Assembly (NCBI RefSeq): GCF_000247645.1
Contig: NZ_AHWA01000004.1
Coordinates: 1,054,001-1,118,000, forward strand
Direction of reading: 5' to 3'
Length of the DNA stretch: 64,000 bases
Origin: Salinibacterium sp. PAMC 21357
GTDB taxonomy: Bacteria > Actinomycetota > Actinomycetes > Actinomycetales > Microbacteriaceae
Made by a program: the position numbers and the translations under genes. Positions within the stretch are counted from its first letter, which is position 1. Each line of letters starts with the position of its first letter. Shown piece by piece: positions 1 to 64,000 of this stretch. Below the pieces are notes generated by a model that was not told where the DNA came from, did no database searches, and was given only the letters and a program-made list of their open reading frames with translations.

Positions 1-1
1 G

Positions 2-142
2 GGCTTACGAAATGCTCGTCGCCGCGTGTTCGGCGATCTGCTCGATATGACTTTGGCGGAGCTTGTCGCCGCCGAGGGCTCACCACCCGCAACACCCGCT
101 AGTGCATCACCCCTAAGCGCATCCATCACAGCAAAGGAATGA
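2..142 (+). CDS. C-terminal end of an unidentified protein (partial)
   Basis: Only the last 46 codons lie in the window. The reading frame is open from base 2 and stops at TGA 140-142. The fragment has a basic, Leu-rich stretch (around GLRNARRRVFGDLL) followed by a Pro/Ala/Ser-rich tail. It ends two bases before the probable start of the solute-binding protein gene, so the two may be co-transcribed. A regulator or a sugar-active enzyme would fit the neighbourhood, but that is a guess; no family can be named from this piece. Confidence 0.5.
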   Translation, partial: GLRNARRRVFGDLLDMTLAELVAAEGSPPATPASASPLSASITAKE

Positions 143-144
143 TC

Positions 145-1413
145 ATGACCGATAGGCGAAAAGTAACCACTGGCGCCGTTGCTGCCCTGAGCGCGACCGC
201 GCTGATTCTCACGGGCTGCAGTGCCGGTGGCGGCAGTTCTGACGACAACGTTTTACGCGTTGCGATGGGTTCCCCCGGCGAGGCTCAGATTCGTGTCTGG
301 GATGACGTCGCTGCCCAGTTTGAGGCAGCGAACCCCGATGTCACCGTTGAGATGAACTACCAGAACGACGACCTGTACCAAACGATTGGCCTCCCCAATC
401 TGCTGAATGGTCGCAATGCTCCGGACATCTATTTTGAGTGGGCTGGTGCTCGACTTGAGCAGCGCGCCGCTGATGGTTTTGCCGCTGACCTCACTGAGGC
501 TGTCACGACCGGCCCCATCGCTGGCCTCTTCGATGACGAGGTCTTCAGTTCGTTGACGGTCGATGATGCCGTCGTCATGGTTCCTCATGCTGCCGACGTC
601 ACGAACGTGCTCTGGTACAACGAAGATATCTTTGCCGAGAACGGGCTGACCCCGCCAACCACGTGGGATGAGTTGCTTGCCACGTGCGATGCTCTCGATG
701 CAGAAGGCATCATTCCCATCGCATCGGGCAATAAAGACCTCTGGGCTGCCGGTAACTGGCTCGCCCACTTGACTTCGCGCGTAGTCGGCGAAGACGTTTA
801 CAGTTCAGCGCTTTCGGGCGAGACCGACTTCGATACTCCGGAGTGGGTTGAAGCCTTCGGTTATGTCAAAGAACTCGCCGACCACAATTGTGTGAACGAG
901 AGCGCGAACGCTGTTGACGACAATGAGGGCGCCCAGCTCTTCTTCCAGGGCAAAGCAGCGATGCACGCTATCGGTTCGTGGCTTGTGAGCTGGGCAATCG
1001 ATGAGGCGCCCGGGCTCAACTTTGACTACGTGAACCTTCCGAGCATGCCCGGTAAGGGAAACCAAGACAGCGTTATCGGCGTTGTGACGGGCTACGTTGT
1101 GAACGCCAAGAGCAGCAATCAAGATCTTGCGGCAGAGTTCCTGGCCTTGCTCAATAGCGACGAGAACGTTCAGGCCTTCATCGGTGCTGAACTCACCCCG
1201 ATGGCTCTGTCCGCCTCCGACGGCGAAGAGGTCGACTCGCGCAGCGCCAAGCTCCTCGACATGCTCGAGACGGCTCCCGCGATCGTTCTCCCGCCCGACA
1301 ATGGTTACGACCTTGAGACCGCCAACGCACTGTATGCGGCCCTGGCCGAAGTGCTCGGTGGCCAGAGCAGCCCTGAGGATGCCGTTGCCGGTATCGATAA
1401 CAAGCTGAGCTAA
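145..1413 (+). CDS. sugar ABC transporter, extracellular solute-binding lipoprotein
   Basis: This 422-aa protein belongs to the family 1 (MalE/UgpB-like) solute-binding proteins, which capture a sugar outside the membrane and deliver it to the permease. It has a basic N-terminus, a hydrophobic signal segment and a lipobox LTGC with the lipidated Cys at about residue 25, then a Gly/Ser linker. I prefer the ATG at 145 over the ATG at 139 because AAGGA at 134-138 is spaced correctly only for the second. Two permease genes follow, separated by a strong hairpin. No ATPase gene is in the cassette, so it probably uses a shared MsiK-type ATPase encoded elsewhere. The transported sugar cannot be read from the sequence. 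Confidence 0.93.
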   Translation: MTDRRKVTTGAVAALSATALILTGCSAGGGSSDDNVLRVAMGSPGEAQIRVWDDVAAQFEAANPDVTVEMNYQNDDLYQTIGLPNLLNGRNAPDIYFEWAGARLEQRAADGFAADLTEAVTTGPIAGLFDDEVFSSLTVDDAVVMVPHAADVTNVLWYNEDIFAENGLTPPTTWDELLATCDALDAEGIIPIASGNKDLWAAGNWLAHLTSRVVGEDVYSSALSGETDFDTPEWVEAFGYVKELADHNCVNESANAVDDNEGAQLFFQGKAAMHAIGSWLVSWAIDEAPGLNFDYVNLPSMPGKGNQDSVIGVVTGYVVNAKSSNQDLAAEFLALLNSDENVQAFIGAELTPMALSASDGEEVDSRSAKLLDMLETAPAIVLPPDNGYDLETANALYAALAEVLGGQSSPEDAVAGIDNKLS

Positions 1414-1440
1414 CTTCTTTCCCGATAGTTAGCCACTTTC

Positions 1441-1476
1441 GCTGACCGCCCGTCCACCCGAGATCGGGCGGTCAGC
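1441..1476 (+). terminator. intercistronic stem-loop between binding-protein and permease genes
   Basis: A perfect 12-bp stem (GCTGACCGCCCG and its complement) closes a 12-nt loop, followed by a weakly T-rich stretch. In ABC operons such hairpins after the binding-protein gene usually lower downstream expression or protect the upstream mRNA, so that binding protein exceeds permease. A partial terminator or mRNA stabiliser is the likely role. Confidence 0.65.
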
Positions 1477-1502
1477 TTCATTCTTGAGAGGGCGCCAAGC
1501 CG

Positions 1503-2384
1503 ATGAAGCCCAACCGCAGGGTCACCCCGTACCTGTTCTTGGTTCCTGCCATGGCAGTCTTCGGCTTTGCGGTTCTCTTTCCGGTAGTGATGACCTTTGC
1601 TTATAGCTTTACCGAGTGGAATGGCTACGGAACGATGCAGTTTGTCGGTCTCGACAACTACATCGAGGCCGCAAATGATGTGCTGTTTCGCGACTCATTC
1701 CTCCATGTAGTTCTCTATATCGCGGCGACGATTCTGCTTGAGGTTGCTGTCGGTTTGGTGCTGGCGGGGCTGGTTAGTGTGAAGCGTCGCGGCTCGCTCT
1801 GGTTTCGGGTGGCGATCTTCACCCCCGTGATGCTGCCCATGGTTGTCGTTGCGGTGCTGTGGGCTTTCGTTTACAACAACGACTTTGGTTTGCTCAACGC
1901 GGCCCTCGTGAACTTTGGTCTCGAAGATCTTCAACGCGTCTGGCTTGGTGACCCGGCAACCGCACTCCTCGCGGTGAGTGTGGTCTCGGGCTGGGTCTAT
2001 GCCGGTTTTTACATGACTATCTTTTACGCCGCCTTTAGCCAAGTGCCCACCGAGGTGATCGAGGCTGCTCGCCTCGATGGTGCCGGCGAATGGCAGCTAT
2101 TTCGGCGTATCAAGGTGCCGATGATCCGCAACGCGATTACTGTCTCCTTGCTGCTGTGCATCACGGGCGGTTTTCAAGGTTTCGATCTTTTCTATGTGAT
2201 GACAAATGGTGGACCGTATGGGGCCACCGAGATCCCGACCACTTATCTCGTGAAGTCGGTATTCACTTTCGGGAATGTTGGCTACGGTTCGGCAATGGCT
2301 ATGGTGCTCACAGCAGTCGTCGTCGCGCTGGGTTTGGTCTTCGCGAGGGTCAATCGCGAGAAGCCCGAGAAGGTGAACGCATGA
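1503..2384 (+). CDS. carbohydrate ABC transporter permease (MalF/UgpA-like)
   Basis: This 293-aa integral membrane protein has about six hydrophobic segments and the binding-protein-dependent permease EAA loop (EAARLDGAGEWQLF, around residues 186-199) that docks on the ATPase. An N-terminal PYLFLVPA segment is typical of the MalF/UgpA group of sugar permeases. It forms the channel with the next gene product, whose ATG overlaps its stop codon (ATGA). Start is the ATG at 1503, preceded by GAGAGGG. The pair plus the upstream lipoprotein make a standard sugar importer without its own ATPase. Confidence 0.93.
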   Translation: MKPNRRVTPYLFLVPAMAVFGFAVLFPVVMTFAYSFTEWNGYGTMQFVGLDNYIEAANDVLFRDSFLHVVLYIAATILLEVAVGLVLAGLVSVKRRGSLWFRVAIFTPVMLPMVVVAVLWAFVYNNDFGLLNAALVNFGLEDLQRVWLGDPATALLAVSVVSGWVYAGFYMTIFYAAFSQVPTEVIEAARLDGAGEWQLFRRIKVPMIRNAITVSLLLCITGGFQGFDLFYVMTNGGPYGATEIPTTYLVKSVFTFGNVGYGSAMAMVLTAVVVALGLVFARVNREKPEKVNA

Positions 2385-3229
2385 GCACCCGCACCGCACA
2401 ACGCTTAACGGTAGGCCGCATTCCTGGACTGCTCTTCACGCTCGCACTAGTAGTCATTGCTGTCGTGTTTTTCTTTCCGATGCTCTGGATGGTGTTCTCC
2501 AGTTTCAAATCGAACTCGGCGATTTTCTCCACCCCCTTCGCTCTTCCCACCGAGATCGACTTCGGTCGCTGGGCTGAAGCGTGGGAGGTCGGGCACATCG
2601 GCCAGTACGCCCTCAATAGTGCGATCGTGACCGGGGCTTCCGTGTTCGGCATCCTACTTTTAGGGGCTGCGGCAGCATTCGCCTTCAGTCGCTACCGCTT
2701 CCGTGGCCGTAACCTTCTCATGGGGTTACTGGCTCTTGGCCTGTTATTGCCGTTGCAGTCGTACTTCATCGCGCAGTCAACGCTGTTCACCCAACTGGCC
2801 ATCACTGACACCCGCTGGGCGCTCATCATCCCTTACACGGCCATGGGGCTGCCGCTCGCGGTGTACCTTCTCAAGGTCTATCTGGATGCCGTGCCCGACG
2901 AACTCTTCGAGGCCGCCCGCATCGATGGTGCTGGCGACCTTCGCGTGTTCGGGTCGATCGCCTTGCCCCTGCTGCGCCCCGGTCTCGCGACCGTCGCAAT
3001 CTTCTCGGCCCTGTCGAGCTGGAACGAGTTCTTGCTCGCCCTGCTCTACATTCAGGATGACGCCCTCAAGACGATCCCGACCGGGCTACTCGCATTCTCG
3101 AGCCGGTATGTGACCGACTACGGCTTACTATTCTCCGCGCTGTCGATCGTGACATTACCGATGATCATCATCTACATCGTGTTCAACAAGCAGATCGTCG
3201 ATGGCATCACCGCCGGAAGCGTCAAATAA
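2381..3229 (+). CDS. carbohydrate ABC transporter permease (MalG/UgpE-like)
   Basis: This is the second permease subunit, 282 aa. The chosen ATG overlaps the upstream stop as ATGA and has AAGG seven bases upstream; the frame stays open further upstream, but that part only shadows the preceding gene. Six membrane segments are visible, and the EAA loop reads EAARIDGAGDLRVF. It ends in the positively charged, Gly-containing tail common to MalG/UgpE-type permeases. It heterodimerises with the product of 1503-2384. No ATPase gene follows; the next gene is on the other strand. Confidence 0.93.
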   Translation: MSTRTAQRLTVGRIPGLLFTLALVVIAVVFFFPMLWMVFSSFKSNSAIFSTPFALPTEIDFGRWAEAWEVGHIGQYALNSAIVTGASVFGILLLGAAAAFAFSRYRFRGRNLLMGLLALGLLLPLQSYFIAQSTLFTQLAITDTRWALIIPYTAMGLPLAVYLLKVYLDAVPDELFEAARIDGAGDLRVFGSIALPLLRPGLATVAIFSALSSWNEFLLALLYIQDDALKTIPTGLLAFSSRYVTDYGLLFSALSIVTLPMIIIYIVFNKQIVDGITAGSVK

Positions 3230-3262
3230 CGCTAAGAGCCCCGCGCTAAGTTTCGATGCGCG

Positions 3263-4561
3263 CTACGCCTCGATGGCGGGAATCGGCTGGGTGCGCGACA
3301 TGAAGCGCACAACATTCTCGTCAACGATGATGTCACTCGGGCGAAGCGGGCGACTCAAGTACAGGCCCTCAAGCTTGCTGATGCGGCTGAGCGCAACATA
3401 GGTTTGTCCGGGAGCGAAGGAGCGCGATCCGAGGTCAACAATCGCGCTGTCGTAGGTCTTGCCTTGCGACTTGTGAATCGTGACGGCCCACGCCAGTCTC
3501 AGCGGAAACTGCGTGAACTCAGCGATTACGTCTTTACGCAGCGCTTTAGTGCGTGCCGAGTAAGAGTATTTGAACTTTTCCCACACCGCCGGCTTTACTT
3601 CGTAGTCGCGGCCGTCGACTTCTACCCACACCGTTGCCGCGATCTTGGTCACAGTGCCGACGCTGCCGTTGACCCAGCGTTGGGTTCCGCCCTCGTTAGT
3701 GTCATTGCGCAGAAACATCACTTGCGCGCCGACCTTCAGGTCGAGGGCATCATCCGCAGGGTAGGAGCGCCCACCAAATTCTCCAGAGATTTCTGCCTTC
3801 GCTGTCAGTACCTTGCCGGGCAGGCGCGCAAGCTCGGTGGCATTGATGCGAGTGACGGCACTGTTTGTGGTGGCGAGCGTGATCGTTCCGTCGTTCGGTG
3901 CCGGCCGAGCACCGACCGCATTGAGCCGTTCAGCAATCTCTGCCGTCACGCCGTTGTGGCGCACGGCGTTCAACATGTACTTGAATTCACCCTCATGCTG
4001 GCGGTGGATGCTCGTCAGTTCATAAATCGTCAGGTCAGTCTGCTCCCACACTAGAGCGTCAAAGAACCACATCGAACGGTAGCGGTCTTCAAAGTAGGCC
4101 CGCTCATCCGGATCACCGGGCACGGGAGCCAACTGGTACGGATCCCCGAAGAGCACCACTTGAACGCCGCCAAAGGGTTCGTTCTTGCGTTGGCGTGCTT
4201 GGCGCAAGCTGCGGTCAATGGCATCAAGCAGGTCAGCGTTGACCATCGATACTTCGTCGATCACGAGAGTTTCGATGGTGTTGAGCAGTTTGCGCAGGGG
4301 AGGGTTCTGTTCAAGCTCGTGGTCGGCGATGACCCCGATGGGAAGGCGGAACAGGGAATGGATGGTCTGGCCGCCAACATTGAGAGCCGCAACGCCCGTT
4401 GGAGCACAAATGACTATCTGCTTTGAGGTGTTCTGCGAAAGGTGATTAAGCAGCGTAGATTTTCCGGTGCCAGCGCGCCCCGTAACAAAGAGGTTGTCGC
4501 TCGTCGTCTCGATCGCAGCGAAGACTGCTGCTTGCTCCGGCGACAGGGTGATTTTTGACAC
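3263..4561 (-). CDS. PIF1-like ATP-dependent DNA helicase (AAA family)
   Basis: This 432-aa superfamily 1B helicase has Walker A GRAGTGKS at about residues 28-35, an APTGVAA motif, Walker B VIDEVSM near residue 97, and a late motif (TIHKSQGKTYD) followed by YVALSR, the pattern shared by PIF1 and RecD-type 5'-3' helicases. It lacks the large N-terminal domains of RecD2 and is close in size to a minimal PIF1 core. The start is a GTG at 4561. It stands alone between the sugar cassette and a rightward gene. Its cellular role (fork or G-quadruplex processing) is inferred from the family only. Confidence 0.85.
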   Translation of the reverse strand: MSKITLSPEQAAVFAAIETTSDNLFVTGRAGTGKSTLLNHLSQNTSKQIVICAPTGVAALNVGGQTIHSLFRLPIGVIADHELEQNPPLRKLLNTIETLVIDEVSMVNADLLDAIDRSLRQARQRKNEPFGGVQVVLFGDPYQLAPVPGDPDERAYFEDRYRSMWFFDALVWEQTDLTIYELTSIHRQHEGEFKYMLNAVRHNGVTAEIAERLNAVGARPAPNDGTITLATTNSAVTRINATELARLPGKVLTAKAEISGEFGGRSYPADDALDLKVGAQVMFLRNDTNEGGTQRWVNGSVGTVTKIAATVWVEVDGRDYEVKPAVWEKFKYSYSARTKALRKDVIAEFTQFPLRLAWAVTIHKSQGKTYDSAIVDLGSRSFAPGQTYVALSRISKLEGLYLSRPLRPSDIIVDENVVRFMSRTQPIPAIEA

Positions 4562-4656
4562 GCAATCACCCTAATGCGGCTGAGGGCAGCTCTCGGTCTA
4601 CTTCCCCAGTTTCGTGCCGTGAGATATCTTTCACGTCAGCGGTTTAGGATGTGTGA

Positions 4657-5703
4657 ATGCGTCGCGAGCTTGTTACCTGGTCTATCGTGCTCGGGCTGAT
4701 CATTGCCGCCTTCGCGACAACCGTGGTCGTGCTCAATTCGACAATCTATAGCGCGACCGGTTTTACACGCAGCTATCTGGGCGCTCTCGCTCGCCACGAC
4801 CTCGATTCTGCACTAAAAATTGCCGACATCCATGTGCCAGCAGAATCCGGCGCCTCCTCCGATGATGGCGCCGGCGCAACCCCGATCGATACGACGGGTG
4901 CCGGTTCGATGCTGCTGGCTGGTTCGCACGATCTGCTGCGACCGTCTGCTCTCAGCACGATCGAAGACATCGCCGTTGTCGACCGTGTGAAGAACGCGGA
5001 CGGCTCCGAGACCGTCACGTTCGATTTCGAGCTGGATGGCCGCTCTGCACAATCAGCGTTCACCGTTACTCGCGCGGGAACCAACTTCGGCGTGTTCGCT
5101 GACTGGGATTTTGTTACAGCTCCCCTCTCCATCGTTCGCCTCACGGTGCTCAATTCTCCTGAGTTCACCGCGAACGGCTCCGATTTTGTGACTCCGGTGC
5201 AAAATACGCCGGCGCCGTATGTGGTGCTGACGCCCAGCAGCTTTGATATCGCCCACTCATCCACTTTTCTAGAAGCAGAACCGATCGTCGTCTCGGCGAC
5301 TGAACCCGGTGCCACAGTGCGCGCGCGTCTCGATATCGTGCCCAACAAGCACATGACCGCCCAGGTGCAGCGTGAAATCGGCGTTTCCCTCGATGAGTGC
5401 GCCACTCAAGTAGTTTTGCTCCCCACCGGATGCCCCTTCGGTCAGCCCATGGCCAATCGCATCGTGACAACTCCTGAGTGGAGTATTGCTGCATACCCGC
5501 CCGTGGCGCTGCAGCCCGGCTCGGAGCCATCGACCTGGTTGATGCCTCCGACGGATGCGGCAGCCCATTTGCTTGTCGACGTGCGCTCGATCTTCGATGG
5601 CTCCGTTTCGACCTTCGACGAGGATGTTGCCTTCAGCGCGAGCTACCTCGTGAAGATCTTGCCCAACGACAAGCTGCTGATCACCGAGCAGTACCCCAAC
5701 TAG
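4657..5703 (+). CDS. hypothetical membrane-anchored or secreted protein
   Basis: This 348-aa protein has one N-terminal hydrophobic segment (residues about 5-28), a small Ser/Asp/Gly-rich spacer, and a predicted extracytoplasmic remainder with no further membrane spans. The N-terminal part (about residues 35-150) resembles a small NTF2-like or lumazine-like secreted fold in style only, and I do not recognise the family. Two Cys residues (ECATQV and TGCPFG) lie about a dozen residues apart and could form a disulfide. There is no clear ribosome-binding site before the ATG, and a TAGGAT hexamer about ten bases upstream suggests a leaderless transcript. It converges on the CopD-CtaG gene. Confidence 0.7.
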   Translation: MRRELVTWSIVLGLIIAAFATTVVVLNSTIYSATGFTRSYLGALARHDLDSALKIADIHVPAESGASSDDGAGATPIDTTGAGSMLLAGSHDLLRPSALSTIEDIAVVDRVKNADGSETVTFDFELDGRSAQSAFTVTRAGTNFGVFADWDFVTAPLSIVRLTVLNSPEFTANGSDFVTPVQNTPAPYVVLTPSSFDIAHSSTFLEAEPIVVSATEPGATVRARLDIVPNKHMTAQVQREIGVSLDECATQVVLLPTGCPFGQPMANRIVTTPEWSIAAYPPVALQPGSEPSTWLMPPTDAAAHLLVDVRSIFDGSVSTFDEDVAFSASYLVKILPNDKLLITEQYPN

Positions 5704-5720
5704 TCGCCGCGCAACCCTCA

Positions 5721-7724
5721 CTAACGACGCTGAGCGAGCATCTCGTTGTAGGCGTCGAGTTCGGCATCCCCGTCACGTTCCGCTTTGCGGTCGTAGCGCA
5801 CAGAGTCACGCCCATCGCTCCGGCGCCACATGATGGCCACGGCAATCGCTAGGGCAATCGTGGGGATCTCGCCGACGCTCCAGGCAATTCCGCCACCGAT
5901 GCGTTGGTCTTGGAGAGCGCTCACTCCGGTGTCCCAGCCCATCGCGCCATACCAGTCGGCGAGCAGCAATCCTGTTCCGGTCATCAGACCAAGACCGAAG
6001 AAGGCGTGGAATGCCATGGTGCCCAAGAGAATCAGCAACCGGATGGGAAAGGCTGGTCGGTGGGGCGAGGGGTCGATACCGATCAGCGATTGCACAAACA
6101 GGTAGCCAGCACCTAAGAAGTGGACGATCATCCACTCGTGCCCGACATGATCGGTCGTCGCCCAGCGGAACAGCGGCGTGTAGTAGAACACCCACAGCGA
6201 GAACACGAAGATTCCGGCAGCAACCAGCGGATGCCCGATGATCGCCATGTACCGGGAGTGAACGATGAGCAGAATCCACTCGCGCGCGCCGCGACTGCCA
6301 TCGGTGCGCTTCGCGACCGCACGCAATGCCAAGGTAATGGGAGCGCCGGGCACGAGCAGCACCGGGATCATCATTCCCAAAGTCATGTGCCCGAGCATGT
6401 GCATCGAGAACAGGTAGCCCTCGTAGACATTCACGCCACCGTTGGTGATGTAGAACAGCAGCAACATGCCGGCAATCCAGAAAACGGTGCGGTGGATGGG
6501 CCAACTGTCACCGCGCTTATGCAGGCGCCACACGCCGGCGAGGTAGAAGAAGATGGCGAAGCCGCAAATCAACACCCAGATGAGGTCGAAGCTCCAGAGG
6601 CTAAAGAGGCTGCTGGCTGACACTGGCGGCGGCAAGGGGGAGCCGGTGAGGTACGCGGCGGGGGAAGAATCCGGGATGTCGGCGGCCACGGTCTCGGGTA
6701 CCGGAGTGGGGGTCGCCGCGAGGGCGGCGGCGGCGCCGGACGCAAGCCCCATGAACGCGAGCTCAGCGGAGACGATCCACCAGAACCATCCGCGACTCTT
6801 GTTCTGGTTCGATTCCAGTCGACCGATCGCATAGTTGCGGTAGATGGCACCGAAGAGGCCCAACATGATGAGCGCGAACACTTTGACCAACACAAGGAGC
6901 CCGTACGGCGAGAGCAGGTTTCCGAGGTTCTCGACCCGAATTTCGGCACTCACGTAACCAGAGACTGCCACCACGATGAAGCTGATGAGGGCCACAGTCG
7001 AGTAGCGGCGCAGCACCAGAGTCAACCGGTTCTTGGTGAGCGTGGACTGAGCGATCGCGATCGCGAGCAATCCGCCCAACCAGAGGGCGGCAAAAAGCAG
7101 GTGCAAGAAGATCGCGCTTGTTGCGGCGTCATGGTCTTCGGTTCCACCGCTGTGCCCCTGAAGGGCCATGGGGACGAGGCCCGCAATTGCGAGGATGAGA
7201 ACGAACGCGAGCCCCGTGGGGTTGCGCACGGCAAAACACAGCACCGTCACCGCCGCCCCTATGAGCACCGTCGCCAACCACGCTTGACCAAGTTCGGTAA
7301 CGGTCAGAAAGCTCGCCAGAACGTCGCCAAAGGCGCTTGAGAAGTCAATGGGCTGGTTGCGCACCGCCAAAAAAGTGAAAAACCCGGTAAAAGCGGATGC
7401 CACTGCCCACAGTCCGGCACCAGCTGCAGCAAAGTCGAGCGTGAGCGAGAACTCCTCACGCTTCGGCGACATCGCAAAAATCGCGAGCATAAGCCCGCCA
7501 ATGGTGGCCGCCAACCCGAGGTTCACAAAAAGTTTCGAGATCGGAAGACCCCAGCGAACCACTGCCCCCGGGTCTAGCAGAATGGGCGCTTCTGCTCCGC
7601 CGCCGAACCGGAGCCCCACAACGACGACGACGAAGGCGACAACCAGCAGCAGGGCGGGTCCGGCTATCCGGCTGAATCGAAGCACCCTCCCAGAGTAGTC
7701 GCCGCTAAATGGGAGGACACCCAC
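5721..7724 (-). CDS. CopD-CtaG fusion: copper-resistance D domain with cytochrome c oxidase assembly domain
   Basis: This 667-aa polytopic protein has two halves. Residues about 15-340 form a CopD-like domain of roughly eight membrane helices. After a Pro/Ala-rich linker (about 345-370), residues about 375-635 match the CtaG caa3-type domain, with the His/Met-rich HMLGHMTLGM segment expected for copper handling. The fusion is common in Actinomycetota and links copper import to insertion into cytochrome oxidase. The C-terminus is charged and cytoplasmic. The first usable start is a GTG at 7724 with a poor ribosome-binding site; a GTG 14 codons downstream is also possible. It converges with the 4657-5703 gene. 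Confidence 0.88.
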   Translation of the reverse strand: MGVLPFSGDYSGRVLRFSRIAGPALLLVVAFVVVVVGLRFGGGAEAPILLDPGAVVRWGLPISKLFVNLGLAATIGGLMLAIFAMSPKREEFSLTLDFAAAGAGLWAVASAFTGFFTFLAVRNQPIDFSSAFGDVLASFLTVTELGQAWLATVLIGAAVTVLCFAVRNPTGLAFVLILAIAGLVPMALQGHSGGTEDHDAATSAIFLHLLFAALWLGGLLAIAIAQSTLTKNRLTLVLRRYSTVALISFIVVAVSGYVSAEIRVENLGNLLSPYGLLVLVKVFALIMLGLFGAIYRNYAIGRLESNQNKSRGWFWWIVSAELAFMGLASGAAAALAATPTPVPETVAADIPDSSPAAYLTGSPLPPPVSASSLFSLWSFDLIWVLICGFAIFFYLAGVWRLHKRGDSWPIHRTVFWIAGMLLLFYITNGGVNVYEGYLFSMHMLGHMTLGMMIPVLLVPGAPITLALRAVAKRTDGSRGAREWILLIVHSRYMAIIGHPLVAAGIFVFSLWVFYYTPLFRWATTDHVGHEWMIVHFLGAGYLFVQSLIGIDPSPHRPAFPIRLLILLGTMAFHAFFGLGLMTGTGLLLADWYGAMGWDTGVSALQDQRIGGGIAWSVGEIPTIALAIAVAIMWRRSDGRDSVRYDRKAERDGDAELDAYNEMLAQRR

Positions 7725-7746
7725 CTTAGCTTTCTTGAAACGGTAC

Positions 7747-8439
7747 TTAACAGGGTTCGGCGACGAGAGCGAGCGCGGTTTGTGGCTCGGTCAACGCTTC
7801 ACGACGATTCGGGTTCGTGAGAAAGAAGTGGATGACTTCCGCGACGACGCTCGGGTCGGAGCCGACGAGGAGCGGCGCGACATCGTGCAGGTTCTCGTCT
7901 CGTTCGACGATCTGAGCGATCTTCGCAGTACCGGCGGCCCCGGCACCGAACCGCACCTCGACCAACTGACCCCAGGGCAGAAAGATCTCTTCTGCGCCTC
8001 GCCACCAGCGCAGCCCCTCTTGGCTCAGTCCAAGACCTCGCGGAATACGAAACTTTCTGAGCAGATAGACGAGAGCTGCCCCACCGCCTACCAACAAGGT
8101 CCAGCCTCCTACCCGCCCGCCGATGGCTAGCGAGATCGGTTCAACGTTTCGGGCATATTGCGCCCACACAATCACCGCACCGGAAAGAGCGATCAGGAGC
8201 GTTCCCAGGATGGGAAAAATCCAGGTACGAGCCTTCGAAACGAAACGAAGAGGTGTCGATGTTGCTATCCGAATCTTGTTGGGAACAGCATTCGTCCACA
8301 AGCTCACAAGGAACGGGATCACACACAGCAGCCCTACCGTGAGCAACAGCATCACCAGCCGGTACAGCGGCGAGAACGACGCGAACGCAAAGAGTGCAAC
8401 GAGAGCCGGCAGGAGAACGAGAAAAGGAAGCAGCAGCAT
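7747..8439 (-). CDS. hypothetical membrane protein, PH-like C-terminal part
   Basis: The frame is open much further upstream (to 8820), but that part overlaps the HU terminator and is rich in Arg/Gln/Cys, unlike a real N-terminus. I place the start at the ATG at 8439 (GTG at 8448 is an alternative), giving 230 aa. Two helices form a hairpin at the N-terminus and two more follow near residues 70-115. After these comes a soluble domain with RGLGLSQEGLRWWRG, which resembles the bacterial PH-like domains that follow membrane hairpins. Function is unknown. It lies 22 nt upstream of the CopD-CtaG gene on the same strand and may be co-transcribed with it. Confidence 0.65.
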   Translation of the reverse strand: MLLLPFLVLLPALVALFAFASFSPLYRLVMLLLTVGLLCVIPFLVSLWTNAVPNKIRIATSTPLRFVSKARTWIFPILGTLLIALSGAVIVWAQYARNVEPISLAIGGRVGGWTLLVGGGAALVYLLRKFRIPRGLGLSQEGLRWWRGAEEIFLPWGQLVEVRFGAGAAGTAKIAQIVERDENLHDVAPLLVGSDPSVVAEVIHFFLTNPNRREALTEPQTALALVAEPC

Positions 8440-8693
8440 GAGCTGCACAGTTGTGGGTCTAGCCCGCTCATAAGCATCAGATCGATCGAGCTGTGGATCT
8501 GTAACCCGAGCCCGGAGCCGTTGCGTGCGCCTAAACCAAAAAGTCTTGCTCGCCACGACCCACTTCGCCTTATGCCCAGAATTTGTGCATTCGTCGAATA
8601 AAAGCGGACCGCTGACGAGGCCCTTCTTGTGCTCGGCCCAACACGGCCAGCAACCGGCACGAATGTTCAAACAAGGTCGAGTACGGGCACAAC
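8440..8693. other. stretch without a supported gene
   Basis: About 250 bases between the membrane-protein gene and the HU terminator hold no convincing coding frame on either strand. The region must carry the promoter of the leftward membrane-protein gene, but no clear -35/-10 pair stands out. Confidence 0.5.
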
Positions 8694-8730
8694 AAAAAAG
8701 GGCGACATCCCGAAGGATGTCGCCCTTTTT
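8694..8730 (-). terminator. Rho-independent terminator of the HU gene (bidirectional form)
   Basis: An 11-bp perfect stem (GGGCGACATCC and complement) with a CGAA tetraloop spans 8700-8725. It is flanked by A6 on the left and T5 on the right, so it can work in both directions. It lies just past the HU stop codon at 8742-8744. Confidence 0.9.
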
Positions 8731-8741
8731 AAAGTTACTGC

Positions 8742-9031
8742 TTAGCCCTTGGCTGCTGCCTTGAGCTTGCTGCCTGCGCTGAGCTTTACGCCATTGCTGG
8801 CCTTGACTGGATTGCTTCACCCGTCTGCGGGTTGCGGCCGGTACGAGCCTCGCGGAATGTCTGCTCTGCAGCCATCCAACCTGGGATCGAAACCTTAACT
8901 CCGTTGCCGACCGATTCGGACAGCACGGCGAAGAAAGCGTCTACGACGCCGGATACGGCAGCCTGGCTTTGGCCAGACTGTGCGGCAACCGCCGCTACGA
9001 ATTCAGTACGGTTTAGCGACTTGTCAGCCAT
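8742..9031 (-). pseudogene. hup: HU family DNA-binding protein, reading frame broken near its C-terminus
   Basis: The N-terminal 70 residues are textbook HU: MADKSLNRTEFVAAVA, then GRNPQTGEAIQ. HU is the small dimeric nucleoid protein that bends DNA. The continuous frame then ends with an unrelated SRPAMA tail. One frame over, the expected ending (KASNGVKLSAG then SKLKAAAKG) continues to TAA at 8742-8744. A single missing base at about 8804-8806 explains this; restored, the protein would be 96 aa, the normal length. A strong AGGAGG precedes the ATG at 9031. Because HU is highly conserved and the rest is clean, a sequence error is more likely than a true pseudogene. Confidence 0.85.
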
Positions 9032-9102
9032 AGTGGTCCTCCTCGGGACGTTGTGCAGTTAGTTGTTCCCGAACGTTAGAAAACGTCGGAACCGCTTGGA
9101 AT

Positions 9103-9408
9103 CTACCAGCTTGACTTGGTAATTCCGGGCAACTCGCCCCGGTGAGCCATTTCACGGAAGCGAACACGGGAAACACCAAACTGGCTGAGGTATCCACGGG
9201 GACGTCCATCGATGGCGTCGCGACCGCGTACGCGGATCGGCGAAGCATCGCGGGGAAGCTTCTGAAGTCCGAGGCGTGCAGCCTCGCGTGACTCGTCAGT
9301 TCCTGCTGGGTCGACGAGAGCCTTCTTCAGCTCGAGACGACGTGTGGCGTAACGCGCAACGATGACCTTGCGCTGTTCGTTCTTTGCAATCTTGCTCTTC
9401 TTAGCCAT
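9103..9408 (-). CDS. rpsN: 30S ribosomal protein S14 (zinc-free type)
   Basis: This 101-aa protein is the long form of S14 ([40 protein letters not shown]) and lacks the CxxC pairs of the zinc-binding short form. It binds 16S rRNA in the head of the small subunit. It follows rpmG by two bases in an rpmB-rpmG-rpsN order, with GAGGAG upstream of the ATG. Zinc-free S14/L33/L28 paralogues are often grouped in actinobacteria and under Zur control; the zinc locus immediately upstream here suggests the same, although no clear Zur box precedes rpmB. Confidence 0.97.
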
Positions 9409-9410
9409 GT

Positions 9411-9578
9411 TTAGCGCTCCTCGCGGAATTCAACGTGCTTGCGAACCACTGGGTCGTACTTCTTCAGTACGAGGCGGTCGGGGTTGTTGCGACGGTTCTT
9501 GCGTGTCACATAGGTGTAGCCCGTTCCAGCAGTTGAACGAAGCTTGATGATCGGACGTACGTCCTGTGCCTTTGCCAT
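9411..9578 (-). CDS. rpmG: 50S ribosomal protein L33 (zinc-free type)
   Basis: This 55-aa protein begins [18 protein letters not shown] and contains [17 protein letters not shown], the L33 signature. It has no cysteines, so it is the zinc-independent form. The ATG shares its A with the rpmB stop codon (TAATG), so the two genes are translationally coupled, and rpsN follows after two bases. It is short but unmistakable from its sequence and its position between rpmB and rpsN. Confidence 0.96.
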
Positions 9579-9814
9579 TAGATTTTCTCCCCACGTGCAA
9601 GGAGGTCCTTGACAACGGATTCGATGCCACGGGCGTCAATTACCTTGATGCCCTTTGCGGACAACTGAAGGGTTACCTTGCGGCGAAGCGACGGTACGTA
9701 GTACGTCTTCTTCTGGATGTTTGGATCGAAACGACGCTTCGTGCGACGGTGCGAGTGCGAGATAGCGTGTCCGAAGCCGGGAATGGCGCCGGTCACTTGG
9801 CAGGTTGCTGCCAT
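9578..9814 (-). CDS. rpmB: 50S ribosomal protein L28
   Basis: This 78-aa L28 has [20 protein letters not shown], a TKRRFDPN block and VSAKG-like [12 protein letters not shown], matching the family over its full length. It carries only one Cys, so it cannot hold the paired-Cys zinc site of C+ forms. AGGAGT sits six bases before the ATG at 9814, which decides against the ATG at 9820. It leads the rpmB-rpmG-rpsN group and lies 165 bp downstream of the Fur/Zur-type gene on the same strand. Confidence 0.96.
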
Positions 9815-9946
9815 GGTCATACTCCTGTTCTAGTTACCGTAAGGACTAAGCCTTACCCAAGATCACTTGTCGGCACACACACTGCATTCTTCTCAGAGCT
9901 GCGATTGTGAAACCGCTGCCTCAATCAGTGTGGGATGTGAGTGCGA

Positions 9947-9964
9947 GAGTGGAAGAAACCACTC
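9947..9964 (-). terminator. weak stem-loop after the zur-like gene
   Basis: GAGTGG pairs with CCACTC across a six-base loop, 16-33 bases past the stop of the Fur-family gene. There is no T-tract, so termination would be partial at best. Confidence 0.3.
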
Positions 9965-9979
9965 GATCAACGGTATATG

Positions 9980-10372
9980 TTACGTGCTAGAGCACGTCGG
10001 GCACAACCCGAAAACATCCACGATGTGGTGCGGCTGAGTAAAACCATGCTCGGCGGCCACACTTTTGGCCCACTGTTCTACGGCATCCGCCTTGATTTCA
10101 ACGGTGGTGCCGCACTCACGGCAGATCAGATGATGATGGTGCGAGTCGGGCGTGCAGGCCCGAAACAGGCTTTCGCCGTCTTGCTGTAGCGAGTCGGCAT
10201 CACCGGCGCCGGCCAGGTCGGCCAGGGCGCGATAGACCGTCGCCAAGCCAATAGAACTACCGGCATCGCGCAACGCACCATGCAGTGCTTGGGCGCTCAC
10301 GAAACCCTCTGACTCAGTCAGAGCATCCCGCACCGCTTCGCGCTGCCATGTGTTGCGTTTCATAGTTGCCAT
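9980..10372 (-). CDS. zur: Fur-family transcriptional regulator, probably Zur
   Basis: This 130-aa protein has the Fur winged helix (WQREAVRDAL; ATVYRALADLA) and a metal-binding half with SHHHHLICRECG followed by GLCPTC, i.e. two CxxC pairs forming the structural zinc site. It immediately follows the zinc permease gene, whose stop is one base before this ATG, in the order znuA-znuC-znuB-zur. That context points to zinc rather than iron or peroxide sensing. Starts at 10372 and 10363 (both ATG) and TTG at 10387 are all possible. It is expected to repress the transporter operon through the box at 13099-13119 when zinc is sufficient. Confidence 0.88.
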   Translation of the reverse strand: MATMKRNTWQREAVRDALTESEGFVSAQALHGALRDAGSSIGLATVYRALADLAGAGDADSLQQDGESLFRACTPDSHHHHLICRECGTTVEIKADAVEQWAKSVAAEHGFTQPHHIVDVFGLCPTCSST

Positions 10373-10373
10373 T

Positions 10374-11279
10374 CTAACTTTTGCCAACCGTGCTGACAGC
10401 CGTCAACGGCGCCGCGGATGCTCGGCCTCCGGAACGGCCACGGCCCCGCCGCGCACCAATAACCCGGCACACCAGGTAGATCACGAACGAAATCGTGGTG
10501 ATGTAAGGACTAATCGGCAAGGAGCCACCGAGGGCGAGCAAGACTCCGCCCGTCGCCGCCACAAAGCCAAAGATCATGCTGAGTACGGGAACCATTCTGG
10601 GCGATGACGAGACGCGCATCGCAGCCGCCGCCGGAGTCACGAGCAGCGCCATCACGAGCAGCGCACCAATAATTTGCACCGCAACCGCGACCATAAGCCC
10701 GAGCAACACCATGAAGCCGAGCGAAAGCAATCGCGAGGGCACACCGCGTGCCGCAGCGACCTCAGGGTCGAGACTGTCGAACGTGAGCGGACGCCACACA
10801 AAAAACAACGCAACCAGCACGACAACGCTGATGCCGATCAACAGGCCGAGCTGTTCACCATCCACCGAAATAATTTGACCGGTGAGGAGCCCGAACTTGT
10901 TACCGCTGCGTCCCGGGTAGAGCGCCAAAAACAGGATGCCCAACCCCATACCGAACGGCATGAGCACGCCAATAATCGAGTTCCGGTCGCGAGCCTTAGC
11001 CCCGAGCATCCCGATCAATATGGCGGCAATGAGGGAGCCGGCGATGGAACCCGCCACCACGTTGACACCAAACAACAGCGCAGCCGCAGCGCCAGCAAAC
11101 GACAACTCACTGATGCCGTGCACCGCAAATGCCATGTCGCGCTGCATCACAAACACACCAATGAGACCCCCAGCAATGCCCAGCACTGCGGCAGCAATGA
11201 GCGAGAAGCGCACAAGGGTCAATAATTCGCCGTAGTCATTGAACCCTGCGATCTGGCTCCAGAAATCGTCGAAAGTCAT
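10374..11279 (-). CDS. znuB: zinc ABC transporter permease
   Basis: This 301-aa membrane protein has about eight hydrophobic helices and belongs to the ABC-3 metal permease family. The MQRDMAFAVHGISELSFAGA segment near residue 46 is the conserved family motif. It forms the channel for zinc together with ZnuC and receives the ion from ZnuA. Its ATG overlaps the znuC stop as ATGA. The tail is Arg/Gly-rich (ARRGRGRSGG). Manganese transport is the alternative for this family, but the regulator and the His-rich binding protein argue for zinc. Confidence 0.92.
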   Translation of the reverse strand: MTFDDFWSQIAGFNDYGELLTLVRFSLIAAAVLGIAGGLIGVFVMQRDMAFAVHGISELSFAGAAAALLFGVNVVAGSIAGSLIAAILIGMLGAKARDRNSIIGVLMPFGMGLGILFLALYPGRSGNKFGLLTGQIISVDGEQLGLLIGISVVVLVALFFVWRPLTFDSLDPEVAAARGVPSRLLSLGFMVLLGLMVAVAVQIIGALLVMALLVTPAAAAMRVSSSPRMVPVLSMIFGFVAATGGVLLALGGSLPISPYITTISFVIYLVCRVIGARRGRGRSGGRASAAPLTAVSTVGKS

Positions 11280-12118
11280 GCGATCTCCTCGTCATGGTGG
11301 TGATCGCCGTGCGGGGTGCCCGCAACAATTACGCGGCCGCCGACACGCACAACCTCGACCGGGGTGCCATAGAGCGCGGTGAGCACATCGCTGCGCAGCA
11401 CCTCATCCGGCGTGCCGATCATGAACTTTCCGCCAGCCAAATACAGGATGCGGTCGACCATGCCCAGCACCGGGTTCACATCGTGAGTCACAAATACCAC
11501 CGCAGTATTGTGCTCGCGTCGGCGCCGATCGATCAGCTCAGAAACCCCGCGCTGGTGCTGCAAATCGAGGCTCAGTAGAGGTTCGTCGCAGAGCAACAGC
11601 ACCGGGTCATCCGCCAACGACTGAGCAACCCGCAAACGCTGTTGCTCACCGCCCGAAAGTGACCCGAGGGGCTGGCTGGCATAGTCGCTCGCACCAACAT
11701 CAGCGATCAACGCGTCGACCCGCACCCTGACGCTGTGGGGGAGAGTCGGCACACCAAAACGGTGCCCGTTTACCCCGAGCGTCACTAGGTCGCGGCCACG
11801 CAGGGGAGTGCCTGGCGCCGCAATCTTCTGCTGCGGGATGTACCCGATGCACCGATCTCCCCGACGAACCGGATGCCCGGCCACCGCGAGTGTGCCGGAA
11901 TCCAGCTTCTGCTGGCCCAAGATCGCTTTCAGCAGACTCGACTTGCCCGAACCATTCGAGCCAAGCACGGCCACAAACTCGCCGGGTGCAACATCAAGAT
12001 TCAGGCCAGACCACAGCGTGCGATTGCCAAAACCGAGAGCGCCGTCGCGGATGCTCAGCACTGGTGCGGCGGTCACGCCGTTACCCGATTCATTCGGCAA
12101 GAGCGGCTGCGAGAGCAT
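11276..12118 (-). CDS. znuC: zinc ABC transporter ATP-binding protein
   Basis: This ATPase has Walker A GSNGSGKSS, the signature LSGGEQQR, Walker B VLLLCDEP and the switch His in FVTHDVN. The long frame gives 280 aa. The first 14 residues overlap the znuA 3' end by 29 nt, and a GTG at 12076 would remove the overlap and start directly before the conserved VLSIRDGALGF, so that start is equally plausible. The C-terminus carries a His-rich tail (GDHHHDEE), common in zinc ABC ATPases. It powers the ZnuB channel in the znuACB-zur operon. Confidence 0.92.
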   Translation of the reverse strand: MLSQPLLPNESGNGVTAAPVLSIRDGALGFGNRTLWSGLNLDVAPGEFVAVLGSNGSGKSSLLKAILGQQKLDSGTLAVAGHPVRRGDRCIGYIPQQKIAAPGTPLRGRDLVTLGVNGHRFGVPTLPHSVRVRVDALIADVGASDYASQPLGSLSGGEQQRLRVAQSLADDPVLLLCDEPLLSLDLQHQRGVSELIDRRRREHNTAVVFVTHDVNPVLGMVDRILYLAGGKFMIGTPDEVLRSDVLTALYGTPVEVVRVGGRVIVAGTPHGDHHHDEEIA

Positions 12119-13067
12119 CTAGGTTTGTCGACATCCATTCGACGTAGTGCGACCCTTCGGGCAACGTCTCGGTAAATGACACCACAGGCACACCCTGTTC
12201 AGCGGCAGTCAGGCGCACCCGCTCAGTTTCGGGGCTCGCTGTCTGTTCGTTGTAGGCCAGCAGCGCGGCCTTGCCCGATTCGATCAGTTCGAGAACGTCT
12301 CGGAGTGCTGTCGGCGGAACATCACTGCCCTCTTCAATGGCCTCAGTGAAGTCGGTGGGGGTGATGTTGTTCAGGCCGACAGCCTCAAGCAGGTAAACGG
12401 CAACGGGTTCCGTGACAGCGGCGCCGCGATCAGCTGCGAGTTCAGAAATTTGAGTTGCTTGAGTTTCTAGGCCGTCGAGGTCGCCCAAGAAGGCGGAGAG
12501 ATTCGCATCGAATTCGTCACTCAGCGATGGCTCGAGGTCGGTTAGTTCGTCGGAGAGGTGCTCAGCGATGTGCTCCATCGCGTGAAAGCTGTACCAGACG
12601 TGTTCGTTGAAGCCTTCGATGTGATCGTGGCCGTCGTCGGTGGTGTGATCATCATCATGATCATGTTCGGCGTCGTCGTCGAGCAGTCCTGAAGCATCGA
12701 CCGCCGTAACGAGAACGGCGGATGCACCGGACGATTCGTAGAGCGCTTCAGCGAACGGGTCATAACCGCCGCCGTTGAGGACGACGAGATCGGCGCGCGA
12801 GACCGCGAGTTGATCGCGCGCTGAGCTTTCGTAGCTGTGGGGGTCTTGGGCAGCATTGTCGATCAGGCTGGTGACGGTCACGGCGTCGCCACCAAGGATC
12901 GAGACAAGATCGCCGTACACGCTTGTTGAGGCGACGACGTTGATCGTTCCGTCATCTTCGACCGTCGTGGGTGCTGAGCAACCAGCGAGAGTGAGCGCAG
13001 AAACGGCGAGCAAAGCTCCCGTCGTGAGAGTGCGCGAGTGGGTGTTGGTGCGGGTAAAGCGAGACAT
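12090..13067 (-). CDS. znuA: zinc ABC transporter substrate-binding lipoprotein
   Basis: This 325-aa cluster A-I metal-binding protein has a lipobox (LTLAGC, lipidated Cys near residue 30). A long acidic, His-rich loop (HDHDDDH and DDGHDHIEGFNEH, about residues 133-160) is the hallmark of ZnuA as opposed to manganese-binding relatives. The conserved pieces NGGGYDPF, HVWYSFHAM and a C-terminal FTETLPEG block are present. GAAGGA lies seven bases before the ATG. It leads the znuA-znuC-znuB-zur operon, and a palindromic Zur-like box lies 32-52 bases upstream. Confidence 0.94.
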   Translation of the reverse strand: MSRFTRTNTHSRTLTTGALLAVSALTLAGCSAPTTVEDDGTINVVASTSVYGDLVSILGGDAVTVTSLIDNAAQDPHSYESSARDQLAVSRADLVVLNGGGYDPFAEALYESSGASAVLVTAVDASGLLDDDAEHDHDDDHTTDDGHDHIEGFNEHVWYSFHAMEHIAEHLSDELTDLEPSLSDEFDANLSAFLGDLDGLETQATQISELAADRGAAVTEPVAVYLLEAVGLNNITPTDFTEAIEEGSDVPPTALRDVLELIESGKAALLAYNEQTASPETERVRLTAAEQGVPVVSFTETLPEGSHYVEWMSTNLDALAAALAE

Positions 13068-13098
13068 CTAAATGTCCTTCTAAGGCCGAAGCCGGTAG

Positions 13099-13119
13099 TG
13101 GTAATGAGATTCGTTATCA
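13099..13119 (-). promoter_or_regulatory. candidate Zur operator upstream of znuA
   Basis: A 10-1-10 imperfect palindrome has half-sites TGGTAATGAG and (reverse complement) TGATAACGAA around a central A; seven of ten positions match. Its layout and TGATAA-type half-sites resemble Fur/Zur boxes of actinobacteria. It sits just ahead of znuA, the right place for zinc-dependent repression. Confidence 0.65.
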
Positions 13120-13201
13120 ACAGCATACAGGAACACTCCCGGACTCCCCGACAAAACCCACAACCAATAACCGCTGGAACGGTAGTCATGACCGCTACCC
13201 A

Positions 13202-13247
13202 CGAAAATCCAGACCGGGCGTGAAAGCCACTCCGGTCTAGATTTTCG
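13202..13247 (-). terminator. terminator downstream of the lipoprotein gene
   Basis: A long stem (CGAAAATC and AGACCGG pairing with their complements, one mismatch) encloses a 14-nt loop and ends with A/T-rich arms, so it can act in both directions. It lies 19 bases past the stop of the 13266-13742 gene. Confidence 0.75.
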
Positions 13248-13265
13248 ACATTCGAGCGCGTGCCG

Positions 13266-13742
13266 TTAGAACTGGGCGATCAGACGCTCAAGAGACTCCG
13301 CGTATTTAGCCTGGAGCTCCGTTGATAGCCCACGCCCGCCCGTCGAGAGCACGATGGCCCCATCAGGGGAAAAGTGATAGCCCTGTTCCTCGAGCGTCAG
13401 ATCGCTCGCTTCGATTTCTGCCAGCAATGTCGCGTTGTCGGCCGGAGTCTCATAGGTGATGATTACCACCTCGTCTGAGCTGTAAAACTGCTTGCAGTCT
13501 CCGACGAAGAAATTACCTCCGCAGTATGTTGCTGTCAGGTCTTCTGGATTCGTGACGGAAAGCTCGTCCCAGCGGAAATTCTTAGCGATGTACTCAGCCG
13601 AAGTTACAGACAGGGCCGTTACCCGGGGCGGAGAAGTCTCCAGCACGGTTGGTTCTGGATACGGAATCCAGCTTGTGCAGCCCGACAGGAGTACGAGGAG
13701 GGCTGCTGAGACTGCTGAAGCCGCGAGTTTCTGGATTTTCAT
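13266..13742 (-). CDS. hypothetical lipoprotein
   Basis: This 158-aa protein has a signal peptide (MKIQKLAASAVSAALLVLLS) ending in a lipobox LSGC with Cys near residue 22. The mature part has two Cys residues (TYCGGNFFVGDCKQ) likely to form a disulfide, and no recognisable domain. AAGGTCAG precedes the ATG. It is monocistronic, with its own terminator downstream. I do not recognise the family. Confidence 0.75.
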   Translation of the reverse strand: MKIQKLAASAVSAALLVLLSGCTSWIPYPEPTVLETSPPRVTALSVTSAEYIAKNFRWDELSVTNPEDLTATYCGGNFFVGDCKQFYSSDEVVIITYETPADNATLLAEIEASDLTLEEQGYHFSPDGAIVLSTGGRGLSTELQAKYAESLERLIAQF

Positions 13743-13905
13743 ATACTGACCTTATTTCATTTTGAGGATATGCCAGTGTTTCTCGGAGTGCAGGCTTGAG
13801 AACATCCGCTCTCCGCCAGCACAGCCGGCTCCTCATTACGATTGAGCGCAACAAGTATCGCGCGGCACCGTTCAATCATGAAGGTTTCGCCATATAGGGA
13901 GAGTC

Positions 13906-15156
13906 ATGTCGACACATCGTGAGAACTGGGCCGGCAACCTGACCTACAGCGCCGAGGCGATACTGCAGCCGAAGGATGTCCACGAGCTTCAAGACCTCGT
14001 CGCGCGCTGGCCCCGTGTGCGAGCGCTCGGCACCCGGCACTCCTTTACCGACATCGTCGACACCCCCGGCGCCCTCATCTCGCTCGCGAACATTGCTCCG
14101 GAGATCAGGATTGACCCCGCAGCAATGGCCGTCAGCGTTACCGGCGGCACCAGCTTCGGCATCCTGATCAATGAACTCGAAAAACACGGCTTCGCCCTCC
14201 AGAACACCGGGTCGCTGCCGCACATCTCGGTGGCTGGCGCGACCGCAACAGGCACACATGGCTCCGGCGATGGCAACGGCATCCTCTCGACCGCCATCGC
14301 TGCCGTGGAACTCGTGACGGCAGACGGCACACTCGTCACGATTGACCGCACCAGCGATCACCTCCCCGCTATTGCCGTTGGTCTCGGCGCGTTCGGAATA
14401 ATCTCGCGCGTCACCCTCGATATCGAACCGACGTACCGCGTGCGCCAAGATGTCTACCGTTTCGCGCCGTGGGAGACCGTGCTTGAGCAACTAGATGAGG
14501 TCATGGCCAGCGCCTACAGCGTCAGCCTTCTCGCCGACTTCGCGAGTCCCACCGTCCTGCAGATTTGGCTGAAGACTCGACTCGACAACGGCGATGATGT
14601 CGACCTTGCCCCCACCCTGTTCGGCGGTGTCTGGTACGACGACTCTGATGAGCTCGCCCCCGAAAATGTGAATCAACGCGCGAGCGTGCCCGGCCCGTGG
14701 TCAGAGCGGATGCCGCACTTTCGGCTTGACGGTCAGCCCTCTAACGGCGGCGACGAGTTGCAAAGCGAGTACTACGTCGCACGCGAAGACGGAGTCGCTG
14801 CCGTGGAAGTGCTGAGAACTCTCGGCGCCCAAATCTCACCCCACCTGCTGATCTCGGAGATCCGCACCGCTGCTGCTGACTCGCTCTGGATGAGCCCCGC
14901 CTACGAACGCGATGTGCTCTGCATCGGCTTCACGTGGGCGAAACATCCGGTCGAGGTTGCGGCACTACTGCCGGTGATCGAGAAGGCTCTCGCCCCATTC
15001 GCAGCACGGCAGCACTGGGGAAAACTCTTTCACTATGGCGCCGATGTGATCCGCGAACGCTTCTCCCGCAGCGGCGACTTTCTCACACTGCAGAGTGACT
15101 ACGACCCGACGGGTAAGTTCTGGAATCCGTTCCTAGAACGCAGCCTCGGGCGCTAA
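13906..15156 (+). CDS. FAD-binding alditol/xylitol oxidase-like protein
   Basis: This 416-aa flavoprotein has an N-terminal PCMH FAD domain with ALGTRHSFTDI at about residues 44-54, where the His is in the position of the covalent FAD attachment of alditol oxidases. NTGSLPHISVAGATATGTHGSG is also conserved. The C-terminal ALO domain ends with HWGKLFHYGAD and the family closing motif DPTGKFWNPFL. The opening ENWAGNLTYSA matches alditol oxidase rather than gulonolactone oxidase. It would oxidise a polyol or sugar acid with release of hydrogen peroxide. GGGAGA precedes the ATG. No sugar operon adjoins it. Confidence 0.87.
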   Translation: MSTHRENWAGNLTYSAEAILQPKDVHELQDLVARWPRVRALGTRHSFTDIVDTPGALISLANIAPEIRIDPAAMAVSVTGGTSFGILINELEKHGFALQNTGSLPHISVAGATATGTHGSGDGNGILSTAIAAVELVTADGTLVTIDRTSDHLPAIAVGLGAFGIISRVTLDIEPTYRVRQDVYRFAPWETVLEQLDEVMASAYSVSLLADFASPTVLQIWLKTRLDNGDDVDLAPTLFGGVWYDDSDELAPENVNQRASVPGPWSERMPHFRLDGQPSNGGDELQSEYYVAREDGVAAVEVLRTLGAQISPHLLISEIRTAAADSLWMSPAYERDVLCIGFTWAKHPVEVAALLPVIEKALAPFAARQHWGKLFHYGADVIRERFSRSGDFLTLQSDYDPTGKFWNPFLERSLGR

Positions 15157-15190
15157 TGAGTCATCGGCCTGAGTTGGATGCTCCGTCCGG

Positions 15191-16366
15191 TCACTCCGAG
15201 ATTGGTTGGTCGGCCTTCTCCGGCTCGCCAACCTCGGCTGCATCATCGGCAATTACGTCGGGCACATCACCTTTTTCGTTCCATGTTTTCATGATCGCCC
15301 AGCCCACCGCCGCGATCGGCACCGAGAGAACCGCACCCACGATTCCGCCCAGCACTGTTCCCACCGTCAAAGCCACCAAAATAACGAGCGGGTGAATGCT
15401 CAACGATTGCGCCATCACTACGGGCTGAAGAAGGTTGCCCTCCAGCTGGTTGACGAGCACCACAATGCCCAAAACGATCAGGGCAACAACCCAGCCATTT
15501 GTTACGAGCGCGACAAGAGCAGCCAGAATTCCCGCGACTGTCGCCCCAACGAGCGGGATAAACGCGCCCAAGAACACGATGACGGCTAGCGGTAGGGCGA
15601 GCGGAACCTGAAGAATCAGCAAACCACCACCGATACCGATGGCGTCGACCGCGGCAACAATCGCCGTTCCCCGCACATAGCCACCGAGGGTGCGCACCGC
15701 CGTTAGTCCGATTCGGTGGCCGCGCGCACGGCGAATGCCGTGCAGAGGACGCAAGAAGAACTCCCAAATCTGATCGCCGTCTTTGAGGAAGAAGAACAGA
15801 ATGACAACGCCAAGAAGCAAACCGGTAACAATTTGTGCCGCGGCGGAAACTCCTTGAATCGCCCCCAGTCCGAACGACGCGCTGGTAAAGAAGTCGAGAG
15901 CTGCGTTCCACGCCTCGTCAAGCGCGTCCTGATCGATCGGGAATGGCCCATCGAGCGCGAAATTCTTGAGCTGATCGAAGCCGTCGGTCGCTGATGTCGC
16001 GAGCTCTGACCACTGCCCGCGCACAGCGAAAACAATTGCCGTTACGAGGCCACCAAACACGACAATGCCACCGAGCAGTGTGCTCCAGGCGGCAAGCATC
16101 CGGCCCGCCCCGCGCCGTCGCACCCACATAACTAAGGGACTAGCGGCGGCAGCGAGAATCAACGCAATGAGAACAGGGATCACTACAAGTTTGAGCTGAG
16201 TGAGACCGAAAATCGTCACTGAGGCCAGCGTCAACAGAAGCAGCACTTGAAGGGCGCGCGTCGACCACGTGCCCAAGCGATCGGTCCAAATCTCACGCAG
16301 GCCGACACGTTCAGTCGACGGAGAAGAAGAGGAACCAGAAACAGGCGAATTAGTCGACGCACTCAT
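15191..16366 (-). CDS. AI-2E family transporter (PerM-like membrane protein)
   Basis: This 391-aa protein has a Ser-rich N-terminus, paired helices at about residues 40-75, more hydrophobic segments and the family's late motif (FLGAFIPLVGATVAGILAAL; later ILVALTVGTVLGGIVGAVLS). The family is loosely named after an E. coli autoinducer-2 exporter, but members transport varied substrates, including ions, so the name does not fix the function. A short acidic cytoplasmic tail ends the protein. It converges with the alditol oxidase gene and has no obvious operon partner. Confidence 0.85.
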   Translation of the reverse strand: MSASTNSPVSGSSSSPSTERVGLREIWTDRLGTWSTRALQVLLLLTLASVTIFGLTQLKLVVIPVLIALILAAAASPLVMWVRRRGAGRMLAAWSTLLGGIVVFGGLVTAIVFAVRGQWSELATSATDGFDQLKNFALDGPFPIDQDALDEAWNAALDFFTSASFGLGAIQGVSAAAQIVTGLLLGVVILFFFLKDGDQIWEFFLRPLHGIRRARGHRIGLTAVRTLGGYVRGTAIVAAVDAIGIGGGLLILQVPLALPLAVIVFLGAFIPLVGATVAGILAALVALVTNGWVVALIVLGIVVLVNQLEGNLLQPVVMAQSLSIHPLVILVALTVGTVLGGIVGAVLSVPIAAVGWAIMKTWNEKGDVPDVIADDAAEVGEPEKADQPISE

Positions 16367-16552
16367 CTGGCCAGACTAACCCTGGCCGCCGTCTTCCTTG
16401 TGTTAACTTTGCAAAACAAGACGTGTCGTGTCGCCGATTGGTAGGGTCGGCCTAGCGCCTAGCTGGTAGTGTCTTGGGTCACGCTGGGGTGCTCAACGAA
16501 GCCCCACCCAACGCCACGAAGCAGTGGATGAAGGGCTCAGGTAACTGGCATC

Positions 16553-17629
16553 ATGACTCACGAAATCGTGGATACCCGATACAGACAGTACTCTGACGCG
16601 CTTCATTCTGCCGTGACTACCGATGAGGTTATTACTGCCTACCTCAAGACGGTAGGCAACGTGATTCCTGCGGCGGCACACGGCGTTTATGAGCTAGACA
16701 CCGCGAGCCATTCGGTGATCAGCTCCCGATCAAATCTGCGCGGTGACTGGCTCGATCGATACGAAGAGTTCGGGCGGCAAGATGATCCCGTTCTGCAGTT
16801 CGTGCTGAAGCAGGGCCGCCCTGTTGACTCGTCTCGTCTCGACGCCAATGACGAGTGGGAATCATCCGGTGCTCGCAAGGCCCTCCGCTTTCGCGGCCTT
16901 GCCCACTCCTTAGAAGCGCCGGTCGTCGTTTCTGGCGTTTTCTTCGGAACGATTAACCTTGCCCGCCCGGAAGAATTCCCCGCATTTTCTTCCGCCGAAC
17001 TCCAGACAGCGAGCCTCGTCAGTGAACAGCTGGCAATCGCCTTGGAACGAGCGCTGCGCCACGAGACAACCGGTCGTCGAGTGTCGACCTTGGAGCGAAC
17101 GCTTGACCGATTGGGTCAAGCAGTAATCGTGACAAATCTCGAAGGCCAGGTGCTCTACCAAAACCGCACAGCACGCCACGATTGGGGCGTCGAAGTAGAT
17201 ATCGAGGGTTCGCCCCTTCCCGGCGCCACCGCCGACGCGATTTTTACAGCGATGAGCGAATTTCGTGGATTGGGAAAACGAGTATCCGTGCGCGATTTGG
17301 AAGACAAAACGCTGAACCGGCGTGCCGTCATGAAGTCCTACCGGCTCGCTGACAGCGAAGACACCGCGGTCTCGCTAATCTTTCCCTACGCTGACGGCCC
17401 AGCGGCCAGACAGCTTCCGGTGTGGGACGTACTCACGCGCCGCGAGCAAGAGATCGCCCAACTCGTCAGCGAGGGTCTCACCACCAAGCAAATTTCCGTT
17501 CGCGCGTTCATCAGCGAGAACACGACTAAGCAACATCTGAAGCGCATCTTCGTCAAGACTGGCGTAAGTTCACGCGCTGAACTCATTCAACTCATCTGGA
17601 CCTCAGGTCACGCTGACCCCCGAGCCTGA
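16553..17629 (+). CDS. GAF-domain LuxR-type transcriptional regulator
   Basis: This 358-aa regulator has an N-terminal GAF-like sensory domain (about residues 25-170, including GTINLARPEEFPAFS), a middle PAS-like segment (TLDRLGQAVIVTNLEGQVLY, about 180-260) and a C-terminal LuxR helix-turn-helix. The last reads LTRREQEIAQLVSEGLTTKQ and then VSSRAELIQLIW. No receiver domain is present, so a small molecule rather than a kinase is the likely signal. The gene converges on the TRAP transporter operon, which makes it one of two candidate regulators for the catabolic island. The ribosome-binding site is weak. Confidence 0.85.
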   Translation: MTHEIVDTRYRQYSDALHSAVTTDEVITAYLKTVGNVIPAAAHGVYELDTASHSVISSRSNLRGDWLDRYEEFGRQDDPVLQFVLKQGRPVDSSRLDANDEWESSGARKALRFRGLAHSLEAPVVVSGVFFGTINLARPEEFPAFSSAELQTASLVSEQLAIALERALRHETTGRRVSTLERTLDRLGQAVIVTNLEGQVLYQNRTARHDWGVEVDIEGSPLPGATADAIFTAMSEFRGLGKRVSVRDLEDKTLNRRAVMKSYRLADSEDTAVSLIFPYADGPAARQLPVWDVLTRREQEIAQLVSEGLTTKQISVRAFISENTTKQHLKRIFVKTGVSSRAELIQLIWTSGHADPRA

Positions 17630-17635
17630 GCAGTT

Positions 17636-17694
17636 CGAGACCCCGTGGGAGGTCTCGTGCCGCTAGCGGAGCCCGGGCCGATGAGAGCCCGGGC
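17636..17694 (+). terminator. two consecutive GC-rich stem-loops between convergent genes
   Basis: The first hairpin (17636-17657) pairs CGAGACC with GGTCTCG. The second (17671-17694) pairs GCCCGGGC with itself across eight bases. Neither has a T-tract, but the pair fills the whole gap between the convergent regulator and dctM genes and probably ends transcription from both sides. Confidence 0.5.
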
Positions 17695-17699
17695 CACCG

Positions 17700-18988
17700 T
17701 CACGCAGCAAACAGAATCAGATCAGGCCACACGATAAACGCGGTGATTGCCGCTGCGTAAGTGACGAAGTATGGTGCAACGCCGCGGAACGTGTCGATGA
17801 TCGAAATGTCTGGATCGATCCCCGTCACAATGAACGCATTCACCCCAATGGGCGGGGTAACGGCCCCCAGCGTCGTCACAAGCGTCACAATAATTGTCGA
17901 CCACACCAGGTCGTACCCGAGGGCCGATAGCAGCGGGAAAAACAACGGGATGCTAATGACTAAGAATCCCAGACCGTCCATGAGCGCTCCACCAAGAAGG
18001 TAGATCACAATGACAATCAAAAGCACCACTACGGGTGCAACAGGCAGCGCTTGAACCGAGTCCGCGAGCTCGAACGGCATGCGTGTCAGCGTCAGGAAGC
18101 GGCCGAATACGACGGCCCCAATCACGAGCAGCACTACGAACGAACTAATCCGCAGAGTCTCCGTAATAGAGCGTCGGAAGGCTGCCCAGGTGAGAGAGCG
18201 TGTCGCTACGGCGATCAGCACCGCTCCTGCCGCTCCAACACCGGCGGCCTCGGTCGGCGTAAACCACCCGATGAACATTCCCACCACCGCGAACAGGAAG
18301 ATCACGACGATCTCCACTGCGCCGCCAAGCGATCGGAACCTTTCGCCCCAGGTCGCCTTCGGACCAGCAGGACCAAGTTCCGGCTTTCGCCACGCAATAA
18401 AGAGGGCGGTCAGCACCAGCAGGACCCCGATAAGCACACCGGGGAACAGCGCGGCCCGAAAGAGGGTGGTGATCGACTGCTCCGACTGCACGGCAATGAT
18501 GATCAACGCCGTCGACGGCGGAATTAGGATGCCGAGCGTTCCACCGATGGCAACGGTACCGCCGGCATACTTCTTGTCGTAGCCGTAGCGTTTCATTTCC
18601 GGGATGGCGATCGCGCCCATGGTGGCAGTCGCTGCGGAGTTAGAACCAGAGACCGCAGAGAACGCTGCGCTGGCGGCAACCGTTGTTGCCGCAACCCCGC
18701 CCGGCAGGTGACCCAGCCATTTATAGGCAGAGTTAAAGAGTTCGTGCTCATCCCGGAGTTGAAGATCACTTGGCCCATAAAAATAAACAGGGGGATGACC
18801 ACCATGCTGTACGACGCCGTCTGTCGGTAGACGTCAGACGCGATGAGCTGCATTGCCGCGTTTGGGCCAGCGAAGAGGAACATTCCGCCCAAGCCGACGG
18901 CCAAAAGCGAGAACGAGATGGGCATCCGCAAAAAAATTAGGACGAGGAGGACAACAATGCTGAGCACTGCCAAGGCGATCGGGGTCAT
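17700..18988 (-). pseudogene. dctM: TRAP transporter large permease subunit (DctM-like), frameshifted
   Basis: The N-terminal part (MTPIALAVLSIVVLLVL, then VIPLFIFMGQVIFNSGMST) and the C-terminal part (LFNSAYKWLGHLPGGVAA, then IAIPEMKRYGYDKKYAGG) are in different frames. One missing base at about 18741 joins them into a 429-aa DctM with a dozen membrane helices, the family's usual length. DctM is the 12-helix transporter of sodium-driven TRAP importers of organic acids. The start ATG overlaps the dctQ stop (ATGA). As written, translation would stop after about 130 residues. Either a sequence error or a recent lesion; the rest of the gene shows no decay. Confidence 0.87.
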
Positions 18989-19494
18989 CGTTTCTCTTCC
19001 TGACGTGTTGAGGCGATCCACGCCTGAATAATCCGCACGAAATCACGGATAAGCGCGAGCACAACGACACCGAAACCAAACATAAGAACGAAAACCCAGG
19101 GCCAGGTCGGAGCTTTGAGAAGCTCCGTAGTCGAACCGGTCTTGGTCTGCGCCAACCCGTAACCCCACAGTGCGTACATGACGACAAGAAAGACGACGAT
19201 CGAAAGCAGCGTTATTACGGCTTCGACTACTCGTTGAGTCGGCTTGTTGAAGCGTGAAGTAAGAAGGTCAATTGAGACGTGTGCTTTCGCGATCTGGCCA
19301 TCGCCGAAGCTCAGCCCGAGAACGGCAACGCTAAGCAGCCCCATCAATTCGTACGTTACGGCGATCGGGGTTCCCATGAGCCGCAAAATGATGGCGCTGA
19401 CCAGCAGCACAACAACTATAAGGAGCGCGACCCCGGCGACCGCAGCGGAAGTCCGCGCGATCGCCGGGATTACGCGAGGGAGGAAATCCCTCAT
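18985..19494 (-). CDS. dctQ: TRAP transporter small permease subunit (DctQ-like)
   Basis: This 169-aa protein has four membrane helices and the DctQ features: a conserved RLMGTPIAVTYELMGLLSVA stretch and a later helix pair before a basic C-terminal tail. DctQ pairs with DctM in the membrane. ATG overlaps the dctP stop and its own stop overlaps the dctM start, so dctP-dctQ-dctM is a tightly coupled operon. This gene is intact, unlike both neighbours. Confidence 0.88.
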   Translation of the reverse strand: MRDFLPRVIPAIARTSAAVAGVALLIVVVLLVSAIILRLMGTPIAVTYELMGLLSVAVLGLSFGDGQIAKAHVSIDLLTSRFNKPTQRVVEAVITLLSIVVFLVVMYALWGYGLAQTKTGSTTELLKAPTWPWVFVLMFGFGVVVLALIRDFVRIIQAWIASTRQEEKR

Positions 19495-20533
19495 CGCGCG
19501 GCGTTTTCAGCCGCAAGCTCACGCATGCGAGCGAGCACGCCTTCAGAGTCGAAGTACGAGTCAGCGTTCTTCTTCACCCACTGATCAGCCTGACCCTCGA
19601 GGATTTGATCCCATTCGGCGCGTGTGGCGTCGTCAACGTCAACGATCTCCACACCATGCTCATCCTTGGCAAAGTCGATCGCTGCCTGAATGGAGTCGTC
19701 GTGGCCCTGCGAGGCGAAGAGCATCATTTCTTCGCGCAGCTCACCGATGACGGTTTTCACGTTCTCAGGGAGAGCATCAAAGCGGTCTTTATCCATGACC
19801 GCGACAAAGCTGTTCGAGGTCCAAACGGGTAGTCAGAGACATAGCCGATTGACTCGGCGAGACCGAAGTCTTTCATGACCTCCCGTGACGACATGTAGCC
19901 CTGGACTACGCCGGTGTTCAACGCCTCCGAAACTTCTGCCATCGACATTCCGATTGGTGCCGCTCCGAGTTCTTCCAACACAGGGACGTTGGCGCCAGCA
20001 GCACGTAAGGAGACACCAGAGAGGTCATCCTCGGACACGATGGCCGTCTTGGTCTGCAAATACGAGGCCTCTGTCGTGAATGCGGTTATTACCTCATAAC
20101 CATCGAATTCTTCTGGCTCATACTCATCGAGGAGCTGCAGGAAGGTCCGCGATGAAGTCTCTGCGCTGTCCATCCCGATCGGTACGTTCATGACTGAGGA
20201 GAACGGGAAGCGCCCGGTGTCATAGGCCGGTGAGTCCAACCCGATGTCCACGACGCCCTCGGTCACCCCGTCGAAAATGTCGCCAGAGCTGAGGAGGGTT
20301 CCTCCGACGAACAGCTCGACCTCAACCTGCCCATCAGTGCGCTCGCTGATCTGGTCTGCCCACTCTTGCATCTGCACTGCGGGGAACGACGCAGCCGGCG
20401 CAAAGAATGCGTAGCTGAGGGTGATCGGCTCGTCGCCCGAGGCCTCTCCGGCTTCTGCCGTGCATCCCGTGAGCACAAGAGCGCCCGCTACTAGAGCAGC
20501 GAGGCCCGTGAATCGATAGCTATTTTTGAGCAT
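19491..20533 (-). pseudogene. dctP: TRAP transporter substrate-binding protein (DctP-like), frameshifted
   Basis: The N-terminal part has a lipoprotein signal (ALVLTGC, Cys near residue 24) and runs to GYVSDYPFG. The C-terminal part resumes one frame over with WTSNSFVAVMDKDRFDALP and ends with a helical ELAAENAAR. One missing base at about 19824-19826 restores a 347-aa DctP-family protein. It binds the organic acid outside the membrane for DctQM. The gene leads the operon. Together with the aromatic genes upstream it suggests import of an aromatic or 2-oxo acid, though specificity cannot be read. As written, the protein is cut at about 258 residues. Confidence 0.87.
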
Positions 20534-20737
20534 AAGTTTTCCTCATCGTTGAGATCTATATGTCTGTGAAGGAGTAGCCGCTTAGTCCACTCAGTTCGAG
20601 CGAATTTTTTCGGCGCTTGGCTGTCGATATTCGAGAAGTGCTTGGTTTTTTGAAAACGATCACGCTGAGTGAGGGGTAATTCTCACCTCTAATGTTCGTC
20701 TTCATTGACAACCAAATATCGAGTTCGTTCGTCAATC

Positions 20738-20779
20738 AGGCTATTGGTGAGCACTAGCCGCTCGCGTCACCCGAGTGGG
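20738..20779 (-). promoter_or_regulatory. promoter module of the TRAP operon (shared island operator plus -10)
   Basis: Read toward dctP, the box CGGGTGACGCG (20773-20763), preceded by CCCA two bases away, lies 19 bases upstream of TAGCCT (20743-20738), a TAnnnT -10 hexamer. The same arrangement occurs upstream of the ligAB operon, the monooxygenase and the TPP enzyme. The predicted leader of about 200 nt to the dctP start is long. Between the module and dctP I see no gene. Confidence 0.55.
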
Positions 20780-20793
20780 TAGAATCGTTTATT

Positions 20794-20816
20794 CGCTACC
20801 CCTAGTAGGGGTAGCG
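20794..20816 (-). terminator. stem-loop over the aldehyde dehydrogenase stop codon
   Basis: CGCTACCCC pairs with GGGGTAGCG across five bases and includes the TAG stop of the aldehyde dehydrogenase gene. No T-tract follows; it may stabilise the 3' end or terminate weakly. Confidence 0.4.
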
Positions 20817-22256
20817 AGCCTGGCCGTGGTTGACCGAGATCCACTGTTGCGTTGTCAATTCGTCGATAGTTGCTTGACCACTCAGTCGCCCCATACCGGA
20901 GTGCCTTTCACCCCCGAAAGGCACTAGTGGCTCATCCGCAATGGTCGAGTCGTTAATGTGAATCATTCCGGTGTTGATGCGTTTTGCGATGCTCATGCCC
21001 AGAGCAAGATCGCGGGTGTGAAGCGCGCCACTGAGACCGTAGTTCGTGCTGTTAGCGATCTCGATGGCCTGATCATCCGATTCGAACTCCATAAACACAA
21101 TGACGGGGCCGAAGAGTTCCTCTTGAGCCACATCGTCGGTCATGGTTACGCTGTCGAGCACGACCGGGCCCAAGACGTTACCGACGGTTTCCCCCCGAAA
21201 TAGCGCGGTGGCTCCGTTAGCAAGCGCGGCGTCAATGCGGGTCTGCAGGTTCTGCACCTCGCGCTGGTTGATGAGCGGCCCGATAATCGTGGCGGGATCC
21301 GCCGGATCTCCAGTCTTCAGCGTCGACACTTTTTTCACAAACTTCTCTCGAAACTCTCGAGCGACCGCTGAGTGCACGAGAACCTTATTCGCCGACATGC
21401 AAATCTGACCTTGATGGGTGAAACGACTAAAGACAGCCGATTCCACCGCATAGTCAATGTCTGCATCCTCGCGCACGATGAAGACGTTGTTACCACCAAG
21501 TTCAAGAATGACCTTCTTGAAATTGCGAGCGCACACCTCGGCAACGTGGCGTCCCACCGGAGCAGACCCCGTGAATACGTGTGCACGGGGTACCGGGTGC
21601 TCTAGGAAATAATCACCAATCTCCGGGATCTCAGTGACGGTGACGTTGAAAAGACCCGGCGGGAGACCCGCTTCCTCAAAGATGTCGGCCATGATGGTTC
21701 CGCCAGTTATCGGGGTCTCTTCGTGCGGCTTCAAGACCACACCATTACCCGTCGACAGCGCCGCTACAACGGGCTTGAGGCCCAGAAAGAATGGGAAGTT
21801 GAAAGGACTAATGATTCCCACAACACCGAGCGCCTTGCGGTAAACGAAATTCTCCGTGTCTGGCACTGGTGACGGAATGATGCTGCCATGAATCTTGAAC
21901 GCGGTAGTCGCCGCATCCTTGATGGCTTCTACAACCAATCCGATCTCGAAGGCTGCTTTCAGCGCAGTGCCGCCCACCTCCTGAATAATCAGGTCCGCGA
22001 TCTCGTCATGACGCCGCGTCACTATTTCAGCAGCCTTCTCGAAGACACCGCGGCGAGCGTGGGCCGTCATTTTCTCCCACGCCGGTTGTGCGGCCTGAGC
22101 TGCCTCATACGCCTCATCGATGTCTTGCTTCGAGGCGATGCTGAACGATCCGATTTCGTCATTGTTGAACGGGTTAGTCACGACCAATTGCTTGCCGGTG
22201 GCGCCGTCACGCCATTCGCCGCCGATGTACTGTTTCGTGAGCTTGGTGAGATCCAT
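20802..22256 (-). CDS. aldehyde dehydrogenase, probably aromatic-aldehyde type
   Basis: This 484-aa NAD(P)-dependent dehydrogenase has the catalytic Glu motif ILELGGNN and the catalytic Cys in HQGQICMSANKV. The SPFNFPF and PFGGERHSGMGR blocks match benzaldehyde/salicylaldehyde/vanillin dehydrogenases. It would oxidise the aldehyde released by the hydratase-aldolase in the same cluster. I choose ATG 22256, since AAAGG is about nine bases upstream; the codon before it is TTG. It is the last gene of the long catabolic operon, after a 144-bp gap containing a hairpin. Confidence 0.92.
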   Translation of the reverse strand: MDLTKLTKQYIGGEWRDGATGKQLVVTNPFNNDEIGSFSIASKQDIDEAYEAAQAAQPAWEKMTAHARRGVFEKAAEIVTRRHDEIADLIIQEVGGTALKAAFEIGLVVEAIKDAATTAFKIHGSIIPSPVPDTENFVYRKALGVVGIISPFNFPFFLGLKPVVAALSTGNGVVLKPHEETPITGGTIMADIFEEAGLPPGLFNVTVTEIPEIGDYFLEHPVPRAHVFTGSAPVGRHVAEVCARNFKKVILELGGNNVFIVREDADIDYAVESAVFSRFTHQGQICMSANKVLVHSAVAREFREKFVKKVSTLKTGDPADPATIIGPLINQREVQNLQTRIDAALANGATALFRGETVGNVLGPVVLDSVTMTDDVAQEELFGPVIVFMEFESDDQAIEIANSTNYGLSGALHTRDLALGMSIAKRINTGMIHINDSTIADEPLVPFGGERHSGMGRLSGQATIDELTTQQWISVNHGQARYPY

Positions 22257-22352
22257 CAAGAACTACCTTTCGTGGGTGAGCGAGTTCTGCGGATTCAATC
22301 ACCAGCGCTACTGAGATCAGCCCTGCTTAATTGGCCCTGCAGCCAGACGGGG

Positions 22353-22390
22353 CGAGGCTGGGACGGGCAATCGTACCCGCCACAGCCTCG
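22353..22390 (-). terminator. intercistronic stem-loop after the hydrolase gene
   Basis: CGAGGCTG pairs with CAGCCTCG, with an inner ACGGG/CCCG pairing, in the gap between the hydrolase and aldehyde dehydrogenase genes. No T-tract is present, so partial termination or mRNA processing is more likely than a full stop. Confidence 0.4.
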
Positions 22391-22400
22391 GTCGCATTTT

Positions 22401-23537
22401 CTAGATGCGGTGGAGGAACCAGTCGCCTAGTCGTGCTCCTGCTACCGACATGTAGTCGTAGCTGCAGTGCAATGAGCCAGCTCCGTCATAGATATCTACT
22501 GTGACATCGTCGGAGGTCAGCGCCGCAACAAAGCGTTCCGCTCCCTTGATATCCATGATGATGTCGGCGGTGCCGTGCATCACGTAGACAGGGATCTTCA
22601 ACTTGTCGGCGATGCCGTCGAGAGTGAACTCGGCGAGCTTAGTGCGTGCCTCAGCGTCATCTTTCGAACCCGTCAACCACTGCAACTGCTTCTGAAGCGG
22701 CGGGTAGAACTCGTAGAAGTCAGTCAGAATGCTCCACGTACCGCACCACGCGGCGACAGCCTTGATGCGTGGCTCGAAGGCCGCAGCTCGCGGCGCGTAG
22801 TATCCACCGAAGCTCACTCCCGCGAGACCGAAACGATCTGCGTCGACATCGCTACGCTTCTCAAGGAAGTCGAGGATTGCCGCAACCGGTACCTCGTAAT
22901 CGGGGCGGCTGTACATTTCCTTGAAACGCAAGGAGCTTCCGCGACCAGGGGTATCCACCATTACGACGTTCATGCCACGCGCGGGGAACTCCGTTCCACC
23001 GAGAGAGTAAAGCTCTTCGGCCCACGAGTCGGCTCCGCCGAGGAAAAGTACCGTTGGACGGGCTTCGCCGGAGTTATCCGGGCGCACGATGTAGCCCTCC
23101 ATCTCCTGACCCTCGAAAGGAACGGCGATAGGTTCGATCAGTCCGCCCGAGAGCTCTGCTGCCTTTTGGAAGTTTTTCTTACCCTCGGTGTAGGCCACCG
23201 TGCGGCGAGGATCGAACGAGTCGAGGAAGAATTCCGAGTGACGCCAGTAGCTCATCGACCGGTGGAATGCACGACGGGCAGTCGTGTTTTCGCCACGCTC
23301 CAGTGCTGCAGCGCCCTCCGCGGCGGCGTCGGTCGCCGTGCGAGTCCATTCACGCTGCCAGACCTCTGGATCAGTAGTCTCCGTGCCGATCCGGCCTGCG
23401 GTGCGCGCACACTCAAAGAGGTCCGCCCCGCCGACCGCAACCTGCGAGAGTAACCGCATAGTCTGCAGCGACCAATCCTCGTCCTGGGGGAACAACTCGA
23501 TTAGCGACAGTGCATCGCCGTTGTTGCTAGTAGACAT
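22401..23537 (-). CDS. alpha/beta hydrolase (DUF1100/FrsA-like, related to pseudooxynicotine-type C-C hydrolases)
   Basis: This 378-aa protein has a helical N-terminal cap (to about residue 130) and an alpha/beta hydrolase core. The nucleophile is Ser242 in GVSFGG, with an acid in MHGTADII and a His in AGSLHCSYDY. The layout matches DUF1100 esterases and the C-C bond hydrolase acting on 2,6-dihydroxypseudooxynicotine. In a ring-cleavage cluster it could cleave a beta-diketone or ester intermediate. AAGGAG before ATG 23537 fixes the start. It lies in the operon between ferredoxin reductase and aldehyde dehydrogenase. The substrate is unknown. Confidence 0.8.
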   Translation of the reverse strand: MSTSNNGDALSLIELFPQDEDWSLQTMRLLSQVAVGGADLFECARTAGRIGTETTDPEVWQREWTRTATDAAAEGAAALERGENTTARRAFHRSMSYWRHSEFFLDSFDPRRTVAYTEGKKNFQKAAELSGGLIEPIAVPFEGQEMEGYIVRPDNSGEARPTVLFLGGADSWAEELYSLGGTEFPARGMNVVMVDTPGRGSSLRFKEMYSRPDYEVPVAAILDFLEKRSDVDADRFGLAGVSFGGYYAPRAAAFEPRIKAVAAWCGTWSILTDFYEFYPPLQKQLQWLTGSKDDAEARTKLAEFTLDGIADKLKIPVYVMHGTADIIMDIKGAERFVAALTSDDVTVDIYDGAGSLHCSYDYMSVAGARLGDWFLHRI

Positions 23538-23577
23538 TCTCAATCTCCTTCAGTGTTTTCTTGCAGTTCATGGTGAT

Positions 23578-24771
23578 CTAACGTGCCGCCGTGAGCGAAG
23601 CCTCGACAGCTTCATCCCACGGTGTACGGTTCTGAATCGCGACCTTGTACTTCGCGAGCTGGCGGGGAGAACCAATGCAGACAGCACCGATAAGCACCCC
23701 ATCGCGCCCAAAGGTCGCGACGAGCTTGTCATCGGTCATCGTCTCGATGTTGGTCTGGTCCGCCCCAGTGGTGCGACCAACGAAACGCATCTTGGTATCG
23801 AACTGATCAGTCCAAAAGTAAGGAACCGACGCGAAAGGATCACGGTTACCCAAAAGGGTGGATGCCGCATGGCGACCTTGATCAACAGCGTTCGTCCAAT
23901 GCTCAACGCGCATCTGCTCGCCGAAAATTGGGTTTCGCCAATTGACGATGTCTCCCGCCGCGACAACGTTTGGCAGGGACGTCTTCAAATCTGGGGTGCA
24001 GGCAACACCGTTCGAAAGCTCGATCCCGCTGTTGGCCAACCACTCCACCGCTGGGGTTGAACCGACACCAGCAACCACGATGTCTGCCTTGATTACGTTT
24101 CCATTTTTTAGGGTAACCACAGCGCCGTCGACGCCCCACTCAATTGCTTCGAGCGCGCTACCGCACCTCACGTCCACGCCATTGCGTTCGTGTAAACCTT
24201 GATACCACTGCCCAACGTCACCGACGAAAACTCGCGAGAGCGGTGCCGGACCGCGCGCAATCACCGTGACATCGAGTCCCTGCGCGCGGGCGGCGGCAGC
24301 GACTTCGAGGCCAATAAACCCACCACCGACAAGCACCAAGTGCTTTCCCGGCGCAAACTCTGCCCTTAACCTGACGGCGTCCTCCATGGAATGAAGTACA
24401 TGCAGTCGGGGGTCGCCGTGCGCAACAGACAATTCACGCACCGACGAACCAGTCGCAAGAACCAGGCCGTCGTACTCAAGCTCTGAGTCGTCAGCTAGAA
24501 CAACGCGTTGCGTAGCCGAGTCGAGACGACGAGCCGGATTTGCGAGTGCAACAGTGACTCCGTTCTGCTCGTACCAATCAGTCGGCTTCAGCAGAAGTTT
24601 CTCGGGAGCCATGTCCTCGAGGAGCATTTGCTTCGATAGCGGTGGCCGGTCATATGGCAAGCTTTCTTCAGCAGAGACCAGTGTCAGCTCCCCGTTGAAG
24701 CCGTGCTCGCGGAGAGCCTCAGCGGCATTTACTCCCGCCAAAGACCCCCCGACGACCACGATGCGATCCAT
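23578..24771 (-). CDS. NAD(P)H:ferredoxin reductase, aromatic dioxygenase component
   Basis: This 397-aa FAD/NAD-dependent reductase has the FAD motif GGSLAG near the N-terminus, YDRPPLSKQ, a second dinucleotide fold (VGGGFIGLEVAAAA near residue 150) and the late ATG/GD blocks (VVAAGDIVNW; RVEHWTNAVDQG) of BphA4/rubredoxin-reductase-like enzymes. It passes electrons from NADH to the adjacent ferredoxin for the Rieske oxygenase. Its ATG shares a base with the ferredoxin stop (TAATG), so the pair is co-translated. Confidence 0.92.
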   Translation of the reverse strand: MDRIVVVGGSLAGVNAAEALREHGFNGELTLVSAEESLPYDRPPLSKQMLLEDMAPEKLLLKPTDWYEQNGVTVALANPARRLDSATQRVVLADDSELEYDGLVLATGSSVRELSVAHGDPRLHVLHSMEDAVRLRAEFAPGKHLVLVGGGFIGLEVAAAARAQGLDVTVIARGPAPLSRVFVGDVGQWYQGLHERNGVDVRCGSALEAIEWGVDGAVVTLKNGNVIKADIVVAGVGSTPAVEWLANSGIELSNGVACTPDLKTSLPNVVAAGDIVNWRNPIFGEQMRVEHWTNAVDQGRHAASTLLGNRDPFASVPYFWTDQFDTKMRFVGRTTGADQTNIETMTDDKLVATFGRDGVLIGAVCIGSPRQLAKYKVAIQNRTPWDEAVEASLTAAR

Positions 24772-24977
24772 TAGAGATCCTCGACCACGATGGCTCGCGC
24801 CGGACACCCGCGCACTGACGCATCAGCTTGATTTCGGAGTGCTTCATCGTGCTCGTCTCCTCCAAGAATGATGGCCTTATTAGTGTCATCATCAATGTCG
24901 AAAAGTGCCGGTGCTTCGATGAGGCAGTTGGCATAGCCTTGGCAAAGGTCTAGATCGACCGTAACTTTAAACGCCAT
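24771..24977 (-). CDS. [3Fe-4S]-type ferredoxin
   Basis: This 68-aa ferredoxin has Cys12, Cys18 (CQGYANC) and Cys58 followed by Pro (RGCPARAI), i.e. three cluster ligands, with Tyr where a fourth Cys would be, as in ferredoxins serving P450s. Some actinobacterial ring dioxygenases (the phenanthrene dioxygenase of Nocardioides is the known case) use this type instead of a Rieske ferredoxin. The ATG at 24977 is better spaced from AAAGG than the one at 24986. It is coupled to the reductase gene downstream. Confidence 0.92.
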   Translation of the reverse strand: MAFKVTVDLDLCQGYANCLIEAPALFDIDDDTNKAIILGGDEHDEALRNQADASVRGCPARAIVVEDL

Positions 24978-25010
24978 TGACTTCATCCTTTCGTGCGGGT
25001 AGCGGTGCGG

Positions 25011-26213
25011 TTAGTGCCCCGGGGATTCGAGGTGCTCAATCGGCGGCGTGACCTCTGCTGCGCGAGCAGCCTGAGGTGTGTTTCGGCTGCGCAGCGTGCG
25101 CACGATACCGCCAGTGATGACGGCAGAGATTCCGGGAATATCGCCCACAGATAATGCCCCGAGGGCATCGTCTCTGGTCGAACCCCAGGGGGCGTCGAGC
25201 ACCACGATGTCGGCGGCCCGGCCCACGGCGATGAAGCCAGCCGGGAGATCCCACACATTCGCGTTATTGCCCGTCGCTGCGGCCCAGACCATGCCCGGAT
25301 CGACATCCGACAGTGATGAGAGTTCGGCGACCGTCTTCATCACGCCAAGCGGCATGACGCCAGTACCCGTCGGAGTATCCGAACCGATAACCACACGATC
25401 AAACACGTTTTTCTCAACGGCCCGATTGATCACGCGAACGGCTGCGCGAATGTTGCCCGCTTGCACAAGCTGCAGTGCCATATCCGTCTCATCCATGATC
25501 CGGTCAACGCCGTCTTCTGCGAGCGAAGTTGGTCCACCATTAATGTGGCCGCAAACATGTGGGGCAAGAAGCATCAGGTGCTCTGGCGTAATCGGCTTGC
25601 TGCCCGGAATGCTGGCGCCGCCCGAGTGGCTCATTACAGTAATGCCGTACTGCTTAGCCCAGGTCACTTGCGCCAAGCCATCGGCCGGATCGCTGTAGCG
25701 ACCGAAGCCGAACTTTGCGAGATGTACGCCAGCCTCCTGCAGCTCAGCGAAGTCCTTCTCCTGCAATGTCGGTTCCAACACCACAGCTCCCGCATGAACA
25801 GTCATGCCGTTGGGATGGAAATTGTCGAAACATTCCTTAGCGGCGATCGCGAGGGCCTTCACCCCGGAGGCCGTACTTGGGCGACCTGGTGCGTGAATCT
25901 CGCCTGGCGATACAACGCTGGTGATTCCACCGTGAACGTAGCTCGCAAGAAAGTCGACCGTCTTTTGGCGCGGCGTGTAATCGCCAAGAACAACATGGCA
26001 ATGCGAATCAATTAGGCCGGGAGCAACCGTCGTTCCCACCGCGTCGACAACGTACTTCGATGCGTCGACTTCGGCCTGCAAGTTGGCCTGCATTCCGACG
26101 GCCGTAATCTTGCCATCGCGAACAACGATGGTGTCAGCATCCGCAATAATCGGCGCACGCCAGTCACCAGAGAGAATCGTTCCGGCACCGATTACGGCTA
26201 GCGACCCGTTCAT
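25011..26213 (-). CDS. amidohydrolase family protein (enamidase-like)
   Basis: This 400-aa metal-dependent hydrolase starts with a small beta domain and has the metal motif DSHCH (His71, His73), a lysine candidate in LAKFGFG, His in MSHSGG and CGHINGG, and the catalytic Asp in VIGSDTPTG. The pattern is closest to enamidase/imidazolonepropionase-like enzymes that open cyclic amides. This implies an amide or lactam step, unusual in a ring-dioxygenase operon. Its ATG overlaps the stop of the AA_synth gene, so these two probably act together. The substrate is not known. Confidence 0.82.
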   Translation of the reverse strand: MNGSLAVIGAGTILSGDWRAPIIADADTIVVRDGKITAVGMQANLQAEVDASKYVVDAVGTTVAPGLIDSHCHVVLGDYTPRQKTVDFLASYVHGGITSVVSPGEIHAPGRPSTASGVKALAIAAKECFDNFHPNGMTVHAGAVVLEPTLQEKDFAELQEAGVHLAKFGFGRYSDPADGLAQVTWAKQYGITVMSHSGGASIPGSKPITPEHLMLLAPHVCGHINGGPTSLAEDGVDRIMDETDMALQLVQAGNIRAAVRVINRAVEKNVFDRVVIGSDTPTGTGVMPLGVMKTVAELSSLSDVDPGMVWAAATGNNANVWDLPAGFIAVGRAADIVVLDAPWGSTRDDALGALSVGDIPGISAVITGGIVRTLRSRNTPQAARAAEVTPPIEHLESPGH

Positions 26214-26794
26214 CGGTGCTTCTCCTGAGCTTCAGCGATCGACATGCCACCAACACGGGCATTAATCCGGCCACGGTTAGTCACAGCAGCAATCACCACG
26301 AGCTCGTCGGCATGGGGAGCATCCGGTACTCGAACTTCCATCGAGTCGTAGTGCGAGCGAACCCACACGTCGTCTTTGTACGCCGTGGGCACGTCGATGA
26401 CGGTACCGGCGACCGCAGGCTTCGTTACTGAAGTGATCCACGCAGCACCTCCACCGATTGCTTCGCGGAAGGCATTGCCGAAAATCGAGGTAAGCGCGGC
26501 ATTGACGTGCTCTTGCTCCCCAGAGGTTCCCACGAGGCCAGCTTTGCCGTAGCTTTCGACGGGAGCCCCGAGCAGCTGCAGTGCCTGCTCCCCGAGCATC
26601 GTTCCGATCTCCGTTGATGCCTCGACCAGAGCCGAGAGGTCTTCAACGTATCCCTGACCGGCAAACGGGTTCTTAATTACGGCGCACACAGCGACCTTGC
26701 GCACCGGGCCACCCGCATCAGTGTTACCCGCAGAAGAACGAGTCTCCTCGATTTGCGAAAACACCTTACGGATCTGGATCAGATTCTCAGTCAT
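26210..26794 (-). CDS. AA_synth (DUF1185) family protein
   Basis: This 194-aa protein has the family's features: VRKVAVCAVIKNPFAG with the following tyrosine, an EQALQLLG stretch, and a central GEQEHVNAALTSIFGNAFRE block followed by GGGAAWITSVTK. The Pfam name 'amino acid synthesis' is historical; no reaction has been firmly assigned to my knowledge. Members often sit next to hydrolases of cyclic amides or amino-acid-like compounds, as here. ATG 26794 has AGGA five bases upstream. It is coupled to the enamidase-like gene. Confidence 0.78.
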   Translation of the reverse strand: MTENLIQIRKVFSQIEETRSSAGNTDAGGPVRKVAVCAVIKNPFAGQGYVEDLSALVEASTEIGTMLGEQALQLLGAPVESYGKAGLVGTSGEQEHVNAALTSIFGNAFREAIGGGAAWITSVTKPAVAGTVIDVPTAYKDDVWVRSHYDSMEVRVPDAPHADELVVIAAVTNRGRINARVGGMSIAEAQEKHR

Positions 26795-26880
26795 TTCATT
26801 CCTCAATTTCTGGTTAGAACTTTGGGGACCGGGCCCCCGAATAGGTTGCGGGTTTCTGGTGCGGGCGAGAGCGGCACGAA

Positions 26881-27663
26881 CTAAAGGCGTCGACCGCCGT
26901 CAGTGCGGATCACGACGCCGGTGACAACGCGAGCATCGACAGGATCGGCGAGAAAGCGGTAGGCCCCGCTGTGGTCTTCCGGCATCGCAGTGATACCCAA
27001 CAATGTGCCAGCGGCAATCCGTTCATCTCGGCCGTCAACTTTGTCGGCGGTCATGGTCTGCCCGAGAGAGGAGAGGCCACCAAACTTGGTGCCACCGGTT
27101 CCTCCCGGCGCAACCCCATTGACTCGGATGACGGGAGCGAGTTCTGCTGCAAGGTGGTCGACGATTCCGCGCAGAGCCCATTTCGAGCTGCCGTAGAGAA
27201 CTCCGCCGCCGATCGCGTTAAAGGCGGATTCCGAGAGCGTCAGTGTGATCGAGCCGCACGCTTCCCGAAGAGCCGGAACCGCAATGTTTGCGGCAAGGAG
27301 CGTTGCGCGAACATTAATGCGCCAAATCTCGTCAGCAGCATCAATTAGTTCTGCTGGTGAGAGGTCGCTTACGCGAGAGTAGTTATCGAAGGCGCCTACT
27401 CCGCAGGTGAGGTTGTGCAACTTGCCGTTCTCATCCACTGCAGCTTCGACCGCACCGGTGAGCACGGCCGGATCAGTGGCGTCGCCCACGATGGTGCGGA
27501 TTCGGCCGCCCGAGGCTTCGCGGACCGCGTCCGCGCCGGCTGCTGAACGGTTAAGCACCGTGACGATCGCACCCTCACGGTCATATCGTTCGGCGGCGGC
27601 ACGGGCGATACCTGACCCGCCACCGGTGACGAGAATATGCATCCCGGCAAGGGAGTCGCTCAT
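26881..27663 (-). CDS. SDR dehydrogenase, cis-dihydrodiol dehydrogenase-like
   Basis: This 260-aa SDR has the NAD motif TGGGSGI near residue 14, the active-site YGSSK with a Ser about 15 residues before it, and TCGVGAFDNYSRV, which corresponds to the conserved segment of BphB/HcaB-type dihydrodiol dehydrogenases. It would rearomatise the cis-dihydrodiol formed by the Rieske dioxygenase to a catechol, yielding NADH. Its ATG overlaps the stop of the 92-aa gene upstream (ATGA). Confidence 0.87.
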   Translation of the reverse strand: MSDSLAGMHILVTGGGSGIARAAAERYDREGAIVTVLNRSAAGADAVREASGGRIRTIVGDATDPAVLTGAVEAAVDENGKLHNLTCGVGAFDNYSRVSDLSPAELIDAADEIWRINVRATLLAANIAVPALREACGSITLTLSESAFNAIGGGVLYGSSKWALRGIVDHLAAELAPVIRVNGVAPGGTGGTKFGGLSSLGQTMTADKVDGRDERIAAGTLLGITAMPEDHSGAYRFLADPVDARVVTGVVIRTDGGRRL

Positions 27664-27938
27664 GCGCCAGGGGTCCGAGCCAAGAGTTCAGTGATGAACT
27701 CAGGCTCTTGATAGCTGAGAACGTCGAGAGCCACTGCGTCGAAACGCACGCTGGTTCCGCGGCGCGGAGACCACAACTCGAGGCGCATACCATTGCGGGT
27801 CGAAATCTTGCGCACGACAACATCTGCAAACTCGTTCGCGATGACGATGGGTCCGACGTTTCCGCCGTCCTGGGGAAACTCGAAAACTTCGCCCTCGTCG
27901 GGGTTCTCCGCCTGAGGCCGAGGATTCGATTCAGTCAT
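27660..27938 (-). CDS. small conserved-looking protein in the dioxygenase operon
   Basis: This 92-aa acidic soluble protein has a Pro/Glu-rich N-terminus and a beta-rich core (GPIVIANEFADVVVRKI; LELWSPRRGTSVRFDAVAL). No cysteines, membrane helices or known motif are present. It lies between the oxygenase beta-subunit gene (12-nt gap) and the dihydrodiol dehydrogenase gene (overlapping), so it is translated with them and may be an accessory or assembly factor. I do not recognise the family. Confidence 0.7.
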   Translation of the reverse strand: MTESNPRPQAENPDEGEVFEFPQDGGNVGPIVIANEFADVVVRKISTRNGMRLELWSPRRGTSVRFDAVALDVLSYQEPEFITELLARTPGA

Positions 27939-27950
27939 GATGTGCTCCGA

Positions 27951-28469
27951 TCAGATGAAGATGGACAGGTTGTGCGCGTTGATGATTGCTTGGTCGATTG
28001 CTGCCCAACGGCGGGCAATCTGATAGCTGTCGCCAACACGGCGCACAAGGTCCTTCCGGAAAACCGACACAAAGTTCGGCTCGATGCTGTCGCCGCGACT
28101 GCGGTAGATCAGGCAGTAGGAGGTGACCTCGTACTCACCAGCTTTTTCGCTGTCGTCGATAAGAACATTCGTCACGTAGTGACGTGTTCGTGACGGTGGT
28201 TGTTCTGCCCACGCGAAGTCAGTTTCTAGACGCCGAACGCGAACCTCTAGGGTCTGCTTGTTGTCCTGAAAGATCCGACCGGTGGGAGAAAGCTCCCATT
28301 CGGCAAGTCCTTCACGCACGACACGCAACGGCACGTCATAGGTAATGTCTTCAGCGAGAAAGTCGAGCCAATCGCGAAACCGACGTTCGTCGACCGCTAA
28401 TGCTTCGCGAGAGATGAATTCTTTAATGTCCTCTTGAATCGAGCGATCGACGGTGCTCAGAGCAGTCAT
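27951..28469 (-). CDS. aromatic-ring-hydroxylating dioxygenase, beta subunit
   Basis: This 172-aa NTF2-fold subunit belongs to the ring-hydroxylating oxygenase beta family (FISREALAVDERRFRDWLDFL; ITYDVPLRVV; SRTRHYVTNVL; RRWAAIDQAI). It has a structural role in the alpha3-beta3 oxygenase. GGAGG seven bases upstream fixes ATG 28469; the stop of the alpha gene is two bases before. The pairing with alpha, ferredoxin and reductase gives a complete three-component dioxygenase. Confidence 0.92.
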   Translation of the reverse strand: MTALSTVDRSIQEDIKEFISREALAVDERRFRDWLDFLAEDITYDVPLRVVREGLAEWELSPTGRIFQDNKQTLEVRVRRLETDFAWAEQPPSRTRHYVTNVLIDDSEKAGEYEVTSYCLIYRSRGDSIEPNFVSVFRKDLVRRVGDSYQIARRWAAIDQAIINAHNLSIFI

Positions 28470-28471
28470 GA

Positions 28472-29786
28472 TCAAGCCTCCCCGAGGAGGTAGTCAGCCC
28501 AGCGGCCCCAAAGGTTTCGGAAGTTGGAGTCGTTGACGTACGGCTTGACTACGTGGCCGGGGCCGCGGAAGTCTTCGTCGCGCTGAGTTTCCATTCCCAT
28601 GAGGTACGGGAACTCGATGTCCTTTGCGGCCGATGACTTTGCCATGCGAGTGACTCGAGCCAGTTCTCCAAGTCGTCCTGCTCGAAGGTTCCTGCTTGCG
28701 CGAAAGTCAGCGTGTACGCCTGGTACGCCGCTTCCTTATATTCATCAGACGCATCCTTCGGCACAAGACACCACGAGTACATCTCGCACTTGCCTGGGCC
28801 GATGGGGTGGTAAAGCCGCATGGTGACGAAACGCACACCGGTCTCGCCCGGGATCAGGCTAAACGGCTGCATTAGGAATGAGAGGTTGGGGAACACTGTT
28901 CCCACGGCAGTTCGGGCGTTGCTAAATACTTCGACCTGGTCGGGCGTCAGGCTTTTCTTGATTTCCTCGGTGAGGTCATCCGGAAAACCAGCAAATGGCG
29001 TAAACCCGGGAGTGTGGCCGAGTCCGATTCCGTGTCCCTTGCCCGTGATGCTCGCCGCCCAGCCTTGGCTGTGCGTCGCGCCGGAGGAGGGGAAGTAGCC
29101 AAGGTTGAACCCAAACTGATGGGCCACCGGCGTGTGGTAGCCGTCGCCCGCAAAGTTCTCGGCTGCGATTTTCCAGTCAGTCTCGGTGATCCAGTGGTCT
29201 GGTGGGCCGTGAACTTCGCTGCCGTTCGGGCCCTGCTTGAGATAGAGGTCGAGGTAGAACTGGAACCCACCAAGGTATTCGTCGAGCGACGAAGCGTCCT
29301 CGTTGAATGTGCCGAACACCAATCCTCATAGGTTTCGACACGTGCCTTAATGAGGCCCCAGTCCTTCCTCTTTAACTTGCCTTCGTAACCTTCAGCTAGG
29401 TAGGGCACTCCGATGAGCTCACCAGAGTTCTTGTAAACCCATCCGTGATAGGAGCATCGGAAGTGCGAGGCGTTGCCCATCTCCGATTTGCACATCATGT
29501 TTCCGCGGTGACGGCACATGTTGAGATTCGCGTGGATCTCGCCCTGTTCATCACGCGCGACAATCAGATTGTTGTTCCCGATGTAGCGAGTGACATAGTC
29601 ACCCGGCTTCGGAATCTCCGACTCGTGAGCAAGAAACGTCCAGGCTTGGCCGAAGAGTTTCTCTTGCTCAAGATCGAATATCTCCTGATCGTTGAACACA
29701 TACGCGGGAAAGCGACCCTGCTCGATACCGTCTCGGATGTCGCGTAGGCGAGCTTTCATGTCCGGATTCTCTGACTGCGTTGTCAT
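28472..29786 (-). pseudogene. aromatic-ring-hydroxylating dioxygenase, alpha subunit, frameshifted twice
   Basis: The Rieske [2Fe-2S] ligands are clear (CRH at residues 91-93 and CSYH at 111-114), and the mononuclear iron site is present (NFAGDGYHTPVAHQ). The protein is spread over three frames. The first break is at about 29323 (ETYED then LVFGTFNEDA), the second at about 28660 (EQDDLENW then RVTRMAKSSAAKD). Each is explained by one missing base, giving 438 aa, the normal length, and ending with LWGRWADYLLGEA. The stop lies two bases before the beta-subunit ATG. As written the oxygenase would be dead. Sequence error is favoured because all motifs are intact. Confidence 0.9.
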
Positions 29787-29818
29787 GATGACCTAACTGA
29801 TTTTGTGGTGGTTATTCG

Positions 29819-30844
29819 CTACTTGTTGCGGGCGCCCATACGCGCTTCGATTTCGGTGATGATCTGCTTGTAACGCTCGACGTGCTCGAAGGTGCTGTCC
29901 CAGTGCTTCTGCGGAACGAGGTCTTCGGTGTAAGGAACGCGGCTCTTACCAACGTGGATGTAGCCGGCTTCGTTGACGCGAATCTTTTCGAGGGGGATGT
30001 TGTACTTGGCGAACTCGAAGAAGTCCTGCCCAACGATGAAGGGCTCATGGGCCCAGCGCAGACGCTCGGTGAGCCAGCGTGCATCGTCCACACGGCCCTG
30101 CTGCAAAGCGTCACGCAGGTGCAGAACGGGGTCCGGACCCATCGCGGTCGTTGACGACCAGGCCATACCGACGAGGTCTTCGCCATACATTTCCCAAGCG
30201 GGGAACCAGTCAGTCTCGATCGGCATAAGCGGGAAGCGGGTTCCGGTGTGAGCCATGTCGTTGTGGTACCGGAAGCCAACTGATGCGCCACCGGCGTACT
30301 TCACGGCAACTACCTGCGGCAGTTCGATGAGGGTGCGGTAGACGGAGCGAGGAATGATTCCGCCGAAAGCTGCTGTGTTGTCGTAAACAACCATTGCCAT
30401 CTCAGGCACAGCCTCGGCTACATCGCGGTAGAACTTCTCCATAACAGGGGCAACCATTTCGCCCCACATTGGACGGCCAAGAAGGGTGCCGGTAGCACCA
30501 AGCTCAGAGAGGAAGCGCGTGCGCGCGATTGTCTCGCGAGTGCTCAGCGTGGTTGCGCCGACGAAAATCGGAAAGTCAGGGTTAATCGAGTGGGCGGTCT
30601 GTACGGCACACTCCGCGAATGCCTTCCACTCGTCGAGTGTCAGCGTTGCCATCTCGCCGAGGGTTCCGTTGAGCGCAATCGCGTCTACGCCGTCTGTGAT
30701 GAGCGCCTTGATCATGCGCTCGGTCTCAACGAGGTCTACGGTGTCCTGTGCTTCTACTAGCTCAGCACCAGGAAGAGCCGGGGTAGGAGGATAGGACATG
30801 ACGCCTCGCATGTCGCGACCTGTAACTTTAGGAAGCTTGCTCAT
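29819..30844 (-). CDS. hydratase-aldolase of the DapA superfamily (NahE/PhdJ-like)
   Basis: This 341-aa class I aldolase has the Schiff-base Lys182 in AVKYAGG, Tyr154 in VVYDNT, and GTLGEMATLT near residue 61. These positions and the length match trans-o-hydroxybenzylidenepyruvate and carboxybenzalpyruvate hydratase-aldolases rather than DapA itself (about 290 aa). Such enzymes split the isomerised meta-cleavage product into an aromatic aldehyde and pyruvate. In the operon it lies between the extradiol dioxygenase and the Rieske genes. Its aldehyde product would go to the dehydrogenase at 20802-22256. Confidence 0.9.
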   Translation of the reverse strand: MSKLPKVTGRDMRGVMSYPPTPALPGAELVEAQDTVDLVETERMIKALITDGVDAIALNGTLGEMATLTLDEWKAFAECAVQTAHSINPDFPIFVGATTLSTRETIARTRFLSELGATGTLLGRPMWGEMVAPVMEKFYRDVAEAVPEMAMVVYDNTAAFGGIIPRSVYRTLIELPQVVAVKYAGGASVGFRYHNDMAHTGTRFPLMPIETDWFPAWEMYGEDLVGMAWSSTTAMGPDPVLHLRDALQQGRVDDARWLTERLRWAHEPFIVGQDFFEFAKYNIPLEKIRVNEAGYIHVGKSRVPYTEDLVPQKHWDSTFEHVERYKQIITEIEARMGARNK

Positions 30845-30911
30845 ACTGTTTTCTCTTTTCGTAGAAGCCAGCCGCGAACAGACGCGACTGGCGGTAACTG
30901 GGTGGAACTGA

Positions 30912-31757
30912 TTACAGGTGAAGGCCGGGAGTCGCGGCCGCTACGGCCGTTCCTGTCAACCACTCGGGAACTGGTTCGTAGGCGAGCACTTCGAACGGAG
31001 CGCCGATCGCGCCCGCCGCAGCGATCCAGGTGCGCACTTCGTGAGCGCCATTCCCGGCAGCATCGATCTCTTGCGGGGAATAATTCTTGAGCTGCTCCGG
31101 GTCGCCACTTTCGATACGGGCGATGAAGTCACGGTCGAACTCTTCATTCACGGTGCCGGATTCAGGAAGTCCGACCCAGTGGGAGAGCCCGCCCGTTCCG
31201 ATGACGACGACGCGCTCAACCTCGTTTTGGGCCTCGATTGCGTGGCGGACCATGACGCCAAAGTCGTAACAGCGTTTAGCCGTCGGCCATGGCGGGTTTA
31301 CGCCATTGACGATGATCGGAACGAGGGGGTACTTGGACTCTGGATCCAGGTGCTTGAGCGGTACGCAGAAGTTTTCGTCGAACGCGAGACCACCCTCGAC
31401 GAGCGCGGGATCGAACTCGTTGGTGAGCGCGAACTCGTAGATGTGCCGCCCGAGCTTTCCGTTGCCGGGATAGTCGTGTTGCGGAACGTTGAGGAACTGA
31501 GACATCTCGGCCGTAACCGGGCCCAGGTAGGAATCTGCCGTCGCGATCGCGAATGCGGGCAGGTTACTGAAGTTGAAGTTGGTGAAGTGCTCCACTGAGA
31601 TCGCAACGATCGCGTCTGGCTTCAGCGCATCGATCCGACGTCGAGCCTCGGCGAAAGCGTTCTCAATCGCCTCGCGCTTTCGTGGCTCTGCACGCTCTGG
31701 CCATCCAGTCACTCCTGGAGAGTGGGATGCTGTGAACGCCCCGACAATTTTACCCAT
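30912..31757 (-). CDS. extradiol ring-cleavage dioxygenase, LigB-type catalytic subunit
   Basis: This 281-aa protein belongs to the class III (LigB) extradiol dioxygenases. An early His in FTASHSPG (His12), AIVAISVEHFTNF near residue 55 and a catalytic-type GTGGLSHWVG segment near residue 190 fit the iron-binding and acid-base His residues of LigB. It cleaves a catecholic ring next to the diol with O2. Its ATG overlaps the stop of the small LigA-like gene (TGATG), so the two subunits are co-translated. Whether the substrate is protocatechuate or a larger catechol cannot be told. Confidence 0.9.
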   Translation of the reverse strand: MGKIVGAFTASHSPGVTGWPERAEPRKREAIENAFAEARRRIDALKPDAIVAISVEHFTNFNFSNLPAFAIATADSYLGPVTAEMSQFLNVPQHDYPGNGKLGRHIYEFALTNEFDPALVEGGLAFDENFCVPLKHLDPESKYPLVPIIVNGVNPPWPTAKRCYDFGVMVRHAIEAQNEVERVVVIGTGGLSHWVGLPESGTVNEEFDRDFIARIESGDPEQLKNYSPQEIDAAGNGAHEVRTWIAAAGAIGAPFEVLAYEPVPEWLTGTAVAAATPGLHL

Positions 31758-32008
31758 CAGTTCTTCCCCTCACGGATCTGCTCGTAATAGCTCTCGCGGC
31801 TCACCTGCAGTTGCAGGGCGCAGAAATAAATCAGATAGGGGTTAGCCCCGATCTCGTGGAGCTTCTTGAAGTCGAGAGTCAGCATCGCTTCGCGTGCATC
31901 GCCCTCGAGGCTGTATTCATCGAGTACTAATGACGGAGTGGAGCGGAAGCGCTTTGCAAGATCGGGATCCTTACGGATCTCCCACAGCAATTTGTGCAGA
32001 CTGTACAT
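31757..32008 (-). CDS. LigA-like small subunit of the extradiol dioxygenase
   Basis: This 83-aa helical protein matches the LigA domain: LHKLLWEIRKDPDLAKRF, then LTLDFKKLHEIGANPYLI. The small subunit caps the active site of LigB-type dioxygenases. I use ATG 32008 because AGAGG is spaced seven bases upstream; a GTG at 32029 is in frame but less well placed. It is the first gene of the long leftward operon, about 80 nt downstream of the -10 of the shared promoter module. Confidence 0.88.
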   Translation of the reverse strand: MYSLHKLLWEIRKDPDLAKRFRSTPSLVLDEYSLEGDAREAMLTLDFKKLHEIGANPYLIYFCALQLQVSRESYYEQIREGKN

Positions 32009-32080
32009 TTGCTTGCCTCTCTCGATCACCCGTCATGGCTTCTTTGCCTCAATGGAGATGACCTCGGATACGACTCCGGA

Positions 32081-32141
32081 TCACCTGAATCCTACGAAGA
32101 CCCTGTCCTTCTTCGCGTCACCCGTCTGGGGCATCTGTGGC
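32081..32141 (-). promoter_or_regulatory. promoter module of the main catabolic operon
   Basis: Read toward ligA, the order is GCCACAGATGCCCCA (32141-32127), two bases, CGGGTGACGCG (32124-32114), 15 bases, TTCGTAGGATTC (32098-32087) containing the -10 TAGGAT (32094-32089). The same blocks with identical spacing recur in the opposite orientation at 33239-33301 ahead of the monooxygenase. The operator box covers roughly positions -30 to -45 of the predicted promoter. Confidence 0.7.
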
Positions 32142-32233
32142 GATTGGGAAGAGTTTTCGGTTGTTCTCACTTGCGCAGTTTCCGTAGCCAATAAATGGTT
32201 GCGGGTTCCTGTTGTGAAGTCACACTACACAGA

Positions 32234-32243
32234 TTGTCGACAA
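32234..32243. promoter_or_regulatory. candidate GntR/FCD operator site 1
   Basis: TTGTCGACAA is a perfect palindrome that matches the FadR-subfamily GntR consensus TNGTNNACNA. It lies in the divergent region upstream of the GntR gene at 32541. The rest of the 32009-32540 region holds no convincing gene, only this site, its partner at 32420 and the promoter module at 32081-32141. Confidence 0.55.
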
Positions 32244-32419
32244 AACAACACCAGTATTTTTAAAAACCGCTATTCGACCCCGGCGCCCACTCAGCGCACT
32301 CATCCGTAGAGGTCCCCCTATATTTACTGTATTTTGGGACCGAAACGTCCGAATTTCTACTCGCGCGACCCGGCGCCAAATCGCGACAACCGTCACCCCT
32401 GCAGGGTTCTTCGCATATT

Positions 32420-32429
32420 TTGTCGACAT
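32420..32429. promoter_or_regulatory. candidate GntR/FCD operator site 2
   Basis: TTGTCGACAT shares the TGTCGACA core with the site at 32234 and lies about 110 bases upstream of the GntR start codon. Two copies of an eight-base palindrome within 190 bases support autoregulation. Confidence 0.5.
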
Positions 32430-32540
32430 TCACTGTCTTCGATTGACTCGGATGTCTCCTCCTCGACAGCCGCCTCTCGATATGCTCGACTCCGAGCATC
32501 CACACCTCTCGCACGATCCACGCCGACTCCGGAGAACCCC

Positions 32541-33206
32541 ATGCCGCCAGACGAGTTCACGGTCACCACTGACTCAGTCATTGATATTCGCGACGCCCTC
32601 AAACAGGCCATCGCAAACGGCGAATACGCGCCAGGAGTCAAGCTCGTTGAGCGAGAGCTCACCCAGCGTTACGGCATCGGCCGCACCGGCGTTCGAGACG
32701 CCATCCGCCACCTCGCCGCCCAAGGCATCATTGAACTCACCGAAAATCGTGGTGCCCGGGTGAGCGAGTTGAGCTACGCCGAGGCCATCGATATGTACCA
32801 AGTACGCGGCGTACTCGAGGGACTGGCCGGTGAGCTCTTTGCTGTGCGGGGCTCAGCAGAAGAGAAAATGCAATTTGCTGAATCTCTGGAACCCGTGCGG
32901 AACGCCATCGAGGCATCCGACATCACGAGCGCGCTCATCGCAAGTGACATTTACTACGGGCATCTCCTGCGTGGTGCCCGCAACGCAGAGCTACACGAGA
33001 TCATCGAACAACTGCACGTGCGCATCAACCAGATCCGTCGCGTCTCGCTCTCCGTTGAGTCGCAGGCCAAGCCCACAATCGACGCTCTCCAAAAGATCGT
33101 CAACGCGGTACTCGCCGGTGACCCCACCGACGCTCGGAACGCCTGCATCGATCACGTCAAAGCCTCCGCTGCCGCGACCCTGCCGGCCATGGCCCGAACG
33201 CTCTAA
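32541..33206 (+). CDS. GntR-family regulator with FCD ligand-binding domain
   Basis: This 221-aa regulator has an N-terminal winged helix (IRDALKQAIANGEYAPG; QRYGIGRTGVRDAIRHLAAQ) and an all-helical FCD domain (EAIDMYQVRGVLEGLAGELF; later the His-bearing SDIYYGHLLRGARN). GGAG six bases before ATG 32541 sets the start and excludes the open frame upstream. FCD regulators commonly repress catabolic operons and release DNA when an organic acid binds. The gene is divergent from the main operon and precedes the monooxygenase, which makes it the leading candidate regulator of the island. TTGTCGACA sites upstream are its likely own operators. Confidence 0.92.
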   Translation: MPPDEFTVTTDSVIDIRDALKQAIANGEYAPGVKLVERELTQRYGIGRTGVRDAIRHLAAQGIIELTENRGARVSELSYAEAIDMYQVRGVLEGLAGELFAVRGSAEEKMQFAESLEPVRNAIEASDITSALIASDIYYGHLLRGARNAELHEIIEQLHVRINQIRRVSLSVESQAKPTIDALQKIVNAVLAGDPTDARNACIDHVKASAAATLPAMARTL

Positions 33207-33238
33207 ATTCAGCCCAAGTTTCGGTCGACGCCTGACAG

Positions 33239-33301
33239 GCCACAGATGCCCCAACCGGGTGACGCGGCACCGCCCCGCGAGTTCGTAGGATTCAGAGGTG
33301 A
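33239..33301 (+). promoter_or_regulatory. promoter module of the flavin monooxygenase gene
   Basis: GCCACAGATGCCCCA (33239-33253), two bases, CGGGTGACGCG (33256-33266), 15 bases, TTCGTAGGATTC (33282-33293) with -10 TAGGAT (33286-33291). This repeats the module at 32081-32141 with the same spacing and the same orientation relative to the gene it serves. A hairpin at 33327-33352 lies in the predicted 5' leader. Confidence 0.7.
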
Positions 33302-33326
33302 CGTGATTATCGCACCGATTCCATCT

Positions 33327-33352
33327 GGGAAGCCCTGGCATTAGGGCTTCCC
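33327..33352 (+). terminator. stem-loop between gntR and the monooxygenase gene
   Basis: GGGAAGCCCT pairs perfectly with AGGGCTTCCC across six bases. It may terminate gntR transcripts, but it lies downstream of the monooxygenase promoter module, so it would also sit in that leader as an attenuator or stabiliser. No strong T-tract follows. Confidence 0.55.
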
Positions 33353-33424
33353 TTCGTGGGATTTTCGCACGATCGCTTCGGCACCGCCCATCATCGAGTG
33401 ATCCTAGTGGCGAGAGGAGATCTG

Positions 33425-35320
33425 ATGCAGTTTCATCAAGACGGCTACGTTTCAGGCGACCCGCGTATCCACGTTGCGTCCACAATCGGAGACGAACGTC
33501 CGCACGAAATTCCGGACAACGTCGATGTCCTCATCGTCGGTACAGGCCCGGCAGGAATGATCGCCGCCGCGCAGCTCTCCCAGTTTCCAAACGTCACCAC
33601 GAGAATCGTGGAGCAACGAGCCGGGAGGCTCGAAATCGGGCAAGCTGACGGAATCCAGCCACGCAGCGTTGAGACATTTCATGCCTTCGGGTTCGCGCAA
33701 CAGATAATCCAAGAGGCGTACCAGCGATCTGAAACGTGTTTCTGGAAGCCAGACCCCGCCGATCCTACGCGGATCACTCGCGCTGCAGTCACCCCCGATG
33801 ACGATAAATCCATCAGCGAATTTCCGCGCCTCACCGTCAATCAAGCACGTGTGCTCGACTATTTTGCCGAGGTGGCCGCCAACTCACCGACCCGCGTCGC
33901 TCCAGACTGCGGAACCGAGTTCATCGACTTAGAGATCGCGAGCGAAGGTGTCTACCCCGTTGCCGTCACCCTCAGAACCGTCGCAGGCGAGGAGCGCGTC
34001 ATCCACGCAAAGTATGTCCTCGGTGCTGACGGTGCACGCAGCAAGGTGCGGGCAGCAATCGGCTGCGTCTCCTCGGGCGAGCGAGCGAACCACGCGTGGG
34101 GTGTGATCGATGCCTTGGCCGTTACCGATTTCCCCGACATCCGTTCGAAGTGCACCATCCAATCAGATGCCGGCAATATTCTGCTCATCCCGCGTGAAGG
34201 TGGGTATCTATTTCGCATGTACGTCGACCTCGGAGCGGTAGCTAATGACAACGACGGTGCGGTGCGCCGCACGACAGCGAACCAGATCGTCGCGAAAGCA
34301 AATGAGATCCTTCACCCCTATGTTCTCGACGTGAAAGAAGTTGCTTGGCACAGCGTCTATGAGGTTGGCCATCGAGTAACGGATCGTTTCGACGACGTTC
34401 CCTTAGCTGAAGTCGGCACCCGCGCGCCACGCGTCTTCATCGCCGGTGACGCCTGCCACACCCACAGCGCAAAGGCAGGACAGGGGATGAACGTATCGAT
34501 GCAGGATGGCTGGAATAACGCCTGGAAGCTCGGTCATGTGCTGGAAGGGCGCAGCCCGCAGAGCTTGTTGGCGACATACTCCGTTGAACGCCATCAGGTC
34601 GCCCACGACCTGATCGACTTTGACCGTACATGGTCAACAATGCTCGCTAAAAAGCCTGAAGAGTTCGAGAGCACCTCGGAACTAGAAGACTTCTACGTTC
34701 GGACGGGTGAATTTCCCGCAGGATTCCTGACTCAGTACACGGAGTCACTTCTTACCGATAACGCAGATCATCAAGAATTGGCGTCAGGATTTGCACTTGG
34801 TAAGCGCTTCAAATCAGCCATGGTCACGCGTGTCTGTGACGGAAATCCCCTTCACCTTGGCCATCAAGCAACCGCCGATGGGCGTTGGCGCATTTATGTC
34901 TTTGCCGACGCCGCGCCAGCAGTAGCCCTCGACGGTGCCCCGTCGGTGGGTTCCTTTGCGGTCGATAACTTTGCGCGCTGGTTGGCAGATTCGGCAGATT
35001 CGCCGTTGTCTGCACCCCCGGATGGCCCCGGTACAGGGGCACGGTTCCACGTCAACGTGATCTACCCGGCCTCGCACCGCGCAGTCGACGTCAGTGCGGT
35101 TCCGGCGGTGTTCAGACCCCTGGTTGGCCCGTTCTCTCTGATCAATTATGAAAACATCTATGCACTCAACGCCGCCGAAAATATTTTTGAGCAGCGCGGA
35201 ATTTCGCGCGCCGGCGTTGTTGTTGTCGTTCGGCCTGACCAGTACGTGTCACTGATAGCCCCACTTGCTGACGCAGCCGATCAGCTCACAGCATTCTTTC
35301 GACCACTCCTGGCCACCTGA
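33425..35320 (+). CDS. FAD-dependent aromatic monooxygenase (3-hydroxybenzoate 4-monooxygenase/phenol hydroxylase-like)
   Basis: This 631-aa class A flavin monooxygenase has the FAD motif GTGPAG (residues 39-44), the DG-type motif GADGARSKVR, the GD motif IAGDACHTHSAKAGQGMN, and a C-terminal thioredoxin-like domain (about residues 460-631). Length and motifs match MobA-type 3-hydroxybenzoate 4-hydroxylase and phenol 2-monooxygenases. AGGAG five bases before ATG 33425 sets the start. It is the only catabolic gene on the plus strand but carries the shared promoter module, so it should be induced with the main operon, perhaps hydroxylating a ring product to protocatechuate (inference). Confidence 0.88.
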   Translation: MQFHQDGYVSGDPRIHVASTIGDERPHEIPDNVDVLIVGTGPAGMIAAAQLSQFPNVTTRIVEQRAGRLEIGQADGIQPRSVETFHAFGFAQQIIQEAYQRSETCFWKPDPADPTRITRAAVTPDDDKSISEFPRLTVNQARVLDYFAEVAANSPTRVAPDCGTEFIDLEIASEGVYPVAVTLRTVAGEERVIHAKYVLGADGARSKVRAAIGCVSSGERANHAWGVIDALAVTDFPDIRSKCTIQSDAGNILLIPREGGYLFRMYVDLGAVANDNDGAVRRTTANQIVAKANEILHPYVLDVKEVAWHSVYEVGHRVTDRFDDVPLAEVGTRAPRVFIAGDACHTHSAKAGQGMNVSMQDGWNNAWKLGHVLEGRSPQSLLATYSVERHQVAHDLIDFDRTWSTMLAKKPEEFESTSELEDFYVRTGEFPAGFLTQYTESLLTDNADHQELASGFALGKRFKSAMVTRVCDGNPLHLGHQATADGRWRIYVFADAAPAVALDGAPSVGSFAVDNFARWLADSADSPLSAPPDGPGTGARFHVNVIYPASHRAVDVSAVPAVFRPLVGPFSLINYENIYALNAAENIFEQRGISRAGVVVVVRPDQYVSLIAPLADAADQLTAFFRPLLAT

Positions 35321-35338
35321 GGTGCGCGAGGCCGATTT

Positions 35339-36985
35339 CTAGTGGCCTACGAAGTCTTGCGCCGCCCACTCGCCAACAATGGTGGGATCGATCACGACGT
35401 CCAGCAGGAGCGGACCATCGCGGTGCCCATCCCAGTCCTTGATGACATCGAGCTCGTCGAGCGTGTGCACGGTCACTACTCGTGCGCCCGAGCCAGAGGT
35501 GAGCGCCCCGATATCCGTGTCTGCGAATCGCACAAGGTCGACGTGAGGATCATCGGCGCCGAAATGATGAACTTCGGCCCCATAGGCTCCATCGTTGTAA
35601 ATCACGATCACGATCGGCAGGTTGAGTCGAACAATCGTCTCGAGTTCTGAGATTCCCATGAGGAAGCCGCCATCGCCAGACGCCAACACGACTGTGCGAT
35701 CAGGCCGCCCAATTGCGGCGCCAACGGCGGATCCCATCCCAAGTCCGATCGACTGAAAACCTGCGCTTGAGAAGACGAAACCTGCAGAATCAGGAATGCT
35801 GAGTCCGCGAACGGGCCAGCCAATGAAATGACCACCGTCGACGACCAGCGTCCGTTCGCGAGGCAACAGTGTCTCGAGGCGGGCTGTAACTTCGCCCGGA
35901 TGAAGTGGGCGTCCGGCTGCAGTGGCGTAAGCAGGAGCGTCAGCCGCGAGATTTCGTTGTTCCGATTGCGAGAGACCAGCCCCCTCACGACGTTGTGTGG
36001 GCAAGAGTTCCAGAAGCGCGGCGACTGTTTCCCGCGCATCGCCCAACACCGCGACGTCGGCGTAGGCACTGGCGTGAAGGCCGGGCAACTCTGAGTCGAC
36101 CTGAATCACCGTTGGTTTGTTATCAAACAACGTTCCGGCCCGTGTTGTCCAGGTGGTCAACGATGCTCCCACCACGAGAACCACGTCGGCGGCGTGCACC
36201 TGCGCCACAGTCGCGTCCGCGGAGAACCCCCCACAGATCCCCAGAAGTCGATCATTTCCCGTAAAGAGACCGTGAGCCATCGCTGACGTGCACAGTTTGG
36301 CATCCAAAATTTCGGCAAGATCTGCCAATACAGCTTCTGCCCCAGAAAGTAATGCACCGCGGCCGGCAAGAATCACGGGGCGTTCTGCTCTCGAAAGTTG
36401 TGCGGCGATTGACGCCAAAGCCGCAGCCGGTGGAACCACACGGGGACGATCCCGCAGGGGCGGGATCAACGATGAGTCGAATTCAACCATCGTCTCTTGC
36501 ACGTCGATAGGTACCGCCAGAACGATCGGGCGACGTTCATCCTTCGCACGTTGCAGCACTGCGGCCACATCCTCGACTGCCGTCTCGGGAGACCTAATGG
36601 TCTCGTAGCCGGCACCTACTGACTCAACGAGAGCTTGTTGATCGATGAGAAAATTCGAGCGACGGGTACTCGCCGACGTCGCCCCAGAAATCACGACCAG
36701 CGGAACGCGCGACTTCACTGCTTCACCCAAAGCCGTTACCGTATTCGACAACCCCGGCCCCTGATGAACGCTCGCGGCCGCAATTTCGCCGGTCGTACGC
36801 CAGAGCGCATCCGCCATGGATACAGCGGCACTTTCATGACGGGCCGGTACGAAGCGGGCGCCGACCGACTTAAGCGCTGCCGTCGGCAAATAGTTTCCGC
36901 TGCCAACAACCCCGAACACGGTACCGACACCTTGCGCCCGGAGGACACTGCCGATCACGGTTGCCACTGTCACAATGTCCGACAT
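35339..36985 (-). CDS. thiamine diphosphate-dependent decarboxylase/acetolactate synthase-like enzyme
   Basis: This 548-aa ThDP enzyme has the catalytic Glu51 in ARHESAAVSMADA, a central domain, and the GDG cofactor motif (ASGDGGFLMGISELETIV to IVIYND). It resembles benzoylformate decarboxylase and catabolic acetolactate synthase-like proteins; the divergence prevents a firm choice, and no small regulatory ALS subunit is nearby. AGGAG seven bases before ATG 36985 sets the start. It converges with the monooxygenase (18-bp gap). The shared promoter module at 37279-37320 places it in the island regulon, where it may decarboxylate an aromatic 2-oxo acid. Confidence 0.82.
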   Translation of the reverse strand: MSDIVTVATVIGSVLRAQGVGTVFGVVGSGNYLPTAALKSVGARFVPARHESAAVSMADALWRTTGEIAAASVHQGPGLSNTVTALGEAVKSRVPLVVISGATSASTRRSNFLIDQQALVESVGAGYETIRSPETAVEDVAAVLQRAKDERRPIVLAVPIDVQETMVEFDSSLIPPLRDRPRVVPPAAALASIAAQLSRAERPVILAGRGALLSGAEAVLADLAEILDAKLCTSAMAHGLFTGNDRLLGICGGFSADATVAQVHAADVVLVVGASLTTWTTRAGTLFDNKPTVIQVDSELPGLHASAYADVAVLGDARETVAALLELLPTQRREGAGLSQSEQRNLAADAPAYATAAGRPLHPGEVTARLETLLPRERTLVVDGGHFIGWPVRGLSIPDSAGFVFSSAGFQSIGLGMGSAVGAAIGRPDRTVVLASGDGGFLMGISELETIVRLNLPIVIVIYNDGAYGAEVHHFGADDPHVDLVRFADTDIGALTSGSGARVVTVHTLDELDVIKDWDGHRDGPLLLDVVIDPTIVGEWAAQDFVGH

Positions 36986-37206
36986 GAAATTTCTCCTCAT
37001 CGTGCAGCCAAACGCGCCAAGCTGCGATTCACCGAAAACGCGTGCATAAGCGCCCCTGTTCTTGTCAAGCGCAAGGCGTCACGGCATTGGTCAACACAAC
37101 CGGGCACCCTTGCCCGCAGCGGCAAACGTGCTCGGAGCGCGGCCTAAACACAGCTCGCGATCCTCACAAATTTTCCGCGACAGCTTCGAAGGCGCTGCGG
37201 CCGCAA

Positions 37207-37223
37207 GTGTCGTTGCACGACAC
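37207..37223. repeat. short perfect inverted repeat upstream of the ThDP enzyme gene
   Basis: GTGTCGT and ACGACAC flank TGC, giving a 17-bp inverted repeat in the intergenic region 36986-37433. It lies between the predicted -10 (37281-37286) and the start codon, so it could be a repressor site or a leader hairpin. The rest of this region, apart from the promoter module at 37279-37320, shows nothing recognisable. Confidence 0.4.
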
Positions 37224-37278
37224 AAATCGCCGCATTGCCTCTAAAGAAATAACTGACATCGAACTAACGAGTCACGCC

Positions 37279-37320
37279 TAATTTTACGAGAAGGGCGAAA
37301 ATCTCGTGTCACCCACTTGA
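37279..37320 (-). promoter_or_regulatory. promoter module of the ThDP enzyme gene (fourth, weaker copy)
   Basis: Read toward the gene, TGGGTGACACG (37315-37305; nine of eleven matches to the island box) lies 18 bases upstream of TAAAAT (37286-37281), a good -10. The surrounding bases match 8 of 12 positions of the TTCGTAGGATTC block found in the two best copies. The leader to ATG 36985 would be about 290 nt. Confidence 0.45.
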
Positions 37321-37433
37321 GCTATTTCGGTCCGCAATATCGCACTCAGCCTGATCGTTCACGGGCGCATACAACACCAACAGAGCATGCTGCGTAACGC
37401 CGTCGGGTAACGCTCTCGAGCAAAGCTGCGATG

Positions 37434-38825
37434 TTAGTCCAGCAGCAGTGCTGGCTCTTCGAGCACACTCGCAAGGTCGGCAACGAACCGGCTCGCGACA
37501 TCCCCATCAACGATGCGGTGGTCGAAGCTCGCGCTCACCGTCGTGACGTAGCGCGCCCGAACTTCGCCATCGACAACCCACGGCTTCAGCTTGATTGACC
37601 CCAAAGCCACAATTGCGGCCTCACCCGGGTTGATGATGGGCGTTCCGGTGTCCATGCCATACGAACCGATGTTGGTAATTGTGATCGTGCCGTTCGACAT
37701 TTCGGCGGGCTGCGTCTTGCCATCACGGGCCGTGAGGGTGAGCTGTTCGAGAGATTTCGCAAGCTCGAGGAGGCTCAACTCTTGAACGTCCTTGACGTTC
37801 GGCACGATGAGTCCGCGCGGCGTTGCTGCCGCGATCCCCAAGTTCACGTAGTGGTGAACGACAATCTCTTTATCGGCCCAGCTTGAGTTCACGGTCGGGT
37901 TGCGGCGCACCGCCCAGCTCACGGCCTTCGCCATGATCAACAGCGGGCTCACGCGCACACCGGCAAAGTCGGTGGAGTTTTTCAAACGCTTCACGAACTC
38001 CATGGTTCGCGTGGCATCCACATCGGTGAAGACGCTCACGTGCGGCGCCGTAAACGCGCTGTGAACCATCGCCTTGGCGATCGCCTTACGAACACCCTTA
38101 ACGGGGATGCGCTCTTCCCGCTCGTCTCCCCATTCGGGGGTTTCGATATTGCGGAAAACACTCGCCTGCGAAGCGTGGCGGATCACATCTTCCCGAGTGG
38201 TCTCTCCCGCCAAACCTGTGGCGACAACTTCAGCAAGCTCGACGCCCAAATCTTTTGCAAGCTTGCGGATCGGTGGCTTGGCAATGATGGGGCTTGCGAA
38301 GGCTGCGGGCACGGATGCCGGGCGCGGCTTCGATGGAGCCGTTACGGCCGCGTCACTCTTCGCCGGCTGCGCACCCTTGCGACGACGCGAGCTCACGTGC
38401 CCGCCCGTGCCGTAGCCCACGAGCACGGCGCCAGGCTTGTCATCGTCGTTGGCAATGGTGGATGCCGTGTCGGCTACAGCAGCAGCAGCGTCATCCGCAG
38501 CACTGCTTTCTGCACCAACATCGGACATCATCCCGTGGCTTTCATCTTCACCAGAGCCCGGGGCTGTCAACTCAACCGAGCCACCAACAGACTGCACACT
38601 GATGATCGGGGTCCCAACCTCAACAGTCGAACCCTCCGCGACCAGCAGCTTCTGAACGGTGCCCGCAAAGGGTGATGGCAGTTCAACGAGCGACTTAGCG
38701 GTCTCGATCTCCACCAGAACCTGGTTCACGACGATTTCGTCGCCGGGCGCAACTTTCCAGGAGACGATCTCGGCTTCAGTTAGCCCCTCGCCCACATCGG
38801 GGAGAGGAAATTCAGATACGGCCAC
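37434..38825 (-). CDS. bkdC: dihydrolipoamide acyltransferase (E2) of a 2-oxoacid dehydrogenase complex
   Basis: This 463-aa E2 has one N-terminal lipoyl domain with the lipoyl Lys44 in [12 protein letters not shown]. An Ala/Asp-rich linker follows, then a peripheral E1/E3-binding domain ([18 protein letters not shown], about residues 180-215) and a catalytic domain ending with [13 protein letters not shown]. One lipoyl domain and the adjacent split E1 genes fit the branched-chain 2-oxoacid dehydrogenase rather than actinobacterial pyruvate dehydrogenase, which uses a single-chain AceE. It is the last gene of the E1-alpha/E1-beta/E2 group; no E3 gene is present. Confidence 0.9.
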
Positions 38826-38839
38826 GAGGGCCTCCTTCG

Positions 38840-39817
38840 TCAGTAGGCCAATGCCCGGTCAACAGCATCCAAAATGCGGTCAACACTGGGCAAGTACACG
38901 GATTCCAGCTTGGCAGGAGGGAACGGGGTGTCATAACCACTCACTCGCAGCACAGGTGCTTCGAGCGAGTAGAACGCACGCTCGGCTACCGTAGCGGCAA
39001 CCTCCGAGCCCACGCTGACATTCCCTGGTGCCTCTTGAACAACGACAACTCGACCAGTTTTTTGGGCGGATGCCACAATCGGGTCATAGTCGATGGGGGA
39101 GAGCGATCGCAGGTCAACGACCTCAATGCTCGTGCCTTCCTCGGCGGCGAGCTCTGCGGCTTGCAACAGCATCGACACAATCGCGCCGTGACCAACGAGG
39201 GTCACTTCGGTGCCCTCGCGCACCACGCGGCTGGAGTGAGTGGCGATGCCTGCCGACTCGCGGTCGACCTCACCCTTCTGCCAGTAACGCGATTTAGGTT
39301 CGAAGAACATTACCGGGTCATTGCTGGCGATGGCTTCTTGAATCATCCAATAGGCATCGTGCGGGGTTGCGGGGCTCAGTAGACGAAGTCCGGCAGAGTG
39401 CGCGAAATACGCCTCCGGGCTTTCCTGGTGGTGCTCGACCGCACCGATGTGGCCGCCATAAGGAACGCGAATCACCACGGGCATCGTCAGCGTTCCCTCG
39501 TGGCGTGCCGTCAGCTTGGCCAGTTGAGAAGTGATCTGGTCGAATCCGGGAAAAATGAAGCCGTCGAACTGGATCTCGCACACCGGGCGAAACCCACCCA
39601 TAGCAAGACCGATCGCAGTGCCGACAATCCCTGATTCAGCAAGGGGAGTGTCGAGCACTCGCTTGTCACCGAATTCGGCCTGAAGTCCCTCGGTCACGCG
39701 AAAGACTCCGCCGAGCGGCCCGATGTCTTCTCCCATGAGGAGAACACGACTGTTACTGCGCATCGCGGCGCGCAGACCCTCATTGAGGGCCTTGGCCATC
39801 GTCATCGTCTCAGTCAT
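38840..39817 (-). CDS. bkdB: 2-oxoacid dehydrogenase E1 component, beta subunit
   Basis: This 325-aa transketolase-like subunit contains [34 protein letters not shown] with the family's catalytic-region Glu, [17 protein letters not shown] and the C-terminal transketolase fold. It pairs with the alpha subunit to decarboxylate branched-chain 2-oxo acids. Its ATG overlaps the alpha-subunit stop (TAATG), and E2 follows after 14 bases. Pyruvate or acetoin as substrate cannot be excluded from sequence alone. Confidence 0.9.
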
Positions 39818-40932
39818 TAGTTGCCCTCTTCAAACGATGCTTCAAAGTCGGCGAGCGCTTGACGCTGCTCATCCATTACCGGGTGCGGGTCGGAATAGAC
39901 GTGGTCGAAGAGCGTGGAGGTGGCCGGCACCGGCAACTCAGTGATGCGCTTGCGGATGTCGGCAGCGAGGTCGTCACCCTCGACCGCGATTTCGTCGAAG
40001 AACGCTTGGCTCGCACCGCGCGCCCGTAGGTAGGTGTCGAAGCGGGTGATGGGGTCGCGTTGCGCCCAAAATTCGAGCTCGCTGTTGTCGCGGTACTTCG
40101 AGGGGTCATCGCTCGTCGTGTGGGCACCCATGCGATACGTGAGGGCCTCTATGAAGCGAGGGCCTGCACCGGAGCGGGCGGCATCCAAATTAGCTTGGGT
40201 CACCGCGAAGCTCGCGAGAACATCGTTGCCATCGATTTGTACGCTCGGGATGCCGAAGCCTTCGCCGCGCAAATAGAGCGGTGTCCGCGATTGACGCGAC
40301 ACGGGCACTGAAATAGCCCAGTGGTTGTTCTGCAAGAAGAATACCTGCGGGGTCTGGTAGCTGGCGGCGAAAACCATCGCTTCGCTCACATCGCCCTGAC
40401 TTGTCGAGCCATCGCCGAAGTAGACCATGACGGCGGCATCCTTTTCGGGATCACCGGTGCCGGAAAGTCCGTCGAGGTTGAGGCCCATGGCGTATCCGGT
40501 TCCGTGCAGCGTCTGCGACCCGATCACCAGGGTGTAGAGGTGAAAGTTGTCGTGCTCTTTCGGATCCCAACCACCGTGGCTGAGGCCACGGAACATCGAG
40601 AGGATCGTGATGGGGTCGACCCCACGCATGAGAGCAATGACGTGCTCACGATAAGAAGGAAAGAGGTGGTCCTGAGGCTTAGCCGCTCGGGCCGAACCCA
40701 CCTGGGCAGCCTCTTGGCCGTGGCTCGGAACCCAGAGAGCAAGCTGGCCTTGACGCTGCAGGTTCGCTGCCTCAATGTCGAAGCGGCGCATCACCACCAT
40801 GTGGCGGTGAAATTCCTGAAGAGCGTCGTCACTGAGCTTGTCTACATACGGGAGGTACTGTTCGCTGGCATCGCTATGAACGAGCGTGCCCTCGGGAGAC
40901 AGCAGCTGAACCGTCGCGGCGGTATAAGACAT
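39817..40932 (-). CDS. bkdA: 2-oxoacid dehydrogenase E1 component, alpha subunit
   Basis: This 371-aa subunit has the ThDP motif (GDGSTSQGDVSEAMVFAA to LQNNHWAIS, about residues 172-207), the SHGQEAAQVG segment and the regulatory-loop equivalent (YRMGAHTTSDDPSKYR). It binds thiamine diphosphate and performs the first decarboxylation of branched-chain 2-oxo acids. It lies 24 bp downstream of the aminotransferase gene, with a hairpin in the gap. No good ribosome-binding site precedes the ATG, so coupling to upstream translation or a leaderless start is possible. Confidence 0.9.
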   Translation of the reverse strand: MSYTAATVQLLSPEGTLVHSDASEQYLPYVDKLSDDALQEFHRHMVVMRRFDIEAANLQRQGQLALWVPSHGQEAAQVGSARAAKPQDHLFPSYREHVIALMRGVDPITILSMFRGLSHGGWDPKEHDNFHLYTLVIGSQTLHGTGYAMGLNLDGLSGTGDPEKDAAVMVYFGDGSTSQGDVSEAMVFAASYQTPQVFFLQNNHWAISVPVSRQSRTPLYLRGEGFGIPSVQIDGNDVLASFAVTQANLDAARSGAGPRFIEALTYRMGAHTTSDDPSKYRDNSELEFWAQRDPITRFDTYLRARGASQAFFDEIAVEGDDLAADIRKRITELPVPATSTLFDHVYSDPHPVMDEQRQALADFEASFEEGN

Positions 40933-40941
40933 TCGACTAAT

Positions 40942-40960
40942 CTAACGCGGCCAGCGTTAG
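40942..40960 (-). terminator. stem-loop at the end of the aminotransferase gene
   Basis: CTAACGC pairs with GCGTTAG across five bases, including the stop codon of the HisC-like gene. It lies in the 24-bp gap before bkdA and could partly uncouple the two genes. No T-tract follows. Confidence 0.4.
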
Positions 40961-42027
40961 TTCGTTTCCCCTGAAGCGACAACCTCTTGCGCTGCCCTTA
41001 GGAGTTTCTCCACAGATTCCTCTTCGCCAACACTCACACGGAGGCCGTCGCCGAGAGCGCGAACAACGATCCCGTTGGTGCGAAAAACGTCTGCAGCCCA
41101 ATTGGTTGCTGACCCAGTGGGCAACCACACGAAGTTTCCGCTTGGCGCCGGCACTTCCCACCCTTGGTTTGTGAGCCCCGCGACGATGCGGTCACGAACT
41201 CCCGTTATTCGTCTGACACGCTGCAACAATTCATCTTCATGTTCGAGGGATGCGAGGGCAGCTTTCTGAGCGAGTTCTGTCACCGAGAGCGGGATTGCTA
41301 CCGCTCGGGCCGCATCCATCACATATTCGGGGCCGATTGCGTACCCAATGCGCAGGCCGGCGAGCCCGTAGGCCTTAGAGAAAGTTCGCAGCAGTACGAG
41401 GTTGGGGTATTTGCCGATGAGGGCTTCTCCGCGCACCGCATCGGGGTCGGTCACAAATTCGCGATAGGCCTCGTCGAGAACGACAAGCACGTTTTCGGGA
41501 ACTTCCGCCATGAAGTCGCGGAATTCGTCGTCCGTGACCACGGTGCTGGTGGGGTTGTTCGGGCTGCAGACAATGACCACTCGGGTGGACGCCGTGATGG
41601 CGGCGAGGATGGCGGCAAGATCGTGACGGTGGTCGGCCAAATTCGCGACCGGCACACTCGTGGCGCCAGCCGACGAGACCAGCAGCGGGTACGCCTCGAA
41701 GCTGCGCCAGGCATAGACAACTTCGTCACTGCGGGCTGCGGCCGCACTGATGAGTTGGGCAAGCACCGCTACAGATCCGGCACCAACTTGCACGCCGTCA
41801 ACGGTCACGCCAAAGCGTGCGGCGAGCTGAGTGCGCAGCTCGTGAGCGGAGGCATCCGGGTAACGATTGATGCTGTCGGTGGAGAGTTTTGCCAACACCG
41901 AGGGCAACGGTTCAAAGGGATTCTCATTCGACGACAGTTTGAACTCATCAGCAGAAGCTGGCGCGCCCTGCCGGTAGGGCGCGATGGCAGCAATTTCGGG
42001 GCGAAGTTGTACGCGGTTGGTGGTCAC
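40957..42027 (-). CDS. histidinol-phosphate/aromatic aminotransferase (HisC family)
   Basis: This 356-aa class I/II PLP enzyme has [25 protein letters not shown] and the PLP lysine in [16 protein letters not shown], all hallmarks of the HisC family. Because it sits outside a his operon and next to the branched-chain dehydrogenase genes, it is more likely the second HisC-like enzyme of actinobacteria, an aromatic or phenylalanine aminotransferase (Pat), than the histidine enzyme. The gene may be co-transcribed with bkdABC, consistent with amino-acid breakdown. Confidence 0.87.
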
Positions 42028-42164
42028 TGACCCAGCCTAGAGCCGACTGGCCGCGACAGTGCTTCGTTCGATTGACGAATTTCGTTGGGGGCTGGCGCAG
42101 CATTCTGGACAACCATTGTCGCTGAGCATTGCGGGCCGACAAATCTGGGGTGCATAGTTGAACC

Positions 42165-42560
42165 ATGAGAATCATCGTGCGCTTGCTGATCAACGCCCTT
42201 GCCCTGTGGCTTACTACGGTGATTGTTGCCGGTGTGCAGCTGGTTCCCTTCTCTCCGGGCGGAACTCTTGAGATTGTCTTGACCTTCCTCATCGTCGCTG
42301 CCGTCTTCGGAATTGTGAACGGTGTTCTCGGAAACCTGATTCGTATTGTTGCGTTCCCGCTTTATGTCCTCACTCTTGGCCTTCTTGCTCTGGTCGTGAA
42401 CGGTTTGCTTCTGCTGTTGGTCAGTTGGATCTCGAGCCTGTTCGGGTTTGGTCTCGTCGTCAATGGTTTCTGGTGGGGAGTGCTCGGTGCTCTCGTGCTG
42501 GGTCTCATCAGCTGGTTCATCGGCATTCTGGTTCGCCCCATTGTGGGCAAGAAGAATTAG
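42165..42560 (+). CDS. phage holin family/YvlD-like membrane protein
   Basis: This 131-aa protein is almost entirely hydrophobic, with four helices, and matches the YvlD (COG1950) type: RLLINALALWLTTVIV, AVFGIVNGVLGNLIRI, FPLYVLTLGLLALVVNG. The 'phage holin' label is a database name; this family is chromosomal and not linked to lysis. No ribosome-binding site is evident before the ATG. It converges with the hydrolase gene. Confidence 0.85.
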   Translation: MRIIVRLLINALALWLTTVIVAGVQLVPFSPGGTLEIVLTFLIVAAVFGIVNGVLGNLIRIVAFPLYVLTLGLLALVVNGLLLLLVSWISSLFGFGLVVNGFWWGVLGALVLGLISWFIGILVRPIVGKKN

Positions 42561-42580
42561 CCCAACCCTCAGTTGGGGCT
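42559..42580 (+). terminator. stem-loop between convergent genes
   Basis: CCCAAC pairs with GTTGGG across CCTCA, extended by AGC/GCT with a bulge, and is followed by GCGCTTTCTT. It can end transcription from the YvlD-like gene and, in the other direction, from the hydrolase gene. Confidence 0.55.
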
Positions 42581-42588
42581 GCGCTTTC

Positions 42589-44019
42589 TTACGGCAGCAC
42601 TCGCTTGTATTCGTATGAGGTAACAGTTGCCGCTGTTGCACCGTTGCTCCGTTCTCCCAGGCGTCTCGTCGCGCTCTGGATTTCTTCGCTGTCTGATTCA
42701 TCCATGAGGCGCGCGGTCTCGGCGTACTCACCGAGTTGATGTGCCGGCACGGGCTGGTTCTCGGGCAAGCTTCGCCCTTCGAAGGCGCGCCTCTCCACCG
42801 TGAGCGCGTCCCTGTTGTTTTGCAGCCCTCCCGATGCCGGGACTAGATCGTCGGTGTGCTCAATAACTATCACCGGCACATTCGGGGGGAGAGGAATTTG
42901 TCCGATAGGGCCTCCAATCGTGAAGACCCCGGTGGTGTTGTACTCACCGGAACCCGCGAGCCGCGCTGCCGTGGCCGCACCTTGGGAGTACCCGGTGAAA
43001 CCGACTGAACTTTCACTAGTGACTCCGGCGTCGCGCATCGCTGCCTCAACGGCGGCCACCGAACCCCCGTCGGACCCCGCCGCATTTGAAACGTTGCTCG
43101 TGAAGTCCCACGGTTCCTCGCTACCCGAGAAGGCAAAGTCTTGGGTTCCCGCAACGTAGACCTCAAAATGTTCCTCGCCTCCCGGAAGTATGTATTTCTC
43201 TATTCGAATCTGTTCGGGGTGCTCTGCGGTCGGCTGCGGGATTCGGCTGACACGTTCGCTATTGGACTGTGGTGCAGTCACCGCCACTGGCGCTGTCTTA
43301 CTCACCTGCGTTACCGGCGTTTCGGTTAGAACTCCCCCGAGGCTGGCCGCTCGCTGAAGGAACCCGGCCGAGGTGCCCAACCCAATCAATCCGGCGTCGC
43401 TCAGCGCTGACACGACGTTCGGGGGGAGCCCCACGACGCCGGCGAAAAACTCGTCGGCTGACATGACCCCGTGCCGCAGTGCCAACACGAAGGCTGGGTC
43501 ACTCATGAGCTTGTTCAACGCTGCTGATAGCTGCTCGGTAGTGGGAGCAGGTTTGTTCTGACCGCCGAGGAGGTAAGCCGCAAGGCCAATACCGGCCAAG
43601 AGAGGAAGCGCCGGCCCCGTGGTGAGCACGAACGCTGCCGCCCAAGCGGGGAAGAGAAAACCCAGCAGCGCTGCGGCGTTCGCCGAGAGCTTGCTCATGG
43701 CCGCTTCGGTCAAGGCTTCCATCCAGCCATATGTTTGCGCCGCATAACGAACGAGCCCGCTCAACTCCTCCGCCCTCTGGGCAATTGTCTGGAGGTCGAC
43801 GTAAGCGCAATCGAGATCGACCTCGACGAGAGCAGCACCGGAGGGGATGCCCCACGACTCCATTTGCTGAACGGTGAGCCGGTCATCCACCATTCGAATG
43901 GAGCCAGCAATTTCTCGAGTCATGTCGGCGGCCCGCTGCAATTCGCTTGCGCTACTGAGAATTTCGTCTGTGGCAATCGAAGAGCTGCCGCCGCCTGAGA
44001 CGATGAGTTCATCCGACAT
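42589..44019 (-). CDS. large membrane-associated alpha/beta hydrolase coupled to a WXG100-like gene
   Basis: This 476-aa protein (ATG 44019; GTG 44025 is also possible) has three parts. Residues 1-110 are helical and resemble WXG100/LXG N-termini. A hydrophobic hairpin follows at about 115-152, then a linker to about 260. The C-terminal alpha/beta hydrolase domain has its nucleophile Ser in GYSQGAA (about residue 345), Asp in HTDDLVP (about 391) and His in VPAHQL (about 427). The triad is complete. The gene overlaps the upstream WXG-like gene, so the two are probably one unit, perhaps exported by a type VII system. No secretion genes are in the window, and the substrate is unknown. Confidence 0.75.
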   Translation of the reverse strand: MSDELIVSGGGSSSIATDEILSSASELQRAADMTREIAGSIRMVDDRLTVQQMESWGIPSGAALVEVDLDCAYVDLQTIAQRAEELSGLVRYAAQTYGWMEALTEAAMSKLSANAAALLGFLFPAWAAAFVLTTGPALPLLAGIGLAAYLLGGQNKPAPTTEQLSAALNKLMSDPAFVLALRHGVMSADEFFAGVVGLPPNVVSALSDAGLIGLGTSAGFLQRAASLGGVLTETPVTQVSKTAPVAVTAPQSNSERVSRIPQPTAEHPEQIRIEKYILPGGEEHFEVYVAGTQDFAFSGSEEPWDFTSNVSNAAGSDGGSVAAVEAAMRDAGVTSESSVGFTGYSQGAATAARLAGSGEYNTTGVFTIGGPIGQIPLPPNVPVIVIEHTDDLVPASGGLQNNRDALTVERRAFEGRSLPENQPVPAHQLGEYAETARLMDESDSEEIQSATRRLGERSNGATAATVTSYEYKRVLP

Positions 44020-44269
44020 GGGCACTCATCTGGTTGGCGGCGTTCGTCGTTCGGCTCTCGATGCTGTCGATGAGTGCGCGTGCTCGCGCAAGATCGCGGT
44101 GCAGTTCAAGTACCCCCTCGGTGAATCGCTCGTGAGCCGGGCCACGCCAGTCGATGCGCTCAATCGGCAGCAGGGCCCGCACATAACGCAGCCGTTCATT
44201 AATTATTCGGAGTTGTTGCGCTTGAAATTGGAGTGCGAGCTGGGCTGTCGCATCGAGGGGTGTGATCAC
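44009..44269 (-). CDS. small WXG100-like helical protein
   Basis: This 86-aa protein consists of two helices around a turn with the W-x-G signature (ERIDWRGPAHERF, about residue 44), the size and motif of ESAT-6/WXG100 proteins. GTG 44269 is the likely start because AAAGG is six bases upstream; the frame is open further but that part is Cys/Arg-rich and unlike a protein. Its 3' end overlaps the hydrolase gene by about 11 bases. WXG100 proteins form dimers and usually accompany a type VII secretion cargo, here presumably the hydrolase. Confidence 0.65.
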   Translation of the reverse strand: MITPLDATAQLALQFQAQQLRIINERLRYVRALLPIERIDWRGPAHERFTEGVLELHRDLARARALIDSIESRTTNAANQMSAHVG

Positions 44270-44394
44270 TGGTCGCCTTTCGACATCACAACTCTGGCCA
44301 AACAGCAGCACGCTCACGGGTGACCGGCAGGTATCGGGGAAGCAAATCCGTGGACCACCTCTGTTGAGGAGTCGAAACTGCGACACAATGAAGC

Positions 44395-44925
44395 ATGACC
44401 TTCGAGCGTGCATTCTTCGACTCGACTACGTTCAAAATCTGTTTCGTCTGCACCGGCAACATTTGCCGCTCTCCGATGGCAGAAGCCGTCTTCACCGACC
44501 TCGTTGCTCAAGCCGGTCTCGACAACCGCATCTCAGTCACCTCCGCTGGCACCGGCGACTGGCACGTCGGCGAGGCGGCTGACAACCGCACCATCACTGC
44601 CCTCGCAGCACGCGGCTACAATGGGTCTGGGCATCGCGCCCGCCAGTTCGACCCCGAATGGTTCAGCAGACTCGACCTCATCGTCGCGTTTGATCGAGGA
44701 CAGGAACGAATTCTGCGCACATGGGCGCCCAACGATCAAGACAGATCGAAAGTGCAGCCCATGTTGAGCTTTGACAGCGAACTCGCTCCTCTCGTCGATG
44801 TGCCTGACCCCTATTATTCGGATGCCGCACTCTTCGATCATGTCCTCGGCATGATCGAGAAGGCCTGCGGTTCGTTATTTCGCCAGATCACGCCAGGAAT
44901 TACGGCACCAACCGTCAACAACTAG
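44395..44925 (+). CDS. low-molecular-weight protein-tyrosine phosphatase
   Basis: This 176-aa phosphatase has the P-loop C(X)5R as FVCTGNICRSPMAEAV (Cys19, Arg25) and the general-acid Asp in VPDPYYSD near the C-terminus, both required for catalysis. It removes phosphate from tyrosine in proteins, in other bacteria often to balance a tyrosine kinase for exopolysaccharide; no kinase gene is nearby. The gene ends eight bases before the purB start, so the two may be co-transcribed. Confidence 0.92.
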   Translation: MTFERAFFDSTTFKICFVCTGNICRSPMAEAVFTDLVAQAGLDNRISVTSAGTGDWHVGEAADNRTITALAARGYNGSGHRARQFDPEWFSRLDLIVAFDRGQERILRTWAPNDQDRSKVQPMLSFDSELAPLVDVPDPYYSDAALFDHVLGMIEKACGSLFRQITPGITAPTVNN

Positions 44926-44933
44926 GGAGCCCC

Positions 44934-46325
44934 ATGAGCCCGTTGCCCGTTCAACCACTGAGCCCCCTCGATGGCCGCTACCGCCCCGCCGTGTCGGCGC
45001 TGGGGGAGCACCTCTCCGAGGCAGGCCTCAACCGGGCCCGCGTGCACGTTGAAGTCGAATGGCTGATCTTCCTCACGGGCAAGAGCCTCTTCGGCTCGAG
45101 CCCGATGAGCGTTGATCAGGTCGCTGCGTTGCGTGCCTTCGCTACCGATTTCGGCCAAGAGCAGATCGATGAACTCGCTCGCCTCGAAGCCACCACCCGC
45201 CACGACGTCAAAGCAGTCGAGTACCTGGTGCGCGCCAAGCTCGACGAGCTGGGCCTCACCGCGATCGCTGAACTCACTCACTTCGCGGCCACGAGCGAAG
45301 ACATAAACAACCTCTCTTACGCGCTCACCATCTCGGATGCCGTACGCGAAGTCTGGCTGCCCAAGTTCCGTACTGTGCTCGCTGCGCTTCGCACGCAGTC
45401 TGAGCTCATGCGCGATAACGCGATGCTCGCTCACACCCACGGTCAGCCGGCGACGCCGACCACCATGGGCAAGGAGTTTGCGGTCTTCGTGTACCGGCTC
45501 GACCGCATCCTGACTCGCATCGAAGGCATCAGCTACCTCGGCAAGTTCAGCGGAGCCACCGGCACGTTTGCCGCCCACCTCGCTGCAGACCCCGAGCAGA
45601 ACTGGCCAGCCCTTTCGAAGGAGTTCGTGGAATCCCTCGGGCTCGACTGGAACCCGCTGACCACGCAAATTGAATCGCACGACTGGCAAGTGGAGCTGTA
45701 CCAAGCCACAAGTCACGCCAACCGCGTGCTGCACAACCTCTGCACCGACGTGTGGTCGTACATTTCGATGGGCTACTTCCGCCAGATTCCGCAGGCGGGC
45801 GCAACCGGTTCGTCGACAATGCCGCACAAGATCAACCCGATCCGCTTCGAAAACGCTGAGGCCAACCTCGAGCTCTCGAGCGCTCTTCTGGAGTCGCTCG
45901 CTCAGACTCTCGTGACCTCACGACTCCAGCGCGACCTCACCGACTCCACGACGCAGCGCAACGTGGGTGTCGCCTACGGTCACTCGCTGCTCGCTCTCGA
46001 CAACATCGAGCGCGGCCTCAAGGAGATCGCCCTTGACCCGGTGGCTCTCGACGCTGATCTCGACAGCAACTGGGAGATCCTCGGCGAGGCCATCCAGACG
46101 GTCATCCGTGCCGAGGTTACCGCGGGCCGCAGCACCATCAGCGACCCCTACGCGATCCTCAAGGAACTCACGCGCGGCAAGCGCATCAACTCCGTCGACC
46201 TCACCGAGTTCATCTCGGGCCTCGACATTGGTGCGGATGCCAAGGCACGTTTGCAGGCGCTCACTCCGGCCACCTATGTCGGCCTTGCGAGCTCGCTCGT
46301 CGACTACCTCGGTGACACCAAGTAG
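44934..46325 (+). CDS. purB: adenylosuccinate lyase
   Basis: This 463-aa lyase opens with LSPLDGRYRPAVSALGEHLSE and has HFAATSEDINN, the catalytic-region HTHGQPATPTTMGKE and the superfamily signature GSSTMPHKINP. This long form matches the E. coli-type PurB. It acts twice in purine biosynthesis (SAICAR to AICAR, and adenylosuccinate to AMP). GGGAG is four bases before the ATG. A strong terminator follows. Confidence 0.96.
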   Translation: MSPLPVQPLSPLDGRYRPAVSALGEHLSEAGLNRARVHVEVEWLIFLTGKSLFGSSPMSVDQVAALRAFATDFGQEQIDELARLEATTRHDVKAVEYLVRAKLDELGLTAIAELTHFAATSEDINNLSYALTISDAVREVWLPKFRTVLAALRTQSELMRDNAMLAHTHGQPATPTTMGKEFAVFVYRLDRILTRIEGISYLGKFSGATGTFAAHLAADPEQNWPALSKEFVESLGLDWNPLTTQIESHDWQVELYQATSHANRVLHNLCTDVWSYISMGYFRQIPQAGATGSSTMPHKINPIRFENAEANLELSSALLESLAQTLVTSRLQRDLTDSTTQRNVGVAYGHSLLALDNIERGLKEIALDPVALDADLDSNWEILGEAIQTVIRAEVTAGRSTISDPYAILKELTRGKRINSVDLTEFISGLDIGADAKARLQALTPATYVGLASSLVDYLGDTK

Positions 46326-46354
46326 TTCGCGCTCTACGGCGAGCAACTCACGCT

Positions 46355-46398
46355 AAACACAGGGTCGGTCTCCTCACGGAGGCCGGCCCTTTGTGTTT
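46355..46398 (+). terminator. Rho-independent terminator after purB
   Basis: A long stem (AAACACAGGG plus CGGTCTCC with their near-complements) closes a TCAC loop, and the arm ends in TTTGTGTTT. It is 30 bases past the purB stop. The flanking complementary A/T arms would also allow function in the reverse direction. Confidence 0.85.
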
Positions 46399-46430
46399 CG
46401 CGCCGTGCCGTGCCGCGCGGCGCCGTGCCT

Positions 46431-46539
46431 TCACGGAAATTCAGGAGATCTCGCTGCCGCAATCGCCGCGACCCTGACAACTCGTACCGTTTTCGCGCCT
46501 CGTCGCCCCAGCGCTGGTGAATCTCCTGAATTTCCGTGA
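46431..46539. repeat. 109-bp element bounded by 19-bp perfect inverted repeats
   Basis: TCACGGAAATTCAGGAGAT at 46431-46449 is repeated exactly in inverted orientation at 46521-46539, with 71 bp of non-coding sequence between. It lies after the purB terminator and 49 bp from the end of the siderophore ATPase gene. No transposase, no internal frame and no clear target duplication are visible. It could be a small non-autonomous mobile element or a very long-looped regulatory structure. Confidence 0.7.
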
Positions 46540-46587
46540 GACCAGCCGAATCGACGCGCCGAGCCCCGACCGCTCGCCGTCTCGGCG

Positions 46588-47343
46588 CTAGTAGTACACA
46601 GCGAGGGCACCGTTGGGCCCGTCGATGACCTGCACCGGAGTATCGAAGATCCGAGTGAGCACAGTGTCGGTCAAGATCTCAGCGGGCGTGCCGAATTCGG
46701 TGACCTGGCCGTCCTTGACGGCGCAAATGTGGTCGGCGTAGTGCCCCGCAAAGTTGATGTCGTGAAGCACGATGATGATGGTGCGGCCGAGCTCTTGGGC
46801 AGCGCGCTTCAGGTGGCGCATCATCTGCACCGAGTGCTTCATGTCGAGGTTGTTGAGGGGCTCATCGAGCAGCACGTATTCGGTGTCTTGCGCGAGCACC
46901 ATGGCAACGTAGGCGCGTTGGCGCTGTCCGCCTGAGAGCTCGTCGAGGTAGCGGTCTTGCAGGCCTTCAAGGTTCAGAAAGGTGATGGAGTTGTTGATCG
47001 CCACCTCATCCGCTTCGGTCAGTCGGCCGTGCGAATACGGGAAGCGGCTGAACCCCACGAGCTGACGCACCGTGAGGCGGGCGATGAAATGGTTCTCTTG
47101 CCGCAGGATCGCGATGATCTTGGCGAGGTCTTTCGACTTGGTCTTCGCGACGTCGTAGCCCGCGACTTCGATGTGGCCCGAGTCGATCCCGAGCAGGCGG
47201 CCGATCATGGTCAGCAGGGTGGATTTTCCCGCACCGTTCGGACCCACCAGCGCGGTGATGCCGCCCTCGGGGATCGTGAGGTCGACCGGCCCAATAGTGA
47301 TTTCGTGGCCATAGCTTTTGCCCACGTTGTTCAGGGTGATCAC
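46588..47343 (-). CDS. iron-siderophore ABC transporter ATP-binding protein
   Basis: This 251-aa ATPase has Walker A GPNGAGKST, the signature LSGGQRQR, Walker B VLLDEPLNNLD and the switch His in VLHDINFAGHYAD. It belongs to the FepC/FecE-type subfamily; HSVQMMRHL and the C-terminal FDTPVQVIDGPNG resemble ATPases of catecholate-siderophore importers. It follows the second permease with an ATGA overlap and is the last gene of the operon. Confidence 0.93.
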   Translation of the reverse strand: MITLNNVGKSYGHEITIGPVDLTIPEGGITALVGPNGAGKSTLLTMIGRLLGIDSGHIEVAGYDVAKTKSKDLAKIIAILRQENHFIARLTVRQLVGFSRFPYSHGRLTEADEVAINNSITFLNLEGLQDRYLDELSGGQRQRAYVAMVLAQDTEYVLLDEPLNNLDMKHSVQMMRHLKRAAQELGRTIIIVLHDINFAGHYADHICAVKDGQVTEFGTPAEILTDTVLTRIFDTPVQVIDGPNGALAVYY

Positions 47344-48515
47344 AGTCGCCCCTTTCTCAGAATGACGATGAGGAAGACGGTTCCTCCGACAAGTTCAACG
47401 ATGATCGACACCACTCCTTGCGCGTAGAACAGGTTCTTCATCACGAAGTACGCGCCGCCTAAGACCACGAATCCGGCCAACACCGCGATCGGGAAGATGT
47501 GGCGATGGTCGTAGGTGTCCGCGAATTGGTAGGCGAGCGTGGCGACCAAGAATCCAAAGAAGGTCATCGGGCCGACAAGCGAAGTAGAAACGGCCATGAG
47601 AATCGAGACGAAGAACAGCACGCGCATGATCTCGAACCGGTAGCTGATTCCTAGGTTGGTGGCGGTGTCCGAACCCAGCGCAATGATGTTGAGGCGCCGG
47701 CCTTGCGAGAGCAGCACGGTGCCGGCCACCAGGCAGAGCACGAGCGAGATCGGCAGGTAGCTGGCATCCGCATTGGAGATGGAACCGAACAGGCGGGCCG
47801 TCAGAATGTCGAACTCACTGGGCGTGAGCAGGCGCTGCATGAACGTCGACACCGCTCCAAGACCGCCCCCGATGACGATGCCCACGAGCAGCATGATCTG
47901 CAGGTTGCCGTACTTTCCCGAAAGCAACCAGCCGTACAGCAGCAGCGAAAGCCCCACCATCAGCGCGATCTGAAGCAAGAACTGGGGGAGACCCTGTAGC
48001 GCGACGATGCCGCTGATGCCCAAGAAGTACACCGCAGAGGTCTGCACCGCCACATACAGCGACTCGAAGCCCATGATGGATGGCGTGAGAATCCGGTTGT
48101 TCGTCACCGTCTGAAAACTCACGGTCGCAATCGCCTGACAGAAGGCCACGACCGCAATCACGATCACGTTGGTGGCGCGCAGCTCAGCGATGAGCCAGAA
48201 CCCTTCGGTGCCCACCGGCATCGGGTTGTTCCAGGCAAGCAAGCCGAAGCCTATCGCCACAGCAAGCACGCTCAGGATGCTGAGGAGCGTCCAGTAGCGG
48301 CGACGCGCCCGTGCTGTGGGGAAGGGCCCCGTCACGCCGGGGGAGCCAGACGCCGTCTTTGCGGCTTTCGCGGGCTTCGGCTTTTTAGGCGCCTTCGAGA
48401 GCTTCGACAGCTTTACGAACTTGGGTTTCTTCGGGCTCTGAAGACTAGTCTCCGAGTTTGCCGCCGACCCGACCGCGGCGACAGGCGTCTCCTGCGCATC
48501 CACGGGGCTATGCAC
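47340..48515 (-). CDS. iron-siderophore ABC transporter permease (FecCD family) with long basic N-terminal extension
   Basis: This 391-aa permease has the FecCD core (about residues 75-391) with around nine helices and GSDTATNLGISYRFEIMRV, the family's coupling region. The first 70 residues are unusual: a hydrophilic stretch rich in Lys, Pro and Ala (VKLSKLSKAPKKPKPAKAAK). The start is a GTG at 48515 overlapping the preceding permease by eight bases; an internal start nearer the first helix is conceivable, but I see no good ribosome-binding site for one. It forms the channel with the product of 48508-49494. Confidence 0.9.
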   Translation of the reverse strand: MHSPVDAQETPVAAVGSAANSETSLQSPKKPKFVKLSKLSKAPKKPKPAKAAKTASGSPGVTGPFPTARARRRYWTLLSILSVLAVAIGFGLLAWNNPMPVGTEGFWLIAELRATNVIVIAVVAFCQAIATVSFQTVTNNRILTPSIMGFESLYVAVQTSAVYFLGISGIVALQGLPQFLLQIALMVGLSLLLYGWLLSGKYGNLQIMLLVGIVIGGGLGAVSTFMQRLLTPSEFDILTARLFGSISNADASYLPISLVLCLVAGTVLLSQGRRLNIIALGSDTATNLGISYRFEIMRVLFFVSILMAVSTSLVGPMTFFGFLVATLAYQFADTYDHRHIFPIAVLAGFVVLGGAYFVMKNLFYAQGVVSIIVELVGGTVFLIVILRKGRL

Positions 48516-49494
48516 GACGGCGCTGCTTCAACAGGAGGGCAATGAAGACGATCGCGCCCACGACGCCCAAGATGAGCGAGACGGGAACTTCGAACGGCAT
48601 GATGATCGTGCGGCCGACGATGTCGCACACCGTCACGATCGCGATGCCCAGCAGGCAGACCCAGGGCAGGTTGCTGCGCAGATCGTCGCCACGGAACATC
48701 GACACGATGTTGGGAACGATCAGTCCCAGGAACGGCAGATTGCCCACGACAACGGTCACGACTCCGGTCGCGATTGCGATGAGCGCGGTGCCGATCAGCA
48801 GGATCTGGTTGTAGTTCACGCCGATATTCGTCGCTACATCTTGGCCCAGTCCGGCGACCGTGAGCCGATCGGCGAAGATGAAAATCGCGATTACGACGAG
48901 CACGACGATCCAGAGTGGCTCGTACTGCCCGCGCATCACCGAGGTGAAGCTCCCGGCGAACCACACAGAGAGACTCTGAAGCATGTCGGTCGAGAGGGCA
49001 ATGTAGGTGGAGATGGCGCCGACCACCGAGCCGAGCATGATGCCGACAATTGGCACAATCAGCGAGGAACGCAGCGTGACGCGGCGCAAGAAGAGAAAGA
49101 ACACCCCGGTGCCGATGAAGGCGGCCACAACCGCACCGCCCATGCGGGCGAGGATGCTGGCTCCCGGGAAGAGGATCATGACGGTCAGCAGCCCGAGACC
49201 TGCCCACTCGGTGGTGCCCGTCGTGGTCGGTTCCACGAAACGGTTTTGCGTTAGCAGCTGCATGACCAAGCCGCTCATGGCCATCGCGGCGCCCGCGAGC
49301 ACCAGGGCGATCGTTCGCGGAACGCGCGTGATGCCGAACATTCTTTGGCCGTCATCCGCCCCAAAAATGTCGTAGACACCGGTGAAGAGGGAGGCGATCA
49401 GCAGCAGAACAACACTCACCGTCGCGAGCAGGAGTTTCCAGTCGAAGAGGGTGGTCGTGTTGGCGGGCCGCCGTCGGGCCAGTGTTGACGTCAT
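48508..49494 (-). CDS. iron-siderophore ABC transporter permease (FecCD family)
   Basis: This 328-aa permease has about nine helices and the conserved LTQNRFVEPTTTGTTEWAGL and GQDVATNIGVNYNQILLIG segments of the FecCD family. The late PNIVSMFRGDDLRSNLPW is the loop typical of this family. It lies after the binding-protein gene, separated by a 16-bp-stem hairpin, and overlaps the second permease gene. Together with the ATPase it completes the importer. Confidence 0.93.
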   Translation of the reverse strand: MTSTLARRRPANTTTLFDWKLLLATVSVVLLLIASLFTGVYDIFGADDGQRMFGITRVPRTIALVLAGAAMAMSGLVMQLLTQNRFVEPTTTGTTEWAGLGLLTVMILFPGASILARMGGAVVAAFIGTGVFFLFLRRVTLRSSLIVPIVGIMLGSVVGAISTYIALSTDMLQSLSVWFAGSFTSVMRGQYEPLWIVVLVVIAIFIFADRLTVAGLGQDVATNIGVNYNQILLIGTALIAIATGVVTVVVGNLPFLGLIVPNIVSMFRGDDLRSNLPWVCLLGIAIVTVCDIVGRTIIMPFEVPVSLILGVVGAIVFIALLLKQRRRA

Positions 49495-49527
49495 CCGTGA
49501 GTGAGGGTTTCTGATTGAAGGCCAGAA

Positions 49528-49575
49528 CCGTTCGGTGCTGAAGTTCGCCCGGGGGCACGCTTCAGCACCGAACGG
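49528..49575 (-). terminator. strong intercistronic stem-loop after the siderophore-binding protein gene
   Basis: A perfect 16-bp stem (CCGTTCGGTGCTGAAG and complement) encloses a 16-nt loop between the binding-protein gene and the first permease. The placement parallels the hairpin at 1441-1476 in the sugar importer and probably raises the binding-protein:permease ratio. Confidence 0.75.
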
Positions 49576-49586
49576 CGTGAGTAACG

Positions 49587-50576
49587 CTAGTTCTTGGCTT
49601 CTAGCGCGTCAGCGAGTGCGTTGAAGAACTCGGTGTACGTCTGGATGCCTTCGTTCGTGTACGTGTCAGCCGGCATGTATACGAGGTTGCTTTCCTTCAC
49701 CGCAGTGACGCCCGAGAGTGCTTCGGAGTTCTCAAGAACTTCGCTGCCCTGCACGTAGGTGGGGTCGTCGGCGAGAATCGCGGCGTCGCGGTCCATAACG
49801 AGAATCCAGTCGGGGTTGGAGTCAGCGATTGCCTCTACCGAGATGTCGTCACCCTGGTGGTCTTCGCTGCTCTCGGCAACATCGAGTGCGGCTGTGAAGT
49901 CAAAGATGTCGAATACCGGGCCGAGTGTGCGACCGACGCTGGGAGCGGAGTAACCGATCTCGCCACCCGACGTGATGACGGCCATGACCGAGTCGTCTCC
50001 GTTGTAGGCAGCGTTCACGCGCTCAATTGCAGCATCGAAGTCAGCGTTGATCTGTTCGGCTTCAGCCTGCTTGCCGAAGATCTCACCGAGAATCGTGGTC
50101 TGGCGCTTGAGTTCGTCATCAAAGGGCTCGCCCTCGCGAGGGTCGAGCGAGACAATTACGGCGTCGGGAACAAGCTTGGCGAAATCGTCGTAGTACTGCG
50201 TAAAGCGCTGACCATTAATAATGACATCGGGCTGAACGGCGACGACAGACTCAAGATCAGGTTCGCTGTGGTTTCCCAAGTCGATGATTGAGTCGTCCTG
50301 AGTGTAAGAAATCGTGCTGGGCATCAGTGCCACGGCGGCGGCGCTCAGTTCAATATCCCACGACGCCAACGTTTCAAAGGTGCGGTTGTCGGTGGCGACA
50401 ACCGATGTCAGTGGGGTGGTGATGGTGTGCGTGCCGTTGTTGTCCTCGAACTGCACAGTAGCGGTCGCTCCGCCAGCTTCTGAGTCTGCAGCTTCGGGTG
50501 CGGCGGTGCTGCAGGCAGTGAGGGCTAGTGCCAGCATGCCAATAAGCGCTCCGTAGCGTGTACGTGAGTGATTCAT
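49587..50576 (-). CDS. iron-siderophore ABC transporter substrate-binding lipoprotein
   Basis: This 329-aa protein has a lipoprotein signal (ALALTAC, Cys near residue 22) and a type III binding-protein fold with the long central helix: VATDNRTFETLASW, DLESVVAVQPDVIINGQRF, and a C-terminal EGIQTYTEFFNALADAL. It resembles FatB/VctP/YclQ-type proteins that bind catecholate siderophores. AAAGGA precedes the ATG. It is the first gene of the operon, behind an iron box at 50651-50669, so expression should rise in iron starvation. Confidence 0.92.
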   Translation of the reverse strand: MNHSRTRYGALIGMLALALTACSTAAPEAADSEAGGATATVQFEDNNGTHTITTPLTSVVATDNRTFETLASWDIELSAAAVALMPSTISYTQDDSIIDLGNHSEPDLESVVAVQPDVIINGQRFTQYYDDFAKLVPDAVIVSLDPREGEPFDDELKRQTTILGEIFGKQAEAEQINADFDAAIERVNAAYNGDDSVMAVITSGGEIGYSAPSVGRTLGPVFDIFDFTAALDVAESSEDHQGDDISVEAIADSNPDWILVMDRDAAILADDPTYVQGSEVLENSEALSGVTAVKESNLVYMPADTYTNEGIQTYTEFFNALADALEAKN

Positions 50577-50624
50577 GATGTCCTTTGTTAGTCCGGGCGA
50601 CCAAGTGCGGTCAGGCAGAAAAAT

Positions 50625-50650
50625 GCAACATCCGCTGCAGCGGATGTTGC
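50625..50650 (-). promoter_or_regulatory. 26-bp perfect palindrome in the siderophore operon leader
   Basis: GCAACATCCGCTG is followed directly by its exact complement. Read toward the binding-protein gene it is followed by ATTTTT, the look of an intrinsic terminator, yet it lies before the gene and abuts the iron box. Attenuator, mRNA 5' stabiliser or second operator are all possible. Confidence 0.6.
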
Positions 50651-50669
50651 TTAGGTAAGGCTACCCTTA
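50651..50669 (-). promoter_or_regulatory. DtxR/IdeR-type iron box
   Basis: TTAGGTAAGGCTACCCTTA matches the 19-bp actinobacterial iron-box consensus (TTAGGTTAGCCTAACCTAA) at 15 positions. It lies 75 bp upstream of the siderophore-binding protein gene and should mediate repression by Fe(II)-loaded DtxR/IdeR. From here to 50844 I see no gene. Confidence 0.85.
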
Positions 50670-50844
50670 ATTCCCGACAGAGGTCAATGAGTCGTCACCG
50701 GTCACAAAGCCGTTGATGTCCCCGCGACCAGGAACCACTCAACGGTTCTCGTACTGTTTTTGGGCGCGCTAATGCGAGAAAGAAATCAGCGACGAACCCC
50801 TCGCCCGCGCAGAATAGCGAACTCGAGGAGATTCTCACGCGAGC

Positions 50845-51090
50845 CTAGTGAGCGGCGTCGCGATCCTGTTCATCCATATCGAGCAGTTCGTCTTTGTCGG
50901 GTCGTGTAGCGAGCACGAGCATCGCAATGACAACGAGCGAGACGATAAAGGCCACTCCCGCAAAAATGAGGCCGATCATGAGGTCCCGGGTCGACATGAA
51001 GACGACCAGACCGGCGAACGCGCCAAAGATTGCAGAGAGGCCGAGAATCTCGGCTGGGCGCGTGCGATCACGCTTATTGGGGGAATCCAC
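50845..51090 (-). CDS. small two-helix membrane protein
   Basis: This 81-aa protein has two transmembrane helices (about residues 14-30 and 38-60) joined by a short loop, a basic N-terminus and an acidic C-terminus (DKDELLDMDEQDRD). The start is a GTG at 50845's upstream end, position 51090, immediately adjacent to the stop of the larger membrane-protein gene, with GAGGA upstream. No family recognised; probably co-expressed with its neighbour. Confidence 0.75.
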   Translation of the reverse strand: MDSPNKRDRTRPAEILGLSAIFGAFAGLVVFMSTRDLMIGLIFAGVAFIVSLVVIAMLVLATRPDKDELLDMDEQDRDAAH

Positions 51091-51735
51091 CTAATCCTCT
51101 TTCTGTTGCATGGCTGCGGCAGCCACGACCTGATCTTTGTTGCTCCACTTAAGTGAGAGTGCAGCGATCACCAAATACACGCCAAGAATGGCCCAATAGG
51201 CCCCAAGAAGCCCGACCACCACAATGGACGCCGTCAATTCTCGATCTATTCCGTCCGGGCCGGTGTACGGCTGGCTGAATCCTGGCGGCACGAGCAACAC
51301 GACTAGGGCGAGTAATGCGGTCAGCGATCCGACGAATACCCAGTCTCGCGAAGAGGCGTCTCGACCGCGGCTGCGTAGCCCAAGATAAAGCTCAATGAAG
51401 CCCGTGATTGCGGCAAAGGCGGTGAGCAGGAAAACAAAGTATGCCTGCCCACCACTGCTCGCCACGAACGCGGCGACGGCAGTTGCGAGAGTGACCGCGC
51501 CCTGGGTGATCGTCATCGTGCGCGCAATGCCGCGCTGCGGCGACAACAGACTCGAGGTGAGAAGCACGGACCCGGAAACGAGCGCGAAGCTTGCCAGCGT
51601 GACAAGGCCGAGCCGTGCGGAATGGTCGGCCGAGAACGTCACGGCGATGGCCACAGCAATGGCCGGAATAGCGCGGGCGAGCGGCACGTACCACGCAGTG
51701 GATGCCGGCAGCGGCTCAGCGTGAGCACTAGTCAA
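51091..51735 (-). CDS. hypothetical polytopic membrane protein
   Basis: This 214-aa protein has six predicted helices in three pairs, with a loop (LYLGLRSRGRDASSRDW) in the middle and a short charged C-terminus. The DUF308-like layout of paired helices (HdeD style) is suggestive but not certain. It starts at a TTG (51735) with AAGG seven bases upstream. It is followed without a gap by the 81-aa membrane protein gene. Confidence 0.72.
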   Translation of the reverse strand: MTSAHAEPLPASTAWYVPLARAIPAIAVAIAVTFSADHSARLGLVTLASFALVSGSVLLTSSLLSPQRGIARTMTITQGAVTLATAVAAFVASSGGQAYFVFLLTAFAAITGFIELYLGLRSRGRDASSRDWVFVGSLTALLALVVLLVPPGFSQPYTGPDGIDRELTASIVVVGLLGAYWAILGVYLVIAALSLKWSNKDQVVAAAAMQQKED

Positions 51736-51875
51736 GCGATCGCCTTCTTTCTGAACGAGCGGTTACCTCTAGTGTAAGCCGCCCGCCTCCAAGGAAGTTC
51801 GTGATGACCGTGATTCGCTGCCGCTATCGGCACCGGCAACGCATCCAAACGCGCCCCGCTCGCCGAATCGAAACG

Positions 51876-53261
51876 CTAAGACCCCGGCGGCAGGTCGACG
51901 AAGCGCGAGAAGTGACCGTGGAAGCCCACGGTGACGGTGCGAGTCGGTCCGTTACGGTGCTTGGCAATGATCAGGTCGGCCTCACCAGCGCGGGGGCTGT
52001 CTGCTTCGTACGCGCTTTCGCGGTGAAGCAGAATCACCATGTCGGCGTCTTGCTCGAGCGATCCCGATTCACGAAGGTCGGAGAGGGCCGGTTTCTTGTC
52101 TGCACGCTGTTCAGGTCCACGGTTCAGCTGAGAGATGGCAATGACGGGAACTTCAAGCTCTTTGGCGAGCAGCTTGAGCGCTCGCGAGAACTCACTGACC
52201 TCTTGCTGCCGCGATTCAACTTTCTTACCGCTCGTCATGAGCTGCAGGTAGTCGATGATGACCATGCGTAGGCCGACCTTCTGCTTGAGCCGGCGGCACT
52301 TGGCGCGAATCTCGACCAAGGTCATGTTGGGGCTGTCATCGATATACAGCGGAGCATCATTGATACGGCCACGCGTCTGAGCGATCGTGGTCCAGTCGTT
52401 GGCGTGCACCGAACCCTTACGCATGTGCTGCAGCGGAACGCTGGCTTCTGCCGACAGCAGTCGCATGGCGATTTCGCTTCGACCCATTTCAAGCGAGAAC
52501 ACAATCGACGGCAGATCATGGTGAATGGATGCTGCGCGAGCGAAGTCCAAACCCAGCGTCGACTTACCAATAGCGGGTCGCGCGGCCAAAATGATCAGCT
52601 GACCGGGGTGTAGCCCGTTGGTGAGTTCATCGAGCTCAGCGAATCCGGTGGGAACACCGATCATCTGCCCGTCGCGGCCGCGGGCCGCTTCGATTTCGTC
52701 GATGGCACTTTCAACGGCCGTAGTGAGCGGCACGTAGTCTTCGGTTTCAACGCCGCCTGTTACGGAGTAGATCTCCGCCTGGGCATTGTTGACGAGGTCA
52801 AGAACTTCTCCCTCGCTGGCGTAGCCCATCTGCACAATGCGGGTTCCGGCTTCGACGAGGCGACGCAGCACCGCCTTTTCTGTGACGATGTTGGCGTAGA
52901 AGCCAGCATTCGCTGCGGTCGGAACGATGCCGGTGAGCGTGTGCAGGTATTCGATGCCGCCAGCTCGTGACAATTCACCAGTCTTGGTGAGTTCGTCAGT
53001 AACCGCAATCACGTCGGTGGGTTCACCGTGCGAGTAGAGAGTGAGCACGGCGTTGAAGATCGTTTCGTGCTTGGGAACGTAGAAGTCACCGCCACGAACG
53101 GTTTCGATGACGTCAGCTACGGCATCTTTGCTGAGCAGCATGCCACCGATCGCGCTCTGTTCCGCGAGAAGATCGTGCGGGGGTACGCGGTCGCCGCGTG
53201 AGCCGCGCGATTCGCCGGATTGACGTTCGTCACCGGCCAGACCCAAGTGCGCTATGGACAT
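51876..53261 (-). CDS. dnaB: replicative DNA helicase DnaB
   Basis: This 461-aa hexameric helicase has the N-terminal DnaB domain (PPHDLLAEQSAIGGMLLS) and a RecA-like core with Walker A ARPAIGKST, IVFSLEMGRSEIAMRLL, LRMVIIDYLQLM (Walker B) and EVSEFSRALKLLAKEL, ending with a H-loop region (VILLHRESAY) and arginine-finger region. It unwinds DNA at the replication fork. No intein interrupts it. A 397-bp gap with DnaA-box-like repeats lies upstream, before the rplI gene on the same strand. Confidence 0.97.
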   Translation of the reverse strand: MSIAHLGLAGDERQSGESRGSRGDRVPPHDLLAEQSAIGGMLLSKDAVADVIETVRGGDFYVPKHETIFNAVLTLYSHGEPTDVIAVTDELTKTGELSRAGGIEYLHTLTGIVPTAANAGFYANIVTEKAVLRRLVEAGTRIVQMGYASEGEVLDLVNNAQAEIYSVTGGVETEDYVPLTTAVESAIDEIEAARGRDGQMIGVPTGFAELDELTNGLHPGQLIILAARPAIGKSTLGLDFARAASIHHDLPSIVFSLEMGRSEIAMRLLSAEASVPLQHMRKGSVHANDWTTIAQTRGRINDAPLYIDDSPNMTLVEIRAKCRRLKQKVGLRMVIIDYLQLMTSGKKVESRQQEVSEFSRALKLLAKELEVPVIAISQLNRGPEQRADKKPALSDLRESGSLEQDADMVILLHRESAYEADSPRAGEADLIIAKHRNGPTRTVTVGFHGHFSRFVDLPPGS

Positions 53262-53388
53262 ACGTTTCCTCCTAGTGGGGCAGCCCTAGTTATACGGGTA
53301 ACCCCCGACACTCGGGCAGGCTCCACACCGGGACCTGCTTCAAGGCTGCTTCACAATACGAAGCGCGGTCAACAACCCACAACTGGGG

Positions 53389-53587
53389 TTGTGGATAGGC
53401 CTGTGCACAACTCCGGCGAAACGCCGCAAGTATTGTGAGCAACCTGTGGAAACAACTGTGGAAACTGACCCCGGTATTTTAGCTAAAGGTACTCTGACCT
53501 GCATTTTCTAAATCCACACACAGTGTGTAGAAACATGTCTAAAGTCTGGCTTGAGGGTTCCGCATTTTTCCTAAATGCTGTGCACAA
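53389..53587. promoter_or_regulatory. cluster of DnaA-box-like repeats upstream of dnaB
   Basis: The gap between rplI and dnaB holds no gene but repeated TGTGNA-type words: TTGTGGATAG (53389), CTGTGCACAA (53401 and 53578), CTGTGGAAAC (53444 and 53456, exactly 12 bp apart) and AATCCACACA (53511). The first reads CTATCCACA on the other strand, one base from the DnaA consensus. The density suggests DnaA control of dnaB or a DnaA-titration site rather than the main origin, which is expected between dnaA and dnaN. Confidence 0.5.
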
Positions 53588-53613
53588 AACTCTTGACAAC
53601 GGGGCTTAAAACA

Positions 53614-53647
53614 CAAGGACGACGAGCCAATTGGCTCGTCGTCCTTG
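53614..53647 (-). terminator. terminator of the rpsF-ssb-rpsR-rplI operon
   Basis: A perfect 34-bp palindrome (CAAGGACGACGAGCCAA and complement) lies 11 bases past the rplI stop and is followed in that direction by TGTTTTAA. It is a strong intrinsic terminator. Confidence 0.9.
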
Positions 53648-53658
53648 CAGTAACTCAG

Positions 53659-54111
53659 TTACTTGCTAGCAACAACCTGGAGCGTGATCGTCGCAACGAT
53701 GTCGTCACGCAGACGAATCGTAGCTTCGTGGTCACCAACAACCTTGATGGGGCTAGTGATCTCGATCTTGCGCTTGTCGATGTCGCCAAGACCAGCCGCA
53801 ATGACAGCTTCTGCCACGTGTGAAGGCTTGACCGAACCGAACAGTCGTCCACCCTGACCAGCGGTCACGGTGAGCTTGACCTTGGTCGCCTGGAGGCGAG
53901 CCTTGAGGTCCTGCGCTTCTTCGAGAGTGGCGTGCTCACGTGAAACGCGTGCTGCCTTGATTGACTCGACCTGCTTTTCGCCACCGCGAGTCCACGCCAC
54001 GGCAAAGCCCTGGGGGATGAGGTAGTTGCGAGCGAAGCCGTTCTTTACGTCGACGACGTCACCGGGAGTACCGAGACCGGTCACTTCGTGAGTGAGAATG
54101 AGCTTTGACAT
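53659..54111 (-). CDS. rplI: 50S ribosomal protein L9
   Basis: This 150-aa protein has the L9 N-terminal domain ([34 protein letters not shown]) and the C-terminal RNA-binding domain beginning near residue 80 ([17 protein letters not shown]). It is the last gene of the rpsF-ssb-rpsR-rplI operon, the standard bacterial order, and is followed by a strong terminator. Family and length are fully typical. Confidence 0.98.
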
Positions 54112-54123
54112 TTCGGTGGCTCC

Positions 54124-54387
54124 TTAACGGCCTGCGCCGGCGTAGGGCAGCAATGCCATCTCACGGGCGTTCTTGACGGCCGTGGCGATGAGACGCTGCT
54201 CCTGAACGGAAACACCGGTGATGCGACGGGCGCGGATCTTTCCACGCTCGGAGATGAATTTACGAAGCGTAGCGACATCCTTGTAGTCGATGACGCCTAC
54301 GCGGATCGACTTAGCTGGTGCGGCGTTCTTGCCGTCCTTGCCTTTGCGGATGGGCTTGCGGCGGTCGCCGCTGCTCTTTCCTGCCAT
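54124..54387 (-). CDS. rpsR: 30S ribosomal protein S18
   Basis: This 87-aa protein contains the S18 core ([52 protein letters not shown]). The N-terminal region is basic and contains no cysteine, so there is no zinc site. It lies between ssb and rplI. S18 pairs with S6 on the small-subunit platform, and the S6:S18 complex may bind the operon leader described at 55442-55490. Confidence 0.98.
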
Positions 54388-54429
54388 GAGTGTTACTTCT
54401 TTCTGTAATTAAGGCTGAGCGTCGAGTGC

Positions 54430-54948
54430 CTAGAAGGGCGTCTCGTCGGAGTAATTGCCGGGAGTGTTCCATACGTCGCCAGATGCTGCGGGAGCGCTTG
54501 CGGCCCAGGGCTCGTCTTTCGACTGCCCGCCGCCTTGCTGTCCGCCACCGTTTTGCTGAGCTGCACGAGGAGCTGAGCTGTCACGGGGTGCACGGGTGAT
54601 CTGCGCGGTTGCATAGCGGAGGCTGGGGCCGACTTCATCGACCTCAAGTTCCATGCTCGTGCGCTTTTCGCCCTCTTTGGTTTCGTAGGAGCGCTGACGG
54701 AGGCGGCCCTGCGCAATAACGCGGCTGCCCTTTGTCAGTGTTCCCGCCACGTGCTCGGCGAATTCACGCCAGCACGAAGCGCGGAGAAACAGGGCTTCTC
54801 CGTCTTTCCACTCGTTCGATGCTCGATCGAAGGTGCGCGGCGTTGAGGCAATGGTGAAGTTAGCCACGGCAAGTCCACCCTGCGTGTACCGCAGTTCTGG
54901 ATCTGCCGTGAGGTTACCCACGACCGTTATGACTGTCTCGCCGGCCAC
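54430..54948 (-). CDS. ssb: single-stranded DNA-binding protein
   Basis: This 172-aa SSB has the N-terminal OB fold ([51 protein letters not shown]). A Gly/Gln-rich linker ([10 protein letters not shown]) leads to an acidic tip ending DETPF, the variant of the DDIPF tail that recruits replication proteins. It sits between rpsF and rpsR, two bases after the rpsF stop. Confidence 0.97.
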
Positions 54949-54950
54949 GA

Positions 54951-55436
54951 CTACTCTGCTTCCGCTTCAGCCTTGGCTGCTTCGACAGGAGCCTCGGTTG
55001 CAGCAGCAGGAGCCTTCGCTTCTTCGGCCGGGGCCTTAGTTGCAGGGGCAGGGGTTTTGGTTGCAGCAGGAGTCTTTGCTGGAGCGGCAGCCTTGCGGGC
55101 AGCCTTCTCTTCAGCAATCTTCTTGGCGGCAGCTACCTGCGCGAACCCAGCTTCTGCACGCAGCACCTTGGTGCGCATGACAGCTTCGCTGAGTGAGAGT
55201 TGGCGGTCGAGCTCGTCTGTCGACTTGCTCTCTGCGGTGAAGTTAACGACGGCGTAGATGCCTTCGGTCTTCTTGTTGATCTCGTAGGCCAAACGACGGC
55301 GACCCCAAATATCGATGTTATCGATGGTGCCACCGTCATTGCGGATGACATTGAGGAACTTGTCGAGACTGGGAGCCACGGTGCGTTCGTCGATCTCTGG
55401 ATCGAGGATGACCATGAGTTCGTACTGATGCGTCAC
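54951..55436 (-). CDS. rpsF: 30S ribosomal protein S6 with Ala/Pro/Glu-rich C-terminal extension
   Basis: Residues 1-100 are a standard S6 ([51 protein letters not shown]). From about residue 110 an unusual tail of some 50 residues follows: a run of Ala, Pro, Lys and Glu in short TPA/APA units, probably disordered. The start is a GTG at 55436 with AAGGAGGTG upstream. It leads the rpsF-ssb-rpsR-rplI operon; its leader folds into a structure that hides this Shine-Dalgarno. Confidence 0.96.
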
Positions 55437-55441
55437 AAACC

Positions 55442-55490
55442 CACCTCCTTCGGACTTAAACGGTTACAGACGGTCTGTAACAGGAGGGTG
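55442..55490 (-). promoter_or_regulatory. rpsF leader structure resembling the S6:S18 binding motif
   Basis: In the mRNA, GTTACAGAC and GTCTGTAAC form a 9-bp hairpin (55463-55481). CCG follows directly on its 3' side, and CACCCTCC (55490-55483) can pair with GGAGGTG (55448-55442), the Shine-Dalgarno of rpsF. A hairpin over a bulge holding CCG, with an outer stem, is the described form of the S6:S18 autoregulatory element. Binding would hide the ribosome site. Confidence 0.6.
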
Positions 55491-55572
55491 TTGACGTTCA
55501 TCTCACCACCTAAAGGTAGTTAGACAACCTGCCTAGTGTAGTTCGAAGACGGGTCAATACTCAAGGCGAACT

Positions 55573-57012
55573 TCAGTGAGCGGCGTTCTCGCGCTCGGTC
55601 CACCATGCTCGCAGTCGTTTTTCGGCTTCCTGCTCGCCGAGCGGACCTTCATCGAGACGCAGTTCAAGCAAGAAAGAGTAGGCCTCACCCACATCGCGGC
55701 TGGGCTTCAGCCCCAAAATCGCCATAATTTGCTCACCATCGAGGTCAGGACGCACAGCCGCAATTCCCTCAGCCTCGGCAATCGCAGCGATTCGATCCTC
55801 AAGATCGTCGTAGGCGAACGCCAAGCGGTCGGCCTTGCGAACGTTACGGGTCGTAACATCTGCCCGGGTAATGATGTGCAGCCGCTCGAGCTGATCACCC
55901 GCATCCCGAACATAACGACGCACTGCCGAATCTGTCCAGGAGCCCTCGGTGTACCCGAAGAAACGCAAGTGCAGTTCAACAAGGCGCGCCACCGACGTGA
56001 TGGTCTCTTTGTCAAAGCGCAATGCGCGCAGCCTCTTAGTTGCAAGTTTCGCGCCCACAACATCGTGGTGATGGAAAGTGACGACGCCGCCGCGTTCAAT
56101 CTTGCGCGTCGACGGCTTGCCAATGTCATGGAGCAGCGCCGCTAGACGCAAAATGAGGTCAGGGCCCTCAATACCGGGGCGGCTTTTCTCCAAGTCGATC
56201 GCCTGCCGCAAGACTGTGAGCGAATGCTCGTACACATCTTTATGGTGAGCGTGCTCATCCACTTCAAGCTTCAACGCCGGAATCTCGGGCAAAACGTGCT
56301 CGGCAAGCCCCGTTTCGACCAGTAGGCGGATGCCCGGCACCGGGTCATCCGTCTTCAATAGCTTCGTGAGCTCATCGCTCACGCGCTCAACACTCACGAT
56401 GTCGATTCGGGGTGCTAGCTCAGCCATTGCGCGAACGGTCTCGGGGGAGACCGTGAAACCTAGCTGCGAGGTAAATCGTGCGGCCCGCATCATCCGCAAG
56501 GGGTCATCACCAAACGACACCTCTGGCGAACCGGGCGTAGTGAGGGTTTTGCTGAGCAGGTGCTCGACACCGTTCCACGGATCTACCAGAACACGCTCGG
56601 GCAAACGCAACGCCATCGCATTAACGCTGAAGTCCCGCCGTTCAAGATCTTTTTCTAAGGAATCGCCGAACGCCACGATGGGCTTTCGCGTAGCGCCGTC
56701 GTAGCTGTCGGCGCGGTACGTCGTGATCTCTACCGTTTCACCGTCGATTCGCGCCGCAATGGTTCCGAAGTCGCGCCCGATATCCCACTGAGCATCAGAA
56801 ATCGGCTTAACCAAACGCATGATGTCATCGGGGGTGGCGTTGGTCGCAAAATCTAGATCTGAAACTGCGCGCCCCAGAAACGCATCGCGCACGGGACCAC
56901 CGACAAGTGCGAGTTCGAAACCATCGGCGGCGAATCGTGCGGCTAGGGTGGCTACTGGTTTAGAGTCGGCAAGCTTTGCAAGGCTCTCAATTGCGTCGGC
57001 GACACTCTCCAT
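55573..57012 (-). CDS. cca: CCA tRNA nucleotidyltransferase
   Basis: This 479-aa enzyme has the class II nucleotidyltransferase head (LVGGPVRDAFLGRAVSDLDFAT with the DxD metal site), RRDFSVNAMALRL, the RNA-binding region, and an HD domain (ALLHDIGKPSTRKI). The layout matches the actinobacterial CCA-adding enzyme, which repairs tRNA 3' ends. It is divergent from the DUF6049-like gene, with a 123-bp shared promoter region. This is the usual position in the oriC-proximal block of Actinomycetota. Confidence 0.94.
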   Translation of the reverse strand: MESVADAIESLAKLADSKPVATLAARFAADGFELALVGGPVRDAFLGRAVSDLDFATNATPDDIMRLVKPISDAQWDIGRDFGTIAARIDGETVEITTYRADSYDGATRKPIVAFGDSLEKDLERRDFSVNAMALRLPERVLVDPWNGVEHLLSKTLTTPGSPEVSFGDDPLRMMRAARFTSQLGFTVSPETVRAMAELAPRIDIVSVERVSDELTKLLKTDDPVPGIRLLVETGLAEHVLPEIPALKLEVDEHAHHKDVYEHSLTVLRQAIDLEKSRPGIEGPDLILRLAALLHDIGKPSTRKIERGGVVTFHHHDVVGAKLATKRLRALRFDKETITSVARLVELHLRFFGYTEGSWTDSAVRRYVRDAGDQLERLHIITRADVTTRNVRKADRLAFAYDDLEDRIAAIAEAEGIAAVRPDLDGEQIMAILGLKPSRDVGEAYSFLLELRLDEGPLGEQEAEKRLRAWWTERENAAH

Positions 57013-57135
57013 AGTGCGACTAGTTTCTCACGACACCGAGAGCAATTTGCGCGAATTATCCTCAGGCGCCCATCATTCAGGCAAGGACGAATAAACTCAC
57101 ATCATGCTGGCCAAGCGAGAGGACGGGGGTGAACC

Positions 57136-58799
57136 TTGCCTATAAGAGTCTTCAGCGCCGCTGTCGCGCTCGGTATTGGCTTGGCCCTCGCCGCCAGCGG
57201 AGCCAGTGCCGCGCCGTTCAACGATGTCACTCCCGCACTCACCACAGCCTCGGCAGCCACTCAAGTTTCCGTAATCGCGCCCCTCACCGTGCCGACAGGT
57301 AGCGGCGGGCTCATCAACGCCGAGATGCTCAGCGAGTACACCGACTCTTCAGGATTGCTCACTCGTCAACTGGATGCCGTAGCCGGCAAGTCCGTCACGG
57401 TGGCGATAGATCCGATGATTCTGGCCTCCATTCGCGTGCTCGGCACGAGTGCGCCGGAGTCTGCGCGCACCTGGTTAGAGCGACTTTCGCTCATCAGTAA
57501 CGAAATTGTTCCTCTCCCGTACGCGAATTCCGATCCGACATTGGTTTCCCAGTCGTCGCAGGCAACCGTCCTTGCTCCGATTAGCTTCGATTTTGCCCTC
57601 AATTCGGCGAATTTCGCGGTAGCGGGTGAACCGAGCTCGAGCCCGACTGCTGATCCCATTGATGTCGGGGCCGACGCTGTTCCGGCGTTCCCGACGACTG
57701 AAGATTTGCTCGCGTGGGACTACACGATCGAGGGGTTTGTGCGTCCCCGCGTGAACAGCGTTGTCTCTACGGATCCCGCAGTGTTTCTCGAGAGCGGGTT
57801 CAGCACTATGGTGCTGTCGTCGACGAATGTTTCACGGGATGCTGGCGCCGGTTCAGTTGCGACAATCGATGGAATGACGGCGCTGATTTCGGATGCGTCA
57901 GCCTCCGCGGCCATGGATGAAGCGCTGGGTTCCACAGTGGGTCGCGATATTTCTGACTCAGAAACGGCACTGTCGTCTGCCGTACTCTCGGCCGGCTCCG
58001 CTCAATCAGCGGAAACGGCATCCGTTCTCATCATGATCGATCATTCGCTTGAGCTCAGTGCCGCGCGGCTGGATTCTGCTCTCGCGAGCCTCGCTGCAAG
58101 TCCTTCGATCACGCTTGTTCCCCTCACTACTCTGGCTGCGGCACCAGCGGCGACCGCCACCATCGCCGATATGCCCCAGGATGCCTCCCGTCTTGCCGAA
58201 GTCGAGCGTCTTCTGCTTGCCGCCCAAGAAGAACGCAGTTTTTTCACGATCGCTACCGATCCTGAATTGCTCATCGCCCAGCGTCGGTTGGCTCTGCTCG
58301 ATGCCTTAGGAGCTATTGCGACGGAAGACCCCGTGGACTGGCTTAGTGCGGTCAATGGCTTTCTAGTTGACTCACGAGATTTCACGTCGTCGGTCGTCGT
58401 TGTTGAATCGAGCAACTTTCTCTTTTTGGCCGACAAGAGCTTCTTGCCGATCTCGGTAAACAACAACCTCAATCAAGCGGTGACGGTCTTCATCACGGTC
58501 AAACCACGCACGGCGCTTCTCGCAGTAGGAGACAGTCGAGTCGAGCTGCAGATTGCAGCGAACTCTCAAGCTAAGGGCAACATCCCCGTGCAAGCGCTCT
58601 CTAACGGAATGGTGGATGTCGAGATCAGCCTCACCAGCACCACCGGTCTCGCCATCGGGGCAAGCACCCTGAGCGAAGTCAATGTTCAAGCCGGCTGGGA
58701 GACCCCCATCGTTCTCGGGTTGGGTGCTCTCGTTGTGGTGATCTTCAGCGTTGGTTTCGTCCGCAGCATTTGCGACGTCGAAAGCCCGTCAATGACTAA
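57136..58799 (+). CDS. DUF6049-like secreted/membrane protein, separated from MurJ by a probable frameshift
   Basis: The frame starts at a TTG (57136; GGGGGTGA four bases upstream) with a signal peptide (VALGIGLALAASGASAA) and a long Ser/Ala-rich extracytoplasmic domain, ending in one membrane helix near residues 533-553 (TPIVLGLGALVVVIFSVGFV). The frame then runs without a stop into MurJ. If one base is missing at about 58770, the helix is followed by RRRKPVND and TAA 58797-58799, a normal stop-transfer ending overlapping the MurJ ATG. Size then is 554 aa. Position next to murJ and cca supports the DUF6049 assignment. Function is unknown, probably cell-envelope related. Confidence 0.7.
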
Positions 58800-60480
58800 T
58801 CAGGCTGGCCCTGAGGTGGGTCCCCAACCCAGCGGCAGCCCCGCGGCGGCCACCCTCCCCACCCAGAAGACCTCAACTATCGGTCGCGCGAGCGCACTAC
58901 TGGCATCAGGAACCTTCGTTTCTCGCATTTTGGGCTTCATCAGTGCGATGGTCCTCGCCCGCACTCTTGGGCTAGTCGGAACTGGCGATACTTACGCCAT
59001 TGCCAACCAACTCCCTAAAGCGGTTTACGCCATCGTGGCCGGGGGAATTCTGAGCGCCGTGATCGTTCCGCAGATCGTGCGGGCCGCTCTCCACAAAGAT
59101 GGTGGGCAGAAGTTCATCAACCGCTTGGTGACGCTTGGCATCGTCATCTTTCTCATCATCACCGTCGCGGCAACGTTCAGCGCGCCGCTCCTGGTTCAGG
59201 TTTACGCACGAGCGAGCGAGAATTTCGGGCCTGCGGAGTTCGCGCTAGCTACGGCTTTTGCCTACTGGTGCCTCCCGCAGATTCTTTTTTATGCCCTGTA
59301 TTCATTGCTCGGCGAAGTGCTCAATGCTCGGGGTAAGTTCGGGCCATTCACGTGGGCTCCTGTCGCTAACAACGTGGTGATGCTGACCGGGCTCCTCGTG
59401 TTCCAGCTTCTCTTTGGCGATGTCACTCGTTTCGCCTCGGAGGATTGGACCGGGCAGATGGTCGCCGTTCTGGCGGGTGGCGCCACGCTTGGCGTCGCCG
59501 TTCAGGCAGCACTTTTGGCTTTTTTCTGGCATCGGGCCGGGCTCCGGTATCGTCCTGAGTTCCGCTGGCGCGGTGTCGGTCTTGGCACCGCAGGTAAGGC
59601 TGCCGCCTGGACGTTCGGCATGATTCTCGTCACACAGGTCGGTGGCGCTATCGGCACTCAGATTGCGAGCCTTGCCTCGAATGTTGCCGCCTCGGTCTTC
59701 GTAATCACCACGGCGTGGTTGATTTTCATGCTCCCGCATTCGGTCATCTCTGTGTCGATCGGAATGGCCTACTTCACACGGATGAGCGGCCATGCTCGTG
59801 ATGGAAACCTCACCGCGATGCGCGACGATGTCTCGGCTGCCTTGCGGTCCATCCTGATGTTGCTGATGTTCGCCGCCGTTGGACTGATGGTCATCGCTTT
59901 TCCGTTCAGCGCACTCTTTGCGACCACCTACGACGAACTGAACTCTCTAGCGATAGTGCTTGTGCTTTATCTTGTCGGCCTCGTGCCGTTCAGCATCATG
60001 TACGTCTTGCAGAGAGTGTTTTACGCGTTCGAGGACACACGTACGCCGTTTATCCTGCAGACCATTCAAGTGGTTCTTTATGTTGCTGGAGCGCTTTTCG
60101 TCTCAACATTCCCTCTTGACCGCATTGCGATGGGTCTAGCGGCAATGATCAGCATCGCGGGCACCATTCAAACGATTATCGCGCTGATCGTTGTGCGCAA
60201 GCGGGTTCCCGGGTTCCGCCTTCTTCCCCTCGTGCTCCGCGCGCTGTGGTTCTTGGCGGCAATGATTCCTGCCGCTGCGGCGGGCTTTGGCATCCTCACA
60301 CTGCTGGGCGGATTTGGGGAGAGCTCCTTCGTCGTCTCTGGCTTCCTCGGTGCTTTCGTTTCCATCGCGCTAGCGGGCACTGGAATGCTCATCGTTTATG
60401 CCGCAACGCTGGCGCTCACTAAGAACGACGAGTTCTTCGCCTTCGTGCGGCCGATTCTGTCGCGTCTCCGCCGGCGCTAG
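58792..60480 (+). CDS. murJ: murein biosynthesis integral membrane protein MurJ (lipid II flippase)
   Basis: This 562-aa protein has a short hydrophilic lead and then the MVF/MurJ fold with about 14 helices: SALLASGTFVSRILGFISAM, GTGDTYAIANQLPKAVYAIV, FALATAFAYWCLPQILFYAL, and FMLPHSVISVSIGMAYFTRM. It flips lipid II across the membrane for peptidoglycan synthesis. I place its start at ATG 58792, in frame with the upstream gene; as written a single 1114-aa fusion would be read. The length without the fusion is normal for MurJ. Confidence 0.88.
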   Translation: MTNQAGPEVGPQPSGSPAAATLPTQKTSTIGRASALLASGTFVSRILGFISAMVLARTLGLVGTGDTYAIANQLPKAVYAIVAGGILSAVIVPQIVRAALHKDGGQKFINRLVTLGIVIFLIITVAATFSAPLLVQVYARASENFGPAEFALATAFAYWCLPQILFYALYSLLGEVLNARGKFGPFTWAPVANNVVMLTGLLVFQLLFGDVTRFASEDWTGQMVAVLAGGATLGVAVQAALLAFFWHRAGLRYRPEFRWRGVGLGTAGKAAAWTFGMILVTQVGGAIGTQIASLASNVAASVFVITTAWLIFMLPHSVISVSIGMAYFTRMSGHARDGNLTAMRDDVSAALRSILMLLMFAAVGLMVIAFPFSALFATTYDELNSLAIVLVLYLVGLVPFSIMYVLQRVFYAFEDTRTPFILQTIQVVLYVAGALFVSTFPLDRIAMGLAAMISIAGTIQTIIALIVVRKRVPGFRLLPLVLRALWFLAAMIPAAAAGFGILTLLGGFGESSFVVSGFLGAFVSIALAGTGMLIVYAATLALTKNDEFFAFVRPILSRLRRR

Positions 60481-60575
60481 TCTCACCTAAAGTTCACCCC
60501 TTGTTCACTTTCAGGCGAACCAAAGTCGTAGGGCTACGAACATTATGTAGCTAGCCCCGCACGCCCCGGCCGGTC

Positions 60576-60601
60576 GGAATACTCCGTCGCTAGGATGTGT
60601 T
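60576..60601 (+). promoter_or_regulatory. SigR/SigH-type oxidative-stress promoter of trxB-trxA
   Basis: GGAAT (60576-60580) and GTT (60599-60601) are exactly 18 bases apart, the consensus of actinobacterial SigR/SigH promoters, which control thioredoxin systems. It lies 38 bases upstream of the trxB start codon. Confidence 0.85.
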
Positions 60602-60638
60602 GAACCGGGTAATAACGATCCCAAGGAGACACGAAACA

Positions 60639-61637
60639 GTGCGTCAAGTCATCATCATCGGATCCGGCCCCGCCGGTTACACCGCCGCGATCTATGCAGC
60701 GCGCGCAAACCTCGCGCCGTTGGTGATCGCTAGCTCTGTCGAGGCTGGTGGCGAGCTCATGAAGACCACCGAGATCGAGAACTACCCCGGGTTTGCCGCG
60801 GGTATTCAGGGCCCAGACCTCATGCTCGAAATGCAAAAGCAGGCCGAGCGGTTTGGCACCGAGGTTGTGCTCGATGACGTTACCGATCTTCAGCTCGATG
60901 GGCAGATGAAAAAGGTCACGCTAGGCAACGGTGATGTGCACGAAGCTCTCTCGATCGTTTTCGCGACAGGTTCTGCCTACCGCAAACTTGGCCTTCCCGA
61001 TGAGGAACGCCTCAGCGGTTATGGAGTCTCGTGGTGCGCAACCTGTGACGGTTTCTTCTTCCGCAAGAAGACGATCGCAGTCGTTGGTGGCGGCGATTCC
61101 GCCATGGAAGAGGCGACCTTCCTTACGAAGTTTGCCGACAAGGTTTACGTTATTCACCGCAAGGATGAGTTGCGTGCCTCGAAGGCCATGCAGGAGCGCG
61201 CTTTCAGCGATCCTAAGATCGAATTCGTGTGGAACTCTGCTGTAACCGGCATCACCGGTTCCGAGCTTGTCGACGGCATCGACCTCACCGACACAGTCAC
61301 TGGTGCCACTTCTCACCTCGACGTGAGCGGTCTCTTCATTGCGATCGGCGCCGACCCCCGCACCCACCTCGTGCACGGTCAGCTCGACATCAACCCAGAC
61401 GGAACGGTTGTCGTGGATGGTCGTTCCTCACGCACCAACATCACTGGCGTATTTGCCGCCGGCGACGTCATCGATCCCACCTACCGCCAAGCCGTAACGG
61501 CCGCCGGTTCCGGCACCGTTGCCGCTCTCGACGCCGAGCACTACCTGGCGTCACTTCCCCGCGAACTTGTCGCTGGGGCCGTCCAACCGGCACGGGTCGA
61601 AGAAGTAGAAGAAAAGCCCAACGAAGAAGCCGCCTAA
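60639..61637 (+). CDS. trxB: thioredoxin-disulfide reductase
   Basis: This 332-aa flavoenzyme begins at GTG 60639 (AAGGAG ten bases upstream). It shows the FAD motif GSGPAGYTAAIYAARA, the redox pair CATC (SWCATCDG, about residues 136-139), the NADPH motif GGGDSAMEEA and the closing AAGDVIDPTYRQAVTAAGSG. It transfers electrons from NADPH to thioredoxin, encoded immediately downstream. The SigR-type promoter indicates induction by disulfide stress. Earlier frame residues are upstream of the GTG and are not needed for the fold. Confidence 0.97.
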   Translation: MRQVIIIGSGPAGYTAAIYAARANLAPLVIASSVEAGGELMKTTEIENYPGFAAGIQGPDLMLEMQKQAERFGTEVVLDDVTDLQLDGQMKKVTLGNGDVHEALSIVFATGSAYRKLGLPDEERLSGYGVSWCATCDGFFFRKKTIAVVGGGDSAMEEATFLTKFADKVYVIHRKDELRASKAMQERAFSDPKIEFVWNSAVTGITGSELVDGIDLTDTVTGATSHLDVSGLFIAIGADPRTHLVHGQLDINPDGTVVVDGRSSRTNITGVFAAGDVIDPTYRQAVTAAGSGTVAALDAEHYLASLPRELVAGAVQPARVEEVEEKPNEEAA

Positions 61638-61670
61638 CCCCTATATTTCCACCGAACAAAGGAACACAGA

Positions 61671-61997
61671 ATGTCTGCAGCAACAGAAGTAACAGACGCA
61701 AACTTCGAAGAACTCGTCATCAACTCAAAGGACACCATCATGGTCGACTTCTGGGCTGAATGGTGTGGCCCGTGTCGCCAGGTTGGTCCGATCCTTGATC
61801 AGATCGCCAGCGAGAATGCCGACAAGATCAAGATCGTCAAGCTCAACGTTGACGACAACCCCCAGATGGCGATGAAGTACCAGATCACCTCGATCCCGGC
61901 CATGAAGGTCTTCCGCGGTGGCGAGGTCGTCAAGACCGTCATCGGTGCAAAGCCGAAGCCCGCGCTTGAGTCTGACCTCGCAGAGTTCCTGGCCTAA
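61671..61997 (+). CDS. trxA: thioredoxin
   Basis: This 108-aa thioredoxin has MVDFWAEWCGPCRQVGP with the redox-active WCGPC pair, the cis-Pro in TSIPAMKVF and a typical length. It follows trxB by 33 bases with AAAGGA upstream of the ATG, so both come from the SigR-type promoter. In Actinomycetota the next genes toward the origin are usually parB/parA. Confidence 0.97.
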   Translation: MSAATEVTDANFEELVINSKDTIMVDFWAEWCGPCRQVGPILDQIASENADKIKIVKLNVDDNPQMAMKYQITSIPAMKVFRGGEVVKTVIGAKPKPALESDLAEFLA

Positions 61998-62011
61998 AGC
62001 CACTTTGCGCT

Positions 62012-62058
62012 CGAAAGCCTCCGGCATCCACTATTTGGTGGGTGTGCGGAGGCTTTCG
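62012..62058. terminator. convergent stem-loop between trxA and the SDR gene
   Basis: CGAAAGCCTCCG pairs exactly with CGGAGGCTTTCG over a 23-nt loop. The left arm is just past the trxA stop and the right arm is within the last codons of the SDR gene. It may end transcription from both sides, though neither side has a strong T-tract. Confidence 0.5.
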
Positions 62059-62975
62059 TAGTTAACGCCGGTGAGGCGCTCTGATTCGGTCCACAATTTG
62101 GCAGCGTCAATCTCAGAGTGCGAGGCGGGGTTCGATTCGACCAACACAGGGGCGCCACGGTACTCCTTGCGCCCAGAGGGGCCAAAGTAGTCGCCGCCGG
62201 TGACGTTCGGGTCTGTCGCGGCACGCAGCGACGGCTGAGCGCCCTGCTTGGGGGTTTGGATGCCCAGAAAGACTAGTTTCTTTAGCGGACGCAGGTACCA
62301 GCGGTCGAACATGTGGTCGGCAAGTCCAGTGCCTGCGGTTCCCGGATGCGCGGCTACCGCCATTGCGTCTACTCCTGCAGCCTCGAAACGGCGTTGCAGC
62401 TCGTAGGTAAACAGCAAGTTGGCAAGCTTTGAGCGGCCGTAGGCAGCGCGGGGTGTGTATGAGCCGTTCTGAAACATCAGATTGCCAAACTCCATGAATC
62501 CCCAGCGGTGTGCCACGCTCGAGAGGCTCACGACGCGGGCGCCTGGAGTGGCAGCAATGACGTCGAGGAGGCGTCCGGTGAGAGCAAAGTGTCCGAGGTG
62601 GTTGGTGCCGAGCTGGGATTCGAAACCGTCGATCGTGAGCTGCGCATCCGTCATCATGATTCCGGCATTGTTGATCAGCAGATCGAGTCGAGAGTGTTTG
62701 CTGTGAAATTCGTCACTGAATCGACGGATCGATTCGAGATCGGCCAGATCGAGGAGCATCGTTTCGAGTGAAACCTCGCCAAGTTCGCCCAGAAGTCGGG
62801 TCGCCGCCGTCTCGGCTTTGGCTGCCGAGCGCATTGTCATCACTACGTGGGCGCCAGCTTTGAGCAGCGCGCGGCTCGTCTCGAAGCCCAATCCGGAGTT
62901 TGCCCCGGTAACGATCGCTACTGTGCCGGTGAGGTCTCCGATGTCGGATTCAGACCAGTCGCTGCGAGCGTTCAT
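62031..62975 (-). CDS. SDR-family oxidoreductase (retinol dehydrogenase-like)
   Basis: This 314-aa SDR has the NAD(P) motif TGANSGLG, NNAG, and the active site YGRSKLAN with a Ser in SLSSVAHRWG, the pattern of the WW-oxidoreductase/retinol-dehydrogenase-like SDRs. ATG 62975 has GAAGGA five bases upstream, which excludes the longer frame. Its substrate is not predictable, and it is not an operon member. Confidence 0.85.
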   Translation of the reverse strand: MNARSDWSESDIGDLTGTVAIVTGANSGLGFETSRALLKAGAHVVMTMRSAAKAETAATRLLGELGEVSLETMLLDLADLESIRRFSDEFHSKHSRLDLLINNAGIMMTDAQLTIDGFESQLGTNHLGHFALTGRLLDVIAATPGARVVSLSSVAHRWGFMEFGNLMFQNGSYTPRAAYGRSKLANLLFTYELQRRFEAAGVDAMAVAAHPGTAGTGLADHMFDRWYLRPLKKLVFLGIQTPKQGAQPSLRAATDPNVTGGDYFGPSGRKEYRGAPVLVESNPASHSEIDAAKLWTESERLTGVNYESLRTPTK

Positions 62976-63237
62976 AAGAGTCCTTCTTTTCGGGTCGGGG
63001 TAGCGGCAGTTGTGGAGCGTCCGCACCTTTTTCGGGAGGGGAACTTTCGCGCTTTTCTGAGGTCGCTAGGGCACTGCGAGTACTTACATTCCAGCATGAA
63101 TTGCTATGGATCACATTTGAAGCAGTTCGGAGCCACCTCCCGCACGGATTGCCCGCGTCATTTCGCGATGATCGCTCAGTTTCGGGTCGCAACCACGGAA
63201 CGCCTATTGTTTAAAGTCAACCGAACGGGATTGCCCA

Positions 63238-64000
63238 TGACAACACAGCCAAACAACCTTGACCAGTGGTTCAACCACTACGCAGACCGGGCCTCTGGGC
63301 TTGCGGCCTCCGAAGTTCGAGCGTTGTTCGCCGTGGCTTCACGCCCCGAAGTTGTTTCCCTGGCTGGCGGCATGCCGTATGTCTCAGCACTACCCCAAGA
63401 TCTCATCACCGAGTCAATTGACCGCGTGATGCGTGATCGCGGTCCCGCGGCCCTGCAGTACGGGTCGGGCCAGGGGTTGCCTGCCCTTCGCGAGCAGATC
63501 CTCGAGGTCATGGCCCTTGAGGGCATTCGTGCCAGCGTGGATGACGTCGTTGTCACCACCGGCTCGCAGCATGCTCTTGAGCTCGTAACGAAGCTGTTTA
63601 TCAACCCCGGCGATGTCGTCATCGCTGAAGGTCCGAGCTACGTCACCGCAATGGTGGTCTTCAAGTCTTTTCAGGCTGAGATTTCCCACGTTGAGATGGA
63701 TGAATTCGGGCTAGTTCCTGACTCTCTCCGGGCCCATATCGCCTCACTTCGCGCTGCCGGCAAAACGATTAAATTTCTGTACACCGTTCCGACCTTCAGT
63801 AATCCTGCGGGAGTGACACTCAGCTGGGAACGTCGGCTCGAGGTGCTCGAAATTGCCCGGGAGAACGGCATTTTGGTCCTTGAAGACAACCCATACGGGC
63901 TGTTGTACTTCGATGGGCCTCCACCGCATGCGATGCGCTCGGTCGAAGAGGAGGGTGTCATCTATCTCGGCACGTTCTCAAAGACGCTCGCTCCAGGATT
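63238..64000 (+). CDS. PLP-dependent class I/II aminotransferase (partial, runs off the window)
   Basis: The gene starts at ATG 63238 and is still open at base 64000, giving 254 residues. It shows MTTQPNNLDQWFNHYADRAS, VVSLAGGMPY, LQYGSGQGLPALREQI, a PLP-ring Asp in VLEDNPYG and the PLP lysine region GTFSKTLAPG at the very end. The pattern matches the 2-aminoadipate/kynurenine-type or MocR-like aminotransferase group that in Actinomycetota often stands between trxA and parB. The substrate is unknown. Confidence 0.88.

Follow-up and report, generated by a model that had tools for sequence, protein, structure and literature searches.

The window, i.e. the whole stretch of 64,000 nucleotides analysed here from Salinibacterium sp. 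PAMC 21357, contains an aromatic catabolic island whose operons share a palindromic operator; very probably, a GAF-LuxR protein would act at these operators as a class II activator, and a GntR/FCD protein would separately repress a putative second promoter (P2) of the ligA operon.

Gene Content of the Island

The genes concerned are the following:

16553..17629, + strand: GAF-LuxR regulator gene, proposed activator (Pfam GAF PF01590, GerE PF00196; operator co-occurrence)
17700..20533, - strand: dctPQM, TRAP uptake operon (the assembly has broken reading frames for dctP and dctM)
20802..32008, - strand: catabolic genes, ligAB through aldehyde dehydrogenase, all on one strand
32541..33206, + strand: GntR/FCD regulator gene, proposed TTGTCGACAA binder (Pfam GntR and FCD)
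33425..35320, + strand: flavin monooxygenase gene, phenol 2-monooxygenase subfamily (NF006144, 932 bits)
35339..36982, - strand: ThDP-dependent enzyme gene (Pfam TPP_enzyme N/M/C)

The catabolic genes at 20802..32008 comprise ligAB, a PhdJ-like hydratase-aldolase, a Rieske dioxygenase, a cis-diol dehydrogenase-like protein, a DUF1185 protein, an amidohydrolase, a reductase, an alpha/beta hydrolase and an aldehyde dehydrogenase; the Rieske dioxygenase and the reductase are named from reading of the sequence only. Among the products of the operon, the DapA-like protein is a match to PhdJ (6DAN) with an E value of 3e-70, and the likeness to the PhdJ/NahE hydratase-aldolases of polycyclic aromatic degradation is one of enzyme family only.

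A Shared Promoter Module

The sequence-only reading had proposed that four transcription units share one regulated promoter module, which takes in the -35 region; this is supported, the copy of the ThDP enzyme gene being the weakest member. The box, CGGGTGACGCG, was reproduced as three exact copies, upstream of dctP (20763-20773, - strand), ligA (32114-32124, -) and the flavin monooxygenase gene (33256-33266, +), together with TGGGTGACACG, a 9/11 match upstream of the ThDP enzyme gene (37305-37315, -); the 3.1-Mb genome holds no further exact copies. As had been described, the orientation flips with the gene in all four copies, and each is followed after 18-19 nt by a -10-like TAnnnT hexamer: TAGCCT (20738-20743), TAGGAT (32089-32094), TAGGAT (33286-33291) and TAAAAT (37281-37286), at 19, 19, 19 and 18 nt, respectively. 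The extended similarity claimed for the two best copies was likewise recovered, those of ligA and the monooxygenase matching at 93% across 28 nt and having TTCGTAGGATTCAG in common.

CGGGTGACGCG alone is unremarkable as a repeat: allowing up to two mismatches, the window has 52 occurrences vs. 48 expected, and 108 distinct 11-mers reach at least three occurrences. What stands out is its placement; it is the sole 11-mer found in at least three of the four promoter regions. The box is real, but had been drawn too small: the element is a palindrome of 14-15 bp, TACCCG-NN-CGGGTRA(CGCG), of which CGGGTGACGCG is the right, promoter-proximal half, and whose left half had been noticed only in part. 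The operators and their -10 hexamers are listed here, with scores from a matrix built on other genera:

20767..20781, - strand: GAF-LuxR-type operator of dctPQM, TACCCACTCGGGTGA (28.2 bits, window rank 1)
20738..20743, - strand: dctP promoter -10, TAGCCT, 23 nt downstream of the operator
32118..32132, - strand: ligAB operator (promoter P1), GCCCCAGACGGGTGA (11.4 bits, window rank 3)
32089..32094, - strand: -10 TAGGAT of ligA P1 (-10 region 12/12 identical in the same-genus relative G012)
33248..33262, + strand: flavin monooxygenase operator, GCCCCAACCGGGTGA (11.9 bits, window rank 2)
33286..33291, + strand: -10 TAGGAT of the monooxygenase promoter
37309..37323, - strand: ThDP enzyme operator, the weakest, AGCTCAAGTGGGTGA (7.5 bits, window rank 6)
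37281..37286, - strand: ThDP promoter -10, TAAAAT, 22 nt downstream of the operator

The box first noted at 20763-20773 corresponds to the right half of the dctP operator plus CGCG.

The TAnnnT hexamer sits 22-24 nt downstream of the palindrome. Assuming that it represents the -10, at -12 to -7 from the predicted transcription start, the palindrome would be centred at about -43.5 (-42.5 to -44.5), which is the position of a class II activator. When palindromes outside annotated genes were scored without a -10 requirement, TAnnnT followed 23 nt downstream in 19 of the 115 sites, 22 nt in three and 24 nt in three, and no other offset occurred in more than three of them. CCC and GGG are present in 19/19 aligned sites, partly by construction, as the sites were chosen for palindrome likeness. 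A sigma70 consensus scan of 20500-37500 gave 0 TTGACA/TATAAT promoters vs. 5.3 expected, which fits activator dependence.

Scores and Conservation of the Operators

The matrix was trained on 28 sites from 10 of the 11 clusters outside the window's genus (Amycolatopsis taiwanensis, G443, contributed no site), and among roughly 128,000 positions it places the four window sites first, second, third and sixth. In the ligA and monooxygenase sites the left half is degenerate (GCCCCA), with scores of 11-12 bits; a chance site reaches 11.2 bits in the reductase gene, near these values, and another in bcE1b, at 7.9 bits, exceeds the ThDP site (7.5 bits). Score alone does not make the sites of ligA, the monooxygenase and the ThDP enzyme significant, and their support comes from place and conservation.

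An Infernal profile, R1, was built from 19 of the 21 sites whose gap is 23, excluding G445 39182 and G450 28001 as chance-like (the 28-site matrix retained all sites, including these two). R1 gave three matches in the own genome, with the dctP site first and the monooxygenase site second, and nine in the window, the first three being dctP, monooxygenase and ligA; the ThDP site was not found by R1 in the window. Matches occurred in nine of twelve same-genus genomes (150 candidates scored per genome), several as good as the monooxygenase site, and in three same-genus genomes without the island they had E values of 0.027, 0.034 and 0.054 vs. 0.17 at the monooxygenase site; in G012 no match was found among the 150 of 1308 candidates scored. 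Rescoring of 21 R1 loci (L195-L215) with the matrix showed that, besides the two window sites, 2/19 reach 18 bits, one of which (L197) has 19.2 bits and a proper TAGCGT. With one mismatch allowed, ACCCNNNNGGGTRAC occurs 134 times in the own genome and the reversed control 89 times; scoring covered the four exact copies beyond the island (L170-L173), the best of which has 11.1 bits.

Lack of the box upstream of orthologous genes had been set in advance as the observation that would speak against the module; the box proved to be conserved there, both in G012 and in the clusters of other families. G012 keeps all four boxes, with 0 (ligA), 1 (ThDP), 1 (dctP) and 2 (monooxygenase) mismatches, and its operators retain 21/24 (dctP), 22/24 (ligA), 20/24 (monooxygenase) and 23/24 (ThDP) bases, i.e. 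20-23/24 at all four vs. 14-36/60 upstream bases at three of the sites. In-frame comparisons gave 90% identity for GntR and 70-86% for the monooxygenase, the latter in three pieces. Outside the genus, the two-block promoter lies upstream of operons of orthologous clusters in Streptomyces, Mycobacterium, Amycolatopsis, Rhodococcus and others, where it precedes ligA, dctP, DUF1185, abh or aldh operons; in Rhodococcus, sites were also found upstream of a cupin gene and of a phenylacetaldoxime dehydratase gene. A LigB search in 60 relatives returned one close orthologue besides the own genome, that of G012, and a search with LigB and one with GAF-LuxR, each in 398 evenly drawn family genomes, found the window's own genome alone at E 1e-40; thus, the island is sparse in the family.

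The GAF-LuxR Protein as Candidate Activator

Of the two candidate regulators named for the box by the sequence-only reading, the GAF-LuxR protein is favoured by co-occurrence, while GntR/FCD is assigned to a different operator. The C-terminal GerE HTH of GAF-LuxR (PF00196 at residues 292-347, 54.8 bits) matches NarL, GerE and DevR structures, and its recognition segment is TTKQHLKR in the window and TVKQHLKR in 14/18 orthologues. GAF-LuxR is the sole regulator family present in 14/14 compared clusters, and a site of at least 18 bits occurs in 17/18 loci with an orthologue (39-100% identity), vs. 0/3 clusters without one. Of the 18 loci, seven were not part of the training group, and the site is present in 7/7 of these, G469 being close to the trained G447, and G550 belonging to the same genus as the trained G442. 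Ca. Leucobacter sulfamidivorax (G439) has its GAF-LuxR gene in a different gene set, 24 kb away from ligA, with flanking sites that score 26.3 and 18.9 bits; ligA has no site in this genome. In A. taiwanensis GAF-LuxR is present and the best site has 14.7 bits; in the window, a strong site upstream of the GAF-LuxR gene was not found. From these comparisons, the GAF-LuxR protein (16553-17629) is the best regulator candidate for the box operators, with TACCCACTCGGGTGACGCG as the operator sequence proposed as its target.

A GAF-LuxR dimer would bind the palindrome adjacent to RNA polymerase and, once bound, would activate transcription as a class II activator, the trigger being presumably a pathway compound sensed by the GAF domain. 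TRAP uptake, LigAB ring cleavage and the monooxygenase would belong to one regulon, and the ThDP enzyme more weakly so.

GntR/FCD and the Proposed Second ligA Promoter

A different operator lies between ligA and gntR:

32234..32243, - strand: GntR/FCD-type operator TTGTCGACAA at the proposed ligA P2 (exact; 6 nt before TAGTGT; conserved in G012)
32222..32227, - strand: -10 TAGTGT of the proposed ligA P2
32420..32429, no strand assigned: second GntR/FCD-type operator, TTGTCGACAT, whose end lies 112 nt ahead of the gntR start

Paired TTGTCGACAA sites occur between gntR and ligA in 5/5 genomes with a close GntR, and near ligA in 0/12 others; among the 17 genomes searched, close orthologues are found in exactly the five with pairs. 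In 5/5 genomes, TTGTCGACAA stands 6-7 nt ahead of a TAnnnT at the proposed second ligA promoter. With this separate operator at its second -10, the ligA operon seems to be dually controlled: GntR/FCD would bind TTGTCGACAA between ligA and gntR, repressing P2, and would probably repress its own gene too. A GT..AC core is present in TTGTCGACAA and absent from TACCCGNNCGGGTA. PrpR is a GntR protein that belongs to propionate metabolism. The FadR-subfamily consensus is NyGTM-N0-1-KACNy (PMC4494728), and the predicted motif of P. aeruginosa PrpR is ATTGTCGACAAT (PMC9765439), the latter being similar to the second operator; the CGGGTGACGCG box would have another binder.

Alternative Explanations

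The palindrome might be bound by a regulator encoded outside the clusters, e.g. a global one: binding by GAF-LuxR is itself a prediction, several genomes have their nearest strong site 3-5 kb away from the GAF-LuxR gene, and G447 has it at 20 kb, and genomes of the genus that lack the island also contain isolated good sites. This is unlikely, however, as the three clusters without GAF-LuxR have no sites of at least 18 bits, such sites accompany the GAF-LuxR gene in G439, and their density in the fetched regions, among them the training clusters, is 48 per Mb vs. 0.4 per Mb in shuffled sequence. It is very improbable that the box serves an alternative sigma factor as its -35 element, with no activator site; this would agree with the constant spacing to the -10 and the overlap with the -35, but it is disfavoured by the palindromic nature of the conserved part (the CCC/GGG, partly by construction), by the -10, which is an ordinary TAnnnT, and by the presence of the box, which tracks the GAF-LuxR gene.

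The location of gntR between two boxes had made GntR/FCD a candidate for binding the box itself and repressing the four units until released by an aromatic acid. Co-occurrence speaks strongly against this, and the proposal was rejected: the 11 non-genus training clusters lack a close GntR (best 26-35% identity or no match), yet the box is present in 10/11; conversely, G438 and G440 have a close GntR, no GAF-LuxR orthologue and no box. Moreover, a close GntR tracks the paired TTGTCGACAA at ligA, as reported above, and TACCCGNNCGGGTA is not of the NyGTM-N0-1-KACNy type. Finally, chance or shared ancestry of duplicated DNA, in keeping with the lack of enrichment of the box and with the other 11-mers repeated three times, is virtually dismissed by the conservation across genera at fixed spacing and by that of box and -10 between diverged flanks; it is rejected for the dctP, ligA and monooxygenase sites, and still conceivable for the ThDP site.

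Comparison with Known Systems

NarL sites have a 7-2-7 arrangement, and the palindrome arms found here are 2 nt closer; the recognition segment TTKQHLKR resembles that of NarL. Unlike NarL, which has a phosphorylated receiver domain, the window protein has a GAF domain, and the setting is aromatic catabolism. The E. coli system is alike in the GerE HTH, in the inverted repeat and in the half-site, TACCC resembling the NarL heptamer TACYYMT (PMC4886647). Judged by these features, the system would work like the NarL regulon, of which it is not a member. The palindrome also recalls lux boxes, which are usually centred at -42.5 (PMC4471428) and overlap the -35. Its core is of 14 bp instead of 20 bp, the host is actinobacterial, and a Pfam domain search found no acyl-homoserine lactone domain in GAF-LuxR. 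The actinobacterial regulators of DevR/OsdR type share the GerE HTH, DevR structures matching that of the window; these are, however, two-component response regulators and use a different operator.

The system is a new regulon of a known kind; the open-access literature, to which the search was mostly confined, yielded no description of the operator or of the regulator. A concrete operator, regulator and promoter geometry, all predicted, are now available for a widespread actinobacterial aromatic catabolic cluster, and the operator may be used to find further regulon members, e.g. those at the Rhodococcus cupin and phenylacetaldoxime dehydratase sites, which would help to narrow the substrate.

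It is possible, if somewhat short of probable, that the island stands between two control systems, the older being that of the actinobacterial GAF-LuxR activator and its TACCCGNNCGGGTA operators, and the younger that of a GntR/FCD repressor with TTGTCGACAA, which took over ligA in genomes that lack GAF-LuxR or in which it has moved out of the cluster. If so, in the window's genus both regulators would act on ligA via separate promoters, the orthologous operon would allow control by the activator only, by the repressor only and by both to be compared, and the swap of activator and repressor at one operon would open the rewiring of catabolic control to testing. The supposed takeover by GntR/FCD would extend to dctP in Leucobacter sp. 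7(1).

In A. taiwanensis, the sequence GCCTCA-AA-GAGGCC lies about 720 nt upstream of ligA with the usual flanks and -10 spacing, and the recognition helix of the regulator has THTVRQH in place of ENTVKQH; operator and recognition helix appear to have changed together.

Proposed operator and its conservation

The sequence-only reading had placed an 11-nt box, followed 18-19 nt on by a TAnnnT hexamer, upstream of four genes of the catabolic island, and this was confirmed at every position:

20763-20773, minus strand: exact box CGGGTGACGCG at dctP, then TAGCCT 19 nt later in the gene direction
32114-32124, minus strand: exact box CGGGTGACGCG at ligA, then TAGGAT 19 nt later in the gene direction
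33256-33266, plus strand: exact box CGGGTGACGCG at the flavin monooxygenase gene, then TAGGAT 19 nt later in the gene direction
37305-37315, minus strand: box variant TGGGTGACACG at the ThDP enzyme gene, then TAAAAT 18 nt later in the gene direction

Taken alone, the box would not be remarkable by its frequency, with 52 matches in the window at up to two mismatches versus 48 expected, and with 108 11-mers present there at least three times; it is the sole 11-mer common to at least three of the four promoter regions, and in the 3.1-Mb genome its exact form is found in the three window copies only. The ligA and monooxygenase copies match at 93% over 28 nt.

A LigB search gave 51 loci, and a recognisable orthologous gene cluster was present in 15 (L037-L051) among the best 25 of the 51, which were compared with the window proteins. 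The motif TACCCG-NN-CGGGTRA, continued by CGCG in several clusters from outside the genus, lies upstream in clusters of Streptomyces, Streptomonospora, Mycobacterium/Mycolicibacterium, Amycolatopsis jejuensis, Phytoactinopolyspora and strain JB111; read against these sequences, the box makes up the right half of the palindrome, the left half being degenerate (GCCCCA) in the ligA and monooxygenase sites. Among 115 palindromes outside annotated genes, picked without a -10 requirement (symmetrical sites counted in both readings, weaker sites of the window genus included), TAnnnT lay at 22, 23 and 24 nt in 3, 19 and 3 cases, and at every other offset in at most 3. CCC, GGG and TAnnnT are invariant in 19/19 aligned sites of other genera, partly by selection for those features.

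Within the genus, the island was present in one of the 26 relatives searched, G012 (LigB 95%). Conservation of the box upstream of orthologous genes, whose absence would have refuted the earlier proposal, holds at all four G012 genes: the corresponding intergenic regions show 0 mismatches at ligA, 1 at ThDP, 1 at dctP and 2 at the monooxygenase, and TAnnnT follows 18-19 nt past the box in each. Operator bases identical between the window and G012 number 22 (ligA), 20 (monooxygenase), 23 (ThDP) and 21 (dctP) of 24, while upstream bases are kept at 36 (ligA), 20 (monooxygenase) and 14 (ThDP) of 60; the G012 dctP operator has perfect arms, CACCCA-GT-TGGGTG. It is chiefly its retention in this relative that speaks for accepting the ThDP site. 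G012 also carries a second TRAP dctP (49% to that of the window), preceded at about 94 nt by a TACCCAAACGGGTA palindrome of its own (L089 12751-12801).

Site scores

A bit-score matrix was trained on 28 sites from 10/11 non-genus clusters (G443 gave none), and both window strands were scanned. The dctP site ranked first (28.2 bits), the monooxygenase second (11.9), ligA third (11.4) and ThDP sixth (7.5), ranks 4 and 5 (11.2 and 7.9 bits) falling within coding sequence; over 80 kb of G012 the order was dctP 1st, ThDP 4th, ligA 5th and monooxygenase 11th. With R1, a sequence-only Infernal profile of 19 sites, dctP, monooxygenase and ligA were the first three of 9 matches in the window, the ThDP site being absent from these 9. 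The whole-genome scan scored 150 candidates per genome and in the own genome gave 3 matches, with dctP first (E 0.0035) and the monooxygenase second (E 0.17); in a control with ten other same-genus genomes the best matches (E 0.027, 0.034, 0.054) were stronger than the monooxygenase site, so that isolated good sites occur elsewhere. On matrix rescoring, 2/19 R1 loci besides the two window sites reached at least 18 bits, one with a proper -10 (L197 1505 in G005, 19.2 bits, TAGCGT at the right spacing); the island is missing from G005, a member of the same genus. Across the whole genome, score singles out the dctP site alone; for the proposed ligA, monooxygenase and ThDP sites the case is built on box exactness, place and conservation.

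Outside the training group, a Rhodococcus plasmid cluster holds sites scoring 31.2, 24.6 and 22.9 bits, of which the strongest precedes the cluster's own LuxR gene. Weaker sites (13.5 and 14.6 bits; L193 29158, 33175) lie before its cupin and phenylacetaldoxime dehydratase genes, possible further members of the regulon.

Candidate regulators

Two regulator genes near the boxes were considered:

16553-17629, plus strand: GAF-LuxR (Pfam GAF and GerE)
32541-33206, plus strand: GntR/FCD (Pfam)

Conservation and co-occurrence support the reading of the four units as one regulon and sharpen it, with TACCCGNNCGGGTRA as the predicted operator and GAF-LuxR as the putative regulator. GAF-LuxR orthologues (at least 39% identity) were found in 17 genomes and on the Rhodococcus plasmid, and 17/18 of these loci contain a site scoring 18 bits or more (15/17 genomes in the retrieved regions, G469 via the adjoining 15 kb, and the plasmid), A. 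taiwanensis G443 being the sole miss. Such a site was found in 0/3 clusters without an orthologue, namely Microbacterium G438, Leucobacter sp. 7(1) G440 and HRbin24 G451 (12 kb covered). Eleven of the 18 loci belong to the training group; all 7 outside it have sites, G469 being close to trained G447 and G550 congeneric with trained G442. The GAF-LuxR gene of Ca. Leucobacter sulfamidivorax (G439) has a site on either side, at 18.9 and 26.3 bits, and lies 24 kb from a ligA without a site; here the box follows the regulator and not the pathway. The G439 neighbours read like acyl-CoA ligase, enoyl-CoA hydratase, luciferase-like monooxygenase and ABC transporter genes. The window's own GAF-LuxR gene is not preceded by a strong site.

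When ORFs were compared all against all, three named families recurred in 14/14 clusters: GAF-LuxR, hydratase-aldolase and LigB. Of 23 unnamed families found in at least five genomes, ten were checked, with 0/10 giving Pfam matches and most reading like reverse-strand ORFs; the remaining 13 were assessed by eye.

The helix-turn-helix (HTH) of GAF-LuxR resembles NarL and GerE. Its recognition segment is ENTVKQHLKR in 14/18 orthologues, ENTTKQHLKR in the window and G012, QNTVKQHIKR in G441 and THTVRQHVKR in G443, and differs more in paralogues of 28-30% identity. About 720 nt upstream of ligA (L149/L150), G443 has, as a single case, an altered palindrome, GCCTCA-AA-GAGGCC, whose flanks and -10 spacing are as usual, in the place where its relatives hold the standard operator. 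GAF-LuxR paralogues of G447 (30-32% identity; L106, L108) lie near ACCCG-NN-TGGGT-like or ACCCG-NN-CGGGT palindromes without the -10 spacing, and related operators may therefore be a family trait.

The GntR/FCD protein, also considered as regulator at TACCCGNNCGGGTRA, was assigned a different operator, TTGTCGACAA, by co-occurrence. A close orthologue (at least 63%) was found in 5/17 genomes searched (G000, G012, G438, G439, G440), and exactly these five have a TTGTCGACAA pair (up to one mismatch) in the gntR-ligA interval; in the genomes lacking the orthologue, 0/12 showed the motif at 450 nt or less from ligA. In 5/5 genomes the copy nearer ligA is followed 6-7 nt on by a TAnnnT hexamer. A 2-mismatch copy is placed likewise at G440 dctP, and in G448 a 1-mismatch copy lies 52 nt from a DUF1185 gene; a loose scan also gave seven scattered matches with no identified gene behind them. 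The motif is identical to the one predicted for PrpR of P. aeruginosa (PMC9765439) and agrees with the FadR-subfamily consensus (PMC4494728). The window's ligA thus appears to have two promoters: P1, GAF-LuxR-activated (-10 at 32089-32094), and P2 (-10 at 32222-32227), predicted to be GntR-repressed from the place of the operator just upstream of the -10.

Predicted mechanism and pathway

If the TAnnnT hexamer is the -10, the palindrome would be centred at -43.5, near the -42.5 usual for lux boxes (PMC4471428). TTGACA/TATAAT-type promoters found in 20500-37500 numbered 0 versus 5.3 expected. Besides the HTH, the TACCC half-site recalls NarL, matching the start of its heptamer TACYYMT (PMC4886647). 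An effector-bound GAF-LuxR dimer is proposed to act by class II activation. The mechanism is of a known kind and the regulon is new, these regulatory statements being, as a whole, predictions from sequence.

The operon includes, by reading, a Rieske dioxygenase gene, and also encodes LigAB, a PhdJ-like hydratase-aldolase and a protein like cis-dihydrodiol dehydrogenases; this enzyme set makes a two-ring or side-chain aromatic a plausible effector. The dioxygenase, LigAB, the hydratase-aldolase, a 2,6-dihydroxypseudooxynicotine-hydrolase-like protein (2JBW match, E 1e-24), DUF1185 and an amidohydrolase (20802-32008) co-occur across actinobacteria, and bin HRbin24 also has most of these families.

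Frames and hairpins

In the window, dctP and dctM (17700-20533) and the Rieske large subunit (28549-29786) are each split over two frames, which may reflect either assembly indels or recent decay; in G012 the Rieske dioxygenase pieces are in one frame and the monooxygenase is in three pieces. An 11-bp hairpin, GGGAAGCCCTG..TAGGGCTTCCC (33327-33352), lies between the monooxygenase promoter and gene, without a clean T-run, in a leader segment of about 100 nt absent from G012, and could be either an attenuator or an insertion remnant. The CTACCCCTAGTAGGGGTAG hairpin (20796-20814), which overlaps the aldehyde dehydrogenase stop codon just upstream of the dctP operator, is probably an operon-end hairpin; its arms resemble the operator.
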